A DNA stretch of 64,000 nt from Tribonema minus (lineage: Eukaryota; Sar; Xanthophyceae; Tribonematales; Tribonemataceae): assembly GCA_017506865.1 (NCBI GenBank), contig JAFCMP010000001.1:310001-374000 (forward strand), written 5' to 3'. The stretch's first letter is position 1. Each line of letters begins with the position of its first letter. Positions 1-64,000 of this stretch are shown piece after piece. The notes under the pieces are model-generated. The model did not search any database. It was not told where the DNA came from and worked only from the letters and a program-made list of their open reading frames with translations. Position numbers and translations under genes: made by a program.

Positions 1-340
1 AAACGTAGTGGCACTGGCATGCCCATTCAAGCCACATGCACCTCTGGTAGAGCCGGGTGCCACTGCCCCACATCAGCAAAGGGTTTTGTGTGTGCTGAGC
101 ACTGCTGTTGAATGAGGTGGCAGTGCTCAACAATGCTCAGCTCTTGCTCTGAAATTGCACGCAATCCGGCGGTGGCTGAAAGCAGCAAGCAACGGACTTG
201 CAAGCACATCGCCAAAAAACATCATGTGACAAGGGATTTGTGAGTCATAAATGTGCACTTCGCGTTTCTGCTGTGCTGTCTCTGCGTTAATGAGGTGGTT
301 GCTTGCACATGAGTCCGCGCAGCGGATTGCTATGCTGATG
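1..340. other. Window edge without a recognised gene
   Basis: I see no protein family, RNA gene or clear repeat here. The sequence leads into an inverted 3'-end fragment of the retroelement that starts near 345. Confidence 0.5.
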
Positions 341-344
341 CTGA

Positions 345-494
345 CTGGTACATTGCCCCGAGATGCCATTTGGCGGCGGCGGCGTTTGAGTGGCTGTCGT
401 TGCGACCCTTTCAGACTGTCATACGACATGTAGATTCCTTGCAGCTAGATGCCAATCATCTGGGCTTTTTCGCGCCCTGAGCGAGAATTAATAA
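345..494 (+). mobile_element. Inverted 3'-end fragment of the local LINE
   Basis: About 145 bp match the reverse complement of the 3' end of the main element (about 535-680), including the GC-rich GGCGGCGGCGGCG stretch and the terminal CTGAGCGAGAATTAATAA. The fragment is on the plus strand, so it meets the main element tail to tail. The roughly 40 bp between them are a short tandem of TGCACTA. It contains only 3' UTR sequence, consistent with a severely 5'-truncated retrocopy. Confidence 0.85.
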
Positions 495-685
495 CAAGTA
501 CATTGCACTATGCACTATGCACTATGCACTATGTACTTTTTATTAATTCTCGCTCAGGGCGCGAAAAAGCCCAGATGATTGGCATCTAGCTGTAAGAAAT
601 CTACATGTCGTATGACAGTCTGAAAGTGTCGCAACGACAACCACTCAAACGCCGCCGCCGCCAAATGGCATCTCGCGGTCCTCCC

Positions 686-1858
686 CTACGTCCTCCTCCA
701 TGTGCCCCCCCCCCTGGATTCTGCCATGTGTGTCATGACACGGCCAGAGTACGCCATGTGGAGCGCTGCCAACAGTGCCGAGCGTAAGCGCGCCAGGGCG
801 ATGCCCTTGAGAGCTTTAGGGCGCGCTCCTCCGGGCACTGACATCCTGCTGGCATACTCCGTCGCCACAGCCACCAGCAGCTTCCGCCCCTGCTCCCCGA
901 TGCTGCCAAATGACCCTATTGCCAAAGTGGCAAGTTTGTAGCAATTCTGATCATAATGACCAGAATAGTGGGTTGTCTTGGCGGCCTCTTGGTCGTGGCA
1001 GCATTGCTCGGGGTCTGCTGCAGTCTTCGCCGCCCGCGACGCCACCTGTGCCTCGAAGCAGGTAACGTCCACCATGAGCGGTAGGTGGCGTGTCGGGTCG
1101 TCGTAGCCGGTCACCGGGAAGGCGTCGGCAGGCAGCACGATGTCCATCCTGCGACTCCCCGGCGGCCCGGCGGACCCCAGAAACGGCGTGTAGTCCTCGT
1201 CCACCAGTCCCGTTTTGAGGTATTGCCGCAGGATGCGCTGCGTGGCCCTCTTGACGCTATTGTGGACGATGGTGTCGTGCGCCTTGACGCGTGGCGCTTG
1301 ACACAGCCGTGCATGCAGGGTGCCGCCCGGCGACTTCCCGCACAGCTTGCAGCCTGCCGTCTGCTCCTCTACTCCAATGGCGCGTTTGACGGCCAGCTGC
1401 CAGGAGAGGCCATCGAACGAAGCCGTTGTGGAGTACATGGGCTCGTTGAGGAATGCCATGCCGATCGAGTGCATGTGGCGCTGCGACCGGAATCGAGCAA
1501 GTGCTTGCGTGCGTTGCGTGCCCTGCGGCAGCTGTTGCAGGTCCGCCTCCACCTTATCTGCAAGCTCGGTAGCGACGGCATCTGCAAGCGCACTCTGATT
1601 GGGGCGCTTCAGGCTACACTGCAACTGCAGAGCACTGGCGTCAAGTACGCAAGCAGCATCCGCACCAGTGCCACCACCTGCTGTCGGCCGCAGCGGCGGC
1701 TGCTGCGTAGGTGGTTGCTGCTGCAGTGGCGTTAGCGCTGGTGGCAGTATATGTTCCAGCTTGTCACCTGTTGCTGCACGTAGAGATGTGGCAGCTGTGG
1801 CGATCGTCCGCATGAGGGGCAGGCGCGCCACCTCTGCTGCTGCTGCGCCTTGTAGCAT
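686..1858 (-). pseudogene. LINE polyprotein, C-terminal zinc knuckle and PD-(D/E)XK-like nuclease
   Basis: 390 residues in a third frame of the same element. The key block is CKLCGK ... LHARLCQ, a CCHC-type knuckle. It is followed by VHNSVKRATQRILRQ, RRMDIVLP and PLMVDVTCFEAQ. HN, then R-x-D, then DVT with downstream lysines is the order seen in the restriction-like endonucleases of R2-type LINEs. The nuclease assignment rests on this motif order only. A near-identical C-terminal half recurs at 6188-6787, so this segment is the most often copied coding part. Confidence 0.72.
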
Positions 1859-2204
1859 TGCTGGTGTGGAACGCGCAGCGCTGCATTGACGGCTGCCGCT
1901 GCTGCGTGCGCTGGTGCTGCAGCTGCGCCGCCTGCCGTTGCTGCTGCTGCCAGTGGTGTTGCTGCTGCCGCAGGTGTTGGTGCAGCACCTGCTGCATTGG
2001 CCGCTGCCACCGCCATTGCCGCTGTCGCAGCCGGCACGGTTGCGGCGCCGCCTGCCGACGCTGCTCCTGTTGCAGGTGCTGCAGCAGCCCTTAGGCTAGT
2101 AGGGCCTGTAGCAGCTGTGTTGCCTATGCCCGCAGCCGCTGCTGTTGATGCTGCAGTTAGTGATGCCGCCGAGGCCACTTGAGGTGCAACATGTGCTGCC
2201 GCTG

Positions 2205-3416
2205 CTACAGCAGCCTCTGATGCTGGAGCAGCTGCTGCTGCCGCCGCTGCTGCTGCCGCCGGAGTAGTTGCGCCGTGCGCCGCCGCTGCTGCTGCTGCCG
2301 CTGGTGCCGCCTGTGCTGCCGCCGCGGCCCCGGATCCAGCGGCAGCTGCATCGTGTGTTGCCGGAATGGCTGCGCCATAAGCGCGGCCAGCCGCTGATGC
2401 AGTTGCCGCTGCCGGAGCGGTCGCGCCTCCACTGGCAACCGCCGCTGCCGCTGTAACAGTTGCCGCTGCTGATGCTGCTGGTGCGGGTGCTGCTGCCGCT
2501 GCTGCCGGTGCCGCTTGTGTTGCCGCATCCTCAGCAGCGTTGTCTGCAGCCGCTTGAGCCTGAGAGGAGCCGCCTGCTGCAGCACCCCCGCCCATCCAGA
2601 GAGTGCTGGTTGCAGCGCTTGCAACGTGCCCGCCACATACGCAGCATCAGCGATGTCGCAGGCGCTGGTAATGCCAAGGCCGCCATGCCGTGTTGGGAGT
2701 CGCGCTTGCTGTAAGGCTGGGCCGTGCGCTGCCAGATGGAAGTGGGCCCCACTTTGCTCAAACTGGCGCCAGGTCTGGCCTGGTGGCTGCAGGCCCATTG
2801 AGTGCTCAAGCACCCACTGCGTGACCCGATCCCACTCCTTGGCGGCTGGCGCTGTCTGCGGAGTGGGAATGGTGCGCAGGCAGTACGTCATGCGAGGCAC
2901 CATGCAGTAGCGCAGTAACCTGAACATAGCCCTAGGAGATGTCAGGCGCGCGCATCGCTCTGCAAATCGAGCCCCTGCCCCGCCTGCACCCGCTTCCCTG
3001 CGCAGCCATGCGTCCACAAAGCTGCTGTGGCCCACCGGCACCCCCAGCAACACAGCTCCACGGTTCTGATTTTCATCCGTATCCCCCACTAGCTGAACGC
3101 CCAGCTGCTGCAGCAGTTGCCGCTCGTGGTCTGTCACCACATGCCCCCTGCCAGGCAGCGCGCGTGACTTGGTGAGGTTTAGCTCCAGCCCCACCTCTGC
3201 AAAGTGTTGTTTGAGCTGCGCCACCGCCTGTATGTCATCCTGAGTCAGCGTGCAAGCGCCTGTTCGGACGTTGGCATCGTCCATGTAGGCGCCCATCCGC
3301 CTCCGCGCGCGCTGCGCGGCCGCCGCCTCATTGAACCGTTTCAAGCACTGAGCAATGGCGCCGCAGAAGAGCATCGGTGCCGCGGGGTCCCCCTGCCTAA
3401 ACCCGCGCTGAGACAT
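2205..3416 (-). pseudogene. LINE polyprotein, RT catalytic part (motifs B and C)
   Basis: This continues the reverse transcriptase in a different frame. RGFRQGDPAAPMLF is motif B, AYMDDANV is motif C with the catalytic Asp pair, and LNLTKSRAL is motif D-like. The thumb-like region holds LPTRHGGLGITSACDIADA, a block that recurs in the fragment at about 44.4 kb. After about position 2600 the frame becomes Gln/Arg-rich, while an adjacent frame reads as a poly-Ala linker, so a second frame change probably lies there. Confidence 0.82.
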
Positions 3417-5652
3417 GATGATGCGCGTGGAGCTGGAACAGCAGGCGTGGCCGAGTGCGAACGTATGTGCCGATGAAGTAGTCGAGGAAGTCCGGCAGCT
3501 GTGCTGCTACCCATTCCGCTGCCGCCAGGACGAACTCCATGTTGAAGGCATTCTTGAGGTCCAGCATGAACTGCCAGTGACCAAGCTCATACGCGAGTTT
3601 GCCGGCCATGGCCGCTTTCTCCGCTCCTGCTGAGACGGCTACCCCATACTGCCCGTCTGGCTCAAGGAGCTCCGCCAGGAAGTCTTTGCGGTCTGCCACG
3701 TACACCGAATTGCATAGTCGCTGCAGCACCTCGCCGCAAACGATGGGCCGCTGCTTAGCTGTACCATCTTCCTGTTGTTCTGCAAGTGGCGTCAGGCGCC
3801 CCGCGCCATGCAACTGCCAGAAGGCATCCGGCAGCCGCGCAGCCTCCCGCATAACGGTCTGAAGCCACCGTGTGAGGACAGCAGCAAACTCATGCCGTCC
3901 CCAGCTTGTGCGTAGCGCATCCTGCAGGTGGCTGTAGCGCAGCCCCGATGGGCCTGCTCCACTGTAAGGGCTTGCTCGCTGGATGAGCTTGGCAACCGTC
4001 TCTGGCTCAATTCCCTCCCCCTGTAACAGGCTGAGTTCTGCTGGCATGTCGGCTGCTTTCGCCACAAGCTGATCAACCATGCCGGATAGCTCATGGAGTT
4101 GTTCCCCTGGCGCAGCGGGGGGGTGTTTGGACTGCATGGCGGCAAAGCAGTCATCATCAGGTATCGCCACCGTTTTGGGCGGAAGGAAACGCGCTGCCTG
4201 CTGTAGCCCCCCCCGTGTGCCCATGCACTGTAGGACGTAGGCGTTGATCGCTGCCTCCGTTTGCTGGCGCGCGCGCCAGCGCCGGTGCGCACGCGCGTGT
4301 GCGAGGAGCGCTGGCACCAACCGGTCAAGCTCACCGCGTGCCAACATTCTGATTCTGTCGGAGCGAGTGATGCCAGGTGCGCCATCGGTGGAGGTGATGA
4401 GTGATGGCATGAGGTGGTGTAGAATCGTGGATCTTTGCAGTCGCTGCACCCGCCCTGCGGAATCTGGCTCCCGCGCCGCATTGACGAACATCGTCATTGT
4501 GTGTGCCACCAGATGTGTTGCTGCGTTCTCCAGTGCAGCTCCCACATAGCGACGATTGCGTGGTCTAGCAAGGCTTCTAGTTGTCGCGAACTGCAGCTTG
4601 CACAGCTCATCGAGGCTGATGCTGTCAAGCACTGCTGCGACTGCGGGGGTTGAGATGGTCCACGTGAAAAGCCCACCTGCCCCACCTGCTGCGCCTGCAG
4701 GGCCTGGCGCTGCCGCTGCTGTCGCTGCACCTGCCGCTCTGGGGCCCCCTCCGCCGCCGCCGCGGCCGCCACGACCACAGCCTCGTCCGCCGCTGTCGCT
4801 GCTGCGACCGCTGCCACGGCCACCGCGGCCGTTTTGAGTTCGCGCGCCACTGCCGCTGTTGCTAGCACCGCCGCTGCGGCTGCTGGCATCACTGCTGCGG
4901 CCGTTGCCAGCGCCGCTGTCCTTAGTACTGGCTGCACTGCTGCCGCCGGCACCGCTGCTGCTGCCGCCTCCGGTTCTGCTGCCGCTAGTCGCTCTGCTAC
5001 TGCTGATGTCTGCATCATTGCTGCCGCTGCGAACGCGTCCTCCATTGCCACGTCCGCGCCCTCCACTGCGACCCCGACCCCCTCGTGTAGCACTGCTGCC
5101 CCCGCATTCCGGCCTCTTTGAGCTGCCGGAGGAGCTGCTGCCACCAGCCTGAGCAGCAGGTGCCTGCTGCGCGTGCGCTGGTCCCTTTGCGTAGGGGTTG
5201 CCGATGGGTGTGCACGCCGGTTGCTGCTGTGGCAGCGACGTGGTAGCTGTTGCCGTCGATGCATCAGGTGCTAGCGGTGCTGCTGATGCTGTTGTTGACA
5301 ATGTTGCCGCCACTGCAGCGGGTGAAGTGATAGGCCTGCAGTTGCGGCAGTGCTTGCCCGCGCTGGCATCGCTGCTGTCCACTCTGAATGTCTTGTTGGC
5401 ATGAAACAGGTTTTTGCACAAGGCACACTCGGTGTAGATGGTTTGCAAGTGCGAGGTGCTGAGGTCGGAGCGCTCCAGGAACGTTGTTGCTGTCCCACTG
5501 TGGTGTTCGCGCTGGTGCTTCGCCGCAATGTGGGCGTTTAACCTCTGCTGTAACGAGAGCAGCGACATGCCCTTCTTCACCACGAGGTCGCATAAGTTGC
5601 ACTTGTACTCCGGGTCCGCACTGCCTCCACCTCCAGCTTCGTCGTCTAGCAT
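3397..5652 (-). pseudogene. LINE polyprotein, zinc-finger and N-terminal RT part
   Basis: 751 residues. Near the N-terminus there is a C2H2-like finger (CNLC ... HIAAKH) and a second Cys pair set (CALC ... HCRNC). A long Gly/Ser/Arg-rich linker follows (about residues 170-310). The reverse transcriptase begins with GPSGLRYSHLQDAL (about residue 560), then KQRPIVCGE and the motif A block MLDLKNAFN with the catalytic aspartate. The ORF stops right before the RGFRQGDP motif, which lies in the overlapping ORF in another frame. One indel near 3400-3440 therefore separates RT motif A from motifs B and C. This is a decayed retroelement gene rather than a host gene. Confidence 0.85.
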
Positions 5653-5978
5653 CAGACGTTGCTGTTCCAGACTGTTATGACCTGTTCTAGAGCGCTTGAC
5701 TGCACTTTGCCCGCCCGTGTGCTCCCCTTCGCCTGTTTGATCGGAAATTGACCAACCGTCATTCTGTACCCTCTTGCGTTTGTGCGCTGCGCGTCCGTCT
5801 CCAGTTGCTCTGCTGCTGCCACTCGTGCCATCGTCCTGTTGACAAGCGCCATTGCCATCTGCAGCACTGTGCTAATATCCTGCGCTTGTGCGCACGCTAG
5901 ATCGGATTCCTTGCATTTCTGCGCTGATTCAGAGTTGGCAATACGGGCCTCCCGCCGCCGCCATGATATTCTTTGCAT
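5652..5978 (-). CDS. Leader ORF of the LINE, unknown function
   Basis: A 108-residue ORF ends just where the next ORF of the element starts. It is rich in charged residues and alanine (for example ARVAAAEQLETDAQ) and may form a short coiled coil. It could be a nucleic-acid-binding ORF1 or the start of the main polyprotein separated by a frameshift. I recognise no family. Confidence 0.4.
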   Translation of the reverse strand: MQRISWRRREARIANSESAQKCKESDLACAQAQDISTVLQMAMALVNRTMARVAAAEQLETDAQRTNARGYRMTVGQFPIKQAKGSTRAGKVQSSALEQVITVWNSNV

Positions 5979-6077
5979 GATCTCTGCTACGCCATGGTGC
6001 TACATGCTACAATGCTACAGCTACATACCTATCCGCATCTCGTGCATACTGTACTACTGTTAACTGTATGCCAATGT

Positions 6078-6786
6078 CCTTTTTATTAATTCTCGCTCAG
6101 GGCGCGAAAAAGCCCAGATGATTGGCATCTAGCTGTAAGGAATCTACATGTCGTATGACAGTCTGAAAGTGTCGCAACGACAACCACTCAAACGCCGCCG
6201 CCGCCAAATGGCATCTCGGGGTCCTCCCCTACGTCCTCCTCCATGTGCCCCCCCCCCCTGGATTCTGCCATGTGTGTCATGACACGGCCAGAGTACGCCA
6301 TGTGGAGCGCTGCCGACAGTGCCGAGCGTAAGCGCGCCAGGGCGATGCCCTTGAGAGCTTTAGGGCGCGCTCCTCCGGGCACTGACATCCTGCTGGCATA
6401 CTCCGTCGCCACAGCCTCCAGCAGCTTCCGCCCCTGCTCCCCGATGCTGCCAAATGACCCTATTGCCAAAGTGGCAAGTTTGTAGCAATTCTGATCATAA
6501 TGACCAGAATAGTGGGTAGTCTTGGCGGCCTCTTGGTCGCGGCAGCATCGCTCGGGGTCTGCTGCAGTCTTCGCCGCCCGCGACGCCACCTGTGCCTCGA
6601 AGCAGGTAACGTCCACCATGAGCGGTAGGTGGCGTGTCGGGTCGTCGTAGCCGGTCACCGGGAAGGCGTCGGCAGGCAGCACGATGTCCATCCTGCGACT
6701 CCCCGGCGGCCCGGCGGACCCCAGAAACGGCGTGTAGTCCTCGTCCACCAGTCCCGTTTTGAGGTATTGCCGCAGGATGCGCTGCA
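6078..6786 (-). mobile_element. 5'-truncated LINE copy
   Basis: About 700 bp carry the 3' UTR and the last 199 codons of the element (6188-6787 on the minus strand). They match 540-1240 almost base for base, with scattered substitutions. The copy abuts the 5' end of the full element on one side. On the other side it is cut off at the codons RILRQ, where the next truncated copy starts. It is typical of incomplete reverse transcription. Confidence 0.9.
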
Positions 6787-7106
6787 CTTTTTATTAATTC
6801 TCGCTCAGGGCGCGAAAAAGCCCAGATGATCGGCATCTAGCTAGTGCATAGTGCATCTAGCTATAGTGCATAGTGCACCTAGCTAGTGCATAGTGCATAG
6901 TGCAATGTACTTTTTATTAATTCTCGCTCAGGGCGCGAAAAAGCCCAGATGATTGGCATCTAGCTGCACTACTGTACTTTTTATTAATTCTCGCTCAGGG
7001 CACGAAAAAGCCCAGATGATTGGCATCTAGCTGTAAGGAATCTACATGTCGTATGACAGTCTGAAAGTGTCGCAACGACAACCACTCAAACGCCGCTGCC
7101 GCCAAG
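6786..7106 (-). mobile_element. Cluster of three very short LINE 3' ends
   Basis: Three 3' ends lie in the same orientation, at about 6787-6842, 6907-6966 and 6974-7106. Each starts with CTTTTTATTAATTCTCGCTC on the plus strand. The stretch between the first two (6841-6905) is built of TAGCTAGTGCATAGTGCA-like repeats resembling the element's own tail. This suggests repeated insertion at the tail or simple repeat of an earlier copy. Confidence 0.85.
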
Positions 7107-7236
7107 TTCATTGTACCAGGATCTTTCGAACCAGCCACTTGACGTCCGTCTGTACCGTAGGTTCAGGTATAGCTATGCTCTGAACTTCTAGTGAAGTTTG
7201 GAGATCCAGGTAGATCACACTACAGCGCGAGCTACG

Positions 7237-10200
7237 ATGAAGGGGGCGATTGCGCTGGTGTGCTTGCTGGCGGGCAGCGCGGCAGGTGCGTGATATCAGC
7301 ACAGCTGTTGTCCTTTTTTTATGAGGTGGCTTCAACCCATTTCTCAGATCTTTCACACAATGCATGTTGAAATTGCCTTGCTGCAGCGGCCAGCCGCAAT
7401 GCTTGGGTCCCCAAGCCCGATGCGCTGCTTAGCAGGCACCCCGCTCTTGCTCTGCGGGGAGGAGAGGTGATGCCTCCTGCAGCGCTGTACGCCAACGCGG
7501 TGGCGATAGGTGAGCCATTGCCACTTTTGCTGCCGCCACCGCATGCGTAGCAGGACTCGGAGAACAAGACTTTGTGAGCACGTGTGGCGGTCTCATAAGC
7601 TTCTCAGTCGCCTTTTTCCACATGCAGCGACGATCTGCTCCACTTGCCCGCCGGTGGCTCGAATTTGCATGCTTCGTAACTGTCATATCTGTCGGCTTCA
7701 CGGTAACGGTGACACCTTTGCTAGTAGAAACCAGCCTTGTAGTCACAGCACGCGCAGTAATGACTTCGCACGGCAACATTGCAAGGGCCCTTGCGTTAGA
7801 TTTGGTTTCCCTGTTTATAAGGTGTCAGCGGGGCCGACCCCTGCTTCAACCTTGCAGTATCTCGCGGCGCCACCACTTACTCAGATCATTATCCTCCATT
7901 GCCATACCCATGTAGCATCACACCACATGAAAAAGCACCTTGGCATCACTTGCATTCTGCATTCCTGAGCTCACTGGCAACGCATTTGTGTTGAAACAGG
8001 CGAGAAGAAGGCAGCGGCTGCACCTGCCACCATCTTCAAGCTGTCGGTGGTGTCGGGAGCTCACATTGCGTTCGGAGCGCTGCTGGCGCTGGTGGTTGGA
8101 GCCAATGTAGGCAAGTCACATGTGCGCAGTGCCGATGCGTACTTGAACTAAGCCAAATGCGTGTTGCTTGACCAGCGATGCGTGCAGCTTGAAGGTGCAA
8201 TGTCGCCCGACGCTTCTCGAGGTGATGCTACGCAGCGGCAGTATGAGCCTCTCAACTTTGCAATTGACTCGGCGGCCATCTGCGCTTAAACATAGCAGTC
8301 CATACCGTAGCTTACCAATGCTTGCCACCAGCTCCTGTGCAATGATACATTGTGACCGGTCACTCTGTCACGATTCAATGAGTGTATTTTGTGGTTGCGG
8401 GCACGGTTGCGCTTTGTTGATGATGCCCATTTAATTCACTAGAGGTCTAGCGTTTGTAGAAGGCAATAGACAATAGACGATCAATGACGTGACAAGTGAA
8501 TGCCATGCGTACTTGGTGTCGTGGCACACTTTGTCATGTTCAAGAGCGATGGAGACTGTAATGGTATATGGTGGCTGCCCCCTGACACTCATGAATATTG
8601 ACATCATATCATGCAACTTATTGGAGCGCCGAATAACATTCTTTCCTACAAAGAAGACAGAAGCTCCTTGTCACAAGCACAGAACTCACACAGTTTGGCT
8701 GCAGCCAGGTAGCAATGTACCATGTGGTCACAGATGCCATCACCCAAATAACACTCTTTGTGCAATGTTCACATGCATAGGCTGATGTGCTGCCCAGACC
8801 ATTTCCATTGCGTTGAGAGCACCAACACTGTGACAGCGGCGCGCGGTTTTCTTAGCGCATCGCTCACTGCCTTCGAAACACTGAATGCTGAATCTGTAGT
8901 TTTGTGTCATGAGTCATCACATGTAGGTCAAGGATCACCTCCTAGTTACCTGATCTGATGATTGTGTTCGTGTTTCAGCTGGTACTGATCTCCTTTTGTT
9001 TCAATGACCGTACTTTGCTGCATGTGTGCGCTGTGCCACAGCCAACATGAAGACGCTCAACCCCGGTCTGCAGAAGCTGTTCTTTGGCGCATTTGGCCTG
9101 TGAGTGCCACCAAAGTTGAAGTGTGATTGAGAGCTACTGGCAGTGCTTGGGTTGTGCACAGCAGGCCTATGAGCGCAGCAGTTCTATGAAGGCCGCGATG
9201 TGAAGCCAGCTGCAAGCAACTGTACATCGCATTGCATTGCATTGCTCAACACGCCAGCGACTCTGCAGGTGCCTACTGTATTACCCTCAGGACAGTACTA
9301 GGCTTCGTCACAAGTGCTTGGCACAGAAGTGTTTTTTTGAGGCTTGAAGGGCAAGCCCGCACTGCACAGGCAGCGTCGCCTTACACGATGATGGTGATTC
9401 ATGGGGCGCGCCTGCTGTCTCGCTGATGAGTGTCGCATGGTACACTCGTGTGTTGTCCGCAGGCCATTTGGACTGTTCATGGTGCTGGTCGCTGGCGGGG
9501 AGCTGTTCACAGGTGCGGTCATGCTTACACAGCAACCTTTGAAGATGAGAAATCACTCCTCCTCAATAATATAAAATCATCATGTTGAACGCCCATCAAC
9601 CTCAAGTAGTTGTGTGTTGCACAGTGCCTATTGATGCCATTAACAGTTGTCACACGAATAGCATGGCCTTGATAGCTACCACAGGTCTTGCACGTGATCA
9701 TGTGATAAAACCATACTGCAGCGTGCAGGTTCTTTGCACGCTCTCCATGGCAAGTCACTGCTTGAACTTCATTCACCTTGCAGGCAATGTGGCAATGGTG
9801 AGCGCTGCGTTTTTTGAGGGCAAAGCATCGCTGGAGGGGCTGCTCAAGAGCTGGTCCATCTCATTTATTGGGAACTTCATCGGGACGATACTGGTGTGCA
9901 AGGTGAGCTGTTGAAGTTGGGAGGCGACTGCAGTGGCCTCAGTAAGAGAAGGCCGTGTTTTTGTGCCTATTCTGTCAAGTACCGTAAATGCCCGAGTAAA
10001 CGCCCCCCCCCTTGTACAGCCCCCCCCCCCTCGTAAACGCCCATGGGCGTGCTTGCCAGGGCAAAGTGGGCAACAACGCCCACCCCCCCCTTGTAAACGC
10101 CCCCTAGCAACCAAAATGGTTGCAGGTTGGCACGCGTGCGCACGCGGCCTCGCAAAAACACCCCCCCGAAAGCCGAATTTAGCCGAACTTCAAGCCGAAC

Positions 10201-13200
10201 TTGAACTCATTGTCGCTTCGAGTACTTCTCTACTGCCGACGATGGTCACACAAGGGAATGATCTTCGACGTCGGGCGTCATACCATGAAAAACCCTAATC
10301 CAAGTAGGGCAAGCTATGGTGAATGCGGCGATGGTGTTGGGTGTGTATGGCGATGGTGTTGGGTGTATATGTCAGTAGGTCATAACCTACAGTCAATTAA
10401 GCAGGAATTGATGTAGGTTTTGCATCACCAGTGCCAAATCAGCAGGCATGCAACACCCAGGACATCGCAGTCAAGCACAGGCAGTGCAGCATTGTGGTTT
10501 GTTGTGAAGGATACGGGCAATTTGAGAGCGTATGGCACAGCATGCTGCAGTGAGCAGGCCACGGCGGCACAGTGCAAAGCGTCACAAGGCACACATTCAT
10601 GTATGCAAAATCATTATGGTGGGGCAGAGACTGGGCCATCTGTTGCACTGCATTCAACATGGGCAAATGTAAGCATACGCATACTATGTAGGTAGTAGTT
10701 GTTCCAAATATGTGAGCTCGGACAGTTCAGGGGGACATGGTTCAAGGACCATATGATTCTGAACGCTGAAGACTGTTGGCATAACAGCACTCGATGTGCG
10801 CAGTCGGTAGGCTTTGTATGGACCTATGCATTCGCTACGGATGAAAACTGCAGGACAAACGAAAGGAGCATTGCTGTGCATAGCTTGCTGACACTCGTCA
10901 TAGGTCTCCTGTGGCCAAGCTCCATGACACACACGGCAAGACTTGACTTGCCAATGGTAGGAATACAAACGGTTATAGAACTCCTTTGTCAACCCTAGAA
11001 CATGAGGACTCTTGAGCAAATCTGCATGTAGTGGCAGCCCATCCGGTGATCCTCCTGTAGCTGGTTGCCCGTGTCGCAATTGCACATGCGCAATTTGAGG
11101 GCCCGCACGTGATAAATCACCAGGACTGAATGAGTCCTCGGGTGAGACATTCACCGATGAATTCATGTCAGTTGTGCGCGTTTGCCCAAAAAGTATTGTT
11201 CACTCTACGAGAAGCCACTCTGGCACTATCTGCAACACGTCGCTGCTCACGTTGCTGCGGTATCTGTCGCGCATGAACATCAGACTGCCTAGCACGACGC
11301 GCAGAGACGTTGCTCACGTTGCTCTGGTGTTTCTCGCACAGACCGCCTAGCACGGTCAACAGCAGACCGTTGCTGACGTTGCGCTGTTGTTCCTCACATT
11401 GGCCGGGCCGCCTAGCACGGTCCACAGCAACCCCTGTTGCTCACGCTGCTCTATCGCGGTGGACACGACTAGCCACTCTTTGCACCTCTTCGCTTGCGAC
11501 CTTGCTGCTCTGATGCGACGGCCAATGAAGTGTTACTGCTGCACATTGCGGCTGCTGTTACTGCTGCTGCCACTGTCGCCGACACTGCGCCTTGCTCTTG
11601 GTGTCTTTGCTTCGACTCAGTGGTTTCGGTTTCGAAGTTCAACTTTTTTATGAGGACAGCACACAGACTTGAACTTTAAACACCATCCCTTAGGCCTCGC
11701 ACGAAGTAGAAGGCGTGCGCACGGCGCGCGCTCGCTTGCGCTCGCTCGCGGACCGTTGACGCCCGCCGACAATGCTCGCTTGACAAGAGCTGTCGTAGCT
11801 GCAGCGGCTTCGCCAGCACCGCCATTGCTGTCACCAGAGATGTCCGCTATCGCCACCACACAATTTTGTGCTCGCACCCTAGTAAACGCCCCCTCCGGGC
11901 CCTAGTAAACGCCCTCTCCCCCTTGTAAACGCCCCCTCTGCTAGCTGGCATTTCAAAATGGAGCAGCTAAGCCCCCCCCCCCTTGTACAGGCCCCTCCCC
12001 CCTGTATACGCCCATGGGCGTGCTTGCCAGAGTCCCAGATCCGCACGCCCGGGGGGGCGTTTACTCGGGCATTCACGGTAGTGCGCTCACGTGGTTGTGC
12101 TATGTACAATCAAAGTTCCGCTTGATGCAGCTGAATGTTGCGTTCACTGGAAACGCTGAGCACTGTTGTCGCCTGCACCTGCGTCAGTTACAAACAGTTA
12201 CAGCTCGACACTGCAGCGGCGGGACCTCTTAGTGTGTTGCGTCCTCTGACGGCGATAATGCAAAACAACGTGTGCTCTGCTGATGCAAAGTGCGAGCATT
12301 ACCACAACGACAGACACATGCGATTAGCAGCCCACCAATGCCCTCTTAGGGTTAGGGTTAGGGTTAGGGTTAGAAGGCAACCTGCACTTCACTGCACGCA
12401 TTGTTCTTACAAACTGTGCGCATCATCAGGGCGCGCATCTCGGTCAGCTGCGACTCATAGCCACCTGCACGCGGACTGCTTGACCGTTACACGCAGTGAT
12501 TGACATGGCGCACAGTCCACTTTTTCAACAGCAATGCCATCATGCACTAGTGCCAGGTAGCATGCGCGCCGCTGACGCTGTGATTATGATTGCCGCGTCA
12601 GGGAGCGGAAACTGGCAACACCACGTGCAATCAGCAGATGACGGAGTGGTACATGCATCTAGACGAAGAAGATGAACTGGCAGGCGTACAAATTCGTATG
12701 CAAAAGATGCGCAATTTACTTCAATGACGATCCTCGCTGTTGCCCTACCTCATGGCAGTGCTCTATCCTCCCATGCAACGCTGCTGCTCTTTCCGCTGCC
12801 GCAGCTTATAGTTGCCGCAGGGATGCTCACCGTGCCCGCCATTGCCACTGAGATTGCCGTCGCCAAGGTGGCCAAGGTGAGAGCCTGACTCTGACTCACC
12901 ACTTGTCGCGAACTTTTATTATTCAAAAATGTTTCAAAGGGTAGGGACCCTTTCAGGGTGCACACCGCACCCAGAGCTGCCAACTTCCGTAGCACCAGCG
13001 GCGCGTGCCAGCTTTGGTTATCGTGCAAGTATCGGAAGTGCTGACGTGAACATGACATTGGCCTGAGCCATGCTGCACGGCATTGCTGTCCCCGCCAGCA
13101 TCTCGCGCAACTAGCAGTTCCACATTGCACCGACACAAAACACTGGTGCCAGTGTCGCTGCGGGGCGCGTTCTGTCAGCACTTGAGACGCACATTTGAGT

Positions 13201-16200
13201 GTCTTCACTGGTGAAGCTATTTAAATGGTGCCTTGCCATCGGATCACAAAGTAGTCTACATCACGCAAAGCAAAGTGGAGCGTACCTTTTTGTGTGTGTG
13301 TTCATAATTGGTTTTGCGATCCACCCGTCAGTTCACTCTTTACCGCCGTGCGTAGGCTGCGCATGTTTATAAGCGCGCCTTGCAACCTCTGTGTTGATCA
13401 CAGCCTAACTAGCTTCGCGCCTGTGCTCTCCCTCTTGCTGCCGCCGCCGCCGCTGCTGCTGCTGCTGTTGCTGTTGCTGTTGGTGACACATAATCCGACA
13501 GCCGTTCCTGACGACTTTCCTGCGTGGTATTGTGTGCAACTGGATGGTCTGTATGGTAAGCGCACTTGTCTGCACTCTATACGCATACCTTTCGCGTGAA
13601 TGGCAGCCCTGCTCACAATCTCAGTGCATACCCAGAGAAGTCGGCGAAGGCGGCGCTGTCGCATGTGGTGGTACGTTGTGCTCGCCACAAATCCAGCTGG
13701 CGATGACTTCCATGAGGGCAGCGCTCGACCCATGTTGGATGTCACAGGTTGCAGTTGCTCCAAAAACACCCATATCATGTGCGCATCACGTGTTTTCAGC
13801 TGGCTGGAGTTGCCCAACCACCGCATTTACGCGGACACGAAAGTGGGCCTGCAAGCCAACGTAGTGCAGATGCTACAAAGGCTGGGCACAAGGCACAGCA
13901 ATTGAGAATGTATCTGAATCATACCCCATCAATGACTTTGTGCATATGTGCTGTGTGCTGAAGCTCTTCACAACATCAAGCACTTCACGGCCAGCTTCTT
14001 GTGCAAACGCGTGCGCTCATTGAGTCATGGAGTCACTTGCGTTGAGATCATCATGCGCCGCTGTCATGTGCTTTTCACGTTCTTGCTAGGAAGTGATCTT
14101 GTTGCAAGTGCCGTCCTCTCACACGGTCTCATCTACGCACACTCTCTGCGACCTTTATGACAGGCTGTGTGGGTCGCCAGTGGATGTTCCACTCTTGGCG
14201 AGAAGTACCTGGCAATGGTACGTGTGCATGGACTTCATTGTATTTATGTATTCGTTTCAGGTTGTACTCAAAGGCGCTGTTGCGGTCAATAATTTTGTGA
14301 ACCAGAACAGTATTCCGCCAGAGCGCGCTGTGTGCATGGCACTGGTAATGCTGCGCAGTGCTCGATTTGTTATGCACCACCAGGCTGAGTTGTTCAGGTG
14401 ACCTCGTGCCAAAACCTGTGGTTCTGAATCAATGTTGGCCGTGTTTGGCATTCTGTTCGGTCATCTGTTTGAGGTGCGCCCAAAAACACCGCTGATTCCA
14501 GCATGAACCGCAGCGGAACTCTTGGTGAACTCTTGGTGTTGGATGCTGGCAGCAAATTGCAGAGTGACGATCGTCAGAGATGCAGTACCTGAGCCGATAA
14601 GTGGCAGTTGATGAATCAATATCTGCTCAGTGGGCCTTCGCTGTGCACGCGCTCCTCCTTCATGCGGCAGCAAATGACATGTGCTTTATGTATCAGTACT
14701 TCACATACTTCGAAGTAGTATGCTCAATCAACACGTAGGCGAGACCTGACCTCAGCAGCATGCACTGAGTCTATCTGTCACTCCCCTGGCTCACTGTTGT
14801 CAAAACAGGTTCTGCCGGTCTCCGCGTTTGTGGCGTTTGGTGCTGAGCACTCCATTGCCAACATGGCGCTCATCCCCCTCGGGTAAGCAATGTGCAATGT
14901 GTCTGCGCAGCGCTGTACCTGACTCATGTCTTCCATAGGAAGACATGTGCATGGCTGTTGAACTCACCCTCTCTCGATGGAGACGGGTATCTTGACAAAT
15001 GCTGTGAAGCGCATTGGTTGTGGAGTGTTGCATATTTAAACGCTTCAAATACTGCGCGGCACCGGGTGGACTTTTGTAATAATGTGAGCGGGTGTGAGCA
15101 GTTCAGCTGAGGAAACAACAACTCAAGTACATGTATTCCTGCGCGCATGACGAGTTGGTGCGTGCAGCAACTTGCGCTCGTTGCACTTAGACCCACTTGG
15201 CGACGACACATCACCCTGTGGGTCACAGCAATCTTGCACTCCAGTGCTGAGCAGTATGCAAAGGCATCAGCTGCGTCATCTATGCGGCAACGTCGGCACT
15301 ACATACATATTTGCACTGTCTCATACATGCATCAACTGCACATTGTGACTCGCGCCAAGGGTATATGTGCAGTTCGTGCCGCCGACTGCTCCGCGTGCAC
15401 ACGACGACTGTCGGCTGCGCTGCGCACGCGTGTGCATGATGTTTGGCACTTTGCCGCTCGCCCTTGAATCTCATGCACTTGGAGCAGCCTTTTCGGTGGT
15501 GGCGCCAAGGCCGTTGTGGCAGATCACCTCGCTAGGTACTGTTTTTAGTAAGACTATGTACGCCATGATGCTCCTGTAGTGGAGGCTGGGGGTTGAGCCA
15601 TACATGGCCCACACACCATGATGATCGTTATAGCATCCAATGTAGTTGCACCTGCAAAGTATGAGTTCTCACACGCCCTGTGCAAGAATTTATGCTTTAG
15701 GTGTCATCACAGTCCAAGCAGTTGTGCTATGTGATTGCTTCGATGGTGGAACTGGACCAAGTGTGTGTTGATAATATTCCCGCTTTGAACCGCGCATGCA
15801 GACTGCTCACTGCTCAGTGTCCTTAAGGTGCTGAAACGCCAGCTCTTGCGACTCTCTCGTGCAGCTGCTTTGAGTTACTTGGCCACTTTCAGGCCAGTGC
15901 AAGCTAAAATTGCTTGCATGTACTCATTGTACTCTCCTCAAGCACCTGCGCACTGTTGTTGCTTGGCAGTGATGACAAGAGTCTTTGAACTAAAAGTCGT
16001 CGCTTTTTCTACACAAAGTTGCACTAGCGCTGCTGCTGCAGATTTCGAACAGTCATTGTCATACGCGTTCCCATGCCGCTTTGCCTAGAGCGCACACACT
16101 ATACGCATGTGTCGCTGCGCAAACCGATAGCGAATTGTCTGTGCTCATTTTTTAGTCTGTCAAAATGGAGAAGTTTATTCTCGATGCTCACAAACCGCTG

Positions 16201-16403
16201 AGTTCACATGCAATGTGCTCAACGCGCTTTTGCCTGCGGCAACCTCAACTTTTTGCAGCATGGCCGGCGGCGCCAAGGTGAAGTGGATCGACTTCCTGAC
16301 CAAGAACCTCCTGCCTGTGACACTAGGCAACATTGTCGGCGGCGCCCTCTGCCAGGCCGCACCATACGGCTCTGTCTACGGAACGCTCGGCAAGAAGCGG
16401 TAG
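7237..16403 (+). CDS. NAR1: Formate/nitrite transporter (FNT family, NAR1-like), 11 exons
   Basis: Pentameric FNT channels move nitrite or formate. In algae NAR1 brings nitrite into the plastid. Exons: 7237-7285, 7387-7509, 8000-8110, 9042-9099, 9463-9512, 9784-9902, 12805-12876, 13502-13555, about 13638-13670, 14809-14882 and 16259-16403, giving about 295 aa. Visible blocks are a signal peptide (MKGAIALVCLLAGSAA), VMPPAALYANAVAIG, SVVSGAHIAFGALLAL, the family signature LVAGGELFTGN, FIGNFIGTILVCK, FLRGIVCNWMVCM, FVAFGAEHSIANM and VTLGNIVGGAL. Exon phases agree throughout except around exon 9, whose acceptor I could not settle. Intron 3 starts GCAAGT, a GC-AG intron. Intron 6 carries a mobile element. 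The leader suggests secretory or complex-plastid entry, but no clear Phe cleavage motif is visible. The NAR1 name and plastid location are inference. Confidence 0.92.
10684..11166 (-). pseudogene. Helitron-associated protein fragment (DUF6570-like)
   Basis: A 160-residue open frame begins NSSVNVSPEDSFSPGDLS, has a Cys pair in SCRVCHGAWP and ends with LEPCPPELSELTYLEQLLP. Proteins linked to Helitron transposons commonly show a CxxC module followed by a P-x-E-L-x-x-L-T-x-x-E-x-L-L block. I base the call on that resemblance. The upstream sequence on the same strand encodes the RARRSVRETPEQREQR repeats typical of the N-termini of such proteins. Stops and frame changes separate the pieces. The SVNxSPExxFSPG block recurs near 44.85 kb. 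Confidence 0.5.
11230..11470 (-). repeat. Tandem repeat encoding Arg/Glu-rich RxxRETPEQREQR units
   Basis: About 60-66 bp units built around GACCGCCTAGCACGGTC with GTTGCTCACGTTGCTCTGG. On the minus strand a unit reads RARRSVRETPEQREQR, followed by diverged copies. The repeats are imperfect and frames shift between units. A related array lies at about 45,020-45,290. Confidence 0.6.
12349..12374 (+). repeat. Interstitial telomere-like repeat
   Basis: Perfect TTAGGG units repeat about four times inside intron 6 of the FNT gene, just outside the TA-flanked element. Confidence 0.95.
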
Positions 16404-17277
16404 AATTCCCCGTGTCCGCCGTGTGTTTTTGTGGCATAGCCCCCAAATGACTGAGGACATCACGGCGGCAGCAGAAGTGAATGGCCTTTATAGATGAAGC
16501 AACGCGTGCTGCTGCCTGCGCAGCAGTCACCTCGCTGGAATGATGCTAATAGACGATGGTGCTCAGCTGAAAGCAGCATTTTGGCTCGATGTGGAATGTC
16601 CAGTTATGGCAGAATGGCTTTACGGCTCCTGCTGCAAAATGTACAACAGCGTTCATGTTTTTTGTGGGGTTGCGGTGTGTCTGACGTTTGCATGATGTTA
16701 CTGTTGTGGCTGCCGTGCACACTGCAACGTGGCCGTAGGCATGAAACTGTGATGAAACGCAAGAGTGCTGAGATGTGCTGCGCAGAATGCATCTTCAAAA
16801 GTATCGTCACATTTTTAAAACGTCCTGGCGCGCTATCTACAGAGCGTGCCTTGTGCACACATGACAGGCTAATGATGCTGGAGCGTGACAGAAACGCCAC
16901 GAAAACCACGTGGTACAGCTGGCCTCAATTATGCGAATGGCTTGGCAACGACTCGTGCAACACGTCAAATGAGGTTTGCAATAGTGACATGCGTGTTTCT
17001 TCACAGCACCCCAGAGCATGCATGCAAGTGACAAAGGTTTCCATTGCAGGATCTGCTGCCAAGCAACACAAGCAGGCGGCGGCGATGCATTGACATATGT
17101 CGAAGGCGCTGACCAAGTTGACAATCACTTCTTCAGGTATTTACAAAGTCTTGCAGCCTTGTTGTCTATCGGCAGCGGTGCCAAGGGCTGCTAGCTTCAC
17201 TGCACGCTACGCAGATGTGTCTCAGCACTTCAAGTGGGCTGATCTACCTGATTGCCATTTTGGTACAATTGCGCTGC

Positions 17278-17403
17278 TTACTGTTGCAGTTGAAGTTGAG
17301 AGCCCATCGCGCCGCTCTCCCACCCCCTCCTGCGGTAGACGATCAGCTCGTCATGGAGCCCCTGCCACTGCGGTATGTGCAGCCTGTCCACCTGCTCCCA
17401 CTA
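17278..17403 (-). pseudogene. In-frame continuation of the methyltransferase beyond TAG
   Basis: Forty codons in the same frame after the TAG read WEQVDRLHIPQWQGLHDELI and then VYRRR, ending at TAA (17280-17278). This is the conserved family C-terminus, so coding was maintained here until recently or is still translated. Boundary GT and AG dinucleotides would allow removal of a 24-nt segment containing the stop, but such a short intron would be exceptional. Confidence 0.75.
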
Positions 17404-18528
17404 CTCAAGGTCCACCTCATCAAAGAACATGGTGCACCCCCCGCCCCGGTCCCCATATATATCGGGCCCCCCGATGAAGATGACGATGGGGCCCCGGTAC
17501 TCGCGCAGGTAGCTGTGGCCGTCGTCGCCGAACTGCCAGCACAGAAAGAGCGCGCGGTCCTCGCAGCCGCCGTGCGCGCGCAGGTACTCGACTCCGTTCC
17601 GAGCCACCGTGTCCGGAAAGTGCCGCCCCATGGTTTTATAATACTCTTCCACGGCGACCACGTCAGCGCCGTACTTCTGCAGCAGGCTGGCCCAGTAGCC
17701 CGTGCCCGATCCGATCTCCGCGATTCTGGGCCTGGTGGCGTCGCCGCTGACGACCGACGCCCACTTGACTATCAGCTCCAGGGCCGCGTGCGAGGGGATG
17801 GCCCATGCGTAGTCCGAGACCGCGCGGTCTCTGACCGAGCACCAGTGCTTGCCGTCTCGTGAGAGGGTGTACTCGCCGTTGACGCCCGAGCTGAAGGCCG
17901 CTGGGTTGCGCTTGTACTTCAGCCAAAGCTCCAGGTAGGGATTGGCGACCCTGCAATAGCAGACAGCGGCATCGGCACGCAGGCTGTGGGATGGGAACAG
18001 GTCGCAACGATAAGCCGCCTGCGCATAACGCATTCACACAACGGCCGATTAAAGCTCTCCGAGCATCTGGTGCAATGCGGTCTCGCTCTCTGTGCAATGC
18101 GGTATCGCGATGACCACGCTGCCAGTCAACGCATTATGGCCAAAGTTCAGACTGCTGAAACACGAACTATATGCTGAACTTGTCTCTAGAACCCTCGGTT
18201 ATGGCAGCGTCGACATCGCCTCGAGATCTCACAACTTAAACGTGTCAGATACAATCCTGCAGGGCTCGTTGCAAGCTTCGAACGGTGGGCGATCGGCGGC
18301 TTGCGGCATCATCAGTGGTGTTAGAATTTCAAAGAAAGCGTCGAGGCTGGCCTTCATCTCCGCTTTCTCGTCCATGGAACTCGTGTCGCTACTGGGAACG
18401 CTGGACCGTGGCATCATCACCGCGCTTGAAGGCCTTCGGATCGGGACCAGCCCCCTCACGTTGCCGACCAGTGCATAAGCCAGTGACCGCATGCACAGAA
18501 GACCGGCGATTCCTGCCTTCAGCTTCAT
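17401..18528 (-). CDS. Class I SAM-dependent methyltransferase with signal-type leader, interrupted by an in-frame TAG
   Basis: Two exons, 18528-18236 and 17950-17401, joined by a GTTGTG-to-AG intron with matching phase. They give 280 residues up to the TAG. The N-terminus MKLKAGIAGLLCMRSLAYAL looks like a signal peptide. DYAWAIPSHAALELI and IAEIGSGTGYWASLL (the SAM-binding glycine loop) are followed by DVVAVEEYY and the strand YRGPIVIFIGG. The family is a widely distributed but uncharacterised methyltransferase group. Its usual C-terminal block (W-E-x-V ... IPxWxGxHDxLxVYRR) is present in the same frame right after the TAG (17400-17278). The gene is therefore truncated by a single nonsense codon, or read through. 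Substrate unknown. Confidence 0.78.
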
Positions 18529-20255
18529 TGTGGACAGCTACCTAGGTATGTAGCGATTGTTGATTGATTTTTTGGCGTGTTTCATTCTCTCGGCCCAAAG
18601 TTCAACTGCAACCTTCTCACGCCCCAAGTTCAAACTAGGTTCCTGCACGTCGAGGTTCCTGCACCACGTCGACGATCGCTGCACGTCGACGATACCATCC
18701 GCCTCCTGAGCCGCGTTGTATTTGGCACCCAGAAACAGCTTTCAGAGCCTTGTGTGAGTGCATGCATTTGCAACCAGCAACGGAGCAACTGGCACCATGT
18801 GATACGAAAAAGCGCGGTGTTAGCATCGTGATGATGTGTGAAGTGGATGAGTGAGATGCTATGTTGAAGCTGACTCTTGGTGGGCAGTTGGGAAACAAAG
18901 AGAGATAGAAAGAGAGAGTGCACAGAGACAAGCAGGGATCACCTGCGTTATTGTAGATGGTCCTCACAGCTAGCTGCACAGTCCAATGCTTGGGTGGGGG
19001 GCTTCCCTCAGTCTTGCTCCAGCGAGTTCCAGGAAGAGAAGTGTAACACTCTAATCTCTGGCCACTAGGGCCTAGGGTTGGAACTAAATTGTGGAGGTGC
19101 ATACAAACACCTAGAGAGACTAGGAAGCCCTTGGTACCTGGAACTAAGATGCACATCCGTAACACATGGCAAGAGTCCTACATGAAGAAAACGGCATGGA
19201 TTCAAACTGTCAGGAATTCCTGATGAATGCAACGAGCTTCAATTACAAACATCTGCCACCAACTATGATTCGTCGAAACATGAGCTGTCATCGACCCTCA
19301 TGCATTTTTAAAAGTGCACTGTAATTGTTCGCAAGCATCAAACCAAAACTCTCATTGAAAGTTAGTACTTTTTATTAATTCTCGCTCAGGGTGCGAAAAA
19401 GCCCAGATGATAGTTACTTCTATACCAAGTACAGCCAATGAAAGACTGAAGCATGCATTGTGACCTGTCATTTTCGCAAGGGCGCTTGTCAACGTGATAT
19501 GCCCAAAGCCGATGTGGAGTGCATGCGTGCCGCCAAGGCTATCATGTCAGGCTCTTTCAAATTTAACAGCACTTCAGCATTTGAACAGGATGCCATGTCC
19601 AATTTTGGCAAGGCAGTGGATCTATGGCACATGATGCATGAATAATCATGCTCATGCTTGTGCGGCAACACACCCTGATGCATATATACAAAAGAAAACA
19701 CCTCACCATGCCCCTCACTACTTGACAAGTTGTGGTATTTGCACAGATGCCGCTAATGGGAGCCAGTGTCCCAATGTAATGAGTCAAAACATGCCCCCCC
19801 GTCTCCCTGTATGTAGACACAAGGCTGCAAAGAAAAAGGATCTGTTATCGATCAAAGTGGCTCTGGCTCAGGTAGCATACCACCTCATCTCAGCTGCCTC
19901 ATCATCATCTGTATCCACCCCCAACCTCAACTGTAACCCTGGTGTCAAGCGAGTACGCCCGCAGCACACACACGGGGTCCATGTCTGCGCCGAGCACTCT
20001 TGCGCGTCAGCGCCTGCTGCGTGCAGCCAGCACCGCTAAACAATACATACCCCATACATGAGCCATCATGCTGAGCCAGTCTGTGCTGAGCAGCGCTCAA
20101 CCTGAGGCATGCCACCACTGAAGCGCTTCTGACGAGGGCGCGGACACACGCAGCGCCTGGTTCTCACACACGCGCGCTTGACCATCACGATAGTCTCTGT
20201 TTTTTCACACGCGCTTGACCGCAACGGTGTTGACCATCACAGTGGTTCCCATCTC
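18529..20255. other. Intergenic stretch, one LINE scrap
   Basis: There is no recognisable gene between the methyltransferase start and the fibrillin 3' end. Apart from a LINE 3'-end scrap near 19,366-19,410, only short shadow frames are seen. Confidence 0.6.
19366..19410 (-). mobile_element. Ultra-short LINE 3'-end copy (about 45 bp)
   Basis: GTACTTTTTATTAATTCTCG, followed by CTCAGGGTGCGAAAAAGCCC and AGATGA, matches the last 45 bp of the 6 kb element with one substitution. Similarity ends abruptly on both sides. Confidence 0.85.
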
Positions 20256-23200
20256 TCAAACGCGCTCGACCACAACGATGGAGCCCCTGTTGCCACGCGT
20301 AACACGCAGCGCATCGTCCAGGTAGAGGATGTCCAGGTAGCCCTCCGGCGGGCGGTTCATCGTGTACCTGAGGGCAGTACACGGTAGTACATCACAGCCG
20401 AGGAGAAGTGATGAGGTTAAGCGTGGTGCCGGTGAGGATGCTCCGCGTGTTGCTGCAGGTGATGCTCAGGCAGCGAGAACACGCTCTTTCTGCTGGACTT
20501 TAGCAGGACGCGCTTATGGCAAGCTCGCGTGGCTTTACCATTATCAGGTGAAACGCACACCATGGGTGTTTCAGTCGTCAAGGCACCTCTTTTCCTTCTG
20601 AGATTCATGAGGGTGCATCCTGATGACAGGCGTGCAGCACTCCGGCAACTGAGACAGCAGACAGGCCTGCTGGAAACTCTCGCAGTCAGTGGAGTCCTGC
20701 GTCAATGACAGTACTGTAACCCAAACCCTAACCCCTAAGCCTAACCTAACCCTCACCCTAACCCCTACCCTAACCCTTCATATCCTCGTCAATGCCTTTA
20801 GCGCCGCGCTGGGCTGCTGTTGGTTGTGGTGAAATAACCGGATTTGATCAAGCACCAGTAGTCGAAGTCAACATTTCAGCACGCAGCCCTTCCTGTAGAA
20901 TGAACTTGCGAAATTCACCGCACTGCCCATGCTGCCAATCCCTAACACCCTCGTTGGTATCACAAGTACAAACAGTCTAGGCGACAACACCTGGTGAAGG
21001 CTGGCATTTTCCTATGGCGTCTGCCGTTGTCCAAATGGGTGTATGCGGCACCGACCACACACTTTGCACCCTACCGCCATTGCACACATGCACGTACCGC
21101 TACGGGATAGAAAGAAGCTGCTCTGACAGCACCGCTGAGAGCTTTGCACCAACACTGTAGGATGGGACATCAAGAAAGCGGGTGAAGCATTTCCAGGAGC
21201 ATATAACACCTGTGTCCTCCATCCAATGCGCCGCTGAATGTAACAACAACGCTTGGGCTTCTAGATGCTAGCCACTACAATGCAAGACATCACGGAACAA
21301 GCAATGGCCAGGGATTGCACATTTCTCAGCAGCGCTTCAGATGTTGTCTCAGTAGCAGCTGCGCAATGCTGCTATCCCCCAGAGGGGGTCTCACCTCTGT
21401 ACCCCCTGGCCGGCGTCCGCAGGGGGCTGGAAGCCCATGAACAACTTCAACATGAGGTTGGTGAGCTTCTTGCCCAGGGGGACACGCGGCTTCTCCTTGC
21501 CTTCGCGTGGCTTGAAGACGGCCTCCCACTCAGCAAGGTCCTGTAAACAAGCACAAGCATCATGTATGGAGGTATGGGTGCATGGTGACTGGCTTGTGGC
21601 AGTTGGGGTGAGTGCTTTCTGCGCTGCAGGCATGGCAAACTCTGCACGTGTAGCACCAGATACTGCTATGAAGTGCAACAGTGGCTTGCTTGGGCTTGGT
21701 GCGCGTCAATGTTGCCTGTGCCTCACACAGCTGCACACAGGATGTTGTGAGCGTTGCGGTGTGCATGTCAGCGCATGGATCAATCACGCGCCGAAAGTGA
21801 CCAAAGCCCGGAGCGGTGACATCTGTTTAGGGTTAGCGTTAGGGTTAGTTAGGGTTAGGTCTCTTTGGAGTGCATACACTTGCTGGCATGTCCAGATCGC
21901 CAGCGCTCTGCTCCACCGCGCAGCGGCTAAGCATCACATTGCAATTTCTTGCAGCACGGCTTCGCTGAAAGGTTCAACCACAAGCACTGTCTTTGCTGTC
22001 TGCCCTGCTCTTTTAGTTCGCTTATCTCGTATTGCGCTTCTTGACGGTGTGCTGTACGTGTGCGCTTACAGACATGCCACTCTGAAGATAATAGGAGGTG
22101 TCAGTTCAACCAGCTGACCACTATCAAGGAACTCTTCAGCACCGACAGTGCCACCGGTGCCAGCCGATGTGTGGCGGGCGACCAAGTCAAAATCTATGTG
22201 ACAATCATGGAGTGTGACGACAACACGCAACGTGCCAGCAAGCCCAACCCACTTGCCGGTGTGCTGTGCACGCGCACCTACAGACATGCCACCTTTCAGA
22301 AGGTAATCGTCACAATCTATGATCGTCACATGGACCTTGACACTGTCACCCGCCACCCATCGGCTGGCACCGGTGGCGCTGTCGGAGCTGAAGAGTTCCT
22401 CGATAGTGGTCAGCTGGTTGAACTGACACCTCCTATTGTTTGTTGCGAGTAATCAAACAAACGTGCCCCATGCAAATTCACATGTTTGCTAGAATGCTTG
22501 GTTTCACTGCAGTGCTGCAAGCTACGATGCTGATGCCGAAGCTGAACGACCATGAGCGGAAGCATCGCACTTTCAAATCCTGACAGGTGTGTGTGTGATG
22601 CACAGGCCAAGGTTGCGGTGTGTCAGTGCACACCAATCACCTTGACGCCAATGTCTCCACACATATCAAGTGAATGCGCCCCATGAAGCACATCTACATG
22701 ACTGCTGCAAGGGGTGACTTGGGTAGCTTGTTCAGCGCACGCCTGCCTGGCCTTGCCGCTTGCAGCAAATGTGGTCTTGCATCGAATGCCTACACCCCGC
22801 ACAGAGTATGTAGCGTAGTAACCTCGCAAACTTCAACTGCCTGTGCAGCACTGCTCAGCAGATGAAGGTACCCGCCTGCCCCTATGCAGGTGACAGTTGG
22901 GGCAATTACCCGATGAGCTGAAAATAATTAGACTACAGAGTCAGAAGTAGCTATGGGTAGATGCTCAACGAGGTGCAAGTACGTACCTGCCCCTGAGCAG
23001 GCCTGAGCTCGAGGTAGGTATGGATAGATGCTCAACGAAGCGTCAGTACGTACCTGCCCCTGAGCAGGCCTGAGCTAGAGGTAGGTATAGGTAAATGCTC
23101 TACGAATTGTCAGTACGTACCTGCCCCTGAGCAGGCCTGAGCTCGCCCGCCCCAAAGGCGACGCGCAGCCGATTGGCGTCCTTGCTGTCCGGCCAGCACA

Positions 23201-25471
23201 CACCTGACACTGCCACCTGCAGAAGCGCAACAAGGCAAAAGCCGTGTTGAGCTCACTCCTGAGCTATGCAATAACTCAACAGCCCCAATGCTCGGCAACA
23301 GAGCTCAACGGCATACAGTACAGTCGCTGTGTATGAAAAGAGCTCAGCACTGGTGCAATCCTCGTCCCAGGTACTGTCAAGTGGTCAGCAGTGAAACAGC
23401 CACTGTTGTGTCACACATACATATGTACATACCTCGAGAAAGTGCGCACTGCAAGTAGTTGATAGGTTTGCGGTAATACAAGTCTTACATGGAGGTTTCT
23501 TGTCAACAAGCCTTGTTTGAGGAGGAGGTGGCCCTACGTTGGATGATGCAGAAACACCATCAAAACAAAGCTGTGCCTTATGTGCCTGACTCTCATCTAC
23601 GCTGCGGGAAGAAGCTAAAGAGGCACGACAAACCCACGCGTCTAAGTTGGGGTTCTCTGCCTGAGACGAGTTATCATTGTATGAGGTATGCATGTATGTA
23701 TCACACAGCACCGCTCAGCAGACCTCTGGCATTTGACGCTTCACACAATCAAGCATGTGGTGGCCTGTGCGCTGTCCAGCAAGCATGCTTCATAACTAGC
23801 CTCTGTGGCTGTCAGTGACTCTGACCCGCATGCGCAGATGACTCACTAGTCTTTCGCTCAAGAGGGCACTCTGCTTCTGAGTCGTGCATTTGAGTGACTC
23901 AGTCCAATGTGAGTCATTGACTCACCTCCCCACGCAGCTCCACGCCAGACTCCGGAGAGCGCGCCACAAAGGAGTTGACCAGGTCGTACGTCAACTCCCC
24001 GGGGCGATCTGCAAGCAGGTGAAGTTCCCAGCAGCTAAAGTTGAAGTGGGACAGAAGGCTTCAAGTGGGGTGCAGGTACAAATGAGCCCTGGCAGTAGTG
24101 TTTGATTTGTGAGCAGCTAGGATGCATGAACGTCGGCGGCGCTCCCCATGACTGCGATGTCCGCTAGCATGTCTGCCGACAAAAGTTGTCATCGTACTCA
24201 AGTGAAAACTTTGAGAAGCGTGTGCGTTCGCAGCACACGCACCATTCAACGGAGCAAAGTGCGCGCACACGCAAGCCATCAGCTGCATCACTGGCAGGGC
24301 TGGGGCTGGCAACAACAGTACGGCAAAGCTTTTCAGAGAGTGCATCACGCTGAAGTACTTCTGAAGAGGGGGAATGCGGGAGCATCCTCAGCATGTGCAA
24401 GCCGCCAGCAGATCCTGGTGAGTGGGCGCGTACGCAGCTACCTGTCCTGCATTTGCACGTTGAGGACTCAAAACCACTTTCCAGATCAGCACTAATAGCA
24501 CTGACACATCGTTGTCTGAGCACTGACCTCCTTGTCTCTCAGCAGGCACATCCTCAAGCGTATTGACGATGTGGGTGATGGACACCGGCAGCTTTGTGGG
24601 TTCAAAGAGGTTGAACGCCAACCGGCCCAGCGTGCACTCCCACCCCAACGGACCGCGCTTGCCATCTGGGAAACTGCAAGCGCAGGTCGCAAGAGCGAGC
24701 AGGTTGTGAACGAGAAAGGCACGGCATCAGCTTGAAGTAGCGGGAGGACGACATTGACAGCTAGCACTCTGCACTGCTAATGACAATGAAAAACACACAC
24801 GTCCTGTTTCTCAGAAGTACGCTGATGCCACTGGTTGCTGCATGCACATGTTGATGCTGCTATCGACACCACTGGACAGCACCACATGGTGAATTCGTGA
24901 CCATGGCATCGGCCGGCTAAAGTAACTCTGCACCCGGCACATCATGAACCAACGAGAGCAGCATGATCATGTGCGTATTTCGTGATGAATAGAAGAGCGA
25001 GTCTTATGTGGTGTCGACGAGTACAGCTACAGCATAGCGCATGAAAACCGGGCAATATTTATTCCGACTGGAAAATAACTCGTGCTTGGTCATGCCTACA
25101 TGAACAGATCAGTGCTGCACTGCAACTGACTTGAAGCCAGTGGTGGCGAATGCGCCCTTCAGCAGCTCTCGCTGCAAAGCTCCATCTGTTGTGGGATTGG
25201 TCTTTGAGAGTGCGTCTACAGCCACCGCAACAGCATCATTCTTGGTGTCGCCCTCATTCGCTTGAAGCTGCTTCGCCAGCTCCTCCTTTGCATCTCTGGC
25301 GGTGACAGCAGACATGCAGAGAACGGACCCCCGGCTGGTGGACGCTGCTGCGAAAGCACTCCGCGCGGGGAGCCGAACGCCAGGGCTCTGACTGTGTACG
25401 TGAAATGCCAGACCTGGCGTCGCCAGAAGGGTAGCTGTCGCTGCTAGCACTAGTACACTGAATCGGCACAT
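20256..25471 (-). CDS. Plastid lipid-associated protein (PAP/fibrillin), 6 exons
   Basis: Fibrillins bind lipids at plastoglobules and thylakoids. Exons 25471-25131, 24673-24528, 24008-23926, 23216-23121, 21540-21395 and 20367-20256 join in phase to 307 aa. Residues 1-22 are a signal peptide (LVLAATATLLATPGLA) followed by FHVHSQ. An aromatic residue at the cleavage site is the plastid-import mark in red-derived complex plastids. Family landmarks are VDALSKTNPTTDG, LGWECTLGRLAFNLFEP, SGVCWPDSKDANRLRVAFGA and the terminal GYLDILYLDDALRVTRGNRG, ending VVVERV. All introns are GT-AG. Intron 4 contains a threefold tandem copy of the exon 4 donor region, a foldback repeat and TTAGGG units. Intron 5 holds a CCCTAA tract. 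The gene is transcribed divergently from the ADP-ribosylglycohydrolase. Confidence 0.93.
20714..20780 (-). repeat. Degenerate CCCTAA telomere-like tract
   Basis: About ten imperfect CCCTAA units (with CCCCTAA and CCTAA variants) lie in fibrillin intron 5. Confidence 0.9.
21824..21858 (+). repeat. Short TTAGGG tract
   Basis: TTAGGG/TTAGCG units with a GTTAGTTAGGG variant, inside fibrillin intron 4. Confidence 0.85.
22085..22437. repeat. Foldback (inverted repeat) element, about 350 bp
   Basis: The arms at about 22,087-22,207 and 22,315-22,435 are reverse complements at roughly 85-90 percent identity. Both start with AATAGGAGGTGTCAGTTCAA read inward. The outer flank and the loop also share TACAGACATGCCAC. 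It could extrude a long hairpin. No coding capacity is evident beyond shadow frames, and it sits in fibrillin intron 4. A MITE-like or snap-back origin is likely. Confidence 0.8.
22978..23143 (-). repeat. 67-bp tandem repeat duplicating the exon 4 end and its 5' splice site
   Basis: AGTACGTACCTGCCCCTGAG followed by CAGGCCTGAGCT occurs at 22,978, 23,045 and 23,112, exactly 67 bp apart. The last copy is the real end of fibrillin exon 4 with donor GTACGT (minus strand). The other two are intronic and carry 23 nt of exon plus the donor. The spacers share GTAGGTATGGATAGATGCTC-like sequence. Confidence 0.95.
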
Positions 25472-26228
25472 GCTGCGCTACTGCAGAGGGGAACAAGTAT
25501 TGAGGGAAAGAGGGGCGCTAGCTGTCGCTCACACTGCAGGACAATGGCATGGCGTGTCACTATCACTCTTTAACTTCATATTTTGCCAATTTTAGCGGGT
25601 CCCTTACGAAGGGAAACAGCGGCTGCTGCGAGGCGAAAAACTAGCCGGTGTCTGGCGCTAAGACGCGCTCGCCAAAAGGCCGCACCTTCCTTGCCCCTTC
25701 CGCAGGCTAGTCCCCGTCGCCACGCTGGTGCCTGTGACCCTGGCTCGGTTGAGGCCCCTGAGGGCGACAGTCCTGCACGCAGTTGTCGTGGTCCAGCTTC
25801 TGCGCAGCAGCGGCGGCAGCAGCGACTGGACAGCAGGTGGCAGCAGTAGCACCAGTCGGGGAGCCCACCTTGCAGGCGAGCGGGCGCCTGGCACGTGCAT
25901 CTGGCCATCCATGGGATGCACGCAGGTTCGGTCGAAACACAATTAGTACCACTCGTCGTAATCAGCAGCACTATCATCCGCTAGTCTTAAGCGCCTGCAA
26001 GAATTTACCCCTTTCAGGCCTGCCGTAACGTGCTGCACAGAGCTCAGGTCAGCCGGACCCCTCCGCCGTATCTTGGAATGGCCGAGACCCTCTTGATTGC
26101 AATGCACAGCCCGAGGCCCGCCAGTTCCACTGCAGGGCCCAAACTTATTCGCATCGCTGGTGTGTGAATCACAACTTGGCAAGCCTTTTGTGCTGCTTGG
26201 GCTCGCATGACAACAATTCACGATCTTT
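25472..26228. other. Intergenic region between divergent genes
   Basis: It separates the fibrillin start (minus) from the ADP-ribosylglycohydrolase-like gene (plus), so both promoters should be here. Open frames of up to 133 codons exist on both strands, but they overlap, are GC-driven and match nothing I know. No TATA-type element is obvious. Confidence 0.5.
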
Positions 26229-29200
26229 GTGTCCCTGCGCATGTTTTCGTGTTGTGTGCGTGAATGGCAACTTATCTGCCATCGAACTTTGCGGTCGTGT
26301 ACCGAGTACGTGCTGTCCATGCCGTCCCTTCATTACCTCCACTGCTTGCCCTGGTGTCGACATGTGCAGGCGAAACCGGGTCACTTCCTGGACTCGCCAG
26401 TCACGAAGCAGCAGGACGCGCCCCCGGTCACCCCCCCCGACCTGCAGTCATCGGATGATGCTGCAGCCATCGCAGCAGCTCAGTCGTTGGCTGCCGCCAT
26501 AGGCACCACCTCCACATCAGCGGGCCCGATACCAGACACCGTCTACCGCACCACCATCAACACGCCTTACGACTTGCAGTCGTCGGACGAAGCAGCTGCG
26601 AAGGCAGCGGAGGATGTCGTTAGGCTGCTGGCGGGTGTGAGCAGCCCTGCGGAGGCGGTGGAGGACAGCGTGCCGTCGCCCAGCAGCACGCGCGCGCGCG
26701 CGGCCGTGCTCGCGAGCTTCGTGGCGGACGCGGCGACCACCGGCGTGCACTGGATCTATGAGCAGGACAAGGTGAGAAGAGCACCAGCTGCTGCAGGATG
26801 CATCTGCAGCAGGCTCAGTAGCTCATATGCGACAAAGGCCGGGTCAGATAGTAGCCATTTTACTCTTTTGTTGGACAGGCCAGCCTCACCCGGCAGCACG
26901 CACACTCACACGTCGGCGCGGGCGGCATGCTGGATGCACACCCGCTGTGACAACAGGTGGCGATTTCCGGCGTCGAAACATTGGAGAGTGCTGGGAAGAT
27001 AACGCGCGGTCGACACAGGCCAATGAGCTGACTTTGGTTATGCGTGGTGCTACATCTGTTGTGGAGGATGGTCCGGTGTGAGAGCGCGTGTGGCCGAGCC
27101 ATGTGGGGGGGACGACAACATCGGTGCAAGCATTTAGATCTGGTGGTTTCGGCCGGGCCGCGCGACGTCTAGCGAGCTAGTGAGACCGTGTTGTGTGTAT
27201 CACAGCCGTCGTGGCTGCCGGCTGGCGCTGTTTTCAGATTCCCATGGTCTTTGCGTTGGGTCAGGGTAAGCAAAGTCTTGAGCCGCACAATTTTGCCATT
27301 GGCGCAGGTGTGGCGCCTGCTCACAGGTGAAATGTCTACTTCGGAGTATTCAAAACTGCTCACTGTTACAGCTCCCTGCACTCAGCGGCCTTGAAATTTG
27401 TGACTGGATTACGGACTGCACCGAAACTCTGCTGCGCGCAACACCACCTGCTCAATCCCACATGGCCTGGGACATGCCTGCAGCGGGAAAATCACATCTG
27501 GCTCAAGTATTCGATTGCGCTTTTCATGATTGACGAGACAGTCTCGACCACAAGCAGGGTTAGTAAGGGCAAAATGATATGGAGGGTGAGCACTGACGTG
27601 CGTGTCTGACGCGTGTCATGCTGCAGGTGGCGGAGCTGGCAGCGGCGGATGCTAGGCAGGGCAGATCCATCGCCTTCCACTGTGAGTGACTTGCAACAGC
27701 TGCCGCTCACGTAGGCATGCGAGCACGATTAATGATCAGTACGGCAGTGCTCGGTATTACACTGCCCGTCAGTGCAGTGCCGGGGCAACAAGCATGGAAT
27801 ACCTGTGCAGTTGAATGGCCTGCCTCAAGTTATTCCACTGCAACTGGTCATCGTACAAGGATGATTTGAGGATGCACGAAAAGGAGCTCGAAAAGGTCCT
27901 CCATGCATACTCTCAAGTATTTAAGAAGTGCTCCTCCAGAGTATATCTCATTGAGGTGCACGTCTAAGACATGTTCTTGAAGTTAAAGTTGGGTCAATTG
28001 GGTTCAACACCCACATCGGCGTGGCACATGTATTTCAGTCAACCAATGACCACGACCTGCTGTAGATGCGCCACTTCATGAACAGCACCTAAGCTATTGT
28101 ATAGAAGTACTTGTGGAGGGTGCCAGCCTGCGGCCACGCTGCCAACTTTCGGCACTTGCCCGCCTTTCAAAGTTCACCCACTGATACCAAGTGCCAGCAG
28201 AAATAGCAGAGATGGCAGGTCTGTAATTGTTTGGTTTGTGATTCAGTAGTGCGTGCAAGAAATATTCAAGTTCATTCTTAATGCCAATATTCTTGCAGCT
28301 CAACTCCTGCTCATCCTCATCGTTGACTGATGCTGTTACAACACTGTTGATGCTCGCTGCTGCAGACCCCCCTGCATGCCCCTTTTACACCACCCAGGTG
28401 GGGGATGCATCCCCCTGGGCACACGAGCTGATCCCCCTGCTGAGAGTTGTGGCATCGACCAAAACCATGGACCCTGAGGTGTATGCGTCCGCGTGCCGCC
28501 ATTACTTCAAAGGTGCACACACACTGTAGTTCAAGTTGTTGTGCATGCTGTCCGTGTGGCGCGCCATTTGCCAAGTGATGAAGAATCTGCTTCATGCCAT
28601 GCAGTTTGCCAATAGCAGGCAGTAGTTGGGTTATCAGAGCTGGCAGCTGCTTGTTGACACATCCTGCGCTGTGTCCGGAGCTCTGGTGGTCGTGCACTGT
28701 TCCACTCTGCGCAACAAGGGGCCTCTGCTGTCCTTTCAATACCCAGCCTGCACGCAATTGCTCTAGTATAATTCTCAGTATATGAAAGCATGCCCAAACT
28801 GCATGCACCGATTGCTTTAGTGTGATTGAAATATGTGGAAGCATCTCAATACAAGTTGCTGACCCCCTTCACATGGCTGCAAACGTGTGGTGGTTGTTGT
28901 GCCTGTACTGCAGAGGAGTCTGCATTTATACCGTACACAAACAGCGCGCTGCGCAACGCGTTTGCCAACATGAACGCCGGCAAATCCTGGCGCGAGGCGG
29001 CTACCGACGACACGCAGGCACACGGCATGGGCAAGGTACGCAGGTGTAGTGTGGCCTATCCCTACCCCATGCATGGGAAACGGACGTGTGCATGTCATGG
29101 CATGGGCCAGCTATCATGTGCGCCTGAAACATGGCATGCGCAAGGTATGTACACAACTCTTTGACTTCAAAGTGTCATGTTTAATAAAGTGCTGTGAGCT

Positions 29201-32200
29201 CGTGCCATCCAAAATGCCATCCCCTGAGGGCCGCAGCACCGGTGTACCCACATGCGTCCCCCCCTTTCTGTTTGATGTCCACTGTCACCTGATGCGCTGA
29301 TGGCGCTTAACATCTCATCATCTGTCCCCTGTAGCAGTGCCATGTGATTCATGCGTCTTTATCGACTGCCTCGTGCACGGTAGTCTCCTATCCTAGTGGC
29401 GCTCTACGACAGTCAGTCAGTAAATCCATTATCACGTGCCCGGGCCAATTCACAACACCGCATCAGCACAATGCTCTCAAGTAGCCAATCACGGTTGCAC
29501 ACTTCAACCTGAGTACTCGTCCTGCCGTCAATTAAAAGTTGCATCGCCTGTAACTGCCATATGCATGGTGCTGGCCGGCCTCTTAAACAGCACTGTTTTG
29601 TAGGGATATGGGCTAAGGTCACGGAGGGATATCGCAGAGTGTACCCACACGTAGAGTTCTACGATCTTTTGATTCGTTTTTACATAGAAAACCTAGTCAA
29701 AACCTCAGCGAGCGTCAATAGCGGCATTGATTATCTCCAGCGCCTGTTCAATTTATTCTGTTCCATTCATTCTGCGTGCGCGCACCAGGCTCCTATTCTG
29801 GTGGCGCTCTACCACGGTCAGCCGGAGCTGCTGGCGATCAAGGCGGAGGAGGCGTGCCTTGTCCATCAGAACAACCCCATGGCCGTCAACTTTGCTGTGG
29901 CCTCTGCACAGGTGCTGTACCTACTGACATTGCAATATAAATGTACCAAACATTGTCACCTAGAGCTTCACGATCACCCCCTGTGTCGTAGTGCTGCCGC
30001 CTTTGCTCATCGGTGGTGTGCTCTGACCCTGTCTTCGGGTGTCGTCACAGGTGACACCATTTCCGATACAGCACGCGGCTGGTTTGCTGTGTCTCATGCG
30101 CACCCGCTCACAGATGATGCCTGCTTCTGGCAGCCCCGTGTGGGACAGCCTGGATGCGCCCTCGTTTTGTTGAAGTGCTATGTTGAAGTAGATGTACAAG
30201 CATGCCCAACGGTGCACTGTCCCCGTCATTCTTGTAGTTTGATCACGCACAGAGCGCAATCACTCGCGTTCTTGCGCAGTGACTGTTGAGACATCAAGCC
30301 TATGCACAGCGCCAGGACAGCCACGCCCTCCATGATGCGCCATCCGCCATATCTCGCACCGAGCACTGTTTTGTCATCATATCCAACGCACTCCTGTCAT
30401 CGAGATTGTGCTCACCGCTGCAGCACCATGTGCCTTAGTCCAAATGGAGTCCAAAGTGCATCCGCCTCGTGAGATGGCATGACGCAACCCAACCTCACGT
30501 TGCGGTTCCAGGTCAATAGGTGCGTCGATAGGTTCACATGGCTAGCTACGCACGCTCTAATCTGACTTTGCCTTTGTGCTCGCTGCAGATTCTGGACCGC
30601 ATTGTGGAGGGCAGCACCATCAAGGACGCGCTGGAGTGGGCCGCAGCACCAGGCAACCTGCCGGTGAGCGGTGCTGTCGGATAACAGCTTCAACTTGAAC
30701 TCATGAAAAGTGACAACCATGAGATTCTGCACTTAGGGGAAGAGCTAGGGATAGGAGTAGGGTTAGTGAGTTAAGTCAGGGGTAGGAATAGGGTAACGGC
30801 TGGGGGTTAATCATAAGGGTTAGGTCAGGTTTGGGGTCCGGGTTGACAGCCAGAGTACAAACTTCATCTGCTCGCCTCTGGAATGTCAAGCTGACACCAT
30901 GAGCTTGTGTGAACGATGAATGACATTGTTGTATGAGAGATGTGCTCGAGTGGCAAGCAGCACCTGGCGACGACCTGCTGGTAACTGGCCCGATGTCCAA
31001 ACAAAGCTCAAACATCTGTATTCGAAACAGTGAGGGGGGGTCAAGACGGCTGCGCCGCAGCGCTCACCAGACAACGACGACCCGTACCGTTGCCCTGCAG
31101 GAAACTGAGCACTGCGGTGCACTGGCAGACACTTCAACAAAATCATTCCATGCGGCTGGCGTCCTTTTGCTGGCAGGCTCATCAACACAACTTCAACTTT
31201 CCATACACGACCGATAATGGGTGCGGCTGTTGTGGTCTATGCCAGTAATGGGCACTGCCTGCTGCTCTCCAGTCAGAATACCTCATGTGTGAGGGTGAGC
31301 CTTCTGCCTCTGAACATGAAAGCTGCCCACATTACTTCAATTGTGACTTTAATGCAATTTTTGCATATAGCAGTTTGCTGATAAATGCCCCCCTGGGTGG
31401 TGTGCAGGCTGAGGCGACAGAGGCAGTGGCAGCAGCGCTCGCCAGGAAAGACCAGGGCTTCTCACAGGCCGTCAAGGAGATGGGGCTGAGGTAACTTGAT
31501 GTTCAGTGTTCGACATTGCTTGCGTGACGTGAAGAAATGTGAAAGCGCTAGTGTCCCCTCCGCTGTTGGCTTTGCACGACTCGTCATTTGAGCAACTGCT
31601 GTCACCTCATGTCTGCCTGCGCAAGTGTGTATGTATGTATACTCACCGCTCTGCTCGCCACATATGTGTTCACCGCCACCGCACACTCGTCAAGTGGCGG
31701 TGCGCACACATCGCAATGTTGGTGTACAGCTGCATCGTGAAGCTCACCACAGGCACGCCACGGCTATCAGGCATTTCACCAGTTTCTGACGTCCAAATTG
31801 CGCTTTGATGCACCACAACAGTCACGGTTTGCATTACGATTGACGAGTGTGTGCGCACAGCTGCTCCTTTCAGCACTGAGTCACATCTGATTTGATCACA
31901 AACCCACACGTCACCAAATCACTTGCCGTCGTGCAATCCTGTGTGCGCTTCACAACATGTTGATGTGTAAATATGTATGACTCTACCGCTTGCCGTCACT
32001 TGCAGCTGCGCAGCTGTGCGCTTCACGATTAGGTTTATTTGCTCAAAGCTGTGTCTTGAGCATTTGCCAACTTCCGATATGTACATCTGCACGCCACCAC
32101 AGCATCTGCCCATGTGTTCCATTGAAATCACCATTACCACATAACTTGCGGTCACGTGCAGCTGCGCTGCTTACCGTCGTGCGACCCTGGGGGCACTTGA

Positions 32201-33238
32201 CAACATGTTGAAGTCTGAATCACGTACTTGAAGTTTGACGCTACCGCGTGCAGCTGCGCAGCTGTGCGCTTCACGGTTAGGTTTGTTTGCTCGAAGCTGT
32301 GCCTTGAGCATTCTTGAACCAACTTGTGGTGTGTACCAACTTTTGATGTACTGCACACCACCACACCATGTGTGCTCCATTGACATCATCATTACCACAT
32401 GACTTGCCGTCACGTGCAGCTGCGCGCTTCCCGGCGTGTTCTCCGGCGCCGTTCTGGCGCTGGCCAAGGCAGCGGACGCCGGCGAGGCAGACTTCCAGGC
32501 TGTCATTGAGGTATGTACGCCTAGTAGAATCAGATGCATACCTAACTTTAAGTGTAGTGTGAATACTGTAGGTGGACTTTTAGGCTATGATTGAGGTATG
32601 CACGCAGAGCGGAATGAGAGACGTACCTGCCTTTGAATGAAGATATGAATACTGTTGGTGGAAATCCGGGCCATCATAGAGGTATGCACGCAGGTAGAAT
32701 CAGATATATAACTGCCGTTGAATGAAGATTTGAGTCACTGCTCCTCTGTCTACTGTCCTGCGGCTCTCACAGTGGGACTGCCACGCTGCGTGTAGGTTGC
32801 AGCAACTGCTTGCGCGACGGATGCTCACACTGTGCATGCTCGCGGTGGGTTTATGCTCAGTTTCTTGTGTCCTTGCAGGCAACACATGTGCACAGATTGT
32901 GGCAGCTGCAGATGGTCATGCCGCCACGTGCTTGACAAAGAAACGTTGACGAAGGCCACGTGCTTGACAAAGAAACGTCGGCGAACCAAGTCACAGAACA
33001 ACGCACTTATCCCTGTGCTGTCGTCAGCTTGTAGCTTCCACTATCCACCTAATTGCATTGCCCCCGAGCGCTGCCGCAGGCCAACATGCTGGCGGGCGGC
33101 GACAACTGCTCGCGCGCGGGCTTCATCGGCGCGTGCCTCGCCGCGGAGCAGGGCATTGAGTGCGTGCCGCAGGAGTGGATCGCACAGACCACCGTCTTCG
33201 AGGAGGCGGAGTCCCTGGTGGACAGGATCTTTGCCTGA
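26229..33238 (+). CDS. ADP-ribosylglycohydrolase-like protein (J1-crystallin type), 9 exons
   Basis: Exons: up to 26771 (open from 26229, true start unsure), 27627-27681, 28366-28512, 28914-29035, 29789-29911, 30589-30663, 31408-31490, 32420-32510 and 33080-33238. All phases agree, for up to about 479 aa. The fold is recognised from ASFVADAATTGVHWIY, PPACPFYTTQVGDASPW, ATDDTQAHGMGK (the first metal-binding TDDT), NPMAVNFAVASAQ, CALPGVFSGAVLAL and the C-terminal LAGGDNCSRAGFIGACLAAE. Active hydrolases normally have GGDxDT at that last position. The GGDNxSR form seen here lacks the second Asp pair, as in J1-crystallin-like members, so hydrolase activity is doubtful. The Ala/Ser-rich N-terminus repeats the block PDLQSSDDAAA / YDLQSSDEAAA. 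Introns 7 and 8 contain tandem copies of the adjacent splice junctions. Confidence 0.88.
30757..30832 (+). repeat. Degenerate TTAGGG-like tract
   Basis: GTAGGGTTAGTGAG, GGGTTAATCATAAGGGTTAGG and similar imperfect units in the intron after exon 6 of the ADP-ribosylglycohydrolase-like gene. Confidence 0.6.
31922..32425 (+). repeat. About 248-bp tandem duplication carrying the exon 8 acceptor
   Basis: The unit CTTGCCGTCGTGC... at 31,922 recurs at 32,170. Each unit contains a CACTTGCAGCTGCGC or CACGTGCAGCTGCGC segment like the real acceptor (GTCACGTGCAG at 32,409-32,419, then CTGCGC of exon 8). Intronic decoys with AG plus the first exon bases lie near 32,003, 32,160 and 32,250. Confidence 0.85.
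32498..32735 (+). repeat. About 85-bp tandem repeat duplicating the exon 8 end and 5' splice site
   Basis: GGCTGTCATTGAGGTATGTA (the real junction, 32,498) is followed by GGCTATGATTGAGGTATGCA (32,583) and GGCCATCATAGAGGTATGCA (32,669). The spacing is 85 and 86 bp and the internal sequence is shared (GAATACTGTTGGTGGA). The intronic copies keep both the exon tail and the GTATGC donor. Confidence 0.92.
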
Positions 33239-34649
33239 GATGAACTTTTGTCCCACGCTGCGCAGCGCTCCGCGCCCCGTCTGCGGTCGAGCGCGCAGCC
33301 TTTTTTTCTATGAGCGGGATGCGCAAAAACACAAGGACGGTTTCTAGTAGGCGTCGTGAGCAGCAGGGTCATCGGTGCAGCAGCGCTCTGCGGGAGACGC
33401 CGGCAAAGCGCAGGCGACGCCGAGCCAGTTTTACATGTAGGCAACAGAGAGCGCTACGCGCCCAGAAGAAGGCGCTCCTACGCGACGTACTAGGTTTACT
33501 CATGGGAGCCTGACTGCAGGTGCACCTGAGGGCTCCGCCTTCCAGAGTCTATTTATTAAGCACACCGACGAGTGCGGGCGATGTGGGCGCGCGTTAATGT
33601 ACGCCGGCTGCTCCCGCGAGCGCTGCCGTCAGCAGCAGCGCCTGTACCCATAGCCTACTCGCGATGATACTTACATGTACGGCAGATTGTGTGGGCGTGT
33701 GTAAGCGCACGGCACACCCAGCGGGTGCGGCACAGCAGCATCGACAAGCAAGCACACAGGGCGAGAGCATGGGCCCTTTGCCTGTGGCTTGTGACACACT
33801 GGCAGATTACTTGAGGAGCACCCTGTACAATACCCCCAGTCAATGCACACCGACCTCTGGGCCAGTGCTTTCGTGCCTCAGGCTGGGCCTTCTGTGTCTG
33901 CAACTGTGCATGTCTCGTTTACCACTGTACTGCATGAGATGTGCTGTCTGAGGTCACCATGATTGGTCGATTATGCTGATCATGCAAGCTCTCTGCCCCT
34001 CATGCATTCGCATGTAGCATCACAATGTGGCACATCACCTGCACCTTTCTGTGAAGAGATGCTGACCGGGGTTGAGACTTGCTGCTCAGCATGCGTCACG
34101 CTGATGACATTGCCAGCACTGAATGAAGTTGCAAGTGCCTGCTCAAGCGAGCATGCTAGTATTATGCTAAACTGCGCCACTGACGCTCCAACTGACCACG
34201 GCTCAGACCTGCTGCTCAGCATGCGCCATACTGATGACATTGTCAGCGGTGATGAAGTTGCAAGTGCCTGCTCGAGCGAGCATGCTAATAATTTTATGCT
34301 AAACTGCGCTACTGGAAGAGTTCCCAACCACGGTTCGTGATGTGGGGCTCTCGCATGCCCTACATAGGCATCTTCAAGTTCAAGTCCTAGTTGGAGTTAC
34401 CTCCGCAAAGCCTCAACTCTGAATGTACTCAGTCCCTGTCACAGCGAGCACTGCTGTTGTGGCCCCACCACCACCAAATCAACCAGTGTCGGCCTTTCTG
34501 CTGCTCTGCTGTTCACCTGCGACCACCCCCATCCACATTACGGACAGTGTTGAAGTTGAAGTCCCGGGATTTCGGAAACAGATGAGTGTAGATTCTGAAG
34601 CTTGCATACTCTGCGTTTGACGATATTGAGCAGCGCTGCAAAAGCGTGT
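33239..34649. other. Intergenic region with a 127-bp tandem duplication
   Basis: There is no recognisable gene. About 34,080-34,205 and 34,207-34,332 are direct repeats (both contain GAAGTTGCAAGTGCCTGCTC) at high identity. The rest shows only short shadow frames. Confidence 0.6.
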
Positions 34650-36577
34650 ATGGCGTCTTTCGAGTCCTCAACAGTAGTCGGTCTGGTGGTGGCATTCGGA
34701 GCCGTGGCGGCTGTTGTTGTCAGCATGAAGTGCAATCGCTTCGAGTCCATGTCAGCAACCTTGCGGAACAGCATTATTGCGGCATCGACCGGATCAGACG
34801 GCCTGAGACATGACCGAGACATGCCTGATCTGCAGGCCCTCAAGGAACAATTGCCTCCAATCGTCTTCAAGTAAGTTGGGCCGCACTTTGTACCCGATGC
34901 TCCACAGTAGCCGTGTGCGCATTGTCTGCCACCGTAGCAGCCGCATAGATAGAGGCCGATGCTACATCTGCATGCTGGTACATCATCTGCAGGACTCAAA
35001 AATAGGATCTTTGAGTTGCTTAAACCGGGCTGCTGCAGGTACCTCACCATGACCCTGCAGAGGTCCAACGTCCGCGTCACGCGGGCCACCATCAAACAGA
35101 CCGGCCTGTTCCTCATGAAGCCCGACAGCGCAGGCGCTGCTGATCCAGTGTCCTCTGCGTGGGCGCCCTTTAAAGCTGTGCAGCGCTTCAGTGTGCCGCC
35201 AGCTTCGCCCATTGGCATGCTTTGGGAGTCACGCATCGCCATGGGGCGGAAGTGGCCGCTGTCGCTGCTGTCCGTGCGCGTGGCAGATGGCTACGTCAAT
35301 GGCAGGGGCAGCATGCGGGGGCGCATTGGCCCCTTCCCAATCATGAACATCGTGGGCACAAAGGAGATCACAGAGGGTTCGCTGAGCAGGTGCTTACTCC
35401 CTCGTGTACTTCACAGCATGTCAATGCGCACCAGATGATGTGTACTTTTATTAATTCTCGCTCAGGGCGCGAAAAAGCCGATGTGTACTTCTGGTGTATC
35501 GTACACGCATCTCCGGCTTTGCACAATCTGTGCTCGCAGAGGTTGTGTCGACCGTCCATGCTTTCTTTTGCTGAACGCTGTGGACCGCAGGTGCCAGGGC
35601 CAGGCATGCCTTCTTGCTGCTGCACAATCCTGGCTGTCCCTACGCTCCCCTTGTAGATGCAAGCAGCGCTTAGCCACGGCCGCAATCGATACAACCACGC
35701 TTCACCCTTGCCTGGTTGCGAAAACGCTACCTTTGCCTGTCACTTTCCACTCAATTGCGCTCCCCTTGCCGTGACGGTCACTGACTACATCAAACTGCGA
35801 ACGCAATCCACCTCGCCGTACCTCTGAGAGCCTCCAGACAGCCTCCGCCTTCAATGCTGCGACAACAACGCAGGTACCTCGCGGAATCGCCCTGGTTCCC
35901 ACACGCGCTCCTGCCCGATCCGCAGTACCTCACCTGGGCGCCTCTGCCAGACCGCGACGGCTGCCAGCGCGCGCGCGCAACGCTCAGCGACGGCGGCAGC
36001 AGCGTCAGCGCCGACTTCAGCTTTGCGGAGGACGGGGAGATGGTGAGGGGGGACGCGCAGCGCTGGAAACAGGTGGCCGGCGGGTTTGAGCTGCAGCCGT
36101 GGGTGGTGCGGTTTGGGGGGTATGAGGAGATTGAGGGGTGCAGGTCAGTGAGACTCGTATCTGTACCTGGTTGGAGGATGCAATGAACTACAGCGTGTGC
36201 TGTATATCTGCAGAATTGTGCAGCACATGGGTAGCAGCCTCAATTGAGTTTGCACCCACTTTGTTTATGTCTCACAGAGCGTCCTGTCCCTGTAAACAGC
36301 TCTCTACAGCAGGTCTGGTTGTCTGTCTGAGCACCTGCTGGTCACATCAAGTAATGATGTGCACAACGCAGAAAACATTCACCACTTGCCTACAAGCTGC
36401 ACTGGCCACTTTCACCTCCACTATGCATACTTTCATATATACATCAACATGAACATTGCCTGCATCCTCTGAGTCATCTGCAGGATACCCACCACCGGCA
36501 GTGCGGGCTGGCTGCTGCCCGATGGCAGCGAGCAGCAGTACTGCATTCTCACCCTCAGCGACGTCAGCTACAGCTAA
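34650..36577 (+). CDS. DUF6544/DUF6920-type protein with N-terminal membrane segment, 4 exons
   Basis: Exons 34650-34870, 35039-35389, 35874-36143 and 36484-36577 splice in phase to 311 aa. A hydrophobic segment (VVGLVVAFGAVAAVVVSM, about residues 8-25) probably anchors the protein. Family hallmarks are LPPIVFKYLTMTL near the start, WAPFKAVQRFSVPPASPIG, a DGYVNGRGSMRGRI block, LSRYLAESPWFPHALLPDP, RATLSDGGSSVSADFSF and a terminal AGWLLPDG with QQYCILTLSDVSYS. This family has no established function. The order and spacing of blocks match bacterial members. Exons 2 and 3 both begin GTACCTC after CAG. Intron 2 holds a 32-bp LINE scrap. The gene is convergent with YIPF6. Confidence 0.85.
35437..35490 (-). 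mobile_element. 32-bp LINE 3' scrap flanked by an 11-bp direct repeat
   Basis: TTATTAATTCTCGCTCAGGG with CGCGAAAAAGCC (35,448-35,479) is the extreme 3' end of the 6 kb element. It is flanked by GATGTGTACTT on both sides (35,437 and 35,480), a possible target-site duplication, although GTACTT is also seen beside other copies. Confidence 0.75.
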
Positions 36578-37466
36578 CACCTGCCGCGGCAGCGTGCCCA
36601 AGTCTTCCAGGTGGCCCACTGAAAAGCACGACACTTGTGCCCAATCATACGGGGTGCCCTTGTGATTTATGAGGACAGGTCCCTGGAGGGTAAGAGCAGA
36701 GCTACAGCAGCACAGCGAAGGTGAAGGACACCATGGCTTCACAGGGAGCTGCCGCGCATGAGGATCGCACACACATGCCATGAAACGACTCTGGCGTCGA
36801 GGCTAGGGCACGAGTGTGCGATATGCATGCACAGTCTTGAGTGTCTTGCATCTGTGTCATTGGACAATTGGCAAACCGAAACAAGCGACCCCTAATGCCC
36901 TCCTTCAAGGATGGCACTCGTGTCAGTTAAAGGTGTCGCAAGTGCATGCGTCACAGATGTTGTAATGGGAAATTCCAGGACTGACAGCTGCTAGATTTGG
37001 CTTTGGCATGATAAACATGTTGTGCAGTCCAAACAGCAAGAGAAGCCAAGCCATGGGACGCAGTGTGCGCTGCTTCGTGCAGGGTTCACAGTAAAGCACG
37101 CAGCTCATTGTGCTGCCAATGGCTGGCTTGGGATCAATAACCATTAGTGCAACATGCAATGGTACGCGTACGTGTCGTGTGCGTTTGTTGCCACCTTGCT
37201 GAACTCTCCACAAAAGGACGCATACGTGCATCAGGCATATGCTATATCCCGGAGTACTTGACATGTGAACACGCCAACCAAACTTGATGTCAGCATCAAC
37301 GGCTGCTGATCGCATGAGTGGTTGTGCAGATCTTCACACGCAAACGTTGTGCATCATTTGCTTCTACTGCATTGGCAAAACGTAGAAGACGAAGGGGGCC
37401 TGAAAAGAGGGAGACATAATTGACGCATGTACACTATACATTAAGGCGTGGTCCGCTGCTGTAGGG
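36578..37466. other. Intergenic region between convergent genes
   Basis: This lies between the 3' ends of the DUF6544-type gene and YIPF6. I see no gene, RNA or repeat. Open frames are short shadows. Confidence 0.55.
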
Positions 37467-40400
37467 TCATTGCAGCAGCACCATCCAGCTGAGGAATGCG
37501 TAGAAGAAGAAGACGGGGTACACCGCCAGCACCTTGCGCTCCGGAGAGATGATCTGCTTGATGAATACCACCGACGCTGCAGGGACGGCAGTGGAAGGCA
37601 GTGCAAGGCTGTCAGTCATCAGTCTGGCTGTAATTGGTGGTGAATTCATGCTCTCTTTTGTGGCTATTGGCTATCTGTGCGTGCACTCACTCAGAGTCAA
37701 TACATCTGGACTTGGCTTTGATCGTAGGCAGAAAAGTCACGGAAGCACAAAGATTCATGAACAGCAAGTCAGTGCATGTGTTACCCTGCGCCCTCCTTCT
37801 TGTCGACGTGTGAATACTAGGGGTGAAAAGCATGGCGGTAGAAACACATCACAATTGGACAGACGCAGGTCAGCGTCCTGCGGCTCTGCAGACATAGCGC
37901 ATCTTCGACTGTGCTGTGCTGCTGCACATAGCCTAAAGTTGATGTACAGTACTTCAACATGGTGGCTGCCCTGAAGACAGTACCTCAACAATACAGTAAA
38001 ACCGCACTACTTTCAGAGCTAGACCATTAGCCGACATGCCTACCACGTCAGCAAGCTTCCCACCAATGAGATCCTTGCTGCGAGATCGCCCTGATTCACA
38101 GCTGCTATGTACAGGCGTCTGATCTGTCCAAACATCCCCCACCATCACAAATTCAGAGCACCAGTCAGCCCCACACTCAAACACGCAAGATACACATGGA
38201 ATCGCCAGACAGAGGAAATAGCTTTGCGAATGCATGGAAGCATGTCAGACTGGGGGCATTACACCCATCACTCCTGTGGATACTGCAACGGCTTGAAGCA
38301 TAGCAAATGCTACAACACATGCTATTCGCTAACATCGCCTGCACTTGGCGGTGGAGCACGCCGAGTTGGCTCAGATGCCTGTCTCCAATGTCTACAATCT
38401 ACCCCGGCTACAATCAATAGTTCATTCGCGCAGGTGACATGGCAAACGCCGCTATACTTCCCCACCGTGCTTGCATTGCAAACACCTACTTCATTGAAAG
38501 TCAGTTGAGAATTTCAACTTCAAGTAAAGATTCCACCTGGTGGGGGCGGGCCGGGGCGCCGCCGCCACCGGCACAGTTCAACTTCAAGTGAAGCTCTTAG
38601 ATTCAAGTGAAGTTCTCACCTCGTGTGGACCACATGAAGCCCACGACCACGAGCAGCGCGCGTATGAAGAACAGCCCCGTGAGCGCCTTGGCAATGAGGC
38701 ACGCCGCGCTCGCCAGCACCAGCGGGAACACGCAGTACCCCAGCACGCACACGCTCTGGAAGAAGGAGATGCCCCCGCCCAGCAGTTGCGCGTTTACAGT
38801 TACCATGGCCGCCCCGCACCACACGACGACAAACACCGACGCAAAGACGAGCGCGCCCTGGTTGGCGGGCGCCGTGGAGCTGAGCATGATAGAGAGGACC
38901 AGGCAGACCAGCAGAGGCCCCCAGAGGTCCCACTCCTTCAGCTGTCGAATAGAACGGGGGGGAGGCAAGTCAGAAGGATGAGCCATGTTTGATGCTAAAG
39001 GCAACTGCTGTGCAGGGGATATGAGCATGGCGTAAAGGATCAGGCACACCAACAGCGGCCCCAAGAGGTCCCACTCCTTCAGCTGTTGCCAGAAGGGGGG
39101 GGACGCAAGTCATAGTTGCGGAGGAGGATGAGCCATGTGTGGCGGACATGCTGGAGAGATCAGTGACATGCGGCTGCTGTGCAGGGGACACAAGCATGAT
39201 GGAGAGGACCAGGCACACCAGCAGCGGCACCCAGTTGTTCCACTGTTGAGCACGAAGAGGGAGGCAAGTCACAAGTTGAGGAGTGTCACCCGTGTCAGCC
39301 TGTCAGGTCTGCTGAGAAGATAAGAAAATGGCGCTGCACTCGTTCAATTGTTGATTATGGGATAGGCAAGTCACCATTTGAGGAGAATCAGCCGCATTGT
39401 CTGATAAAGCTGAAGAGTTGAGGCATGGAGGCGGCTGTGCAGGGGAGCACCACGGATGCAGAGGATGACTGTGCCGCCCAAAATTTCCACATTTTACATA
39501 GCACCTGATGTTTGATCGAAGTTGAAGCGTTGCTGGTGTCATTAGAAAATCCGTCATATGCGATAAACGTGATAGCTTCAGCGTTAGAACTGCACCTGCA
39601 ACCTCAACTGCATGTCACTACCACTGAGTTTGAGGCTTGAGTTTCCACTCTTCGCAACGCAGTTGCCACATGCGCAGTCGCAGCTGAAGCACTGGGAAGC
39701 TGATGGACTGGCGATGACTGTGCTGCTTTCGCAGATTTGATGTTCAACTATATGATGTTCAACTATATTAGGCCAACCTGCATAGCTCTGCAGTTCCAAC
39801 ACTGAAGTCCTTTGAACAATGTCATGCTACCGTTCTAAATTCGAGTCCAATGCCTTCTCTAGCATTGTTGCAGGTAGTCTATAGGTAGTAGCACACCAGC
39901 GCCTTGATGGCGATCCATCCTGTATCGCGTGTGCATGAGCCATGCCACATTGCGCAAGCGCACAAGACACGCAAGTATACCGTATGAAGACACCAAAGTT
40001 CTTCGTTGAGCGGACTGTCGCACCGGACTGACCTTTTTGAGCACTCCTTCCTGGTCGCCTTTGGGCATCAGCACTATTTTCAGCTTGCTGCCCACTTGCC
40101 TAAGGTCCCGCATAATGGTCTCGCTTACTGGCTCATCCAGAGTATTGTAGTACGCCATGTTACCGGGAGCTCCACCTGCAGAGAGAGCGGACACGGTTGT
40201 CAACACAAGCGACAGGTGTGCACTGTCGCAGCAAGTCGATCTCTTGCGCCAGAATCATTGACTTGAGTGAGACTTTCGAACGCCGCTAGATGCCGCAGCT
40301 ACTGGCAGATACCAACGGCAGTCTGTCTGTCGTTTAGAGCGTCTCCACCGGTGCCTTTCTTATGCGGCTAGGCCAACGCTTGAAACTCAACAGTTGCTGT

Positions 40401-40520
40401 TGGGCGGCGTCGCCCCGCACCGGCAGCAATCTTAGGCGGCTAGAGGGGTGATGTCATACCTGCTCGACAATCTAGCCGTCCAAGATAGGAGGCGAGATTG
40501 GAGGCGACTATAGCTCGCAT
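37467..40520 (-). CDS. YIPF6: YIPF6, Yip1-domain Golgi membrane protein, 4 exons
   Basis: Yip1-family proteins have five membrane spans and bind Rab GTPases in ER-Golgi traffic. Exons 40520-40460 (start tentative), 40175-40033, 38941-38620 and 37576-37467 join in phase to 211 aa. The diagnostic cytosolic block TLDEPVSETIMRDLRQVGSK leads to KEWDLWGPLLVCLVLSIML. Then come VNAQLLGGGISFFQSVCVLG, an aromatic-poor hydrophobic stretch, and finally ISPERKVLAVYPVFFFYAFL. Length and order match YIPF6. The intron upstream of exon 3 contains two further diverged copies of that exon's beginning with intact AG acceptors, which could act as decoys or alternative exons. It is divergent from the Maf-like gene. 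Confidence 0.9.
38880..39260 (-). repeat. Tandem copies of the start of YIPF6 exon 3
   Basis: The segment encoding WDLWGPLLVCLVLSIML (real exon, ending near 38,941) recurs as WDLLGPLLVCLILYAML (about 39,033-39,084) and as NNWVPLLVCLVLSIML (about 39,190-39,250), at spacings of about 142 and 169 bp. Each copy is preceded by its own CAG acceptor on the minus strand. A fourth remnant (GGCTGTGCAGGGGA) lies near 39,433. Confidence 0.92.
39640..40020. repeat. Dispersed repeat, copy 1
   Basis: The stretch containing GTGTGCATGAGCCATGCCAC and ACACGCAAGT resembles 42,620-42,880 in direct orientation over about 250 bp, with indels. It lies in YIPF6 intron 2. No coding signal is evident. Confidence 0.6.
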
Positions 40521-41238
40521 ATGGGATGCGGCAGTCGATGACGCATGGTTTTTGCATATCACCGCCATGCATTGCACAACGAATACTACGCAACCTAGAG
40601 CTTGTGCGTACAGCTTCTCATAGCCATGCACATCATTCGATAGCAAAACAACAGCGTTGTCGCAGCACACATCGCGCGTGCGCGTTGGCAGCTGCAGTAG
40701 CTAGCACCATGAGTGTGCTTGCACCTGTTTTCACGCGAGCAACGTGCATGCTTCAAGACTTTATGGTGCGTGCGCTGCACGCAACAAAGCAGCTGCACAG
40801 CGCACGCACAGCGCAAGCACAACGACGCCAGCTGGTGGTGGATTTTACGAAAGGGTTGCAAATGAGCCAGGCTTGATGCTGCCGGTGTGGCGATACTCGG
40901 CCAGCAAGATTTTAGCTGGACACGTCAATTAAGTGGCTAGCCTTTGACTGCCACGAGCCGCTGTTGGACGGCCAAGAAGAAGGCACCGGTGGAGATGCTC
41001 TTACTCAGGTGCGAGCTTCTCTGAAACCGTAATTGTAGGGTAGTGTTGACGCACCCAATCGGCCATCATATATCGGAGATTCCGCCATGGCAAGCTATCT
41101 CCGCCAGACACCGGCAGCGAATGTCCTAGCTTCCCTCCTCCTGGGCGTCGAAAGCCTCTCTTCCTCCCCGCCGTTTCTGGTCCGAAACCTCAAGCTGGAG
41201 GTGAAGTTTGGAGCCGAAGTAGTCAAAACAGCGGTTGC
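40521..41238. other. Intergenic region between YIPF6 and the Maf-like gene
   Basis: These are divergent starts, so promoters should lie here. An open frame from 41,087 on the plus strand runs into the Maf first exon in another frame and is probably 5' UTR shadow. Nothing else is recognised. Confidence 0.45.
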
Positions 41239-43827
41239 ATGTACCGCCTCCGACACCTTGCTCTGGTGGCAACAACAGCTCTTTGCTGCCCTGCTCTTGT
41301 GCAGCCGCTGCGGCCGGGCTCTGTCGTGAGCATGACTTCAGCTGGCAGACCAAAGATCATATTGGGCAGCAAGAGCGCCACCAGAAAACTCATCATCGAG
41401 GAAATGGGCTGGGAGGCTATCATCAGGTGAGATACGGTAGCACCTCAGCACTTGTAGTGACTCAATCATTTGTCTTAAGACAATCAGCAGTTTTCTCAGC
41501 ACTCCTCGCTTCTTCTTTGCGCAGCAAGACGTTGCCTCTGAGAACGCTGCAATCGCGAAACGGGACAAGCGAGTTTATCGTCTTGTATGCCGTCACTTCC
41601 GTTTCTACGATTCTGAATGTGATCGAGCGGTACAGCAAAACGATATGTTAGCCTGGCAAAACAAGTGTTTGGGGAACCAAAAGTGGCAAATTCAGCTTGG
41701 GTCTTCAAGGAATCCATTATCAAAGGACTTGTCGGCCCACCAGAGGCTCTCTGGTGTTGTCTAGCAGAATAGGCAAGAACAAACAGCTAAGGCGATGGAG
41801 AGCAAGTAGAAGAAACGTGGCTAATGCTGGACACGCTGCGGCCAGTGCGTGCAGCGGTGCGTGCAGCGATGCCCGTGGCGGGCGGGCGGCGGCAGCGCTG
41901 GCGGCTGTGCGCCAGGGGGGGAAGCAGGTGGAAACGGGGCCGCTGCAAAGGCAGTAGCCTCCGCCCGGGGGCAGTAGTGTCGGCCCCGATAACTGACCTG
42001 GTATGCGAGTTGCCTATGCGCAGTCATGCCGCCTCCACGATGCACACAGGCTGGATGCGGCCACGGGTGGGCCCTGCTGCTTCGCCTTCACACCCAGGGG
42101 ATGCGAGTATGCTCACACCTAGGAGGCAGGGCTCCACGGCCACATGGGCGGGGTGAGTCAGACATCTGGGCAGTGGGATGGCACCCAGGGGCCCAGAGGG
42201 GGGGGGGGGCTTTGGGAAGTCCAATACGGAGCAGCTGGCGCGGGGGGTGCCATCCCGCTCGTTGCTGTCTGCCCAGATGTCTGACCCTCGGCCATGTGGC
42301 CGTGGGGCGCTGCTTCCCAGGTGTGGGCGTACTTGCATCCCCGAGGCGTGAAGGCGACATAGCAGGGCGCAACCCTGACTGGCTTCAGAATGTGTGCACC
42401 GTGGTAGGGGCATGACTGCGCATTGGCACCCTGCGTACCGGTTCAGTTTTCGGGCTCGACACCACTGCGCCCGGCGCCGCTGCCGCAACGGCGGCGGTGG
42501 CGGTGGCGGTGGCGGCCACCTTTGCAGGTGGCCCTGCTTCCACCCGCCCCCCCCCTGGCGCGCTGCCGCCAGCGCCGCCATCGCCCGTGACGCCACGCTG
42601 GGGGCAACCGAGTTGGGCCAATTCGCGCTGCTCTGAAGGTTCAACACTTTATTGCTCTGAACAAAGTCAAGCTTCATGTTAAAGTCTTGCTCTAATGCGT
42701 TGTATGGCATGTTACAGCTACTCCACAGGTAGTAGCAGCACGCCGGCGGCTCAATGAGGATCCATCATAAACTCTGTGTGCATGAGCCATGCCACATCGA
42801 GCACGCGCATGCCACGCAAGTGGCACTATATGACGACATCAATTTCTTTGTTTGCGGACAGTCGCGTTGGAGTCACTTCGTTGAGCACTCTTTTCTGGTA
42901 GCTCTTAGATCACTTCTGTTGCTCGAACACTGATCACTTGCCGAGCGGTACAGCGAAACTGGGGTTCGTCCTAATCACGTTGCAATCGAGGTCTCCCACG
43001 GCACGTGGACTATGTGGCAACCATTGCACGCACTCTTACTATTGCAGCCCACTATATAACATTTTGTGGCTATGTACCTCATTCTAAAGACTCTCCTGTA
43101 CTGTAACAATAACTGCAGGACCACCACCTGCGTGACCCTGGGACAGTATTGCATACACAGACACGGGCTGCTGATTGAATCCTGAAGCAGCGCACGACAT
43201 GCCACCCGACGTGCGCCTCCGAAGCGCACGTAACTTAACCACCGCTCCATCCACCGCCATTGCCCAACTGACGTGCAGCGCATGGCCCTTGCCCGCAGGA
43301 CAGCAGACATCGATGAGAAGGCCATAGGCGACCGCGCCAGCGACCCCGCGCAGCTGGTGCTGGAGATAGGCACCGCCAAGGCAGACGCGCTGCTGCCCTC
43401 CCTGGCTGACGCCGCAGCGCGCCATGGCGCGCGCCTGCTGCTCACTGGCGACCAGGTCGTGGTGCACGACGGCCGCGTGCTAGAGAAGCCCCACGACTAC
43501 GCGGAAGTGCGAAGAAACATCGCCGCGTACGCGCTGAGCCCCTGCCGAACGGTGGGCTCCGCAGTGATTACGGAGCTGGGGGCGGGGGGGCGGCGCGTCA
43601 GCGGCGTGGACACGGCGTGCATATACTTCAGGCCGATCCCCGACAGCGTGGTGGATGAGCTGTGTAAGGAGGAGGAGATTCTGTGGTGCGCGGGGGGGCT
43701 CATGATAGAGCACCCGCTCGTGGAGCCGTACATTGAGAGGATCGAGGGGACGATCGACAGCGTGATGGGGCTGTCGAAGCCGCTGGTGCAGCGCTTGCTG
43801 GATGAGCTGGAGGGCGGCAAACAATGA
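41239..43827 (+). CDS. Maf-like nucleoside triphosphate pyrophosphatase, 2 exons
   Basis: Maf/Ham1-type enzymes hydrolyse non-canonical nucleoside triphosphates to monophosphates. Exons 41239-41426 and 43299-43827 join in phase to 238 aa. Residues 1-24 (MYRLRHLALVATTALCCPAL) form a signal-like leader. Translation could instead start at MTSAGRPK (41,332). Core motifs are KIILGSKSATRKLIIEEMGW (the phosphate-binding SxSxxR loop in variant form), TADIDEKAIGDR, LTGDQVVVHDGRVLEKP (the base-binding and metal-binding strand), TVGSAVITEL, GVDTACIYF and CAGGLMIEHPLVEPYIERIE. The intron of 1.87 kb houses a foldback element and a dispersed repeat. Confidence 0.92.
41830..42620. repeat. Large GC-rich foldback element in the Maf intron
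   Basis: The arms at about 41,830-42,190 and 42,260-42,620 are imperfect inverted repeats. For example GTCAGACATCTGGGCAG near 42,157 pairs with CTGCCCAGATGTCTGAC near 42,268, and GCGCAGTCATGCC near 42,020 with GGCATGACTGCGC near 42,410. The loop contains a run of G. Long open frames on both strands here are by-products of the GC-rich palindrome. Confidence 0.82.
42620..42880. repeat. Dispersed repeat, copy 2
   Basis: It matches 39,640-40,020 in direct orientation (shared GTGTGCATGAGCCATGCCAC) and directly adjoins the foldback element. Confidence 0.6.
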
Positions 43828-44189
43828 CAGTTACACTTGCAAGGACGTCTTCAGTGCCATTGAGGCGCCAAGATTACATGACATCGCATGATGTACTGAG
43901 GTTGATTTGTTGACGCTAGCGTGCCCCACTTCTCAGCTGTTTTGCAATGGTTGCACATACGCGTGCTTATCACGCGTACTTACTCCATGATGAGAGGTGC
44001 ATTGACACGCCCAAATTATTTGCATATAAGAAAAACCTCTCTGTTTGGCATGTGATGACGACGCTGCCTCATTGTGTCGTTCCAACTTGATACGGTTCAT
44101 TGTTTGTTTCCCCGACCATGTTTGAGATCCTTTGGCGAAGTTGGTAAAAAAACTTCAACCTCTCCTTTGCGTGTAGATTGAACCCGCCT
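43828..44189. other. Intergenic region without recognised features
   Basis: AT-richer sequence downstream of the Maf-like stop. I see no gene. Confidence 0.5.
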
Positions 44190-44640
44190 GCTGGTCCTGC
44201 GATGTTCCCGCCGCCGGCGCGGCAGCGCGGCCTGCCGCTGGTGCAGTTGATGCCGCCTGCGCGGCTGCGCCTCCAACCGCGGCCACTGCCGCTGTTGCTG
44301 CGAGACGACTACTAATAGCTTCTTTGCTTGTTGCTCGCTATTGGCCGTGCTTCCGCAGCAGAACAACCCATCAGCTGCTTGCTCACCCCTTGCTTTGTGA
44401 CCAGGTTTTTGAGTTGTTGAGCACTGCGGCTAAACACGCCCGTTGTTACCACAAGCGCGGCTTCAGAGATGTCGCATGCGCTGATTCTGCCGAGGCCGCC
44501 ATGCCGTGTCGGCAGCAGAGTCCCCAGTGATACCATGTAGGTACATGTCTGGACAGATATGATCTTGATGCAGTGCCTGCACCAGTGACCAGGCTTTTGA
44601 GGGCGCGCACCCACTGATAACTGGTGCGCACCCACTGCTG
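44190..44640 (-). mobile_element. Degraded fragment of a related RT element
   Basis: The minus-strand frame reads LLPTRHGGLGRISACDISEA, matching LPTRHGGLGITSACDIADA of the 6 kb LINE at protein level, followed by an Ala-rich stretch like the linker in that element. The flanking GCGCACCCACTGATNACTGG-type tandem units (44,590-44,660) are repeats. It is heavily decayed. Confidence 0.65.
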
Positions 44641-44819
44641 ATCACTGACGCGCACCCACCGATCGAACGAATGCTGCCTCACCGTCATACCTGGTTCTGA
44701 AAAGCCAATGCTTCAAGTATAGTTCAAGTCGTTCCAGCTGGTACTTTGCACAGCAGATTTGAACCCCCCATATGACCCCATGTGGCAACTGCATGCAATT
44801 TGAGACTCTGCACTTGATA

Positions 44820-45540
44820 CATTACCGGGACTGAATGCGTTCTCCGGTGAGGCATTCACTGACACATTCGTGTCATACATGTTGCGATGACTTGCACTGG
44901 TTGCAGCTCTTTGATTCGATTGCCTCTAACGTTCAGCCGCCACCCTCTGTGCGCGTCGGTCCAGAGCGGCATCGTCAACGCTACGAGCAGCCGCTCAGGT
45001 GGCACGATCTGCAGCAGTCGCTGCTCACGGTGCTGTGGTGTGCTCTCTCTCGCGCACGAGCGTCAGACTGCCTGTCACAATGCGCAGCGAGTCGTTTGCT
45101 GCTGTTGCTATGGTGTCCCTCGCACAGCACGATCAACAGCAAGCCGTTGCTCACGTTGCTCTTGAATTTGCCGCACAGACCGCCTAGCACGATCGACAGC
45201 AAGCCGTTGGTTACTCTGGTCTCTCGCACGGCCGCGTACCACGGTCAACAGCAAGCCGTTGTTCACGCTGCTCTATCCACGACTAGCCCCCTCTTTGCGA
45301 CTCTGCGCTTGCGCGACCTTGCTGCTCTGATGCGAATAGAACAGCTTCCGGATCCAGGGATGATGGGGTTCTTTTGTTCTTCTGAAGTTTAACTTTCAAT
45401 TTACGACACAAACTTGAACTTCTTGTTCACATCCTCTGTCCCGAAGTACTAGTAGAAGGCGGCGTGCGCCCGGTTGCGCCTCGCTCGCTCGCTCGTGGAC
45501 CGTGACGCCCGCCGACAAAGCGTTAGTTTCAGCAGCACCA
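44820..45540 (-). mobile_element. Second Helitron-type fragment
   Basis: On the minus strand the block SVNASPENAFSPGNVS followed by ESQIA parallels SVNVSPEDSFSPGDLS with PQIA at 11.1 kb. A tandem array at 45,020-45,290 (units with CGCCTAGCACGATCGACAGC) parallels that at 11,230-11,470. The distal part GGACCGTGACGCCCGCCGAC matches 11,750-11,770. Gene order is therefore kept while the DNA has diverged strongly, which argues for an old coding element family. No replication-initiator or helicase domain is present here. Confidence 0.6.
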
Positions 45541-46338
45541 AGCACGCGAGTACACCTATCGCCCTTCCGGAATAAACTCCTATTTGTACGCGCGAGTGCC
45601 CTGCGTCACTCAGTCAGTCATATAAATCGCCGCCAAGCCGAACGTGGTAGCGCACACAGCGCTGCTGCAAGCAGCACCAGGACGGAGCAAATTCGCCATT
45701 AACAACACCGCTTCCAGAAGAAGGAAACCGTCAAGAGAGCTCCTGAAGGGAGGTAAGTTGAGGTCGGTCATTTATTGCATTTAATGCACGACACCGCCAT
45801 CACGACACACCAGTGTCACGGTGCCAAGTCTAGTTCATACGAAGTCTGACGAACCCGAACAACGTTTGGCCTCGGGAAGACTTCACACGGTTGTGTTGAG
45901 GACCAGACAGGGAGGAGAGACAGTCATCGCGCTGCCGCATCATATGGGATCAGCAGACGCCGGCCACAAACACACACACGCAGCAGGCGATTGTGCTACC
46001 CGCTGGCCGTCAGCAAGGCAACTCTTGCCGGTTTGTTTGCAACTTGAGCAGACTCAAGAGCTTGTAAGACGTAAGGCGTCATGGCGCAAACCCTTTTGAG
46101 TGCATCTCAGCACGCAGCTAGCTACTGCAGCAGTATCTGCACCACTCTTGAGCACTAGTGTTGCACATCAGCTCAGAGTACAGCAAGTTACAAATGCTCC
46201 CAAGAATCTGAAGCCACGAGTGTACTGCCTGAATACTGTGCTCACTGACACGCCGCTAACATGTAAATGTGTTGTTGCTATGTTGGTACTCAGCAAATGA
46301 GCTATAGCTACCCAGTAACACTTTTTCAAACCAGACTG

Positions 46339-46712
46339 GACGGCCCATCATTGTCAAACTTGTGCTCAGGGGAGGAGAATTCTGCATTGGGAACACAGAA
46401 ATCATACAGCCAGGCGACACAGGATCCCTGAAGTCCGTTTATGCGATAGCTGACGTTTCCGTCAGCGAGGCTGTTGACGGTGAACTTCAGCCTGAGCACA
46501 CTGTTCTGCGCAGGTATTTAGTCGAAGATGGTCAGAAATGTGTGGTCACAAGCAGGGAAGATAAATCATTCCATGTGGTCATTTGCTGGCAACCCACCTG
46601 GTTTCAGCGAGCCATTGCATATGCTGCAGATGTTCTTAAACCGCGTAGAAGCAGTTACCAAGAGCCCACTATCAACTCCGAGTCCCCGCAAGTCAGAGCC
46701 AAGGAAGCATAG
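46339..46712 (+). CDS. Probable exon(s) of an unidentified gene
   Basis: The open frame reads GRPIIVKLVLRGGEFCIGNT, SVYAIADVSVSEAVDGEL and CVVTSREDKSFHVVICW, ending KPRRSSYQEPTINSE. It has balanced composition unlike the GC-driven shadow frames, with an AG acceptor before it (near 46,333) and possible GT donors within. I do not recognise the family. It may belong with the weaker coding-like segments at 47,741-48,137 and 49,523-49,657 in one plus-strand gene. Confidence 0.35.
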
Positions 46713-47740
46713 TGGGAGCCCACAGCTTCAACTTGCAAGCTTGCAAATGAAACGGATGTTTGTTACTGGCCCCACAATCTCTTTACGACTACTCTGCTTG
46801 TCTCTTCAGAAGAAAGCGGAAGCATTAGGCAGAGGTTGTTCACTTGCCGCGCATTGCAGTACCTGAAGACAGGGTTTGCTTTCCACGTGTGAACCCCTTG
46901 CAGCAGTGTTCAATTTTTTTGTGGAAGCTTGTGCATCTGCCAAACATAATTGCTACTCTGCATGCTCTTTCACTTGTAGAATGTCAGCAGACCTCGTCAA
47001 AACCTTGTCTTTGGTTGTCTGGAGAGCACCATTCTTCTGTCTTGGGCAATTGTCGTCAACGGGGGATTTACGCACTTCATGCGTCTGATTGTTGAAGTTA
47101 GCCAAGGCCATCTACTCATCAATATATCCTCGTGACAGCCGTTGGTGCTTCTTACGGAAAATGAGGCTGCTGACGCTGACACACCGCATACAAAGCAATA
47201 AACTGGTTTGAAGGGCGCAATGGACTTGAAGGCAAATCCATGATGGCCTGGTGGATGAGGCTCACTGGATCTCAGCCTCAGGGCGCAAAGGAACAGCAAC
47301 GACCTCTGTCTCCTCCTCTCATCGACAGGGTGTCGGCGGGCCACATAAGACTGCATCGTCACAGAGTTGAACGACCAATGGGAAGTCTTTCATGCACCCC
47401 TGCTGTGCCTACAAGGCATGTAAAACGGGGGATGCAAGCACATGGCAACTCAAATAACAGTGTTTCTTTCTTGTGGACTCCATGATGGGCTACGTAGGTT
47501 CTTGAGTTGGCCTCAGTGGTCTTCTGTGCTTCTCTCTCAAAGATCTTTGCCAAGCTGAGAGTGAATCTAAGCTGGGCCAGGTTAACAACGCCAGCTTTTA
47601 GGCCCTCTTAGATAGACTACGGGTTTCTGATACGGTGTAATAAGAAAGGAGGTATCTTGAACAGCAAACCTAGTACTTCGAAGTATCTTACATACTTGAC
47701 ACGGTGCATAAGAAACGGGCATGCGTCACAAACGGTGTTG

Positions 47741-48137
47741 GGGTCTTGAAGTTGAAAGATGAGAGCCCCGCCAGAATAAACTCGCAGCTTCCCTGGGGTG
47801 TCGACGGGACGCTGGAACTTAAAGCTGAACTGTTGTGGATGAACACGGCAAGGGGGGGGGTCTCCTTGGTCACACACTGGTTGCATGGCTGGTGAACGGG
47901 CGCAAGAGGAGGACGCTTCCGCCGGCAGGGCCAGGCGTGTAGGCCTGCGCATTGCACTTCAGGCCCACTACATACGCGTCTACAGCCGTATCGAGGAGCT
48001 TCAAAACCCCATACGCTGGTGCTGGTGGATGCTGCCACGCACAGAGAACGAGCTGGCTCTGCAAACGGCGCTGCTGAACACTTTGGTGCCGTATCACCTG
48101 GAAGTGACAGAGGAGCAACGACAGATGGCGGATAAAT
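47741..48137 (+). CDS. Probable exons of an unidentified gene
   Basis: Two overlapping frames look coding: KLKDESPARINSQLPWGVDG with LELKAELLWMN (about 47,741-47,850), and RVGLRIALQAHYIRVYSRIE with WWMLPRTENELALQTALLNT and TEEQRQMADK, the latter ending at a GTGAGC donor at 48,138. The second resembles helical structure. I cannot assign a family. A frame change between them implies an intron or decay. Confidence 0.3.
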
Positions 48138-49522
48138 GTGAGCCTGGCTGCTTTCAATGTGCAGTGTGTCACGTGTATACGTTTTCTTTTCTCAAGGTTA
48201 GAAATTCTCGGGAGGCTCAGGATTCCGTATCCTGACTGACGTGCGCAGCATCGCCACTTGATTTCTTCCTACTGTTGGTGTAAAACCTGCGTTGTAAAAT
48301 TGCTCGTACAGGAGCAGAGCACTCAGTGCACTCTTTCGACTTCTGGGCGTCGTTTAATTCCGTAGAGGCTGGTAGCGTCGCACACGCAGCACGCAGCAGC
48401 AGTCTAGGCATCAACAGACCGCCACGCACATGTGCGACGGTCACTGAGACACACACATGGTGTTGTGCTCCTGAAGCTCAAAATAACCGAACTATGAGCT
48501 GCTTTCGTCTCACATCCTTGGTCTCTGCTTGAAGACAGGCGCTGAACTTCGTTGTCATTTATTGCTCAAGAAAGGGGGAGCCCCTGACTCCGTCGATTTC
48601 TGAGGCTACAAGAAACAAACGATGCTGAAGCTGAAGCTGTTCTTGTAGTACATTGCCTCATATCAATAAAAGGAACAACATCTAGAGTGCACAGTTGCCA
48701 TCGCACTTTCTCAGGCCGCACCACTTGTGGGTGGCATCAATGGCGAGTCTTGGCTGTTCAGCCAGCAGTGTGCATTGTCTCTACTTCCGCCCGTGAAAGC
48801 TCGGACGTGCACTGTTGCCGTCGCGCTCGCCTAGGGCGGCACCGTTTGTGTATGCGGCGTTATCGGCTGCTCAACAAGCTGTGTTCTGAACCCTGCTGAT
48901 CATGACTTTTGCGCGGTAGTTTGAGTGGTTATCGACACCACGCACACAGGTGCAGGTGCGGTAGCATATACTATGCAAGGTGCATAATATCGACTCATTG
49001 CGCGTTTTAGAGGGTACGCTGCCTGCTTGGGTCTGCTTGCATGAGTGAGCGGTATCAGCAGCAATCGCTCGCCAACCCGCTGCGATTGGAAGGGTATGTT
49101 CATGTGCTTTATGAGGGCTGGCGTCAGTGCCACACCGATGGCAGTGAGCGTCGGCACTGGCGTGCTGCGTCAGCCATCTCATCAACTAGATGCCAGAAAC
49201 AGCGCACGAGAGCATGCTTTTGCTTGTGTGCATTCACAACCACTGTGGACATTATTCAGCGTGTCTCCCCATGTGCTGCTGGCAGGTACATCGGTGCAGC
49301 TGACCAGAATTATGTGTACTTATACCGCTCAACCGCTCTCCGACAAGGAAACGTCCTTTTTGCAAATGCTGACCTTGCATCATGTCAATGCATTGGCACA
49401 CTGCCTGCAGATTCGATACAGTTCATCGAGGTGCCGTGGATCTCTGAGGCTTTTGAGGCGCAACTTCGGGCGACACGACTCCCAGAGACTCTGCTAGTCT
49501 TTTTCGGCCTCATTCTGGGCAG

Positions 49523-49657
49523 CCATGACATCACCACATGCGGAGGCCCGGTCACTGTCACACGAGTCACTATGCTTCAAGGATATCCCTCGAAATTTGG
49601 TGGAGGAGCTGTTTGCAGCCATGGCGGAAGTAAAAAGGAAAGAAGCGCAGGAGAGAG
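49523..49657 (+). CDS. Possible exon of an unidentified gene
   Basis: This is bounded by CTGGGCAG and GGTGAGG. It reads MTSPHAEARSLSHESLCFKD then NLVEELFAAMAEVKRKEAQE, a charged helical composition. No family recognised. Confidence 0.3.
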
Positions 49658-51400
49658 GTGAGGCGCCAGTTCAACTCACAGTGGATTGATCTGCATGCAT
49701 GCATGTGCGCGTCAAATGTACAGGTAGACACTGAAGGGCTCAGCGCAGCACCGTGACGCTGCGGCGGCAGCAGGCACACAAGTCAAAATTCAGTTTGAAA
49801 AGCGTGCTGCCAGTGTGTGTGGGGGAGGCATCCTCACCATTCCAGCAATGTTAACGTTGAGTGCCTTTTTCTTCATATGCCCGCATCAAATGGCAGCATA
49901 CGCTGCGGTCTGCGCCCTCAGAAATTCGATGTTTGGAAAGAGACCACTGGTCTCCCTCCTGGCTGTGCTGGATGGGGGAAGGGGGGGTTTGGGGTTCTAT
50001 GATGTGGCGGCCTTGAATGTGCTTATTTCCACCTTGGTGAGGTTCCGCCTTGAGGGCGTGAGGGCGGAATTTGGGCGGAATTTTTATCACTCAAGACGTG
50101 CTGCTGTTTGTGTGAGGGAGGCAGTGCTCCATTACGACATGGGAAACGCGCCACTTGAGCATCTTTACTTCGCACAACATGTCACAGCCATTCGCCTTTG
50201 CTTCACTGTTCCGAGAGTCTTTTGGCTTTTCTTGTTGCATACTTCTGTACAAGGTTCTGTGAACTGATGATGTGCTCCAACTCTGACGGGAGCATGCGTC
50301 AATTTCCATGGTGACTACAGGAGTGACTCTCAAGCACGCCTCCCCTGCACTAGTATTCTCCATCCTACTTGACAACTTTTGGCTGCGAGTCTGTTCAGCA
50401 GCCGACCGCAACAGCTGTGTGTACATGTCGGAACACAGCGGGTGCGGTTTCTACAGCGAATCACATTTGGCTAGTGCCACTTGTTACGCTCTTGTCGTCA
50501 ATTTGTTTTAATTGTTTCCACCCTCCTTGTGTTCTCGTGGTCCGTTAGCCTGACGTGGCAGTGCTGGTGCCGTTGACCGGATCTTTGGGGTCACGTCACG
50601 TACACTGCACCTCGAGTTGAACCTGGGCTTGCGCCCCAGCAGCCAGCAGCAGCAAATCAGCAGCAATCAGCAGCAGCCCGCACAGCAGCCAGATATGGGT
50701 GTACCAGTGGGAGCAGCAGCGTGCCACTTAACAGCAGATGAAGCGAGTGGGTGATTCGTTACCGAAGCGGGCCTCAGCACCACAGCTCAATACCATGCCA
50801 CAGCTCATTGGTCGCACATGGCCTGGTGGCTTCGCTGACGCAGCAAGCAGATGATCAGGCAGCAAGCAGCAACCACGTGACCTGCTGATATCGATTGTTA
50901 CTTCTTCTGTTGTTGTTTGAAACTGCAGACTCGTTCATCACTGGCAGAATCCGGGATGCCTGGGAGCAGGTTCAGAGTCCAGTCGGCTGCTTCTGACTGC
51001 AACGAGGCCACACAACGACTGACCTGCTGCATGCAGGGCTTTTCTGGGCAGATGCGCGCTCTCACGGGGTGGTTGTGTTTGCTTGATTCTGGCGGGTGGG
51101 CACGCTCTCTGTAGTTGTTGCTGTGCATACATAGCCCACCGAGCCCTGCGAGCAGGTGCCAGAGCCCCCTGACTGCTTCTATCAAAAAGGCCGCTCTGCA
51201 GCCGACCTGCTGCATGCAGGGGCATGTCTGCACACGTGCAAGCTCTCACGGGCAGCTAGTGTATTTGATTACCATTCAAGCAACGGCTGCTGCTGTGCAT
51301 GGCCCTTCAAGCCCTTGCAGCCTTGAAGACAGAAATGCTCTTAGCAGCAGTGCTGCTGCTATGCAACGATTTGCACGCGCCACTTCTAGCGGCTGAACAG
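49658..51400. other. Unassigned region
   Basis: It contains several hydrophobic open frames (about 49,815-50,267) and CAGCAG-rich sequence (50,630-50,720). Diverged direct repeats lie at 50,930-51,060 and 51,130-51,250, both with GACCTGCTGCATGCAGGG. I recognise no gene. Confidence 0.4.
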
Positions 51401-51639
51401 ACATGGCGCATTTGTGTCTTCAACACAGGGTTCTATGGGGCTTCTGAATACCGCCAGGCCACCTTCGAGTGCTGACACACCAATTCTCACAATGGCAGGC
51501 CGTCGCCGCCGCAGCAGCCGAGCCATCATCATCCGCAGTGTCGGCTTCTGCAGTAGCTGTGGACGCCTCTGCACAAACGGCAGCAGCGGATGTCATGACA
51601 CTGAATGAACTGCACTTTCGGCGTTTTGCCGTCATTGTC

Positions 51640-51800
51640 ACGTTGCTCCTGCCACACCCAAGCAGCAGAGCGACATTCTGTTCTGTAGCTGAGTTCAAAG
51701 TGTTTGTCGATGAGGGTTGGATAGATGTGCGCTCCTTTAGGAACAGATATGGAAACCTGTGCGGTTCATGCCAATGTACGCCTTGGTGATCAGCGTGCTT
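51640..51800 (+). repeat. Left inverted arm with coding-like content
   Basis: It is the reverse complement of about 52,565-52,765 apart from a roughly 40-bp insertion. It encodes CSVAEFKVFVDEGWIDVRSF, while the other arm (minus strand) encodes CTVAEVKVLLDDGRIDVRSF. The substitutions are mostly conservative at protein level. I know no family for this peptide. Confidence 0.7.
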
Positions 51801-52590
51801 GACAAGGCCTTCATGCCAAGGTACGCCTTGGCGATCAGCGTGCTTAACAAGGCCTTGATCAGCGTGCTTAACAAGGCCTTCATGCCAAGGTACGCCTTGG
51901 TGATCAGCGTGCTTAAAAAGGCCTTGTCAACAAGGCCTTGCTAACTTGGTGATCAGCGTGCTTAACAAGGCCTTTGTTAACAAGGCCTTTGTTAACAAGG
52001 CCTTTGTTAACACATGCACTACGGTCCCAACTGCACCCTCGGGTGCGGGCGGGATGCCTTTATTAGATTGAAACCAATGCGGCGCAAGCCGGTGTTGTGG
52101 TGACTCATAATAACCTAGCGAATCGCATGCCCCTCGTGGGCGGCGATGTTTCATTCAAGTTTCTGCCCTATCAGCTTCATTAACTAGGCCTTGTTAACAA
52201 GGCCTTGTTAACAATGTTTTTAACAAGGCCTTGTTAACAATGTTTTTAACAAGGTTTTTAACAAGGCCTTGTTAACAAGGCCTTAGTTAACAAGGCCTTG
52301 TTAGCCTTGTTAACTAAGGCCTTGTAACTTGGTGATCAGCGTGCTCAACAAGGCCTTGCACGCTGATCACCAAGTTAACAAGGCCTTAGTTAACAAGGCC
52401 TGATCACCAAGTTAACAAGGCCTTAATTAACAAGGCCTTGTTAACTAAGGCCTTGTTAAGCGTGCTTAACAAGGCCTTCGTTAACCAAAGGCCTTGTTAA
52501 CAGAAGGCCTTGTTAAGCACGCTGATCAGCAAGTTAACAAGGCCTTAGTTAACAAGGCCTTGTTAACCACGCTGATCACCAGGGCGTACC
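51775..52590. repeat. Palindromic AAGGCCTTGTTAAC array
   Basis: About 800 bp built mostly of AAGGCCTT and GTTAAC palindromes, interspersed with TGATCAGCGTGCTTAAC in both orientations. A unique insert (about 52,015-52,180) splits the array. The array can fold on itself at many scales. It lies between inverted arms at 51,640-51,800 and 52,565-52,765, just upstream of the RlmN gene. Confidence 0.92.
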
Positions 52591-52765
52591 TTGGCATGAA
52601 CCGCATGAGTCCTGATGCATTATGCCTCTTGATCTCATCGCACAGGTTATCTGCTCTATTAAAATAAAGGAGCGCACATCGATCCGACCGTCATCGAGTA
52701 ACACTTTGACCTCAGCTACAGTACACAGAGTGTCCCTCTGCTGCTTGGGAGTGGCAGTGGCAAAA
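52565..52765 (-). repeat. Right inverted arm
   Basis: The minus strand reads PKQQRDTLCTVAEVKVLLDD followed by GRIDVRSF. It pairs with the left arm at 51,640-51,800 and contains an extra segment, GATGAGATCAAGAGGCATAA. Confidence 0.75.
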
Positions 52766-52891
52766 GATGGGCGGCTCACAGCTGGCTCACTCAGCGATAA
52801 AACTCCATCCAACTTCACTTCAACCCCTTGAACTTTCAGTTGAACTCCGGGAAGTTTGTGGAGCGGGGTGGTAAGCAACAAGGGCACCATG

Positions 52892-55800
52892 GTGAAGCGA
52901 AGAGTCCTATCGCCGATGCCTTTGCTGGACGAGGGATGCCTGCTGGAGCTGCTGCGCGAAGAGGGCATGAAGCCCATGCACGCCCACACAGTCTGGCACA
53001 ATGCCATCGTACTAGCGCACAAGACCCGGCAGGATGGCGGCGACTACACGACGACTCGCCTGACGGAGGACATACCCAAAATTCCCGTACGCCTCAATGC
53101 ACTGATTCAGGAGCGCTTTGCGGTGTTCACCAGCAAGGTCGTGCAGCTGCAGCAATCGGCGGATGGCACCACGAAGCTGCTGGTTGAACTTCAGGATGGA
53201 CAGAGGGTGGAGAGCGTCATCATACCACACCTGACCGCTGATGGTCATGCCAGGAATACACTCTGCGTGAGCAGCCAGATCGGGTGCCAGATGGGGTGAG
53301 TTGGCGATGTTGGTGTGGCATTGTGAAGTCATTGTGTCAACAGAGGTGCACTTGAGAGGCTTCACGACAGTAGATCATTGATGCGCAAATCTTCGAGCAT
53401 TTCAAACTACATTCAGCATAGCACATTTATGCGCAATAGCTACAGGTATTGGCGCTTCTTGCCAAGTGGGCTCATCGTTAAGCCGTTCGCTGCCAGCATG
53501 TGACATAAGCCGAATTAGGTATATTGCTGACTGCCGGCGCTTCTGAGTTCTGGGACAGTCGCTTGTGCAGAACCAGCAGCAGTTTATGGCTGGTATGTCA
53601 GCTTGTTGTAATTATGAACAACAACCCATTTTTGCCTCTCTGCTGATAGAACATCAACAAAATGCGGCTTTCGCTCTGAAATTGCTGGACTGGAGGTGTT
53701 GTGGCATACAGCCCGTTTGGTTCTGACACATGCTTGATGTCAGCCCAAAGACAGAAAGTTACTAGCAATCAGTGGGTGCGGAATCACTGCTGACAGCCCC
53801 GTCCCAAAAATTGCTCTCGTGGCAGGTGCACCTTTTGCGCGACAGGAACCATGGGGCTCAAGGGGGACTTGCTGGGGGGAGAAATACTGGAGCAGCTGCT
53901 GCACGCGTGCATGGTGGCGCCGATGCGCAACATTGTGAGTGCCCTGACTGCACACTGGAAAGTTCTCTGTCAGCGTCAAGTAAGCCCTCTGCCCTGTGCA
54001 ACGTTGAGTGCCCTGAATGCACACCGTCAAGGCTCTCCGTCAGCGTCAAGAAAGCCCTCTCTGCCTGTGCAACATATGCTAACCCTGACCCTAACCCTAA
54101 ACATCCCACGCGTCCGCAGCGCACTCGCACAGACCAACATGTCGCAATCAGCGTGTGGTAATGCGCCGCATCAATGCGCTGCTTCACCTGTGCAGGTGAA
54201 AGCACGCTCCGCTGCAGCGCTGGCAACGTCAAGCAGCTGCCTTGGGGTTCACCTCTGCTTGCTGTTGCCTGCTGTGGGTCATTACCGTCAGCACCATTTG
54301 TACACTTGGCTGCTTGGCGTTACATCACCTCTCCTTAGAGTCCACACAGTGAACTCCATGTGGTCCACATGTTGAACTCTCTATCTTCATGATATCTTAT
54401 GAGAACGAATCAAAAGATCGTAGAGCTATTAGTAGCTCAACCTCAGCACCTGGCCAGACTCGCCCCTTCCCACCTAGAAGTGCTGCACTCCTCAGTGAGT
54501 GAATGAGAAGCACTTTGGATCTTCTCCAAGGCTTTGCGTGTGTCGGCCTGGCTGCTCTCTTGAACATTCTGTACCTAAGTGCAGGTTTAGAAACAGATGC
54601 CACGACCTTCTGTATGCATGAAAACGCCTGTCGCCAATGCTCCATGTGAGAGCAAATGCAGTGCACTACGCGCATCTCGCAGCGCTTTAGGAACTCATAC
54701 ATTTGTGGTGACCGCACATCGCGTACTCTTTCGTGCGCAGGTGTTCATGGGTATGGGAGAGCCGCTCAACAACTACGAGGTGAGGCGGAGCTGCATTACT
54801 CTTGATTGAGGGTTTGTACCACTGGCCATAAGGGTATGTATCACTCATACATTTGACTTACCTGCTGCAGCACTCAAGCACAGCTTCAGCCCCACAAAGT
54901 CAACATTTGCGGGCGTGGCGCAGAGCTCAACAGCGTCAAAGCACACGTCTGCCTGCCTTTGCATCTGCACAGCATCTTGCGCTGAACTATATGTCGCTTA
55001 CGCGGTTGGCGCATGTTGCCCGTGTGAATGCGCAGGCTGTCATGAGCGCCATACGGGGCATGAACGACCCCAAACGCTTCTGCATCAGCCAGAGGCACAT
55101 CACGCTGTCGACCGTCGGCGTGGTGCCGGCCATACGCAGGTACATGCTTATGTTATCGTGTATTCAATGTTGAGGTTGAGGTTGGCGTTAGAGGTCAGGC
55201 CTGATCTGAATGCTCGATGCGTACAGTCAACTGGCTGAACAAGTTGCGCCTACCTGTTGTATTTGCGCTGGCCTCCTGTGGCTGCAATACAGATCAACTG
55301 GTGCAGTCCTGCTTGCTCTTTCTGGCATGGCTGAGCCCTTCATCATCGTATTGCCAGTGTGACAGCGGCTGGCATCCAATTGCTACGCGGACGAATGAAT
55401 GTTTGAATGAATGTCAAGGCGCTCCGGTGTTGCTTGCTGTCACTGTTGCCTGCAATGCAGCCCAAACGATGCAGAGGTGGTATGCCGCACCAGGCGTTGT
55501 GCGACCAGATTGGGGTTGAAGTTGTAGTGTTACTGCACTTCAACGTGGCGCGCCAAGGGGCAGCCTCGCCCAAATGAGAACCCCAACGCTCCTTACTCGG
55601 TAGGAGACTGGGGCATTCGCTTCGCTGCTCAACACATGATTCACTCATGGCGCTCATGAGTAGTGACATGCCGCGCCGCCGCTGCCGCGCAGGCTTACGC
55701 GCGACGCCCCCGACACGCAGCTGGCGCTGTCGCTGCACGCGCCCAACCAGGAGCTGCGCAACCAGATCGTGCCCTCGGCGTCCGCATTCAAGCTGCCGGC

Positions 55801-58800
55801 GCTCATGGCCGCGGTGGAGGCGCACATCGGCCACACGCCCGCTAAAGCGCAGGTGCGTCTTATTTCCTAACCCTGACCCTGACCCTAACCCCTTGCGCGT
55901 GCTAGCACGGTGTGCACGGGAGAACTGGGGTGGCCGCGGCGCTGGCCCTAAAAGTCGGCATGAGGGCAGGGTTGGGCTTAGGGTGAGGGTCAGGCCACAT
56001 CCCACCGCACAAGCCTTGTCTCACCACCACAAGGCATACTGTGTAATCTGGCCTCTACAGTGCCTTGCGCGCCGTTTCTGGAGCCCTTGCTCGCCCTGAG
56101 TTCAGAAGTCAAGCCTGCAGAGGCAGCACCATTCACCACCGTGCCGCTCGTCTGCTACAGCTCAGGAGAGTGTCCCCCCTTACCCTCTCATGATATCTGC
56201 GCTGACTCGCGTGCTATCGCTGCAGCTGACACCTACCGTACCCGGGCGCCCATTGGTATGCATGAATGTAGTGTGGCTTGCCACATTTGTGACATGATGG
56301 TTGTGCTGCTCCCTCAAGCGACCCCACTCATGAACTTGAACGTGTGCTACGCAGGCATCCGCAGTCAACCACCGTGCCGCACGTCCACAGCGTAAAACTG
56401 CTCCTCTTGCCCTCTCGTGATATCTGCGCCGACTCGCGCGCTCTCGCTGCAGCTGATACCTACCATAGCCGGGCGCCCATTGGCATGTACAAATGTAGTG
56501 TGACATGCCACTATTGTGACATGGAAGTTGTGCTGCTCCCTCAAGCGACCCGGCTCGTGAACTTCAAACGTGTGCTGCGCAAGCATCCGCAGCAGAGCGC
56601 TCGCTGCAGCTGATATCTACCTACCGTATTCCGCCCCGCTCTGACGGGCGCCCATGGCATGTAGTGTAAACATGTTAGGACTACCATCGTTCTGTTCACT
56701 CAAGCGACCCCGATCGTGAACTGCAAACGTGTGCCGCGCAGGCGTCCGCAGCGGAGCGCGGCGCCGGTGACTCTCCGCCGCCGGGCATCACCCCCGATGA
56801 CTTTGGCGGCGTGGCCAGCACCATCGGCGAGGTTCCCCCTGCCTCCACTGCCAGCAGCAGCGGCGGCGGCGGCGGCAGCGGCGGCGGCGGCGGCGGCAAG
56901 TTTGGCGGCGGCAGCGGCGTGACCAGCAGGATGTTCGGGCGCAAGCGCGCGCTGATAGAGTACGTGCTGCTCTCGGGCGTGAACGACACGCGCCGCTGTG
57001 CGCACGAGCTGGGCGCGCTGCTGCAGGGCAAGAGCATGGTCGTCAACCTCATTCCGTACAACGCGACGCTCGTGGAGGGCGACGCATTCAAGGAGCCCAT
57101 CGAGGAGGACATTGTGGCGGTGAGTGAGCAGTGCTCAGTAGGTGGTGTGTTTCTCAGGGTTAGGGTTCGTGGAGGGCGACGCCTTCAAGGAACCCATCGA
57201 GGAGGACATTGTGGCGGTGAGCAGCGCTCAGTAGGTGGTGTTCTTAGGGTTAGGGTCAGGGTCAGTTTTAGGGTTCGCGGAGGGCAACGCCTTCAAGGAG
57301 CCCATCGAGGAGGACATTGTGGCGGTGAGTGAGCAGTGCTCAGCGCTTGAAGTAGGTTTGATCTTCAAGGAGCCCATCGAGGAGGACATTGTGGCGGTGA
57401 GCAGCGCTCAGTACTTGAAGTAGGTGGGGTTTGAATGTGTCACTACCTGATGAAGTTGCGGTGTGTGTGTGCCCTTGTCTCGCGGCACTCTGTTGGTGTG
57501 CACAGGTTTTTAAAGTTTGAGTGCTGCTGTCGCAGGGTCTCCTAACCCTAACCCTACTAGTAGTACCCGATCTTGTCAGCCACCACTGACCGGTTATGCA
57601 GCCCTAACCCTTGCAGCGGACTGAGGAGTCTCTCGGAGGTAGGTTTAGCCATAATAACTCTGGGTTTTGACGCATAAGTGTCTTCGTGCCTATGCACAAA
57701 ACAGATCCCAGCGCTGTTGCAGTCAACATAATACCTGCTGAAGTAGACAAATAGATAGACAAAAAGAGGCAAATAGAGGCAAGCCTTTATGATAGCGGTA
57801 AGCATCTATTTGAGACCAAATCACGTTGACATCTTTGACACTGATCGCAGCACTTGTGTGCACTGCTCAAGCGGGAGCTGCCAGCATACCGGTTGTTTTG
57901 GTGCCAAACGCACAGCTCCAGCAGAGGTGCCCACCCTAACAGTGTGTAACCGTAGTTAGTTGAAAGTCTACAGCAATTGCCACCTATATCTGACAAGAGC
58001 TTCTGAAGTCAAGCTTGCTGTGCTGATTTTCACTTGCTGCCTGCATTCTTCAACCTTTTTTGCATGCAGTTCAAGGAAATCGTGATGACCTACGGCCTCT
58101 TTGTGACAGTCAGGTGAGTCCACAAGATGCGTTCAGTTATTCATTCGCAATCACTTTCCCTGTGACGCACTAGGGTATACTTGCTTGGTCCACTAATCAT
58201 GGTGTAGCTCTTCAGTTACATCTGCTCGTCGCTCTAATCTCAGCTGTTGCAGCTGCTTTCCACGATGCCTACAGTAAGTTGTACGAACTCACCTGAGACG
58301 TTGCGCTAAATTTTACACTGTGAGCGTGCAGCTGTGCCTGTCAAATTGCACACACGGCATCGTAGTCAGCGCCCTCGCCGACCTCCGTCTTGTACGGCTC
58401 ACCACCTGCCTAGTGTCAACTTCAACCCTCAACCTCACTGCAACGCTCCCCACGCGCGCAGGCGCCACCACGGCCGCGACATCGACGGCGCCTGCGGCCA
58501 GCTCGTGCTCAAGACGGAGGCGGAGAGAGCCGCGGGCCTCGCCAGCACCAGTGCTCAGCAGGGTGGTTGCGGCGGCACCGACATCGAGGACATTGGCAGG
58601 GCCAAGCCTCAGGCCGGCAAGCGGACAAAGCAGAGCACTGCTGCCAACGCCGGCGCGCCCACCAAGTCCAAGGGCCGTACCAAGGCGAAAAGCGCCGCCG
58701 CGGCCGCGCAGAATGGCGCCGACGCCGCCGCCGGCGGGAGCGACGACGGCGACGGCAAGGGCGGCGGTGCCGCTGCTGCCGGCGATGGCGGCGCCGCTGC

Positions 58801-59020
58801 CGATGCTGCTGCTGCCGTTGCCACCGCGCCTCCTGCATCTGCAGACACTTCTGCCGCCGCGCCGCGCAGCCACGGCAGCAGCGGTGCGGGCGACGGCGGC
58901 GGTTTGAGCGGCATGACAATGGAGCGCGCGGTCAAGTATCTTCTCATCGGCGGGGCGGTGGCAGCGGGCGCGCTGGTTGTGTTCGGTGTGCGGTTACGGG
59001 CGCAGGGCGCGCGGCGGTGA
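52892..59020 (+). CDS. rlmN: RlmN/Cfr-type radical-SAM RNA methyltransferase with C-terminal membrane anchor, 8 exons
   Basis: RlmN adds a C2 methyl to adenosine in rRNA and tRNA. Exons 52892-53295, 53826-53934, 54741-54779, 55036-55139, 55693-55852, 56742-57119, 58070-58113 and 58462-59020 join in phase to about 598 aa. An upstream in-frame ATG exists at 52,856. Landmarks are [20 protein letters not shown] with the CxxxCxxC cluster ligands, [66 protein letters not shown], and [12 protein letters not shown] with the resolving Cys. Unusual parts are a Gly/Ser insert (about residues 293-314), a long Ala/Gly-rich tail, and a hydrophobic C-terminal segment [17 protein letters not shown] ending LRAQGARR. 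At roughly 375 residues a standard RlmN lacks these. Introns 2, 5 and 6 hold junction duplications or TTAGGG units. Confidence 0.95.
53936..54098 (+). repeat. 69-bp duplication at the exon 2 donor, followed by telomere-like repeats
   Basis: GAGTGCCCTGACTGCACAC right after the exon 2 donor recurs as GAGTGCCCTGAATGCACAC 69 bp on, with CGTCAAGTAAGCCCTCT versus CGTCAAGAAAGCCCTCT. The second copy is followed by CTAACCCTGACCCTAACCCT. Confidence 0.85.
55866..55892 (-). repeat. Telomere-like tract in RlmN intron 5
   Basis: CCTAACCCTGACCCTGACCC and TAACCCC. A degenerate GGGTTGGGCTTAGGGTGAGGG lies about 110 bp downstream. Confidence 0.85.
56183..56760 (+). repeat. Tandem copies of the exon 6 acceptor region
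   Basis: A unit of about 227 bp (CCCTCTCATGATATCTGCGC at 56,183; CCCTCTCGTGATATCTGCGC at 56,410) ends in GTGTGCTACGCAGGCATCCG and GTGTGCTGCGCAAGCATCCG. The third, shortened unit ends in the real acceptor GTGCCGCGCAG with GCGTCCGCAGCGGAG of exon 6. One decoy keeps AG, the other has lost it. Confidence 0.9.
57074..57420 (+). repeat. Four tandem copies of the RlmN exon 6 end and donor, with TTAGGG filler
   Basis: GCCCATCGAGGAGGACATTG followed by TGGCG and a GTGAG donor ends at 57,119 (the real junction) and again at 57,216, 57,324 and 57,396. TTAGGG-type units separate copies 1-2 (57,158-57,166) and 2-3 (57,245-57,273). Use of any later donor would add 97, 205 or 277 nt and shift the frame. Confidence 0.96.
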
Positions 59021-60331
59021 TGCCGCATGTGTGCGAGACAGTCGTGACGTGTTGCAGTGTACAGTATTTGAGCCAGGCAATACAGGTTTTCTCCTCCACG
59101 AGAGGATGTGCGTGGTCAGTGCATCTCTTGCTCGTGTCTTCCTTACTTGTGCACGCTTCTTGTGAAAACAGCACACAAGCCAAGTCAACGTACATGTCTG
59201 ACCAGAACATGATGGCATCGCACTGCTGCACATGACAGCGCAGCACCTTGCCACTTTTACCTTCCAATCCTTCACGCCGTCAGAAAACCAAGCTGCCGTC
59301 TTGCCACATACACGTATGTTCACAGGTTTTTGCGCCGCTGCTAGTGTTGTCAAATGCTGGACACTGCACATCCAGGCATCTACTTCAAAGACATGTTGCA
59401 CGCGCCTCAGAAAAGCCTATGCATGCTTCCCATGTATGCCTGCACATGATGGACAGCTAGCTGTAAGGCACAGCTGTGGCCATCGCCAGTCCCCCATTCA
59501 ATGGCGCTCACATGAGGCTTGCTTGTACGCTAGCACAACCAAGAGGCACAACAACGCGTCTGTTTTGCCTGCCGATGTACTGCAGCCCCAAATGCTGTTG
59601 AGATGAAAGACATCACACTTTTTATCATCGTCACAGACACCTGCGCAAACATATATGTTTGGAGGCACACTCAAGGCTTCGGGCCAGCATGTGCAACGCT
59701 GACTCTATGTGTATGTGTGCTGCATAGCAGTGCCGGGTCGTGCATCAGTGACTGCAAGGGGCAGATCTTGAAAATGGGAGAGAAAATTTTGGCTTCGAGA
59801 ACATGTATGTTCGACATGATCATTCATACATGTGCATCTTGGTCCACCTGCATGTGTCCAGTAATTTGCCCTCCGCAGCACATGCTTGCCTACCTTCAAT
59901 GGTCGGCATCTTGACCGCACTTTGCTCACAATTGTCGCATTCTGCAAGACTTTCACGCATCTGCACTACTGAGGTTCTGCGGCGCTGCAGCCATGGCTCT
60001 GAATTGACGTCAGGAATCGCACCTGTTCATTGGCACACTCTCAAAAATGCTTTTTGGACTGCCACTGCCATGAAGGCTTGTGGCATCCCTCAAATGCACC
60101 GTCAAAGCACAATCTGTCGTTCATTGCTCTACTCAACAAAGCTCACGACATCCAAAATGCCAGCCCACTGTAGTTCCTTTGCATGCTTCCTATGCCTGTC
60201 AGCGAGCTGCAGCTGATTTGCCTCTTCTTGTGTAGTGCCTCTGGGCACACATTTCTCCAAGTGCTCTCGCTGTCCGTCTCATTCCTAGAAGCGACACGTC
60301 ATTGTATACTGTCATGCCTGCCACTACTTGC
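59021..60331. other. Intergenic region between convergent genes
   Basis: Between the RlmN stop and the SET-MYND 3' end. Only short frames. No gene, repeat or RNA recognised. Confidence 0.55.
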
Positions 60332-60705
60332 TCAGTCCACTGAAGGCGCAATAGGTGCTGTGTCAGCCGCATCACCAGCGTAGTCGGCGCCAACGCGGTC
60401 GCAGCCGAGGCTGTTGCTGTCATTGCTGCTGTTTCCAGCGCCGCTGCTACCACCGTCACCACCGCTGCCGCCGCCGCCACCGCTGCTGAAGCCGCTGCCG
60501 CCTTCACCGCTGCTGACGCCTGCACCGCCGTTGCTGCCGTTGGCGCAGGCGCCGCCGCTGCTGCCTCCGCCGCCGCCGCCGCCGCCGCTGCCGTCGCCGT
60601 TGCTGCCGCTGGCACCCGCGACGACGCCGCTGGCGTTGATGCCGCTGGCGTTGCTGCCGCCGGCGTTGCTGCCGCCGGCGTTGCTGCCGATGGCTTTGCC
60701 GCCAC

Positions 60706-60736
<31 letters not shown>

Positions 60737-63070
60737 GCCGCCGCTGCTGCCGCTGGCACCCCTGCCATCAATGAACAGCGCGGTCAGCTTCTTGCACAGG
60801 GCCTTGTGGCACTTCTTCCAGTGTACACGCTGGCACTCACGGCTGCAGTATCCCACGAGCCCACAGCCGGAGCACAGCAGCAGCGTGCCGCCGCTGCCGC
60901 CGCCGCTGCCGCCGCTGCTGCCGCCGCCACCGCCGCTGCCGCCGCCGCCGCCGCTGCCTCCGCCGCCACCGCTGCAGCTGAGTTTGGCGCCCATGCACAT
61001 CTGGCAGTGGAAGGGCTTGAAGCTCGCGCGGGGGGCCCCCAGTGGCACGCCGAAAGCGACAAATGCAGCTGTGACCGTGTCGTCACTCGGCCCACGCAAT
61101 TGCCCCAGCAGCCGCACGTAGCGCGACAGGCGATAAACTGCTGCGCTGCTGCTGTGGCCACCGCTGCCGCCGTCGCCGCCGCCATCGCTGCCACTGCCGC
61201 CGCCATTGCCGCCGCCCCCGCCGCCACTCCCGCTGCCGCTGCCGCCACTACCGCCGCCGCTGCCGCCACTCCCGCCGCCGCTGCCGCCACTGTCGCCGCC
61301 GCTGCCGCCGCCGCTGCCGCCGCGGCGCTCACGCAGGAAAGCGGCGGGGTCCGGCACCGCCAGCACGTGCTCCACCGCCGCCAGCGCCAGGTTCAGATCG
61401 CCGGTGATGACGGGGTGCTCCGCTGAGCACTGCCCGCCGCGGCGCGCGCACCCCGCAGCCGCGCACTCCGCGAGCTCCAGCAGCTCCAGCGCGCCGTCGG
61501 CGATGTCGGCCTTCTGCTGCGCGCTGAGGGGCGCGAGCATCGCGGCGCCGCCGCGCAGCGCCTGCCGCGCGCGCAGCGCAAGCCGCGCCGCGTTGTGCGC
61601 GCCGCACAGCTCCGCGCGCGCGGCGGCGAGGAGGCGCTCCAGCTCGCGCGCCACGCGCGCGCCGCCGTCGCGCCGCCGCAGCGCCGCGATCAGCGTGGGG
61701 CTGTCCGTGAGCTCGCGCGCGCGCGCCTCCAGGCGCTGCGCTCGCGCCAGCTGCGCCGCGAGGCGCGCGGGGTCGGGCGCGCGTCGCAGCGCCACGCCGC
61801 CGCCTCCAGGCCCGGCACCTCGCGCGCCTCTGGCGGCGGCGGCGCAAATGTCGGCATGACGACGCCGTCGGCGCAGCGTGCGCACTTTACGCCGCGGGTG
61901 GCGTCCGGCGCGGAGCACTGCGGACAGGTGCATATGAAGTCTTTGGTGCGCGCGAGCTCGGTCCAGCGCTCCAGCGTCGGTGCCGCGCAGCCGCAGTCCG
62001 CGTAGGAGATGGTGATGAGGTCGCCCGCCGCGATGGAGTGCGCGGCGAAGTAAGAAATGGAGCCGTAGGGGTTCTGCGAGGTGTACATGCAGTTGGGGAC
62101 GCACGAGTGCGCGGCCATGGAGGCCAGGGGGTAGAGGGCCGACGTGCTGATGGGCGGGCGCTGGTTTGGCGGAAGCTTGTCGAGCACGCCCTTGCGGATG
62201 CTTTCCTCCCACGCCGGCAGCAGCTTGAAGCTGTGGCTGTTGAACTTGAAGACGCTCATCAGCTCGAGCGCGGTCATGCACATGGCCCCTGGCGATCTGT
62301 CTGGCACGGGCAGGTTGTTGAGGAATGCCGCCGCTGGGTTGGTGTCGGCAGCGGTGGCGGCACGCTCCAAGGCGGCCTGCAGTCTGGCCGTTGTCATGCA
62401 GGCAGCTGCCAGCAGCTCCTGCATCTTTTGGTCGCAGCTGGCGAAGCGCGCGGGCTCACCAGCCTTCAGGTGGTGCAGATCAAAGATTTGCTGCCGCTGC
62501 TCGCTGGTCGTTGAATGGAACTTCATCATAAGATCGTCGACCACGCCATTGATAAAGCACGATGAGAGGGCGCTCTCGAAGCACCTCATCGCCCGGATTG
62601 AAGTCCCTGGTTGCCTGGAGGACGCGACCCATGCCCTCCCTTACGCTCACCTCCACACCTCCATTGTACTGCATGTCCTGCCTCGGCTGGCACAGCACCG
62701 TCCCGGAAAGATATGTTGACGTCGTTTTCGGGCTTCTTGCAGCAATGGCTGGTGCGAAAGGCGTTTGCAGGTTTCCGCACACACTGGCTGGCTCTTTGTT
62801 CGCGAGCGCTAGTGCCTGGTCATGATAAAAGAAGAAGTGGCGACGAACTGCAAGTAAGTTGGAGGCCGAATGAAGATTCGCCCACCACTTTTTTGTCCCT
62901 TGTGCTTTCCGTATGTGGAGGTGCTCATACTCGACAACAGCACTGCCGTCAAGCCAAAAGTCTTCATCAACCTTTTTGCCAACCTTACCGACTGATGTTG
63001 AAATGCGTCTAGCAAAGCACCTTTGGCGCGCAGGGTGCCAAGACAGGGCCAGCAAGTGTATGCACGCCAC
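60332..63070 (-). CDS. SET-MYND domain protein (SMYD-like lysine methyltransferase), two frame breaks
   Basis: SMYD-type proteins methylate lysines. In order on the minus strand: NGGVEVSVREGMGRVLQATR with NPGDEVLRERPLIV (SET start, frame 1, to about 62,565), CMTALELMSVFKFNSHSF, MAAHSCVPNCMYTSQNPYGS and AAGDLITISYAD (SET catalytic core, frame 2), post-SET ICTCPQC with KCARC and AAWRCD, then frame 3 from about 61,795 with helical repeats and a C-terminal MYND finger, FHCQMC ... CSGCGLVGYCSRECQRVHWK with HKALC. The finger is split by a Gly/Ser run, and another Gly-rich tail ends the protein. The breaks near 62,570 and 61,795 have no plausible intron, so they are either sequence errors or signs of a pseudogene. 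The start is uncertain: ATG at 63,070 or 62,674. Confidence 0.82.
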
Positions 63071-63296
63071 TTTGCAGCATCAAGGACGGCGCTCTGCTGG
63101 AATTCACCACTGGCAACGCGCAATAAGTGGGATTTTTCAAGGTGTAGATCCCATACGACGGCGGCAGCTCAAGCCTCCAACGGCAGCCTTCATGCCCCAG
63201 ACAACACTGTCACATGGCGATTCCAGCAACAAGCCGGCACCTCATGGCATGCGCATGCACGTGCACGCGCTCAGACACCACACACACCCACGCGCG

Positions 63297-63352
63297 CGCA
63301 CACATACACACACACACACAGCGCGCACACACACAAACACACACACACACAC
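63297..63352. repeat. CA-rich microsatellite
   Basis: Mostly (AC)n with CG and AAAC interruptions. Confidence 0.95.
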
Positions 63353-63467
63353 ACCAGAAGCATCGGAACAAATACGGCATGCCATTAGCACGCGCGACAC
63401 AACGGCTTCGGCGCTACCTACGCGCCACGACCCGAAAACCGCACGCCACCGCGCACGCGCCAGCGCA

Positions 63468-63926
63468 TCACGCGACGCCCGCCCTGCCCATCTCCAGGTA
63501 CGCGGCGTGCGTGAGTGCATACGGCACCAGACCCTCCACGGCGCTGCGGTCGACGGCGTCGCACTCCTCCACGAAACGGTCCAGGAACGCGAGCATCTCG
63601 GGGAAGCGCCACTCGCGGTACAGCGCGCGCGCGCCGAGCTTCATGCGCAGCAGCGTGAGCGCGGCGCAGTCGGCGTACGCGCGCAGCGCCGCGACGGCGG
63701 CGGCGTCGCCAGGCCCGAGCAGTGCTGCGAAGAGCGCCGTCATGGCTGGCACGGCCATGTGCTCGCCGCGCTCAAAGCCCTCGAGCGCGCTCACGAAGCG
63801 GCAGCACTTCCACGCGTCTGCCGCAAAGATCGCCGCGTACGCGTACGGCAGCAGCGGCCAGACGCCGGCGCCAGACTGCGCGCGGGTGGCGGCGGCGGCG
63901 TCGTAGCAGCGCGCACAGTCAGGCAT
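63468..63926 (-). CDS. Hypothetical protein, 152 aa
   Basis: A single-exon frame at the window edge starts MPDCARCYDAAAATRAQSGA and contains ALYREWRFPEMLAFLDRFVE and EGLVPYALTHAAYLEMGRAG. The composition is Ala-rich and helical, in a GC-rich stretch. The non-repetitive sequence with aromatic residues at helix-like spacing makes it more credible than the opposite-strand frames. I know no family. It could be one exon of a gene transcribed from beyond the window. Confidence 0.4.
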   Translation of the reverse strand: MPDCARCYDAAAATRAQSGAGVWPLLPYAYAAIFAADAWKCCRFVSALEGFERGEHMAVPAMTALFAALLGPGDAAAVAALRAYADCAALTLLRMKLGARALYREWRFPEMLAFLDRFVEECDAVDRSAVEGLVPYALTHAAYLEMGRAGVA

Positions 63927-64000
63927 CGTGCTTGATGGCGGATTGGGTGTCGTGACGAGGAGATATCAGGGGGTGACAAGCAATGCCCCAGGGAGACGCG

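Follow-up and report, generated by a model that had tools for sequence, protein, structure and literature searches.

Within the 64-kb window of the Tribonema minus genome analyzed here (the whole stretch of DNA under study; the assembly comprises 158 Mb in 554 contigs), four genes carry tandem copies of their own exon-intron junctions. Three of them were identified by Pfam domains, namely a fibrillin (PAP_fibrillin), an ADP-ribosylglycohydrolase (ADP_ribosyl_GH) and YIPF6 (Yip1), and the fourth, RlmN, was identified by its homologues. The ADP-ribosylglycohydrolase had no match in the PDB at an E value of 0.001, and its identity rests on Pfam. The best matches of RlmN were proteins of the brown alga genus Ectocarpus, at 51-54% identity; the next ones included Chrysoparadoxa, Nannochloropsis and oomycetes, as well as green algae at lower coverage. 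Judged by this one protein, the genome belongs with the photosynthetic stramenopiles. Using Tandem Repeats Finder and self-BLAST, we detected seven arrays in these genes, at all seven of the junctions where the first-pass annotation had placed tandem duplications:

22943..23145, minus strand: fibrillin donor array, 67 bp x3 (Tandem Repeats Finder and self-BLAST; gene by Pfam PAP_fibrillin)
31922..32438, plus strand: ADP-ribosylglycohydrolase acceptor array, about 248 bp x2, before exon 32420-32510 (Pfam ADP_ribosyl_GH)
32490..32733, plus strand: ADP-ribosylglycohydrolase donor array, 85 bp x3, after exon 32420-32510 (Pfam ADP_ribosyl_GH)
38881..39275, minus strand: YIPF6 array, three copies offset by 141 and about 169 bp, covering the acceptor and exon start (Pfam Yip1)
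52916..59020, plus strand: RlmN gene (gene finder and homologues)
52916-53295, 53826-53934, 54741-54779, 55036-55139, 55693-55852, 56742-57119, 58070-58113 and 58462-59020, plus strand: RlmN exons (gene finder)
53924..54073, plus strand: RlmN donor array, 71 bp x2, after 53934 (splice backed by homologues)
56121..56759, plus strand: RlmN acceptor array, 232 bp plus a third copy at 159 bp, before exon 56742-57119
57070..57425, plus strand: RlmN donor array, four copies, after 57119 (homologue comparison)

Together, the seven arrays cover positions 22943-57425, a narrower range than the 20256-58113 originally given for the finding. Their sequences run head to tail in units of tens to hundreds of bases, as in minisatellites. 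In the fibrillin gene the used exon end lies at 23121 and two further donor copies are found within the intron; the used exon start of YIPF6, as read from the sequence, lies at about 38942; and the exon share of the RlmN array at 53924-54073 amounts to only about 10 bp. The RlmN exons align with homologues across donors 53934 and 57119, and the peptide copied in the array at 57070-57425 occurs only once in the homologues, so we rejected the extra copies at 57175-57216 and 57283-57396, which had been called by the gene finder, as real exons. Homologues also match across the array-bearing donor of an M1 aminopeptidase gene, and across an intron of a YprA-like helicase gene that carries an array at both of its ends. 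In all three genes the protein is unchanged compared with its homologues, as befits tandem duplication within a gene that is hidden by splicing.

Gene models came from a hidden Markov gene finder that we wrote in C for both strands. Long reading frames served as its seed, and its training set was the window together with 100 kb of flanking DNA to either side, i.e., 264 contiguous kb. It yielded 24 genes and 225 introns (median length 492 bp) with a median junction posterior of 0.98, the predicted donors mostly resembling (C/A)AG followed by GTGAG and the acceptors GCAG followed by G. Its flaws include a YIPF6 exon that was cut short, a missed ADP-ribosylglycohydrolase exon, the fusion of some adjacent genes and the calling of some decoy copies as exons. 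Self-BLAST of the 264 kb produced 61 clusters of nearby direct repeats, 37 of which were kept as tandem arrays (period of no more than 500 bp, with a match at least 0.7 times as long) and 24 dropped. Fifteen predicted exons lying wholly within arrays were discarded as possible decoys, leaving 210 introns, and 31 of the 37 arrays were genic, one of which was all-exon and was removed, leaving 30 intronic arrays.

Counting a junction when it lay at least 5 bp inside an array, we found one in 24 of the 30 intronic arrays (17 donor and 7 acceptor; the YIPF6 array is absent from these 24). When each unit was placed at random over its own collapsed intron, only 10.0 such arrays were expected (P = 4e-9), the hits R206451 and R222062 having an expectation of 1.0 and hence contributing nothing, and random placement across gene space, after collapsing extra copies and barring all-exon positions, gave an expectation of 7.6 (P = 2.5e-10). 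Expressed as a rate, the excess of junction arrays is about eight-fold (24/10.0 versus 6/20.0). The window alone gave 5 junction-spanning arrays out of 8 intronic ones versus 1.8 expected (P = 0.009), a count that misses the YIPF6 array owing to the truncated exon in its gene model, and the rest of the 264 kb gave 20/25 versus 10.3 (P = 5e-6). Thus, the claim that the window holds more such junctions than chance would place there was borne out, and the pattern, first described in at least four genes, goes well beyond them. Alternative thresholds and intron sets gave P values from 1e-8 to 6.5e-4 on the 264 kb, re-clustering of the arrays gave 25/33 versus 12.1 expected, and arrays of at least 80% identity gave 9/13 versus 3.6. 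As for the six arrays lacking a junction, some sit in predicted introns that probably connect two separate genes.

An equal frequency of tandem duplications at junctions, in intron interiors and in intergenic DNA had been proposed as the outcome that would speak against a link to junctions, and on the 264 kb the frequencies differed. Scoring 40-base cores against 500 bp to each side, we found a nearby copy for 26/210 donors and 25/210 acceptors; among control points the share was 5.9% in intron interiors (n = 2318) and 4.5% in intergenic DNA (n = 1381). Exon points 90 bp in had a copy in 1/89 cases on the donor side and 4/91 on the acceptor side, and those 120 bp from acceptors in 5/70. Judged by best match, 18/26 donor copies and 11/25 acceptor copies lay in the junction's own intron, the others lying in neighbouring introns or exons and including dispersed and low-complexity repeats. 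Restricting the analysis to same-intron copies left 20/210 donors and 13/210 acceptors versus 149/4636 one-sided interior points (or 124/2318 two-sided ones), so that donors exceed the interior points about three-fold and acceptors about two-fold. Array coverage of acceptors (7/210) was not above that of mid-intron points (9/210); the bias towards junctions is stronger at donors than at acceptors.

Loci on other contigs, found by a Helicase_C scan of the genome, displayed the same pattern. Six 10-kb loci (L030-L035), drawn from the scan list before their sequence was seen, contained ten arrays, nine of them in predicted introns, and seven of these nine included a junction versus 3.7 expected (P = 0.016; one of the seven had an expectation of 0.98). 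With looser clustering, four of six arrays in L030-L032 included a junction. On contig C157 the scan revealed an exon end, coding for the helicase HRIGRT motif, that was repeated twice more; in the sequence retrieved there, this end occurs in three nearly identical copies, each with its donor, and in a fourth, more diverged one. This locus was left out of the counts, as it was chosen for its repeats and its exon end was misplaced by the gene finder.

Across the sample the array units measure 65-248 bp and the arrays are 68 to 97% identical (median 77%), a divergence too great for collapsed or repeated reads, and we therefore rejected an assembly artefact. To describe how the copies decay, we assembled 54 donor and 25 acceptor decoys (YIPF6 was added by hand), chosen by alignment through the junction, which if anything inflates retention. 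Identity to the used junction was 0.866 (donors) and 0.877 (acceptors) in the exon part and 0.79 in the intron part, and it was 0.889 at the GT of donors and 0.900 at the AG of acceptors. The splice dinucleotide was intact in 44/54 donor and 20/25 acceptor copies, where exon-part identity predicts 0.75 and 0.77, and decoys often retain full splice motifs. Mismatches at the three codon positions amounted to 11.6, 10.2 and 17.3% (70 copies, 39 junctions) and synonymous changes to 41%, versus 28% expected without constraint, which should be the pattern of a neutral copy of a still-constrained exon. Differences between decoys lean to third positions as well (11.5, 9.8 and 15.8%), which fits repeated duplication from the used exon and also weak coding constraint. 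The copies decay near-neutrally, and judged by their sequence they look like passengers, neither serving a use nor being purged. At locus L029, copies in the ROK1-like gene differ, by eye, almost only at third codon positions, a pattern not easily given by neutral decay.

Donors that bear arrays are stronger than others (6.44 versus 4.84, P = 0.0012), which suggests that the site, too, influences whether a duplication survives. Just three of the 24 periods are multiples of three (P = 0.02), and the other 21 would shift the reading frame. All-exon repeats number only three in 58,839 coding bases and all have periods divisible by three; harmful exonic duplications thus appear to be purged. Several candidate causes were rejected. 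A splice-like DNA motif as the attractant is at odds with the 13 arrays without a called junction (including YIPF6 and one exonic array), whose best donor and acceptor scores were unremarkable (mean percentiles 0.54 and 0.35). Telomere-like TTAGGG tracts lie within 30 bp of 3/24 junction arrays versus 2/13 others and are thus not clearly enriched, and GC content as the driver was rejected since non-junction arrays span a GC of 0.34-0.73. As to microhomology at breakpoints, two of the youngest non-junction arrays looked, by eye, blunt or bordered by a G run.

We propose, at roughly even confidence, that short local tandem duplications form again and again, with a preference for exon-intron junctions that are in use, and are hidden by splicing. 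A duplication across a donor would create two donors, the first of which would be kept, and one across an acceptor would leave the last acceptor in use; these are probably the sites used in RNA. As the splice that preserves the protein is the one at the first donor or at the last acceptor, a duplication at a junction would be sheltered and the intron lengthened, the surplus copies turning into intron. The copies would then decay as near-neutral DNA while new ones form at the same junction, and introns would lengthen from their ends. The bias itself would lie in mutation, e.g., in paired nicks or breaks at a transcription, splicing or chromatin boundary that are filled in and joined. Tolerance alone does not suffice to explain the excess, because intron interiors, whose level of copies is about that of intergenic DNA, are likewise tolerant; breaks or nicks linked to junctions would be the simplest remaining account, and a mutational source of the bias seems preferable to a selective one. 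Against the proposal count the array coverage of acceptors, which does not exceed that of mid-intron points, the greater strength of array-bearing donors, the scarcity of periods divisible by three and the third-position differences at L029. As for the first-pass proposal of a junction-targeted process that enlarges introns and leaves decoys within them, the growth of introns, the splice-site copies inside them and the enrichment at junctions all held, whereas a process aimed at junctions did not follow, since the excess could be mutational or selective in origin. A broader version, which we put forward tentatively and with clearly less confidence, holds that, in this lineage, breaks or nicks connected with transcription, splicing or exon chromatin make functioning splice junctions hotspots of short tandem duplication, that splicing shelters the products and introns grow from both ends, and that this is a source of intron length, not described before and perhaps general, in genomes like those of brown algae.

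Selection acting on exon-prone duplication offers another explanation: exons would be duplication-prone DNA, all-exon duplications would be purged, and only those reaching into an intron would survive, since splicing removes the extra copy. Exons are indeed GC-rich (0.69 versus 0.55) and the three all-exon repeats are in frame, but this explanation predicts units that are mostly exon, while the exon share averages about 38% (by hand); the scarcity of all-exon repeats and the wide GC range of the non-junction arrays, which leaves GC no obvious driver, also count against it, and we consider it improbable. We assign a similarly low probability to the possibility that duplication is random and that the excess stems from survival or detection, with fewer deletions near exons and copies of constrained exons staying recognizable for longer. 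The better preservation of the exon parts of copies (0.87-0.88 versus 0.79) and the near-intergenic level of interior copies would agree with it; yet the excess is also seen in the arrays of at least 80% identity, which have had less time to decay, making slower decay near exons unlikely as the whole cause, and intron length is already allowed for by the intron-conditional null.

Less probable still is that decoys are kept because they function, as extra U1-binding or acceptor sites that aid intron recognition, in recursive splicing or as alternative exon ends. The full splice motifs, the stronger array-bearing donors and the third-position differences at L029 would all be compatible with such a role. 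Against it, the splice dinucleotides are retained about as well as the exon part (even though the way copies were chosen tilts the result towards retention), the distribution of mismatches over codon positions agrees with neutral copies of an exon under constraint, and 21/24 periods are frame-shifting.

Several known systems resemble the duplication at junctions proposed here. Introners, copies of one dispersed element, recurrently add intron sequence in algae and other protists; in contrast, each T. minus array copies its own junction, and none of the seven arrays was among the distant repeat pairs within the window. Tandem genomic duplication is, as the first-pass annotation noted, an established source of new introns (AGGT model; PMC3443670), and it shares with our arrays a local tandem duplication that is rescued by splicing and adds intron without changing the protein. 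In that model, as described there, an exonic unit becomes a new intron with donor and acceptor at the same place in two copies (PMC3443670), whereas the T. minus copies extend one end of an existing intron, the other end usually being unrelated. The same-intron copies adjoin one intron end, and hence donor and acceptor are not equivalently placed; exceptions are the predicted introns R166481-166641 and R184748-185063, in which the donor core is paired with the acceptor core and which may represent intron gain or errors of the gene finder. Tandem dual-specific splice sites, described in human genes such as UBC, likewise lie in tandem repeats whose expansion splicing can buffer, but there splicing includes or removes entire coding repeats, and intron length is a multiple of the repeat unit (PMC10809524), while most of the T. 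minus copies are out of frame and seem not to be used. The long introns of Ectocarpus, with a median of 524 bp versus 492 bp here, also contain tandem units; the tandem repeats of Ectocarpus are reported as fairly evenly spread over site classes, their density being given by broad site class rather than at the level of junctions (PMC12477816). Searching titles and abstracts, mostly outside subscription journals, we found no description of junction-biased duplication that enlarges existing introns.

Transposable elements and drift are the usual explanation for long introns. If duplications are biased several-fold towards functional junctions, this would constitute a distinct and testable source of intron growth, and would mean that splicing or transcription leaves a mutational footprint on DNA. 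Such a bias would also account for exon ends with splice sites inside introns, where they mislead gene prediction: several in-intron copies of exon ends were called as exons by our own gene finder.

Among the 24 junction arrays (tandem duplications containing an exon-intron junction) of the 264-kb region, which comprises the window and 100 kb on either side, the repeat period was divisible by three in only 3, and in 14 it left a remainder of one upon division by three. Two introns of this region carried junction arrays at each end:

264-kb region 14589-15320 (contig coordinates C1:224589-225320), intron with junction arrays at both ends
264-kb region 167429-168656 (C1:377429-378656), intron with junction arrays at both ends

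At the ADP-ribosylglycohydrolase acceptor at 29789, an additional diverged copy, belonging to no counted array, was observed ~420 bp upstream (interval concerned, 29365-29788).

In the ROK1-like helicase gene of L029 (L029:3200-4100), a locus on contig C157 picked for its repeats and kept outside the array counts, the differences among exon-end copies fell, by eye, almost all at third codon positions, a pattern not easily accounted for by neutral decay, i.e., the divergence of extra junction copies in introns as near-neutral DNA.

Short telomere-like tracts (TTAGGG or CCCTAA) were found within introns and intergenic DNA of the window:

12346-12373, telomere-like tract
20717-20777, telomere-like tract
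near 54085, 55870, 57160 and 57545, telomere-like tracts in RlmN introns

Such tracts showed no clear excess at junction arrays (3/24, compared to 2/13 of the others).

Upstream of RlmN, TTAACAAGGCCTTG-like units in direct and inverted orientation form a fold-back array (51643-52763), which looks like a small inverted-repeat element, and a fibrillin intron holds an inverted repeat (22090-22220 / 22307-22437, 89% identity). A dispersed copy pair (523-1241 and 6067-6785, 98% identity) adjoins a reverse-transcriptase-like gene (645-5652, minus strand), whose gene model contains an internal stop and whose protein tail resembles those of other predicted genes in the 264-kb region.
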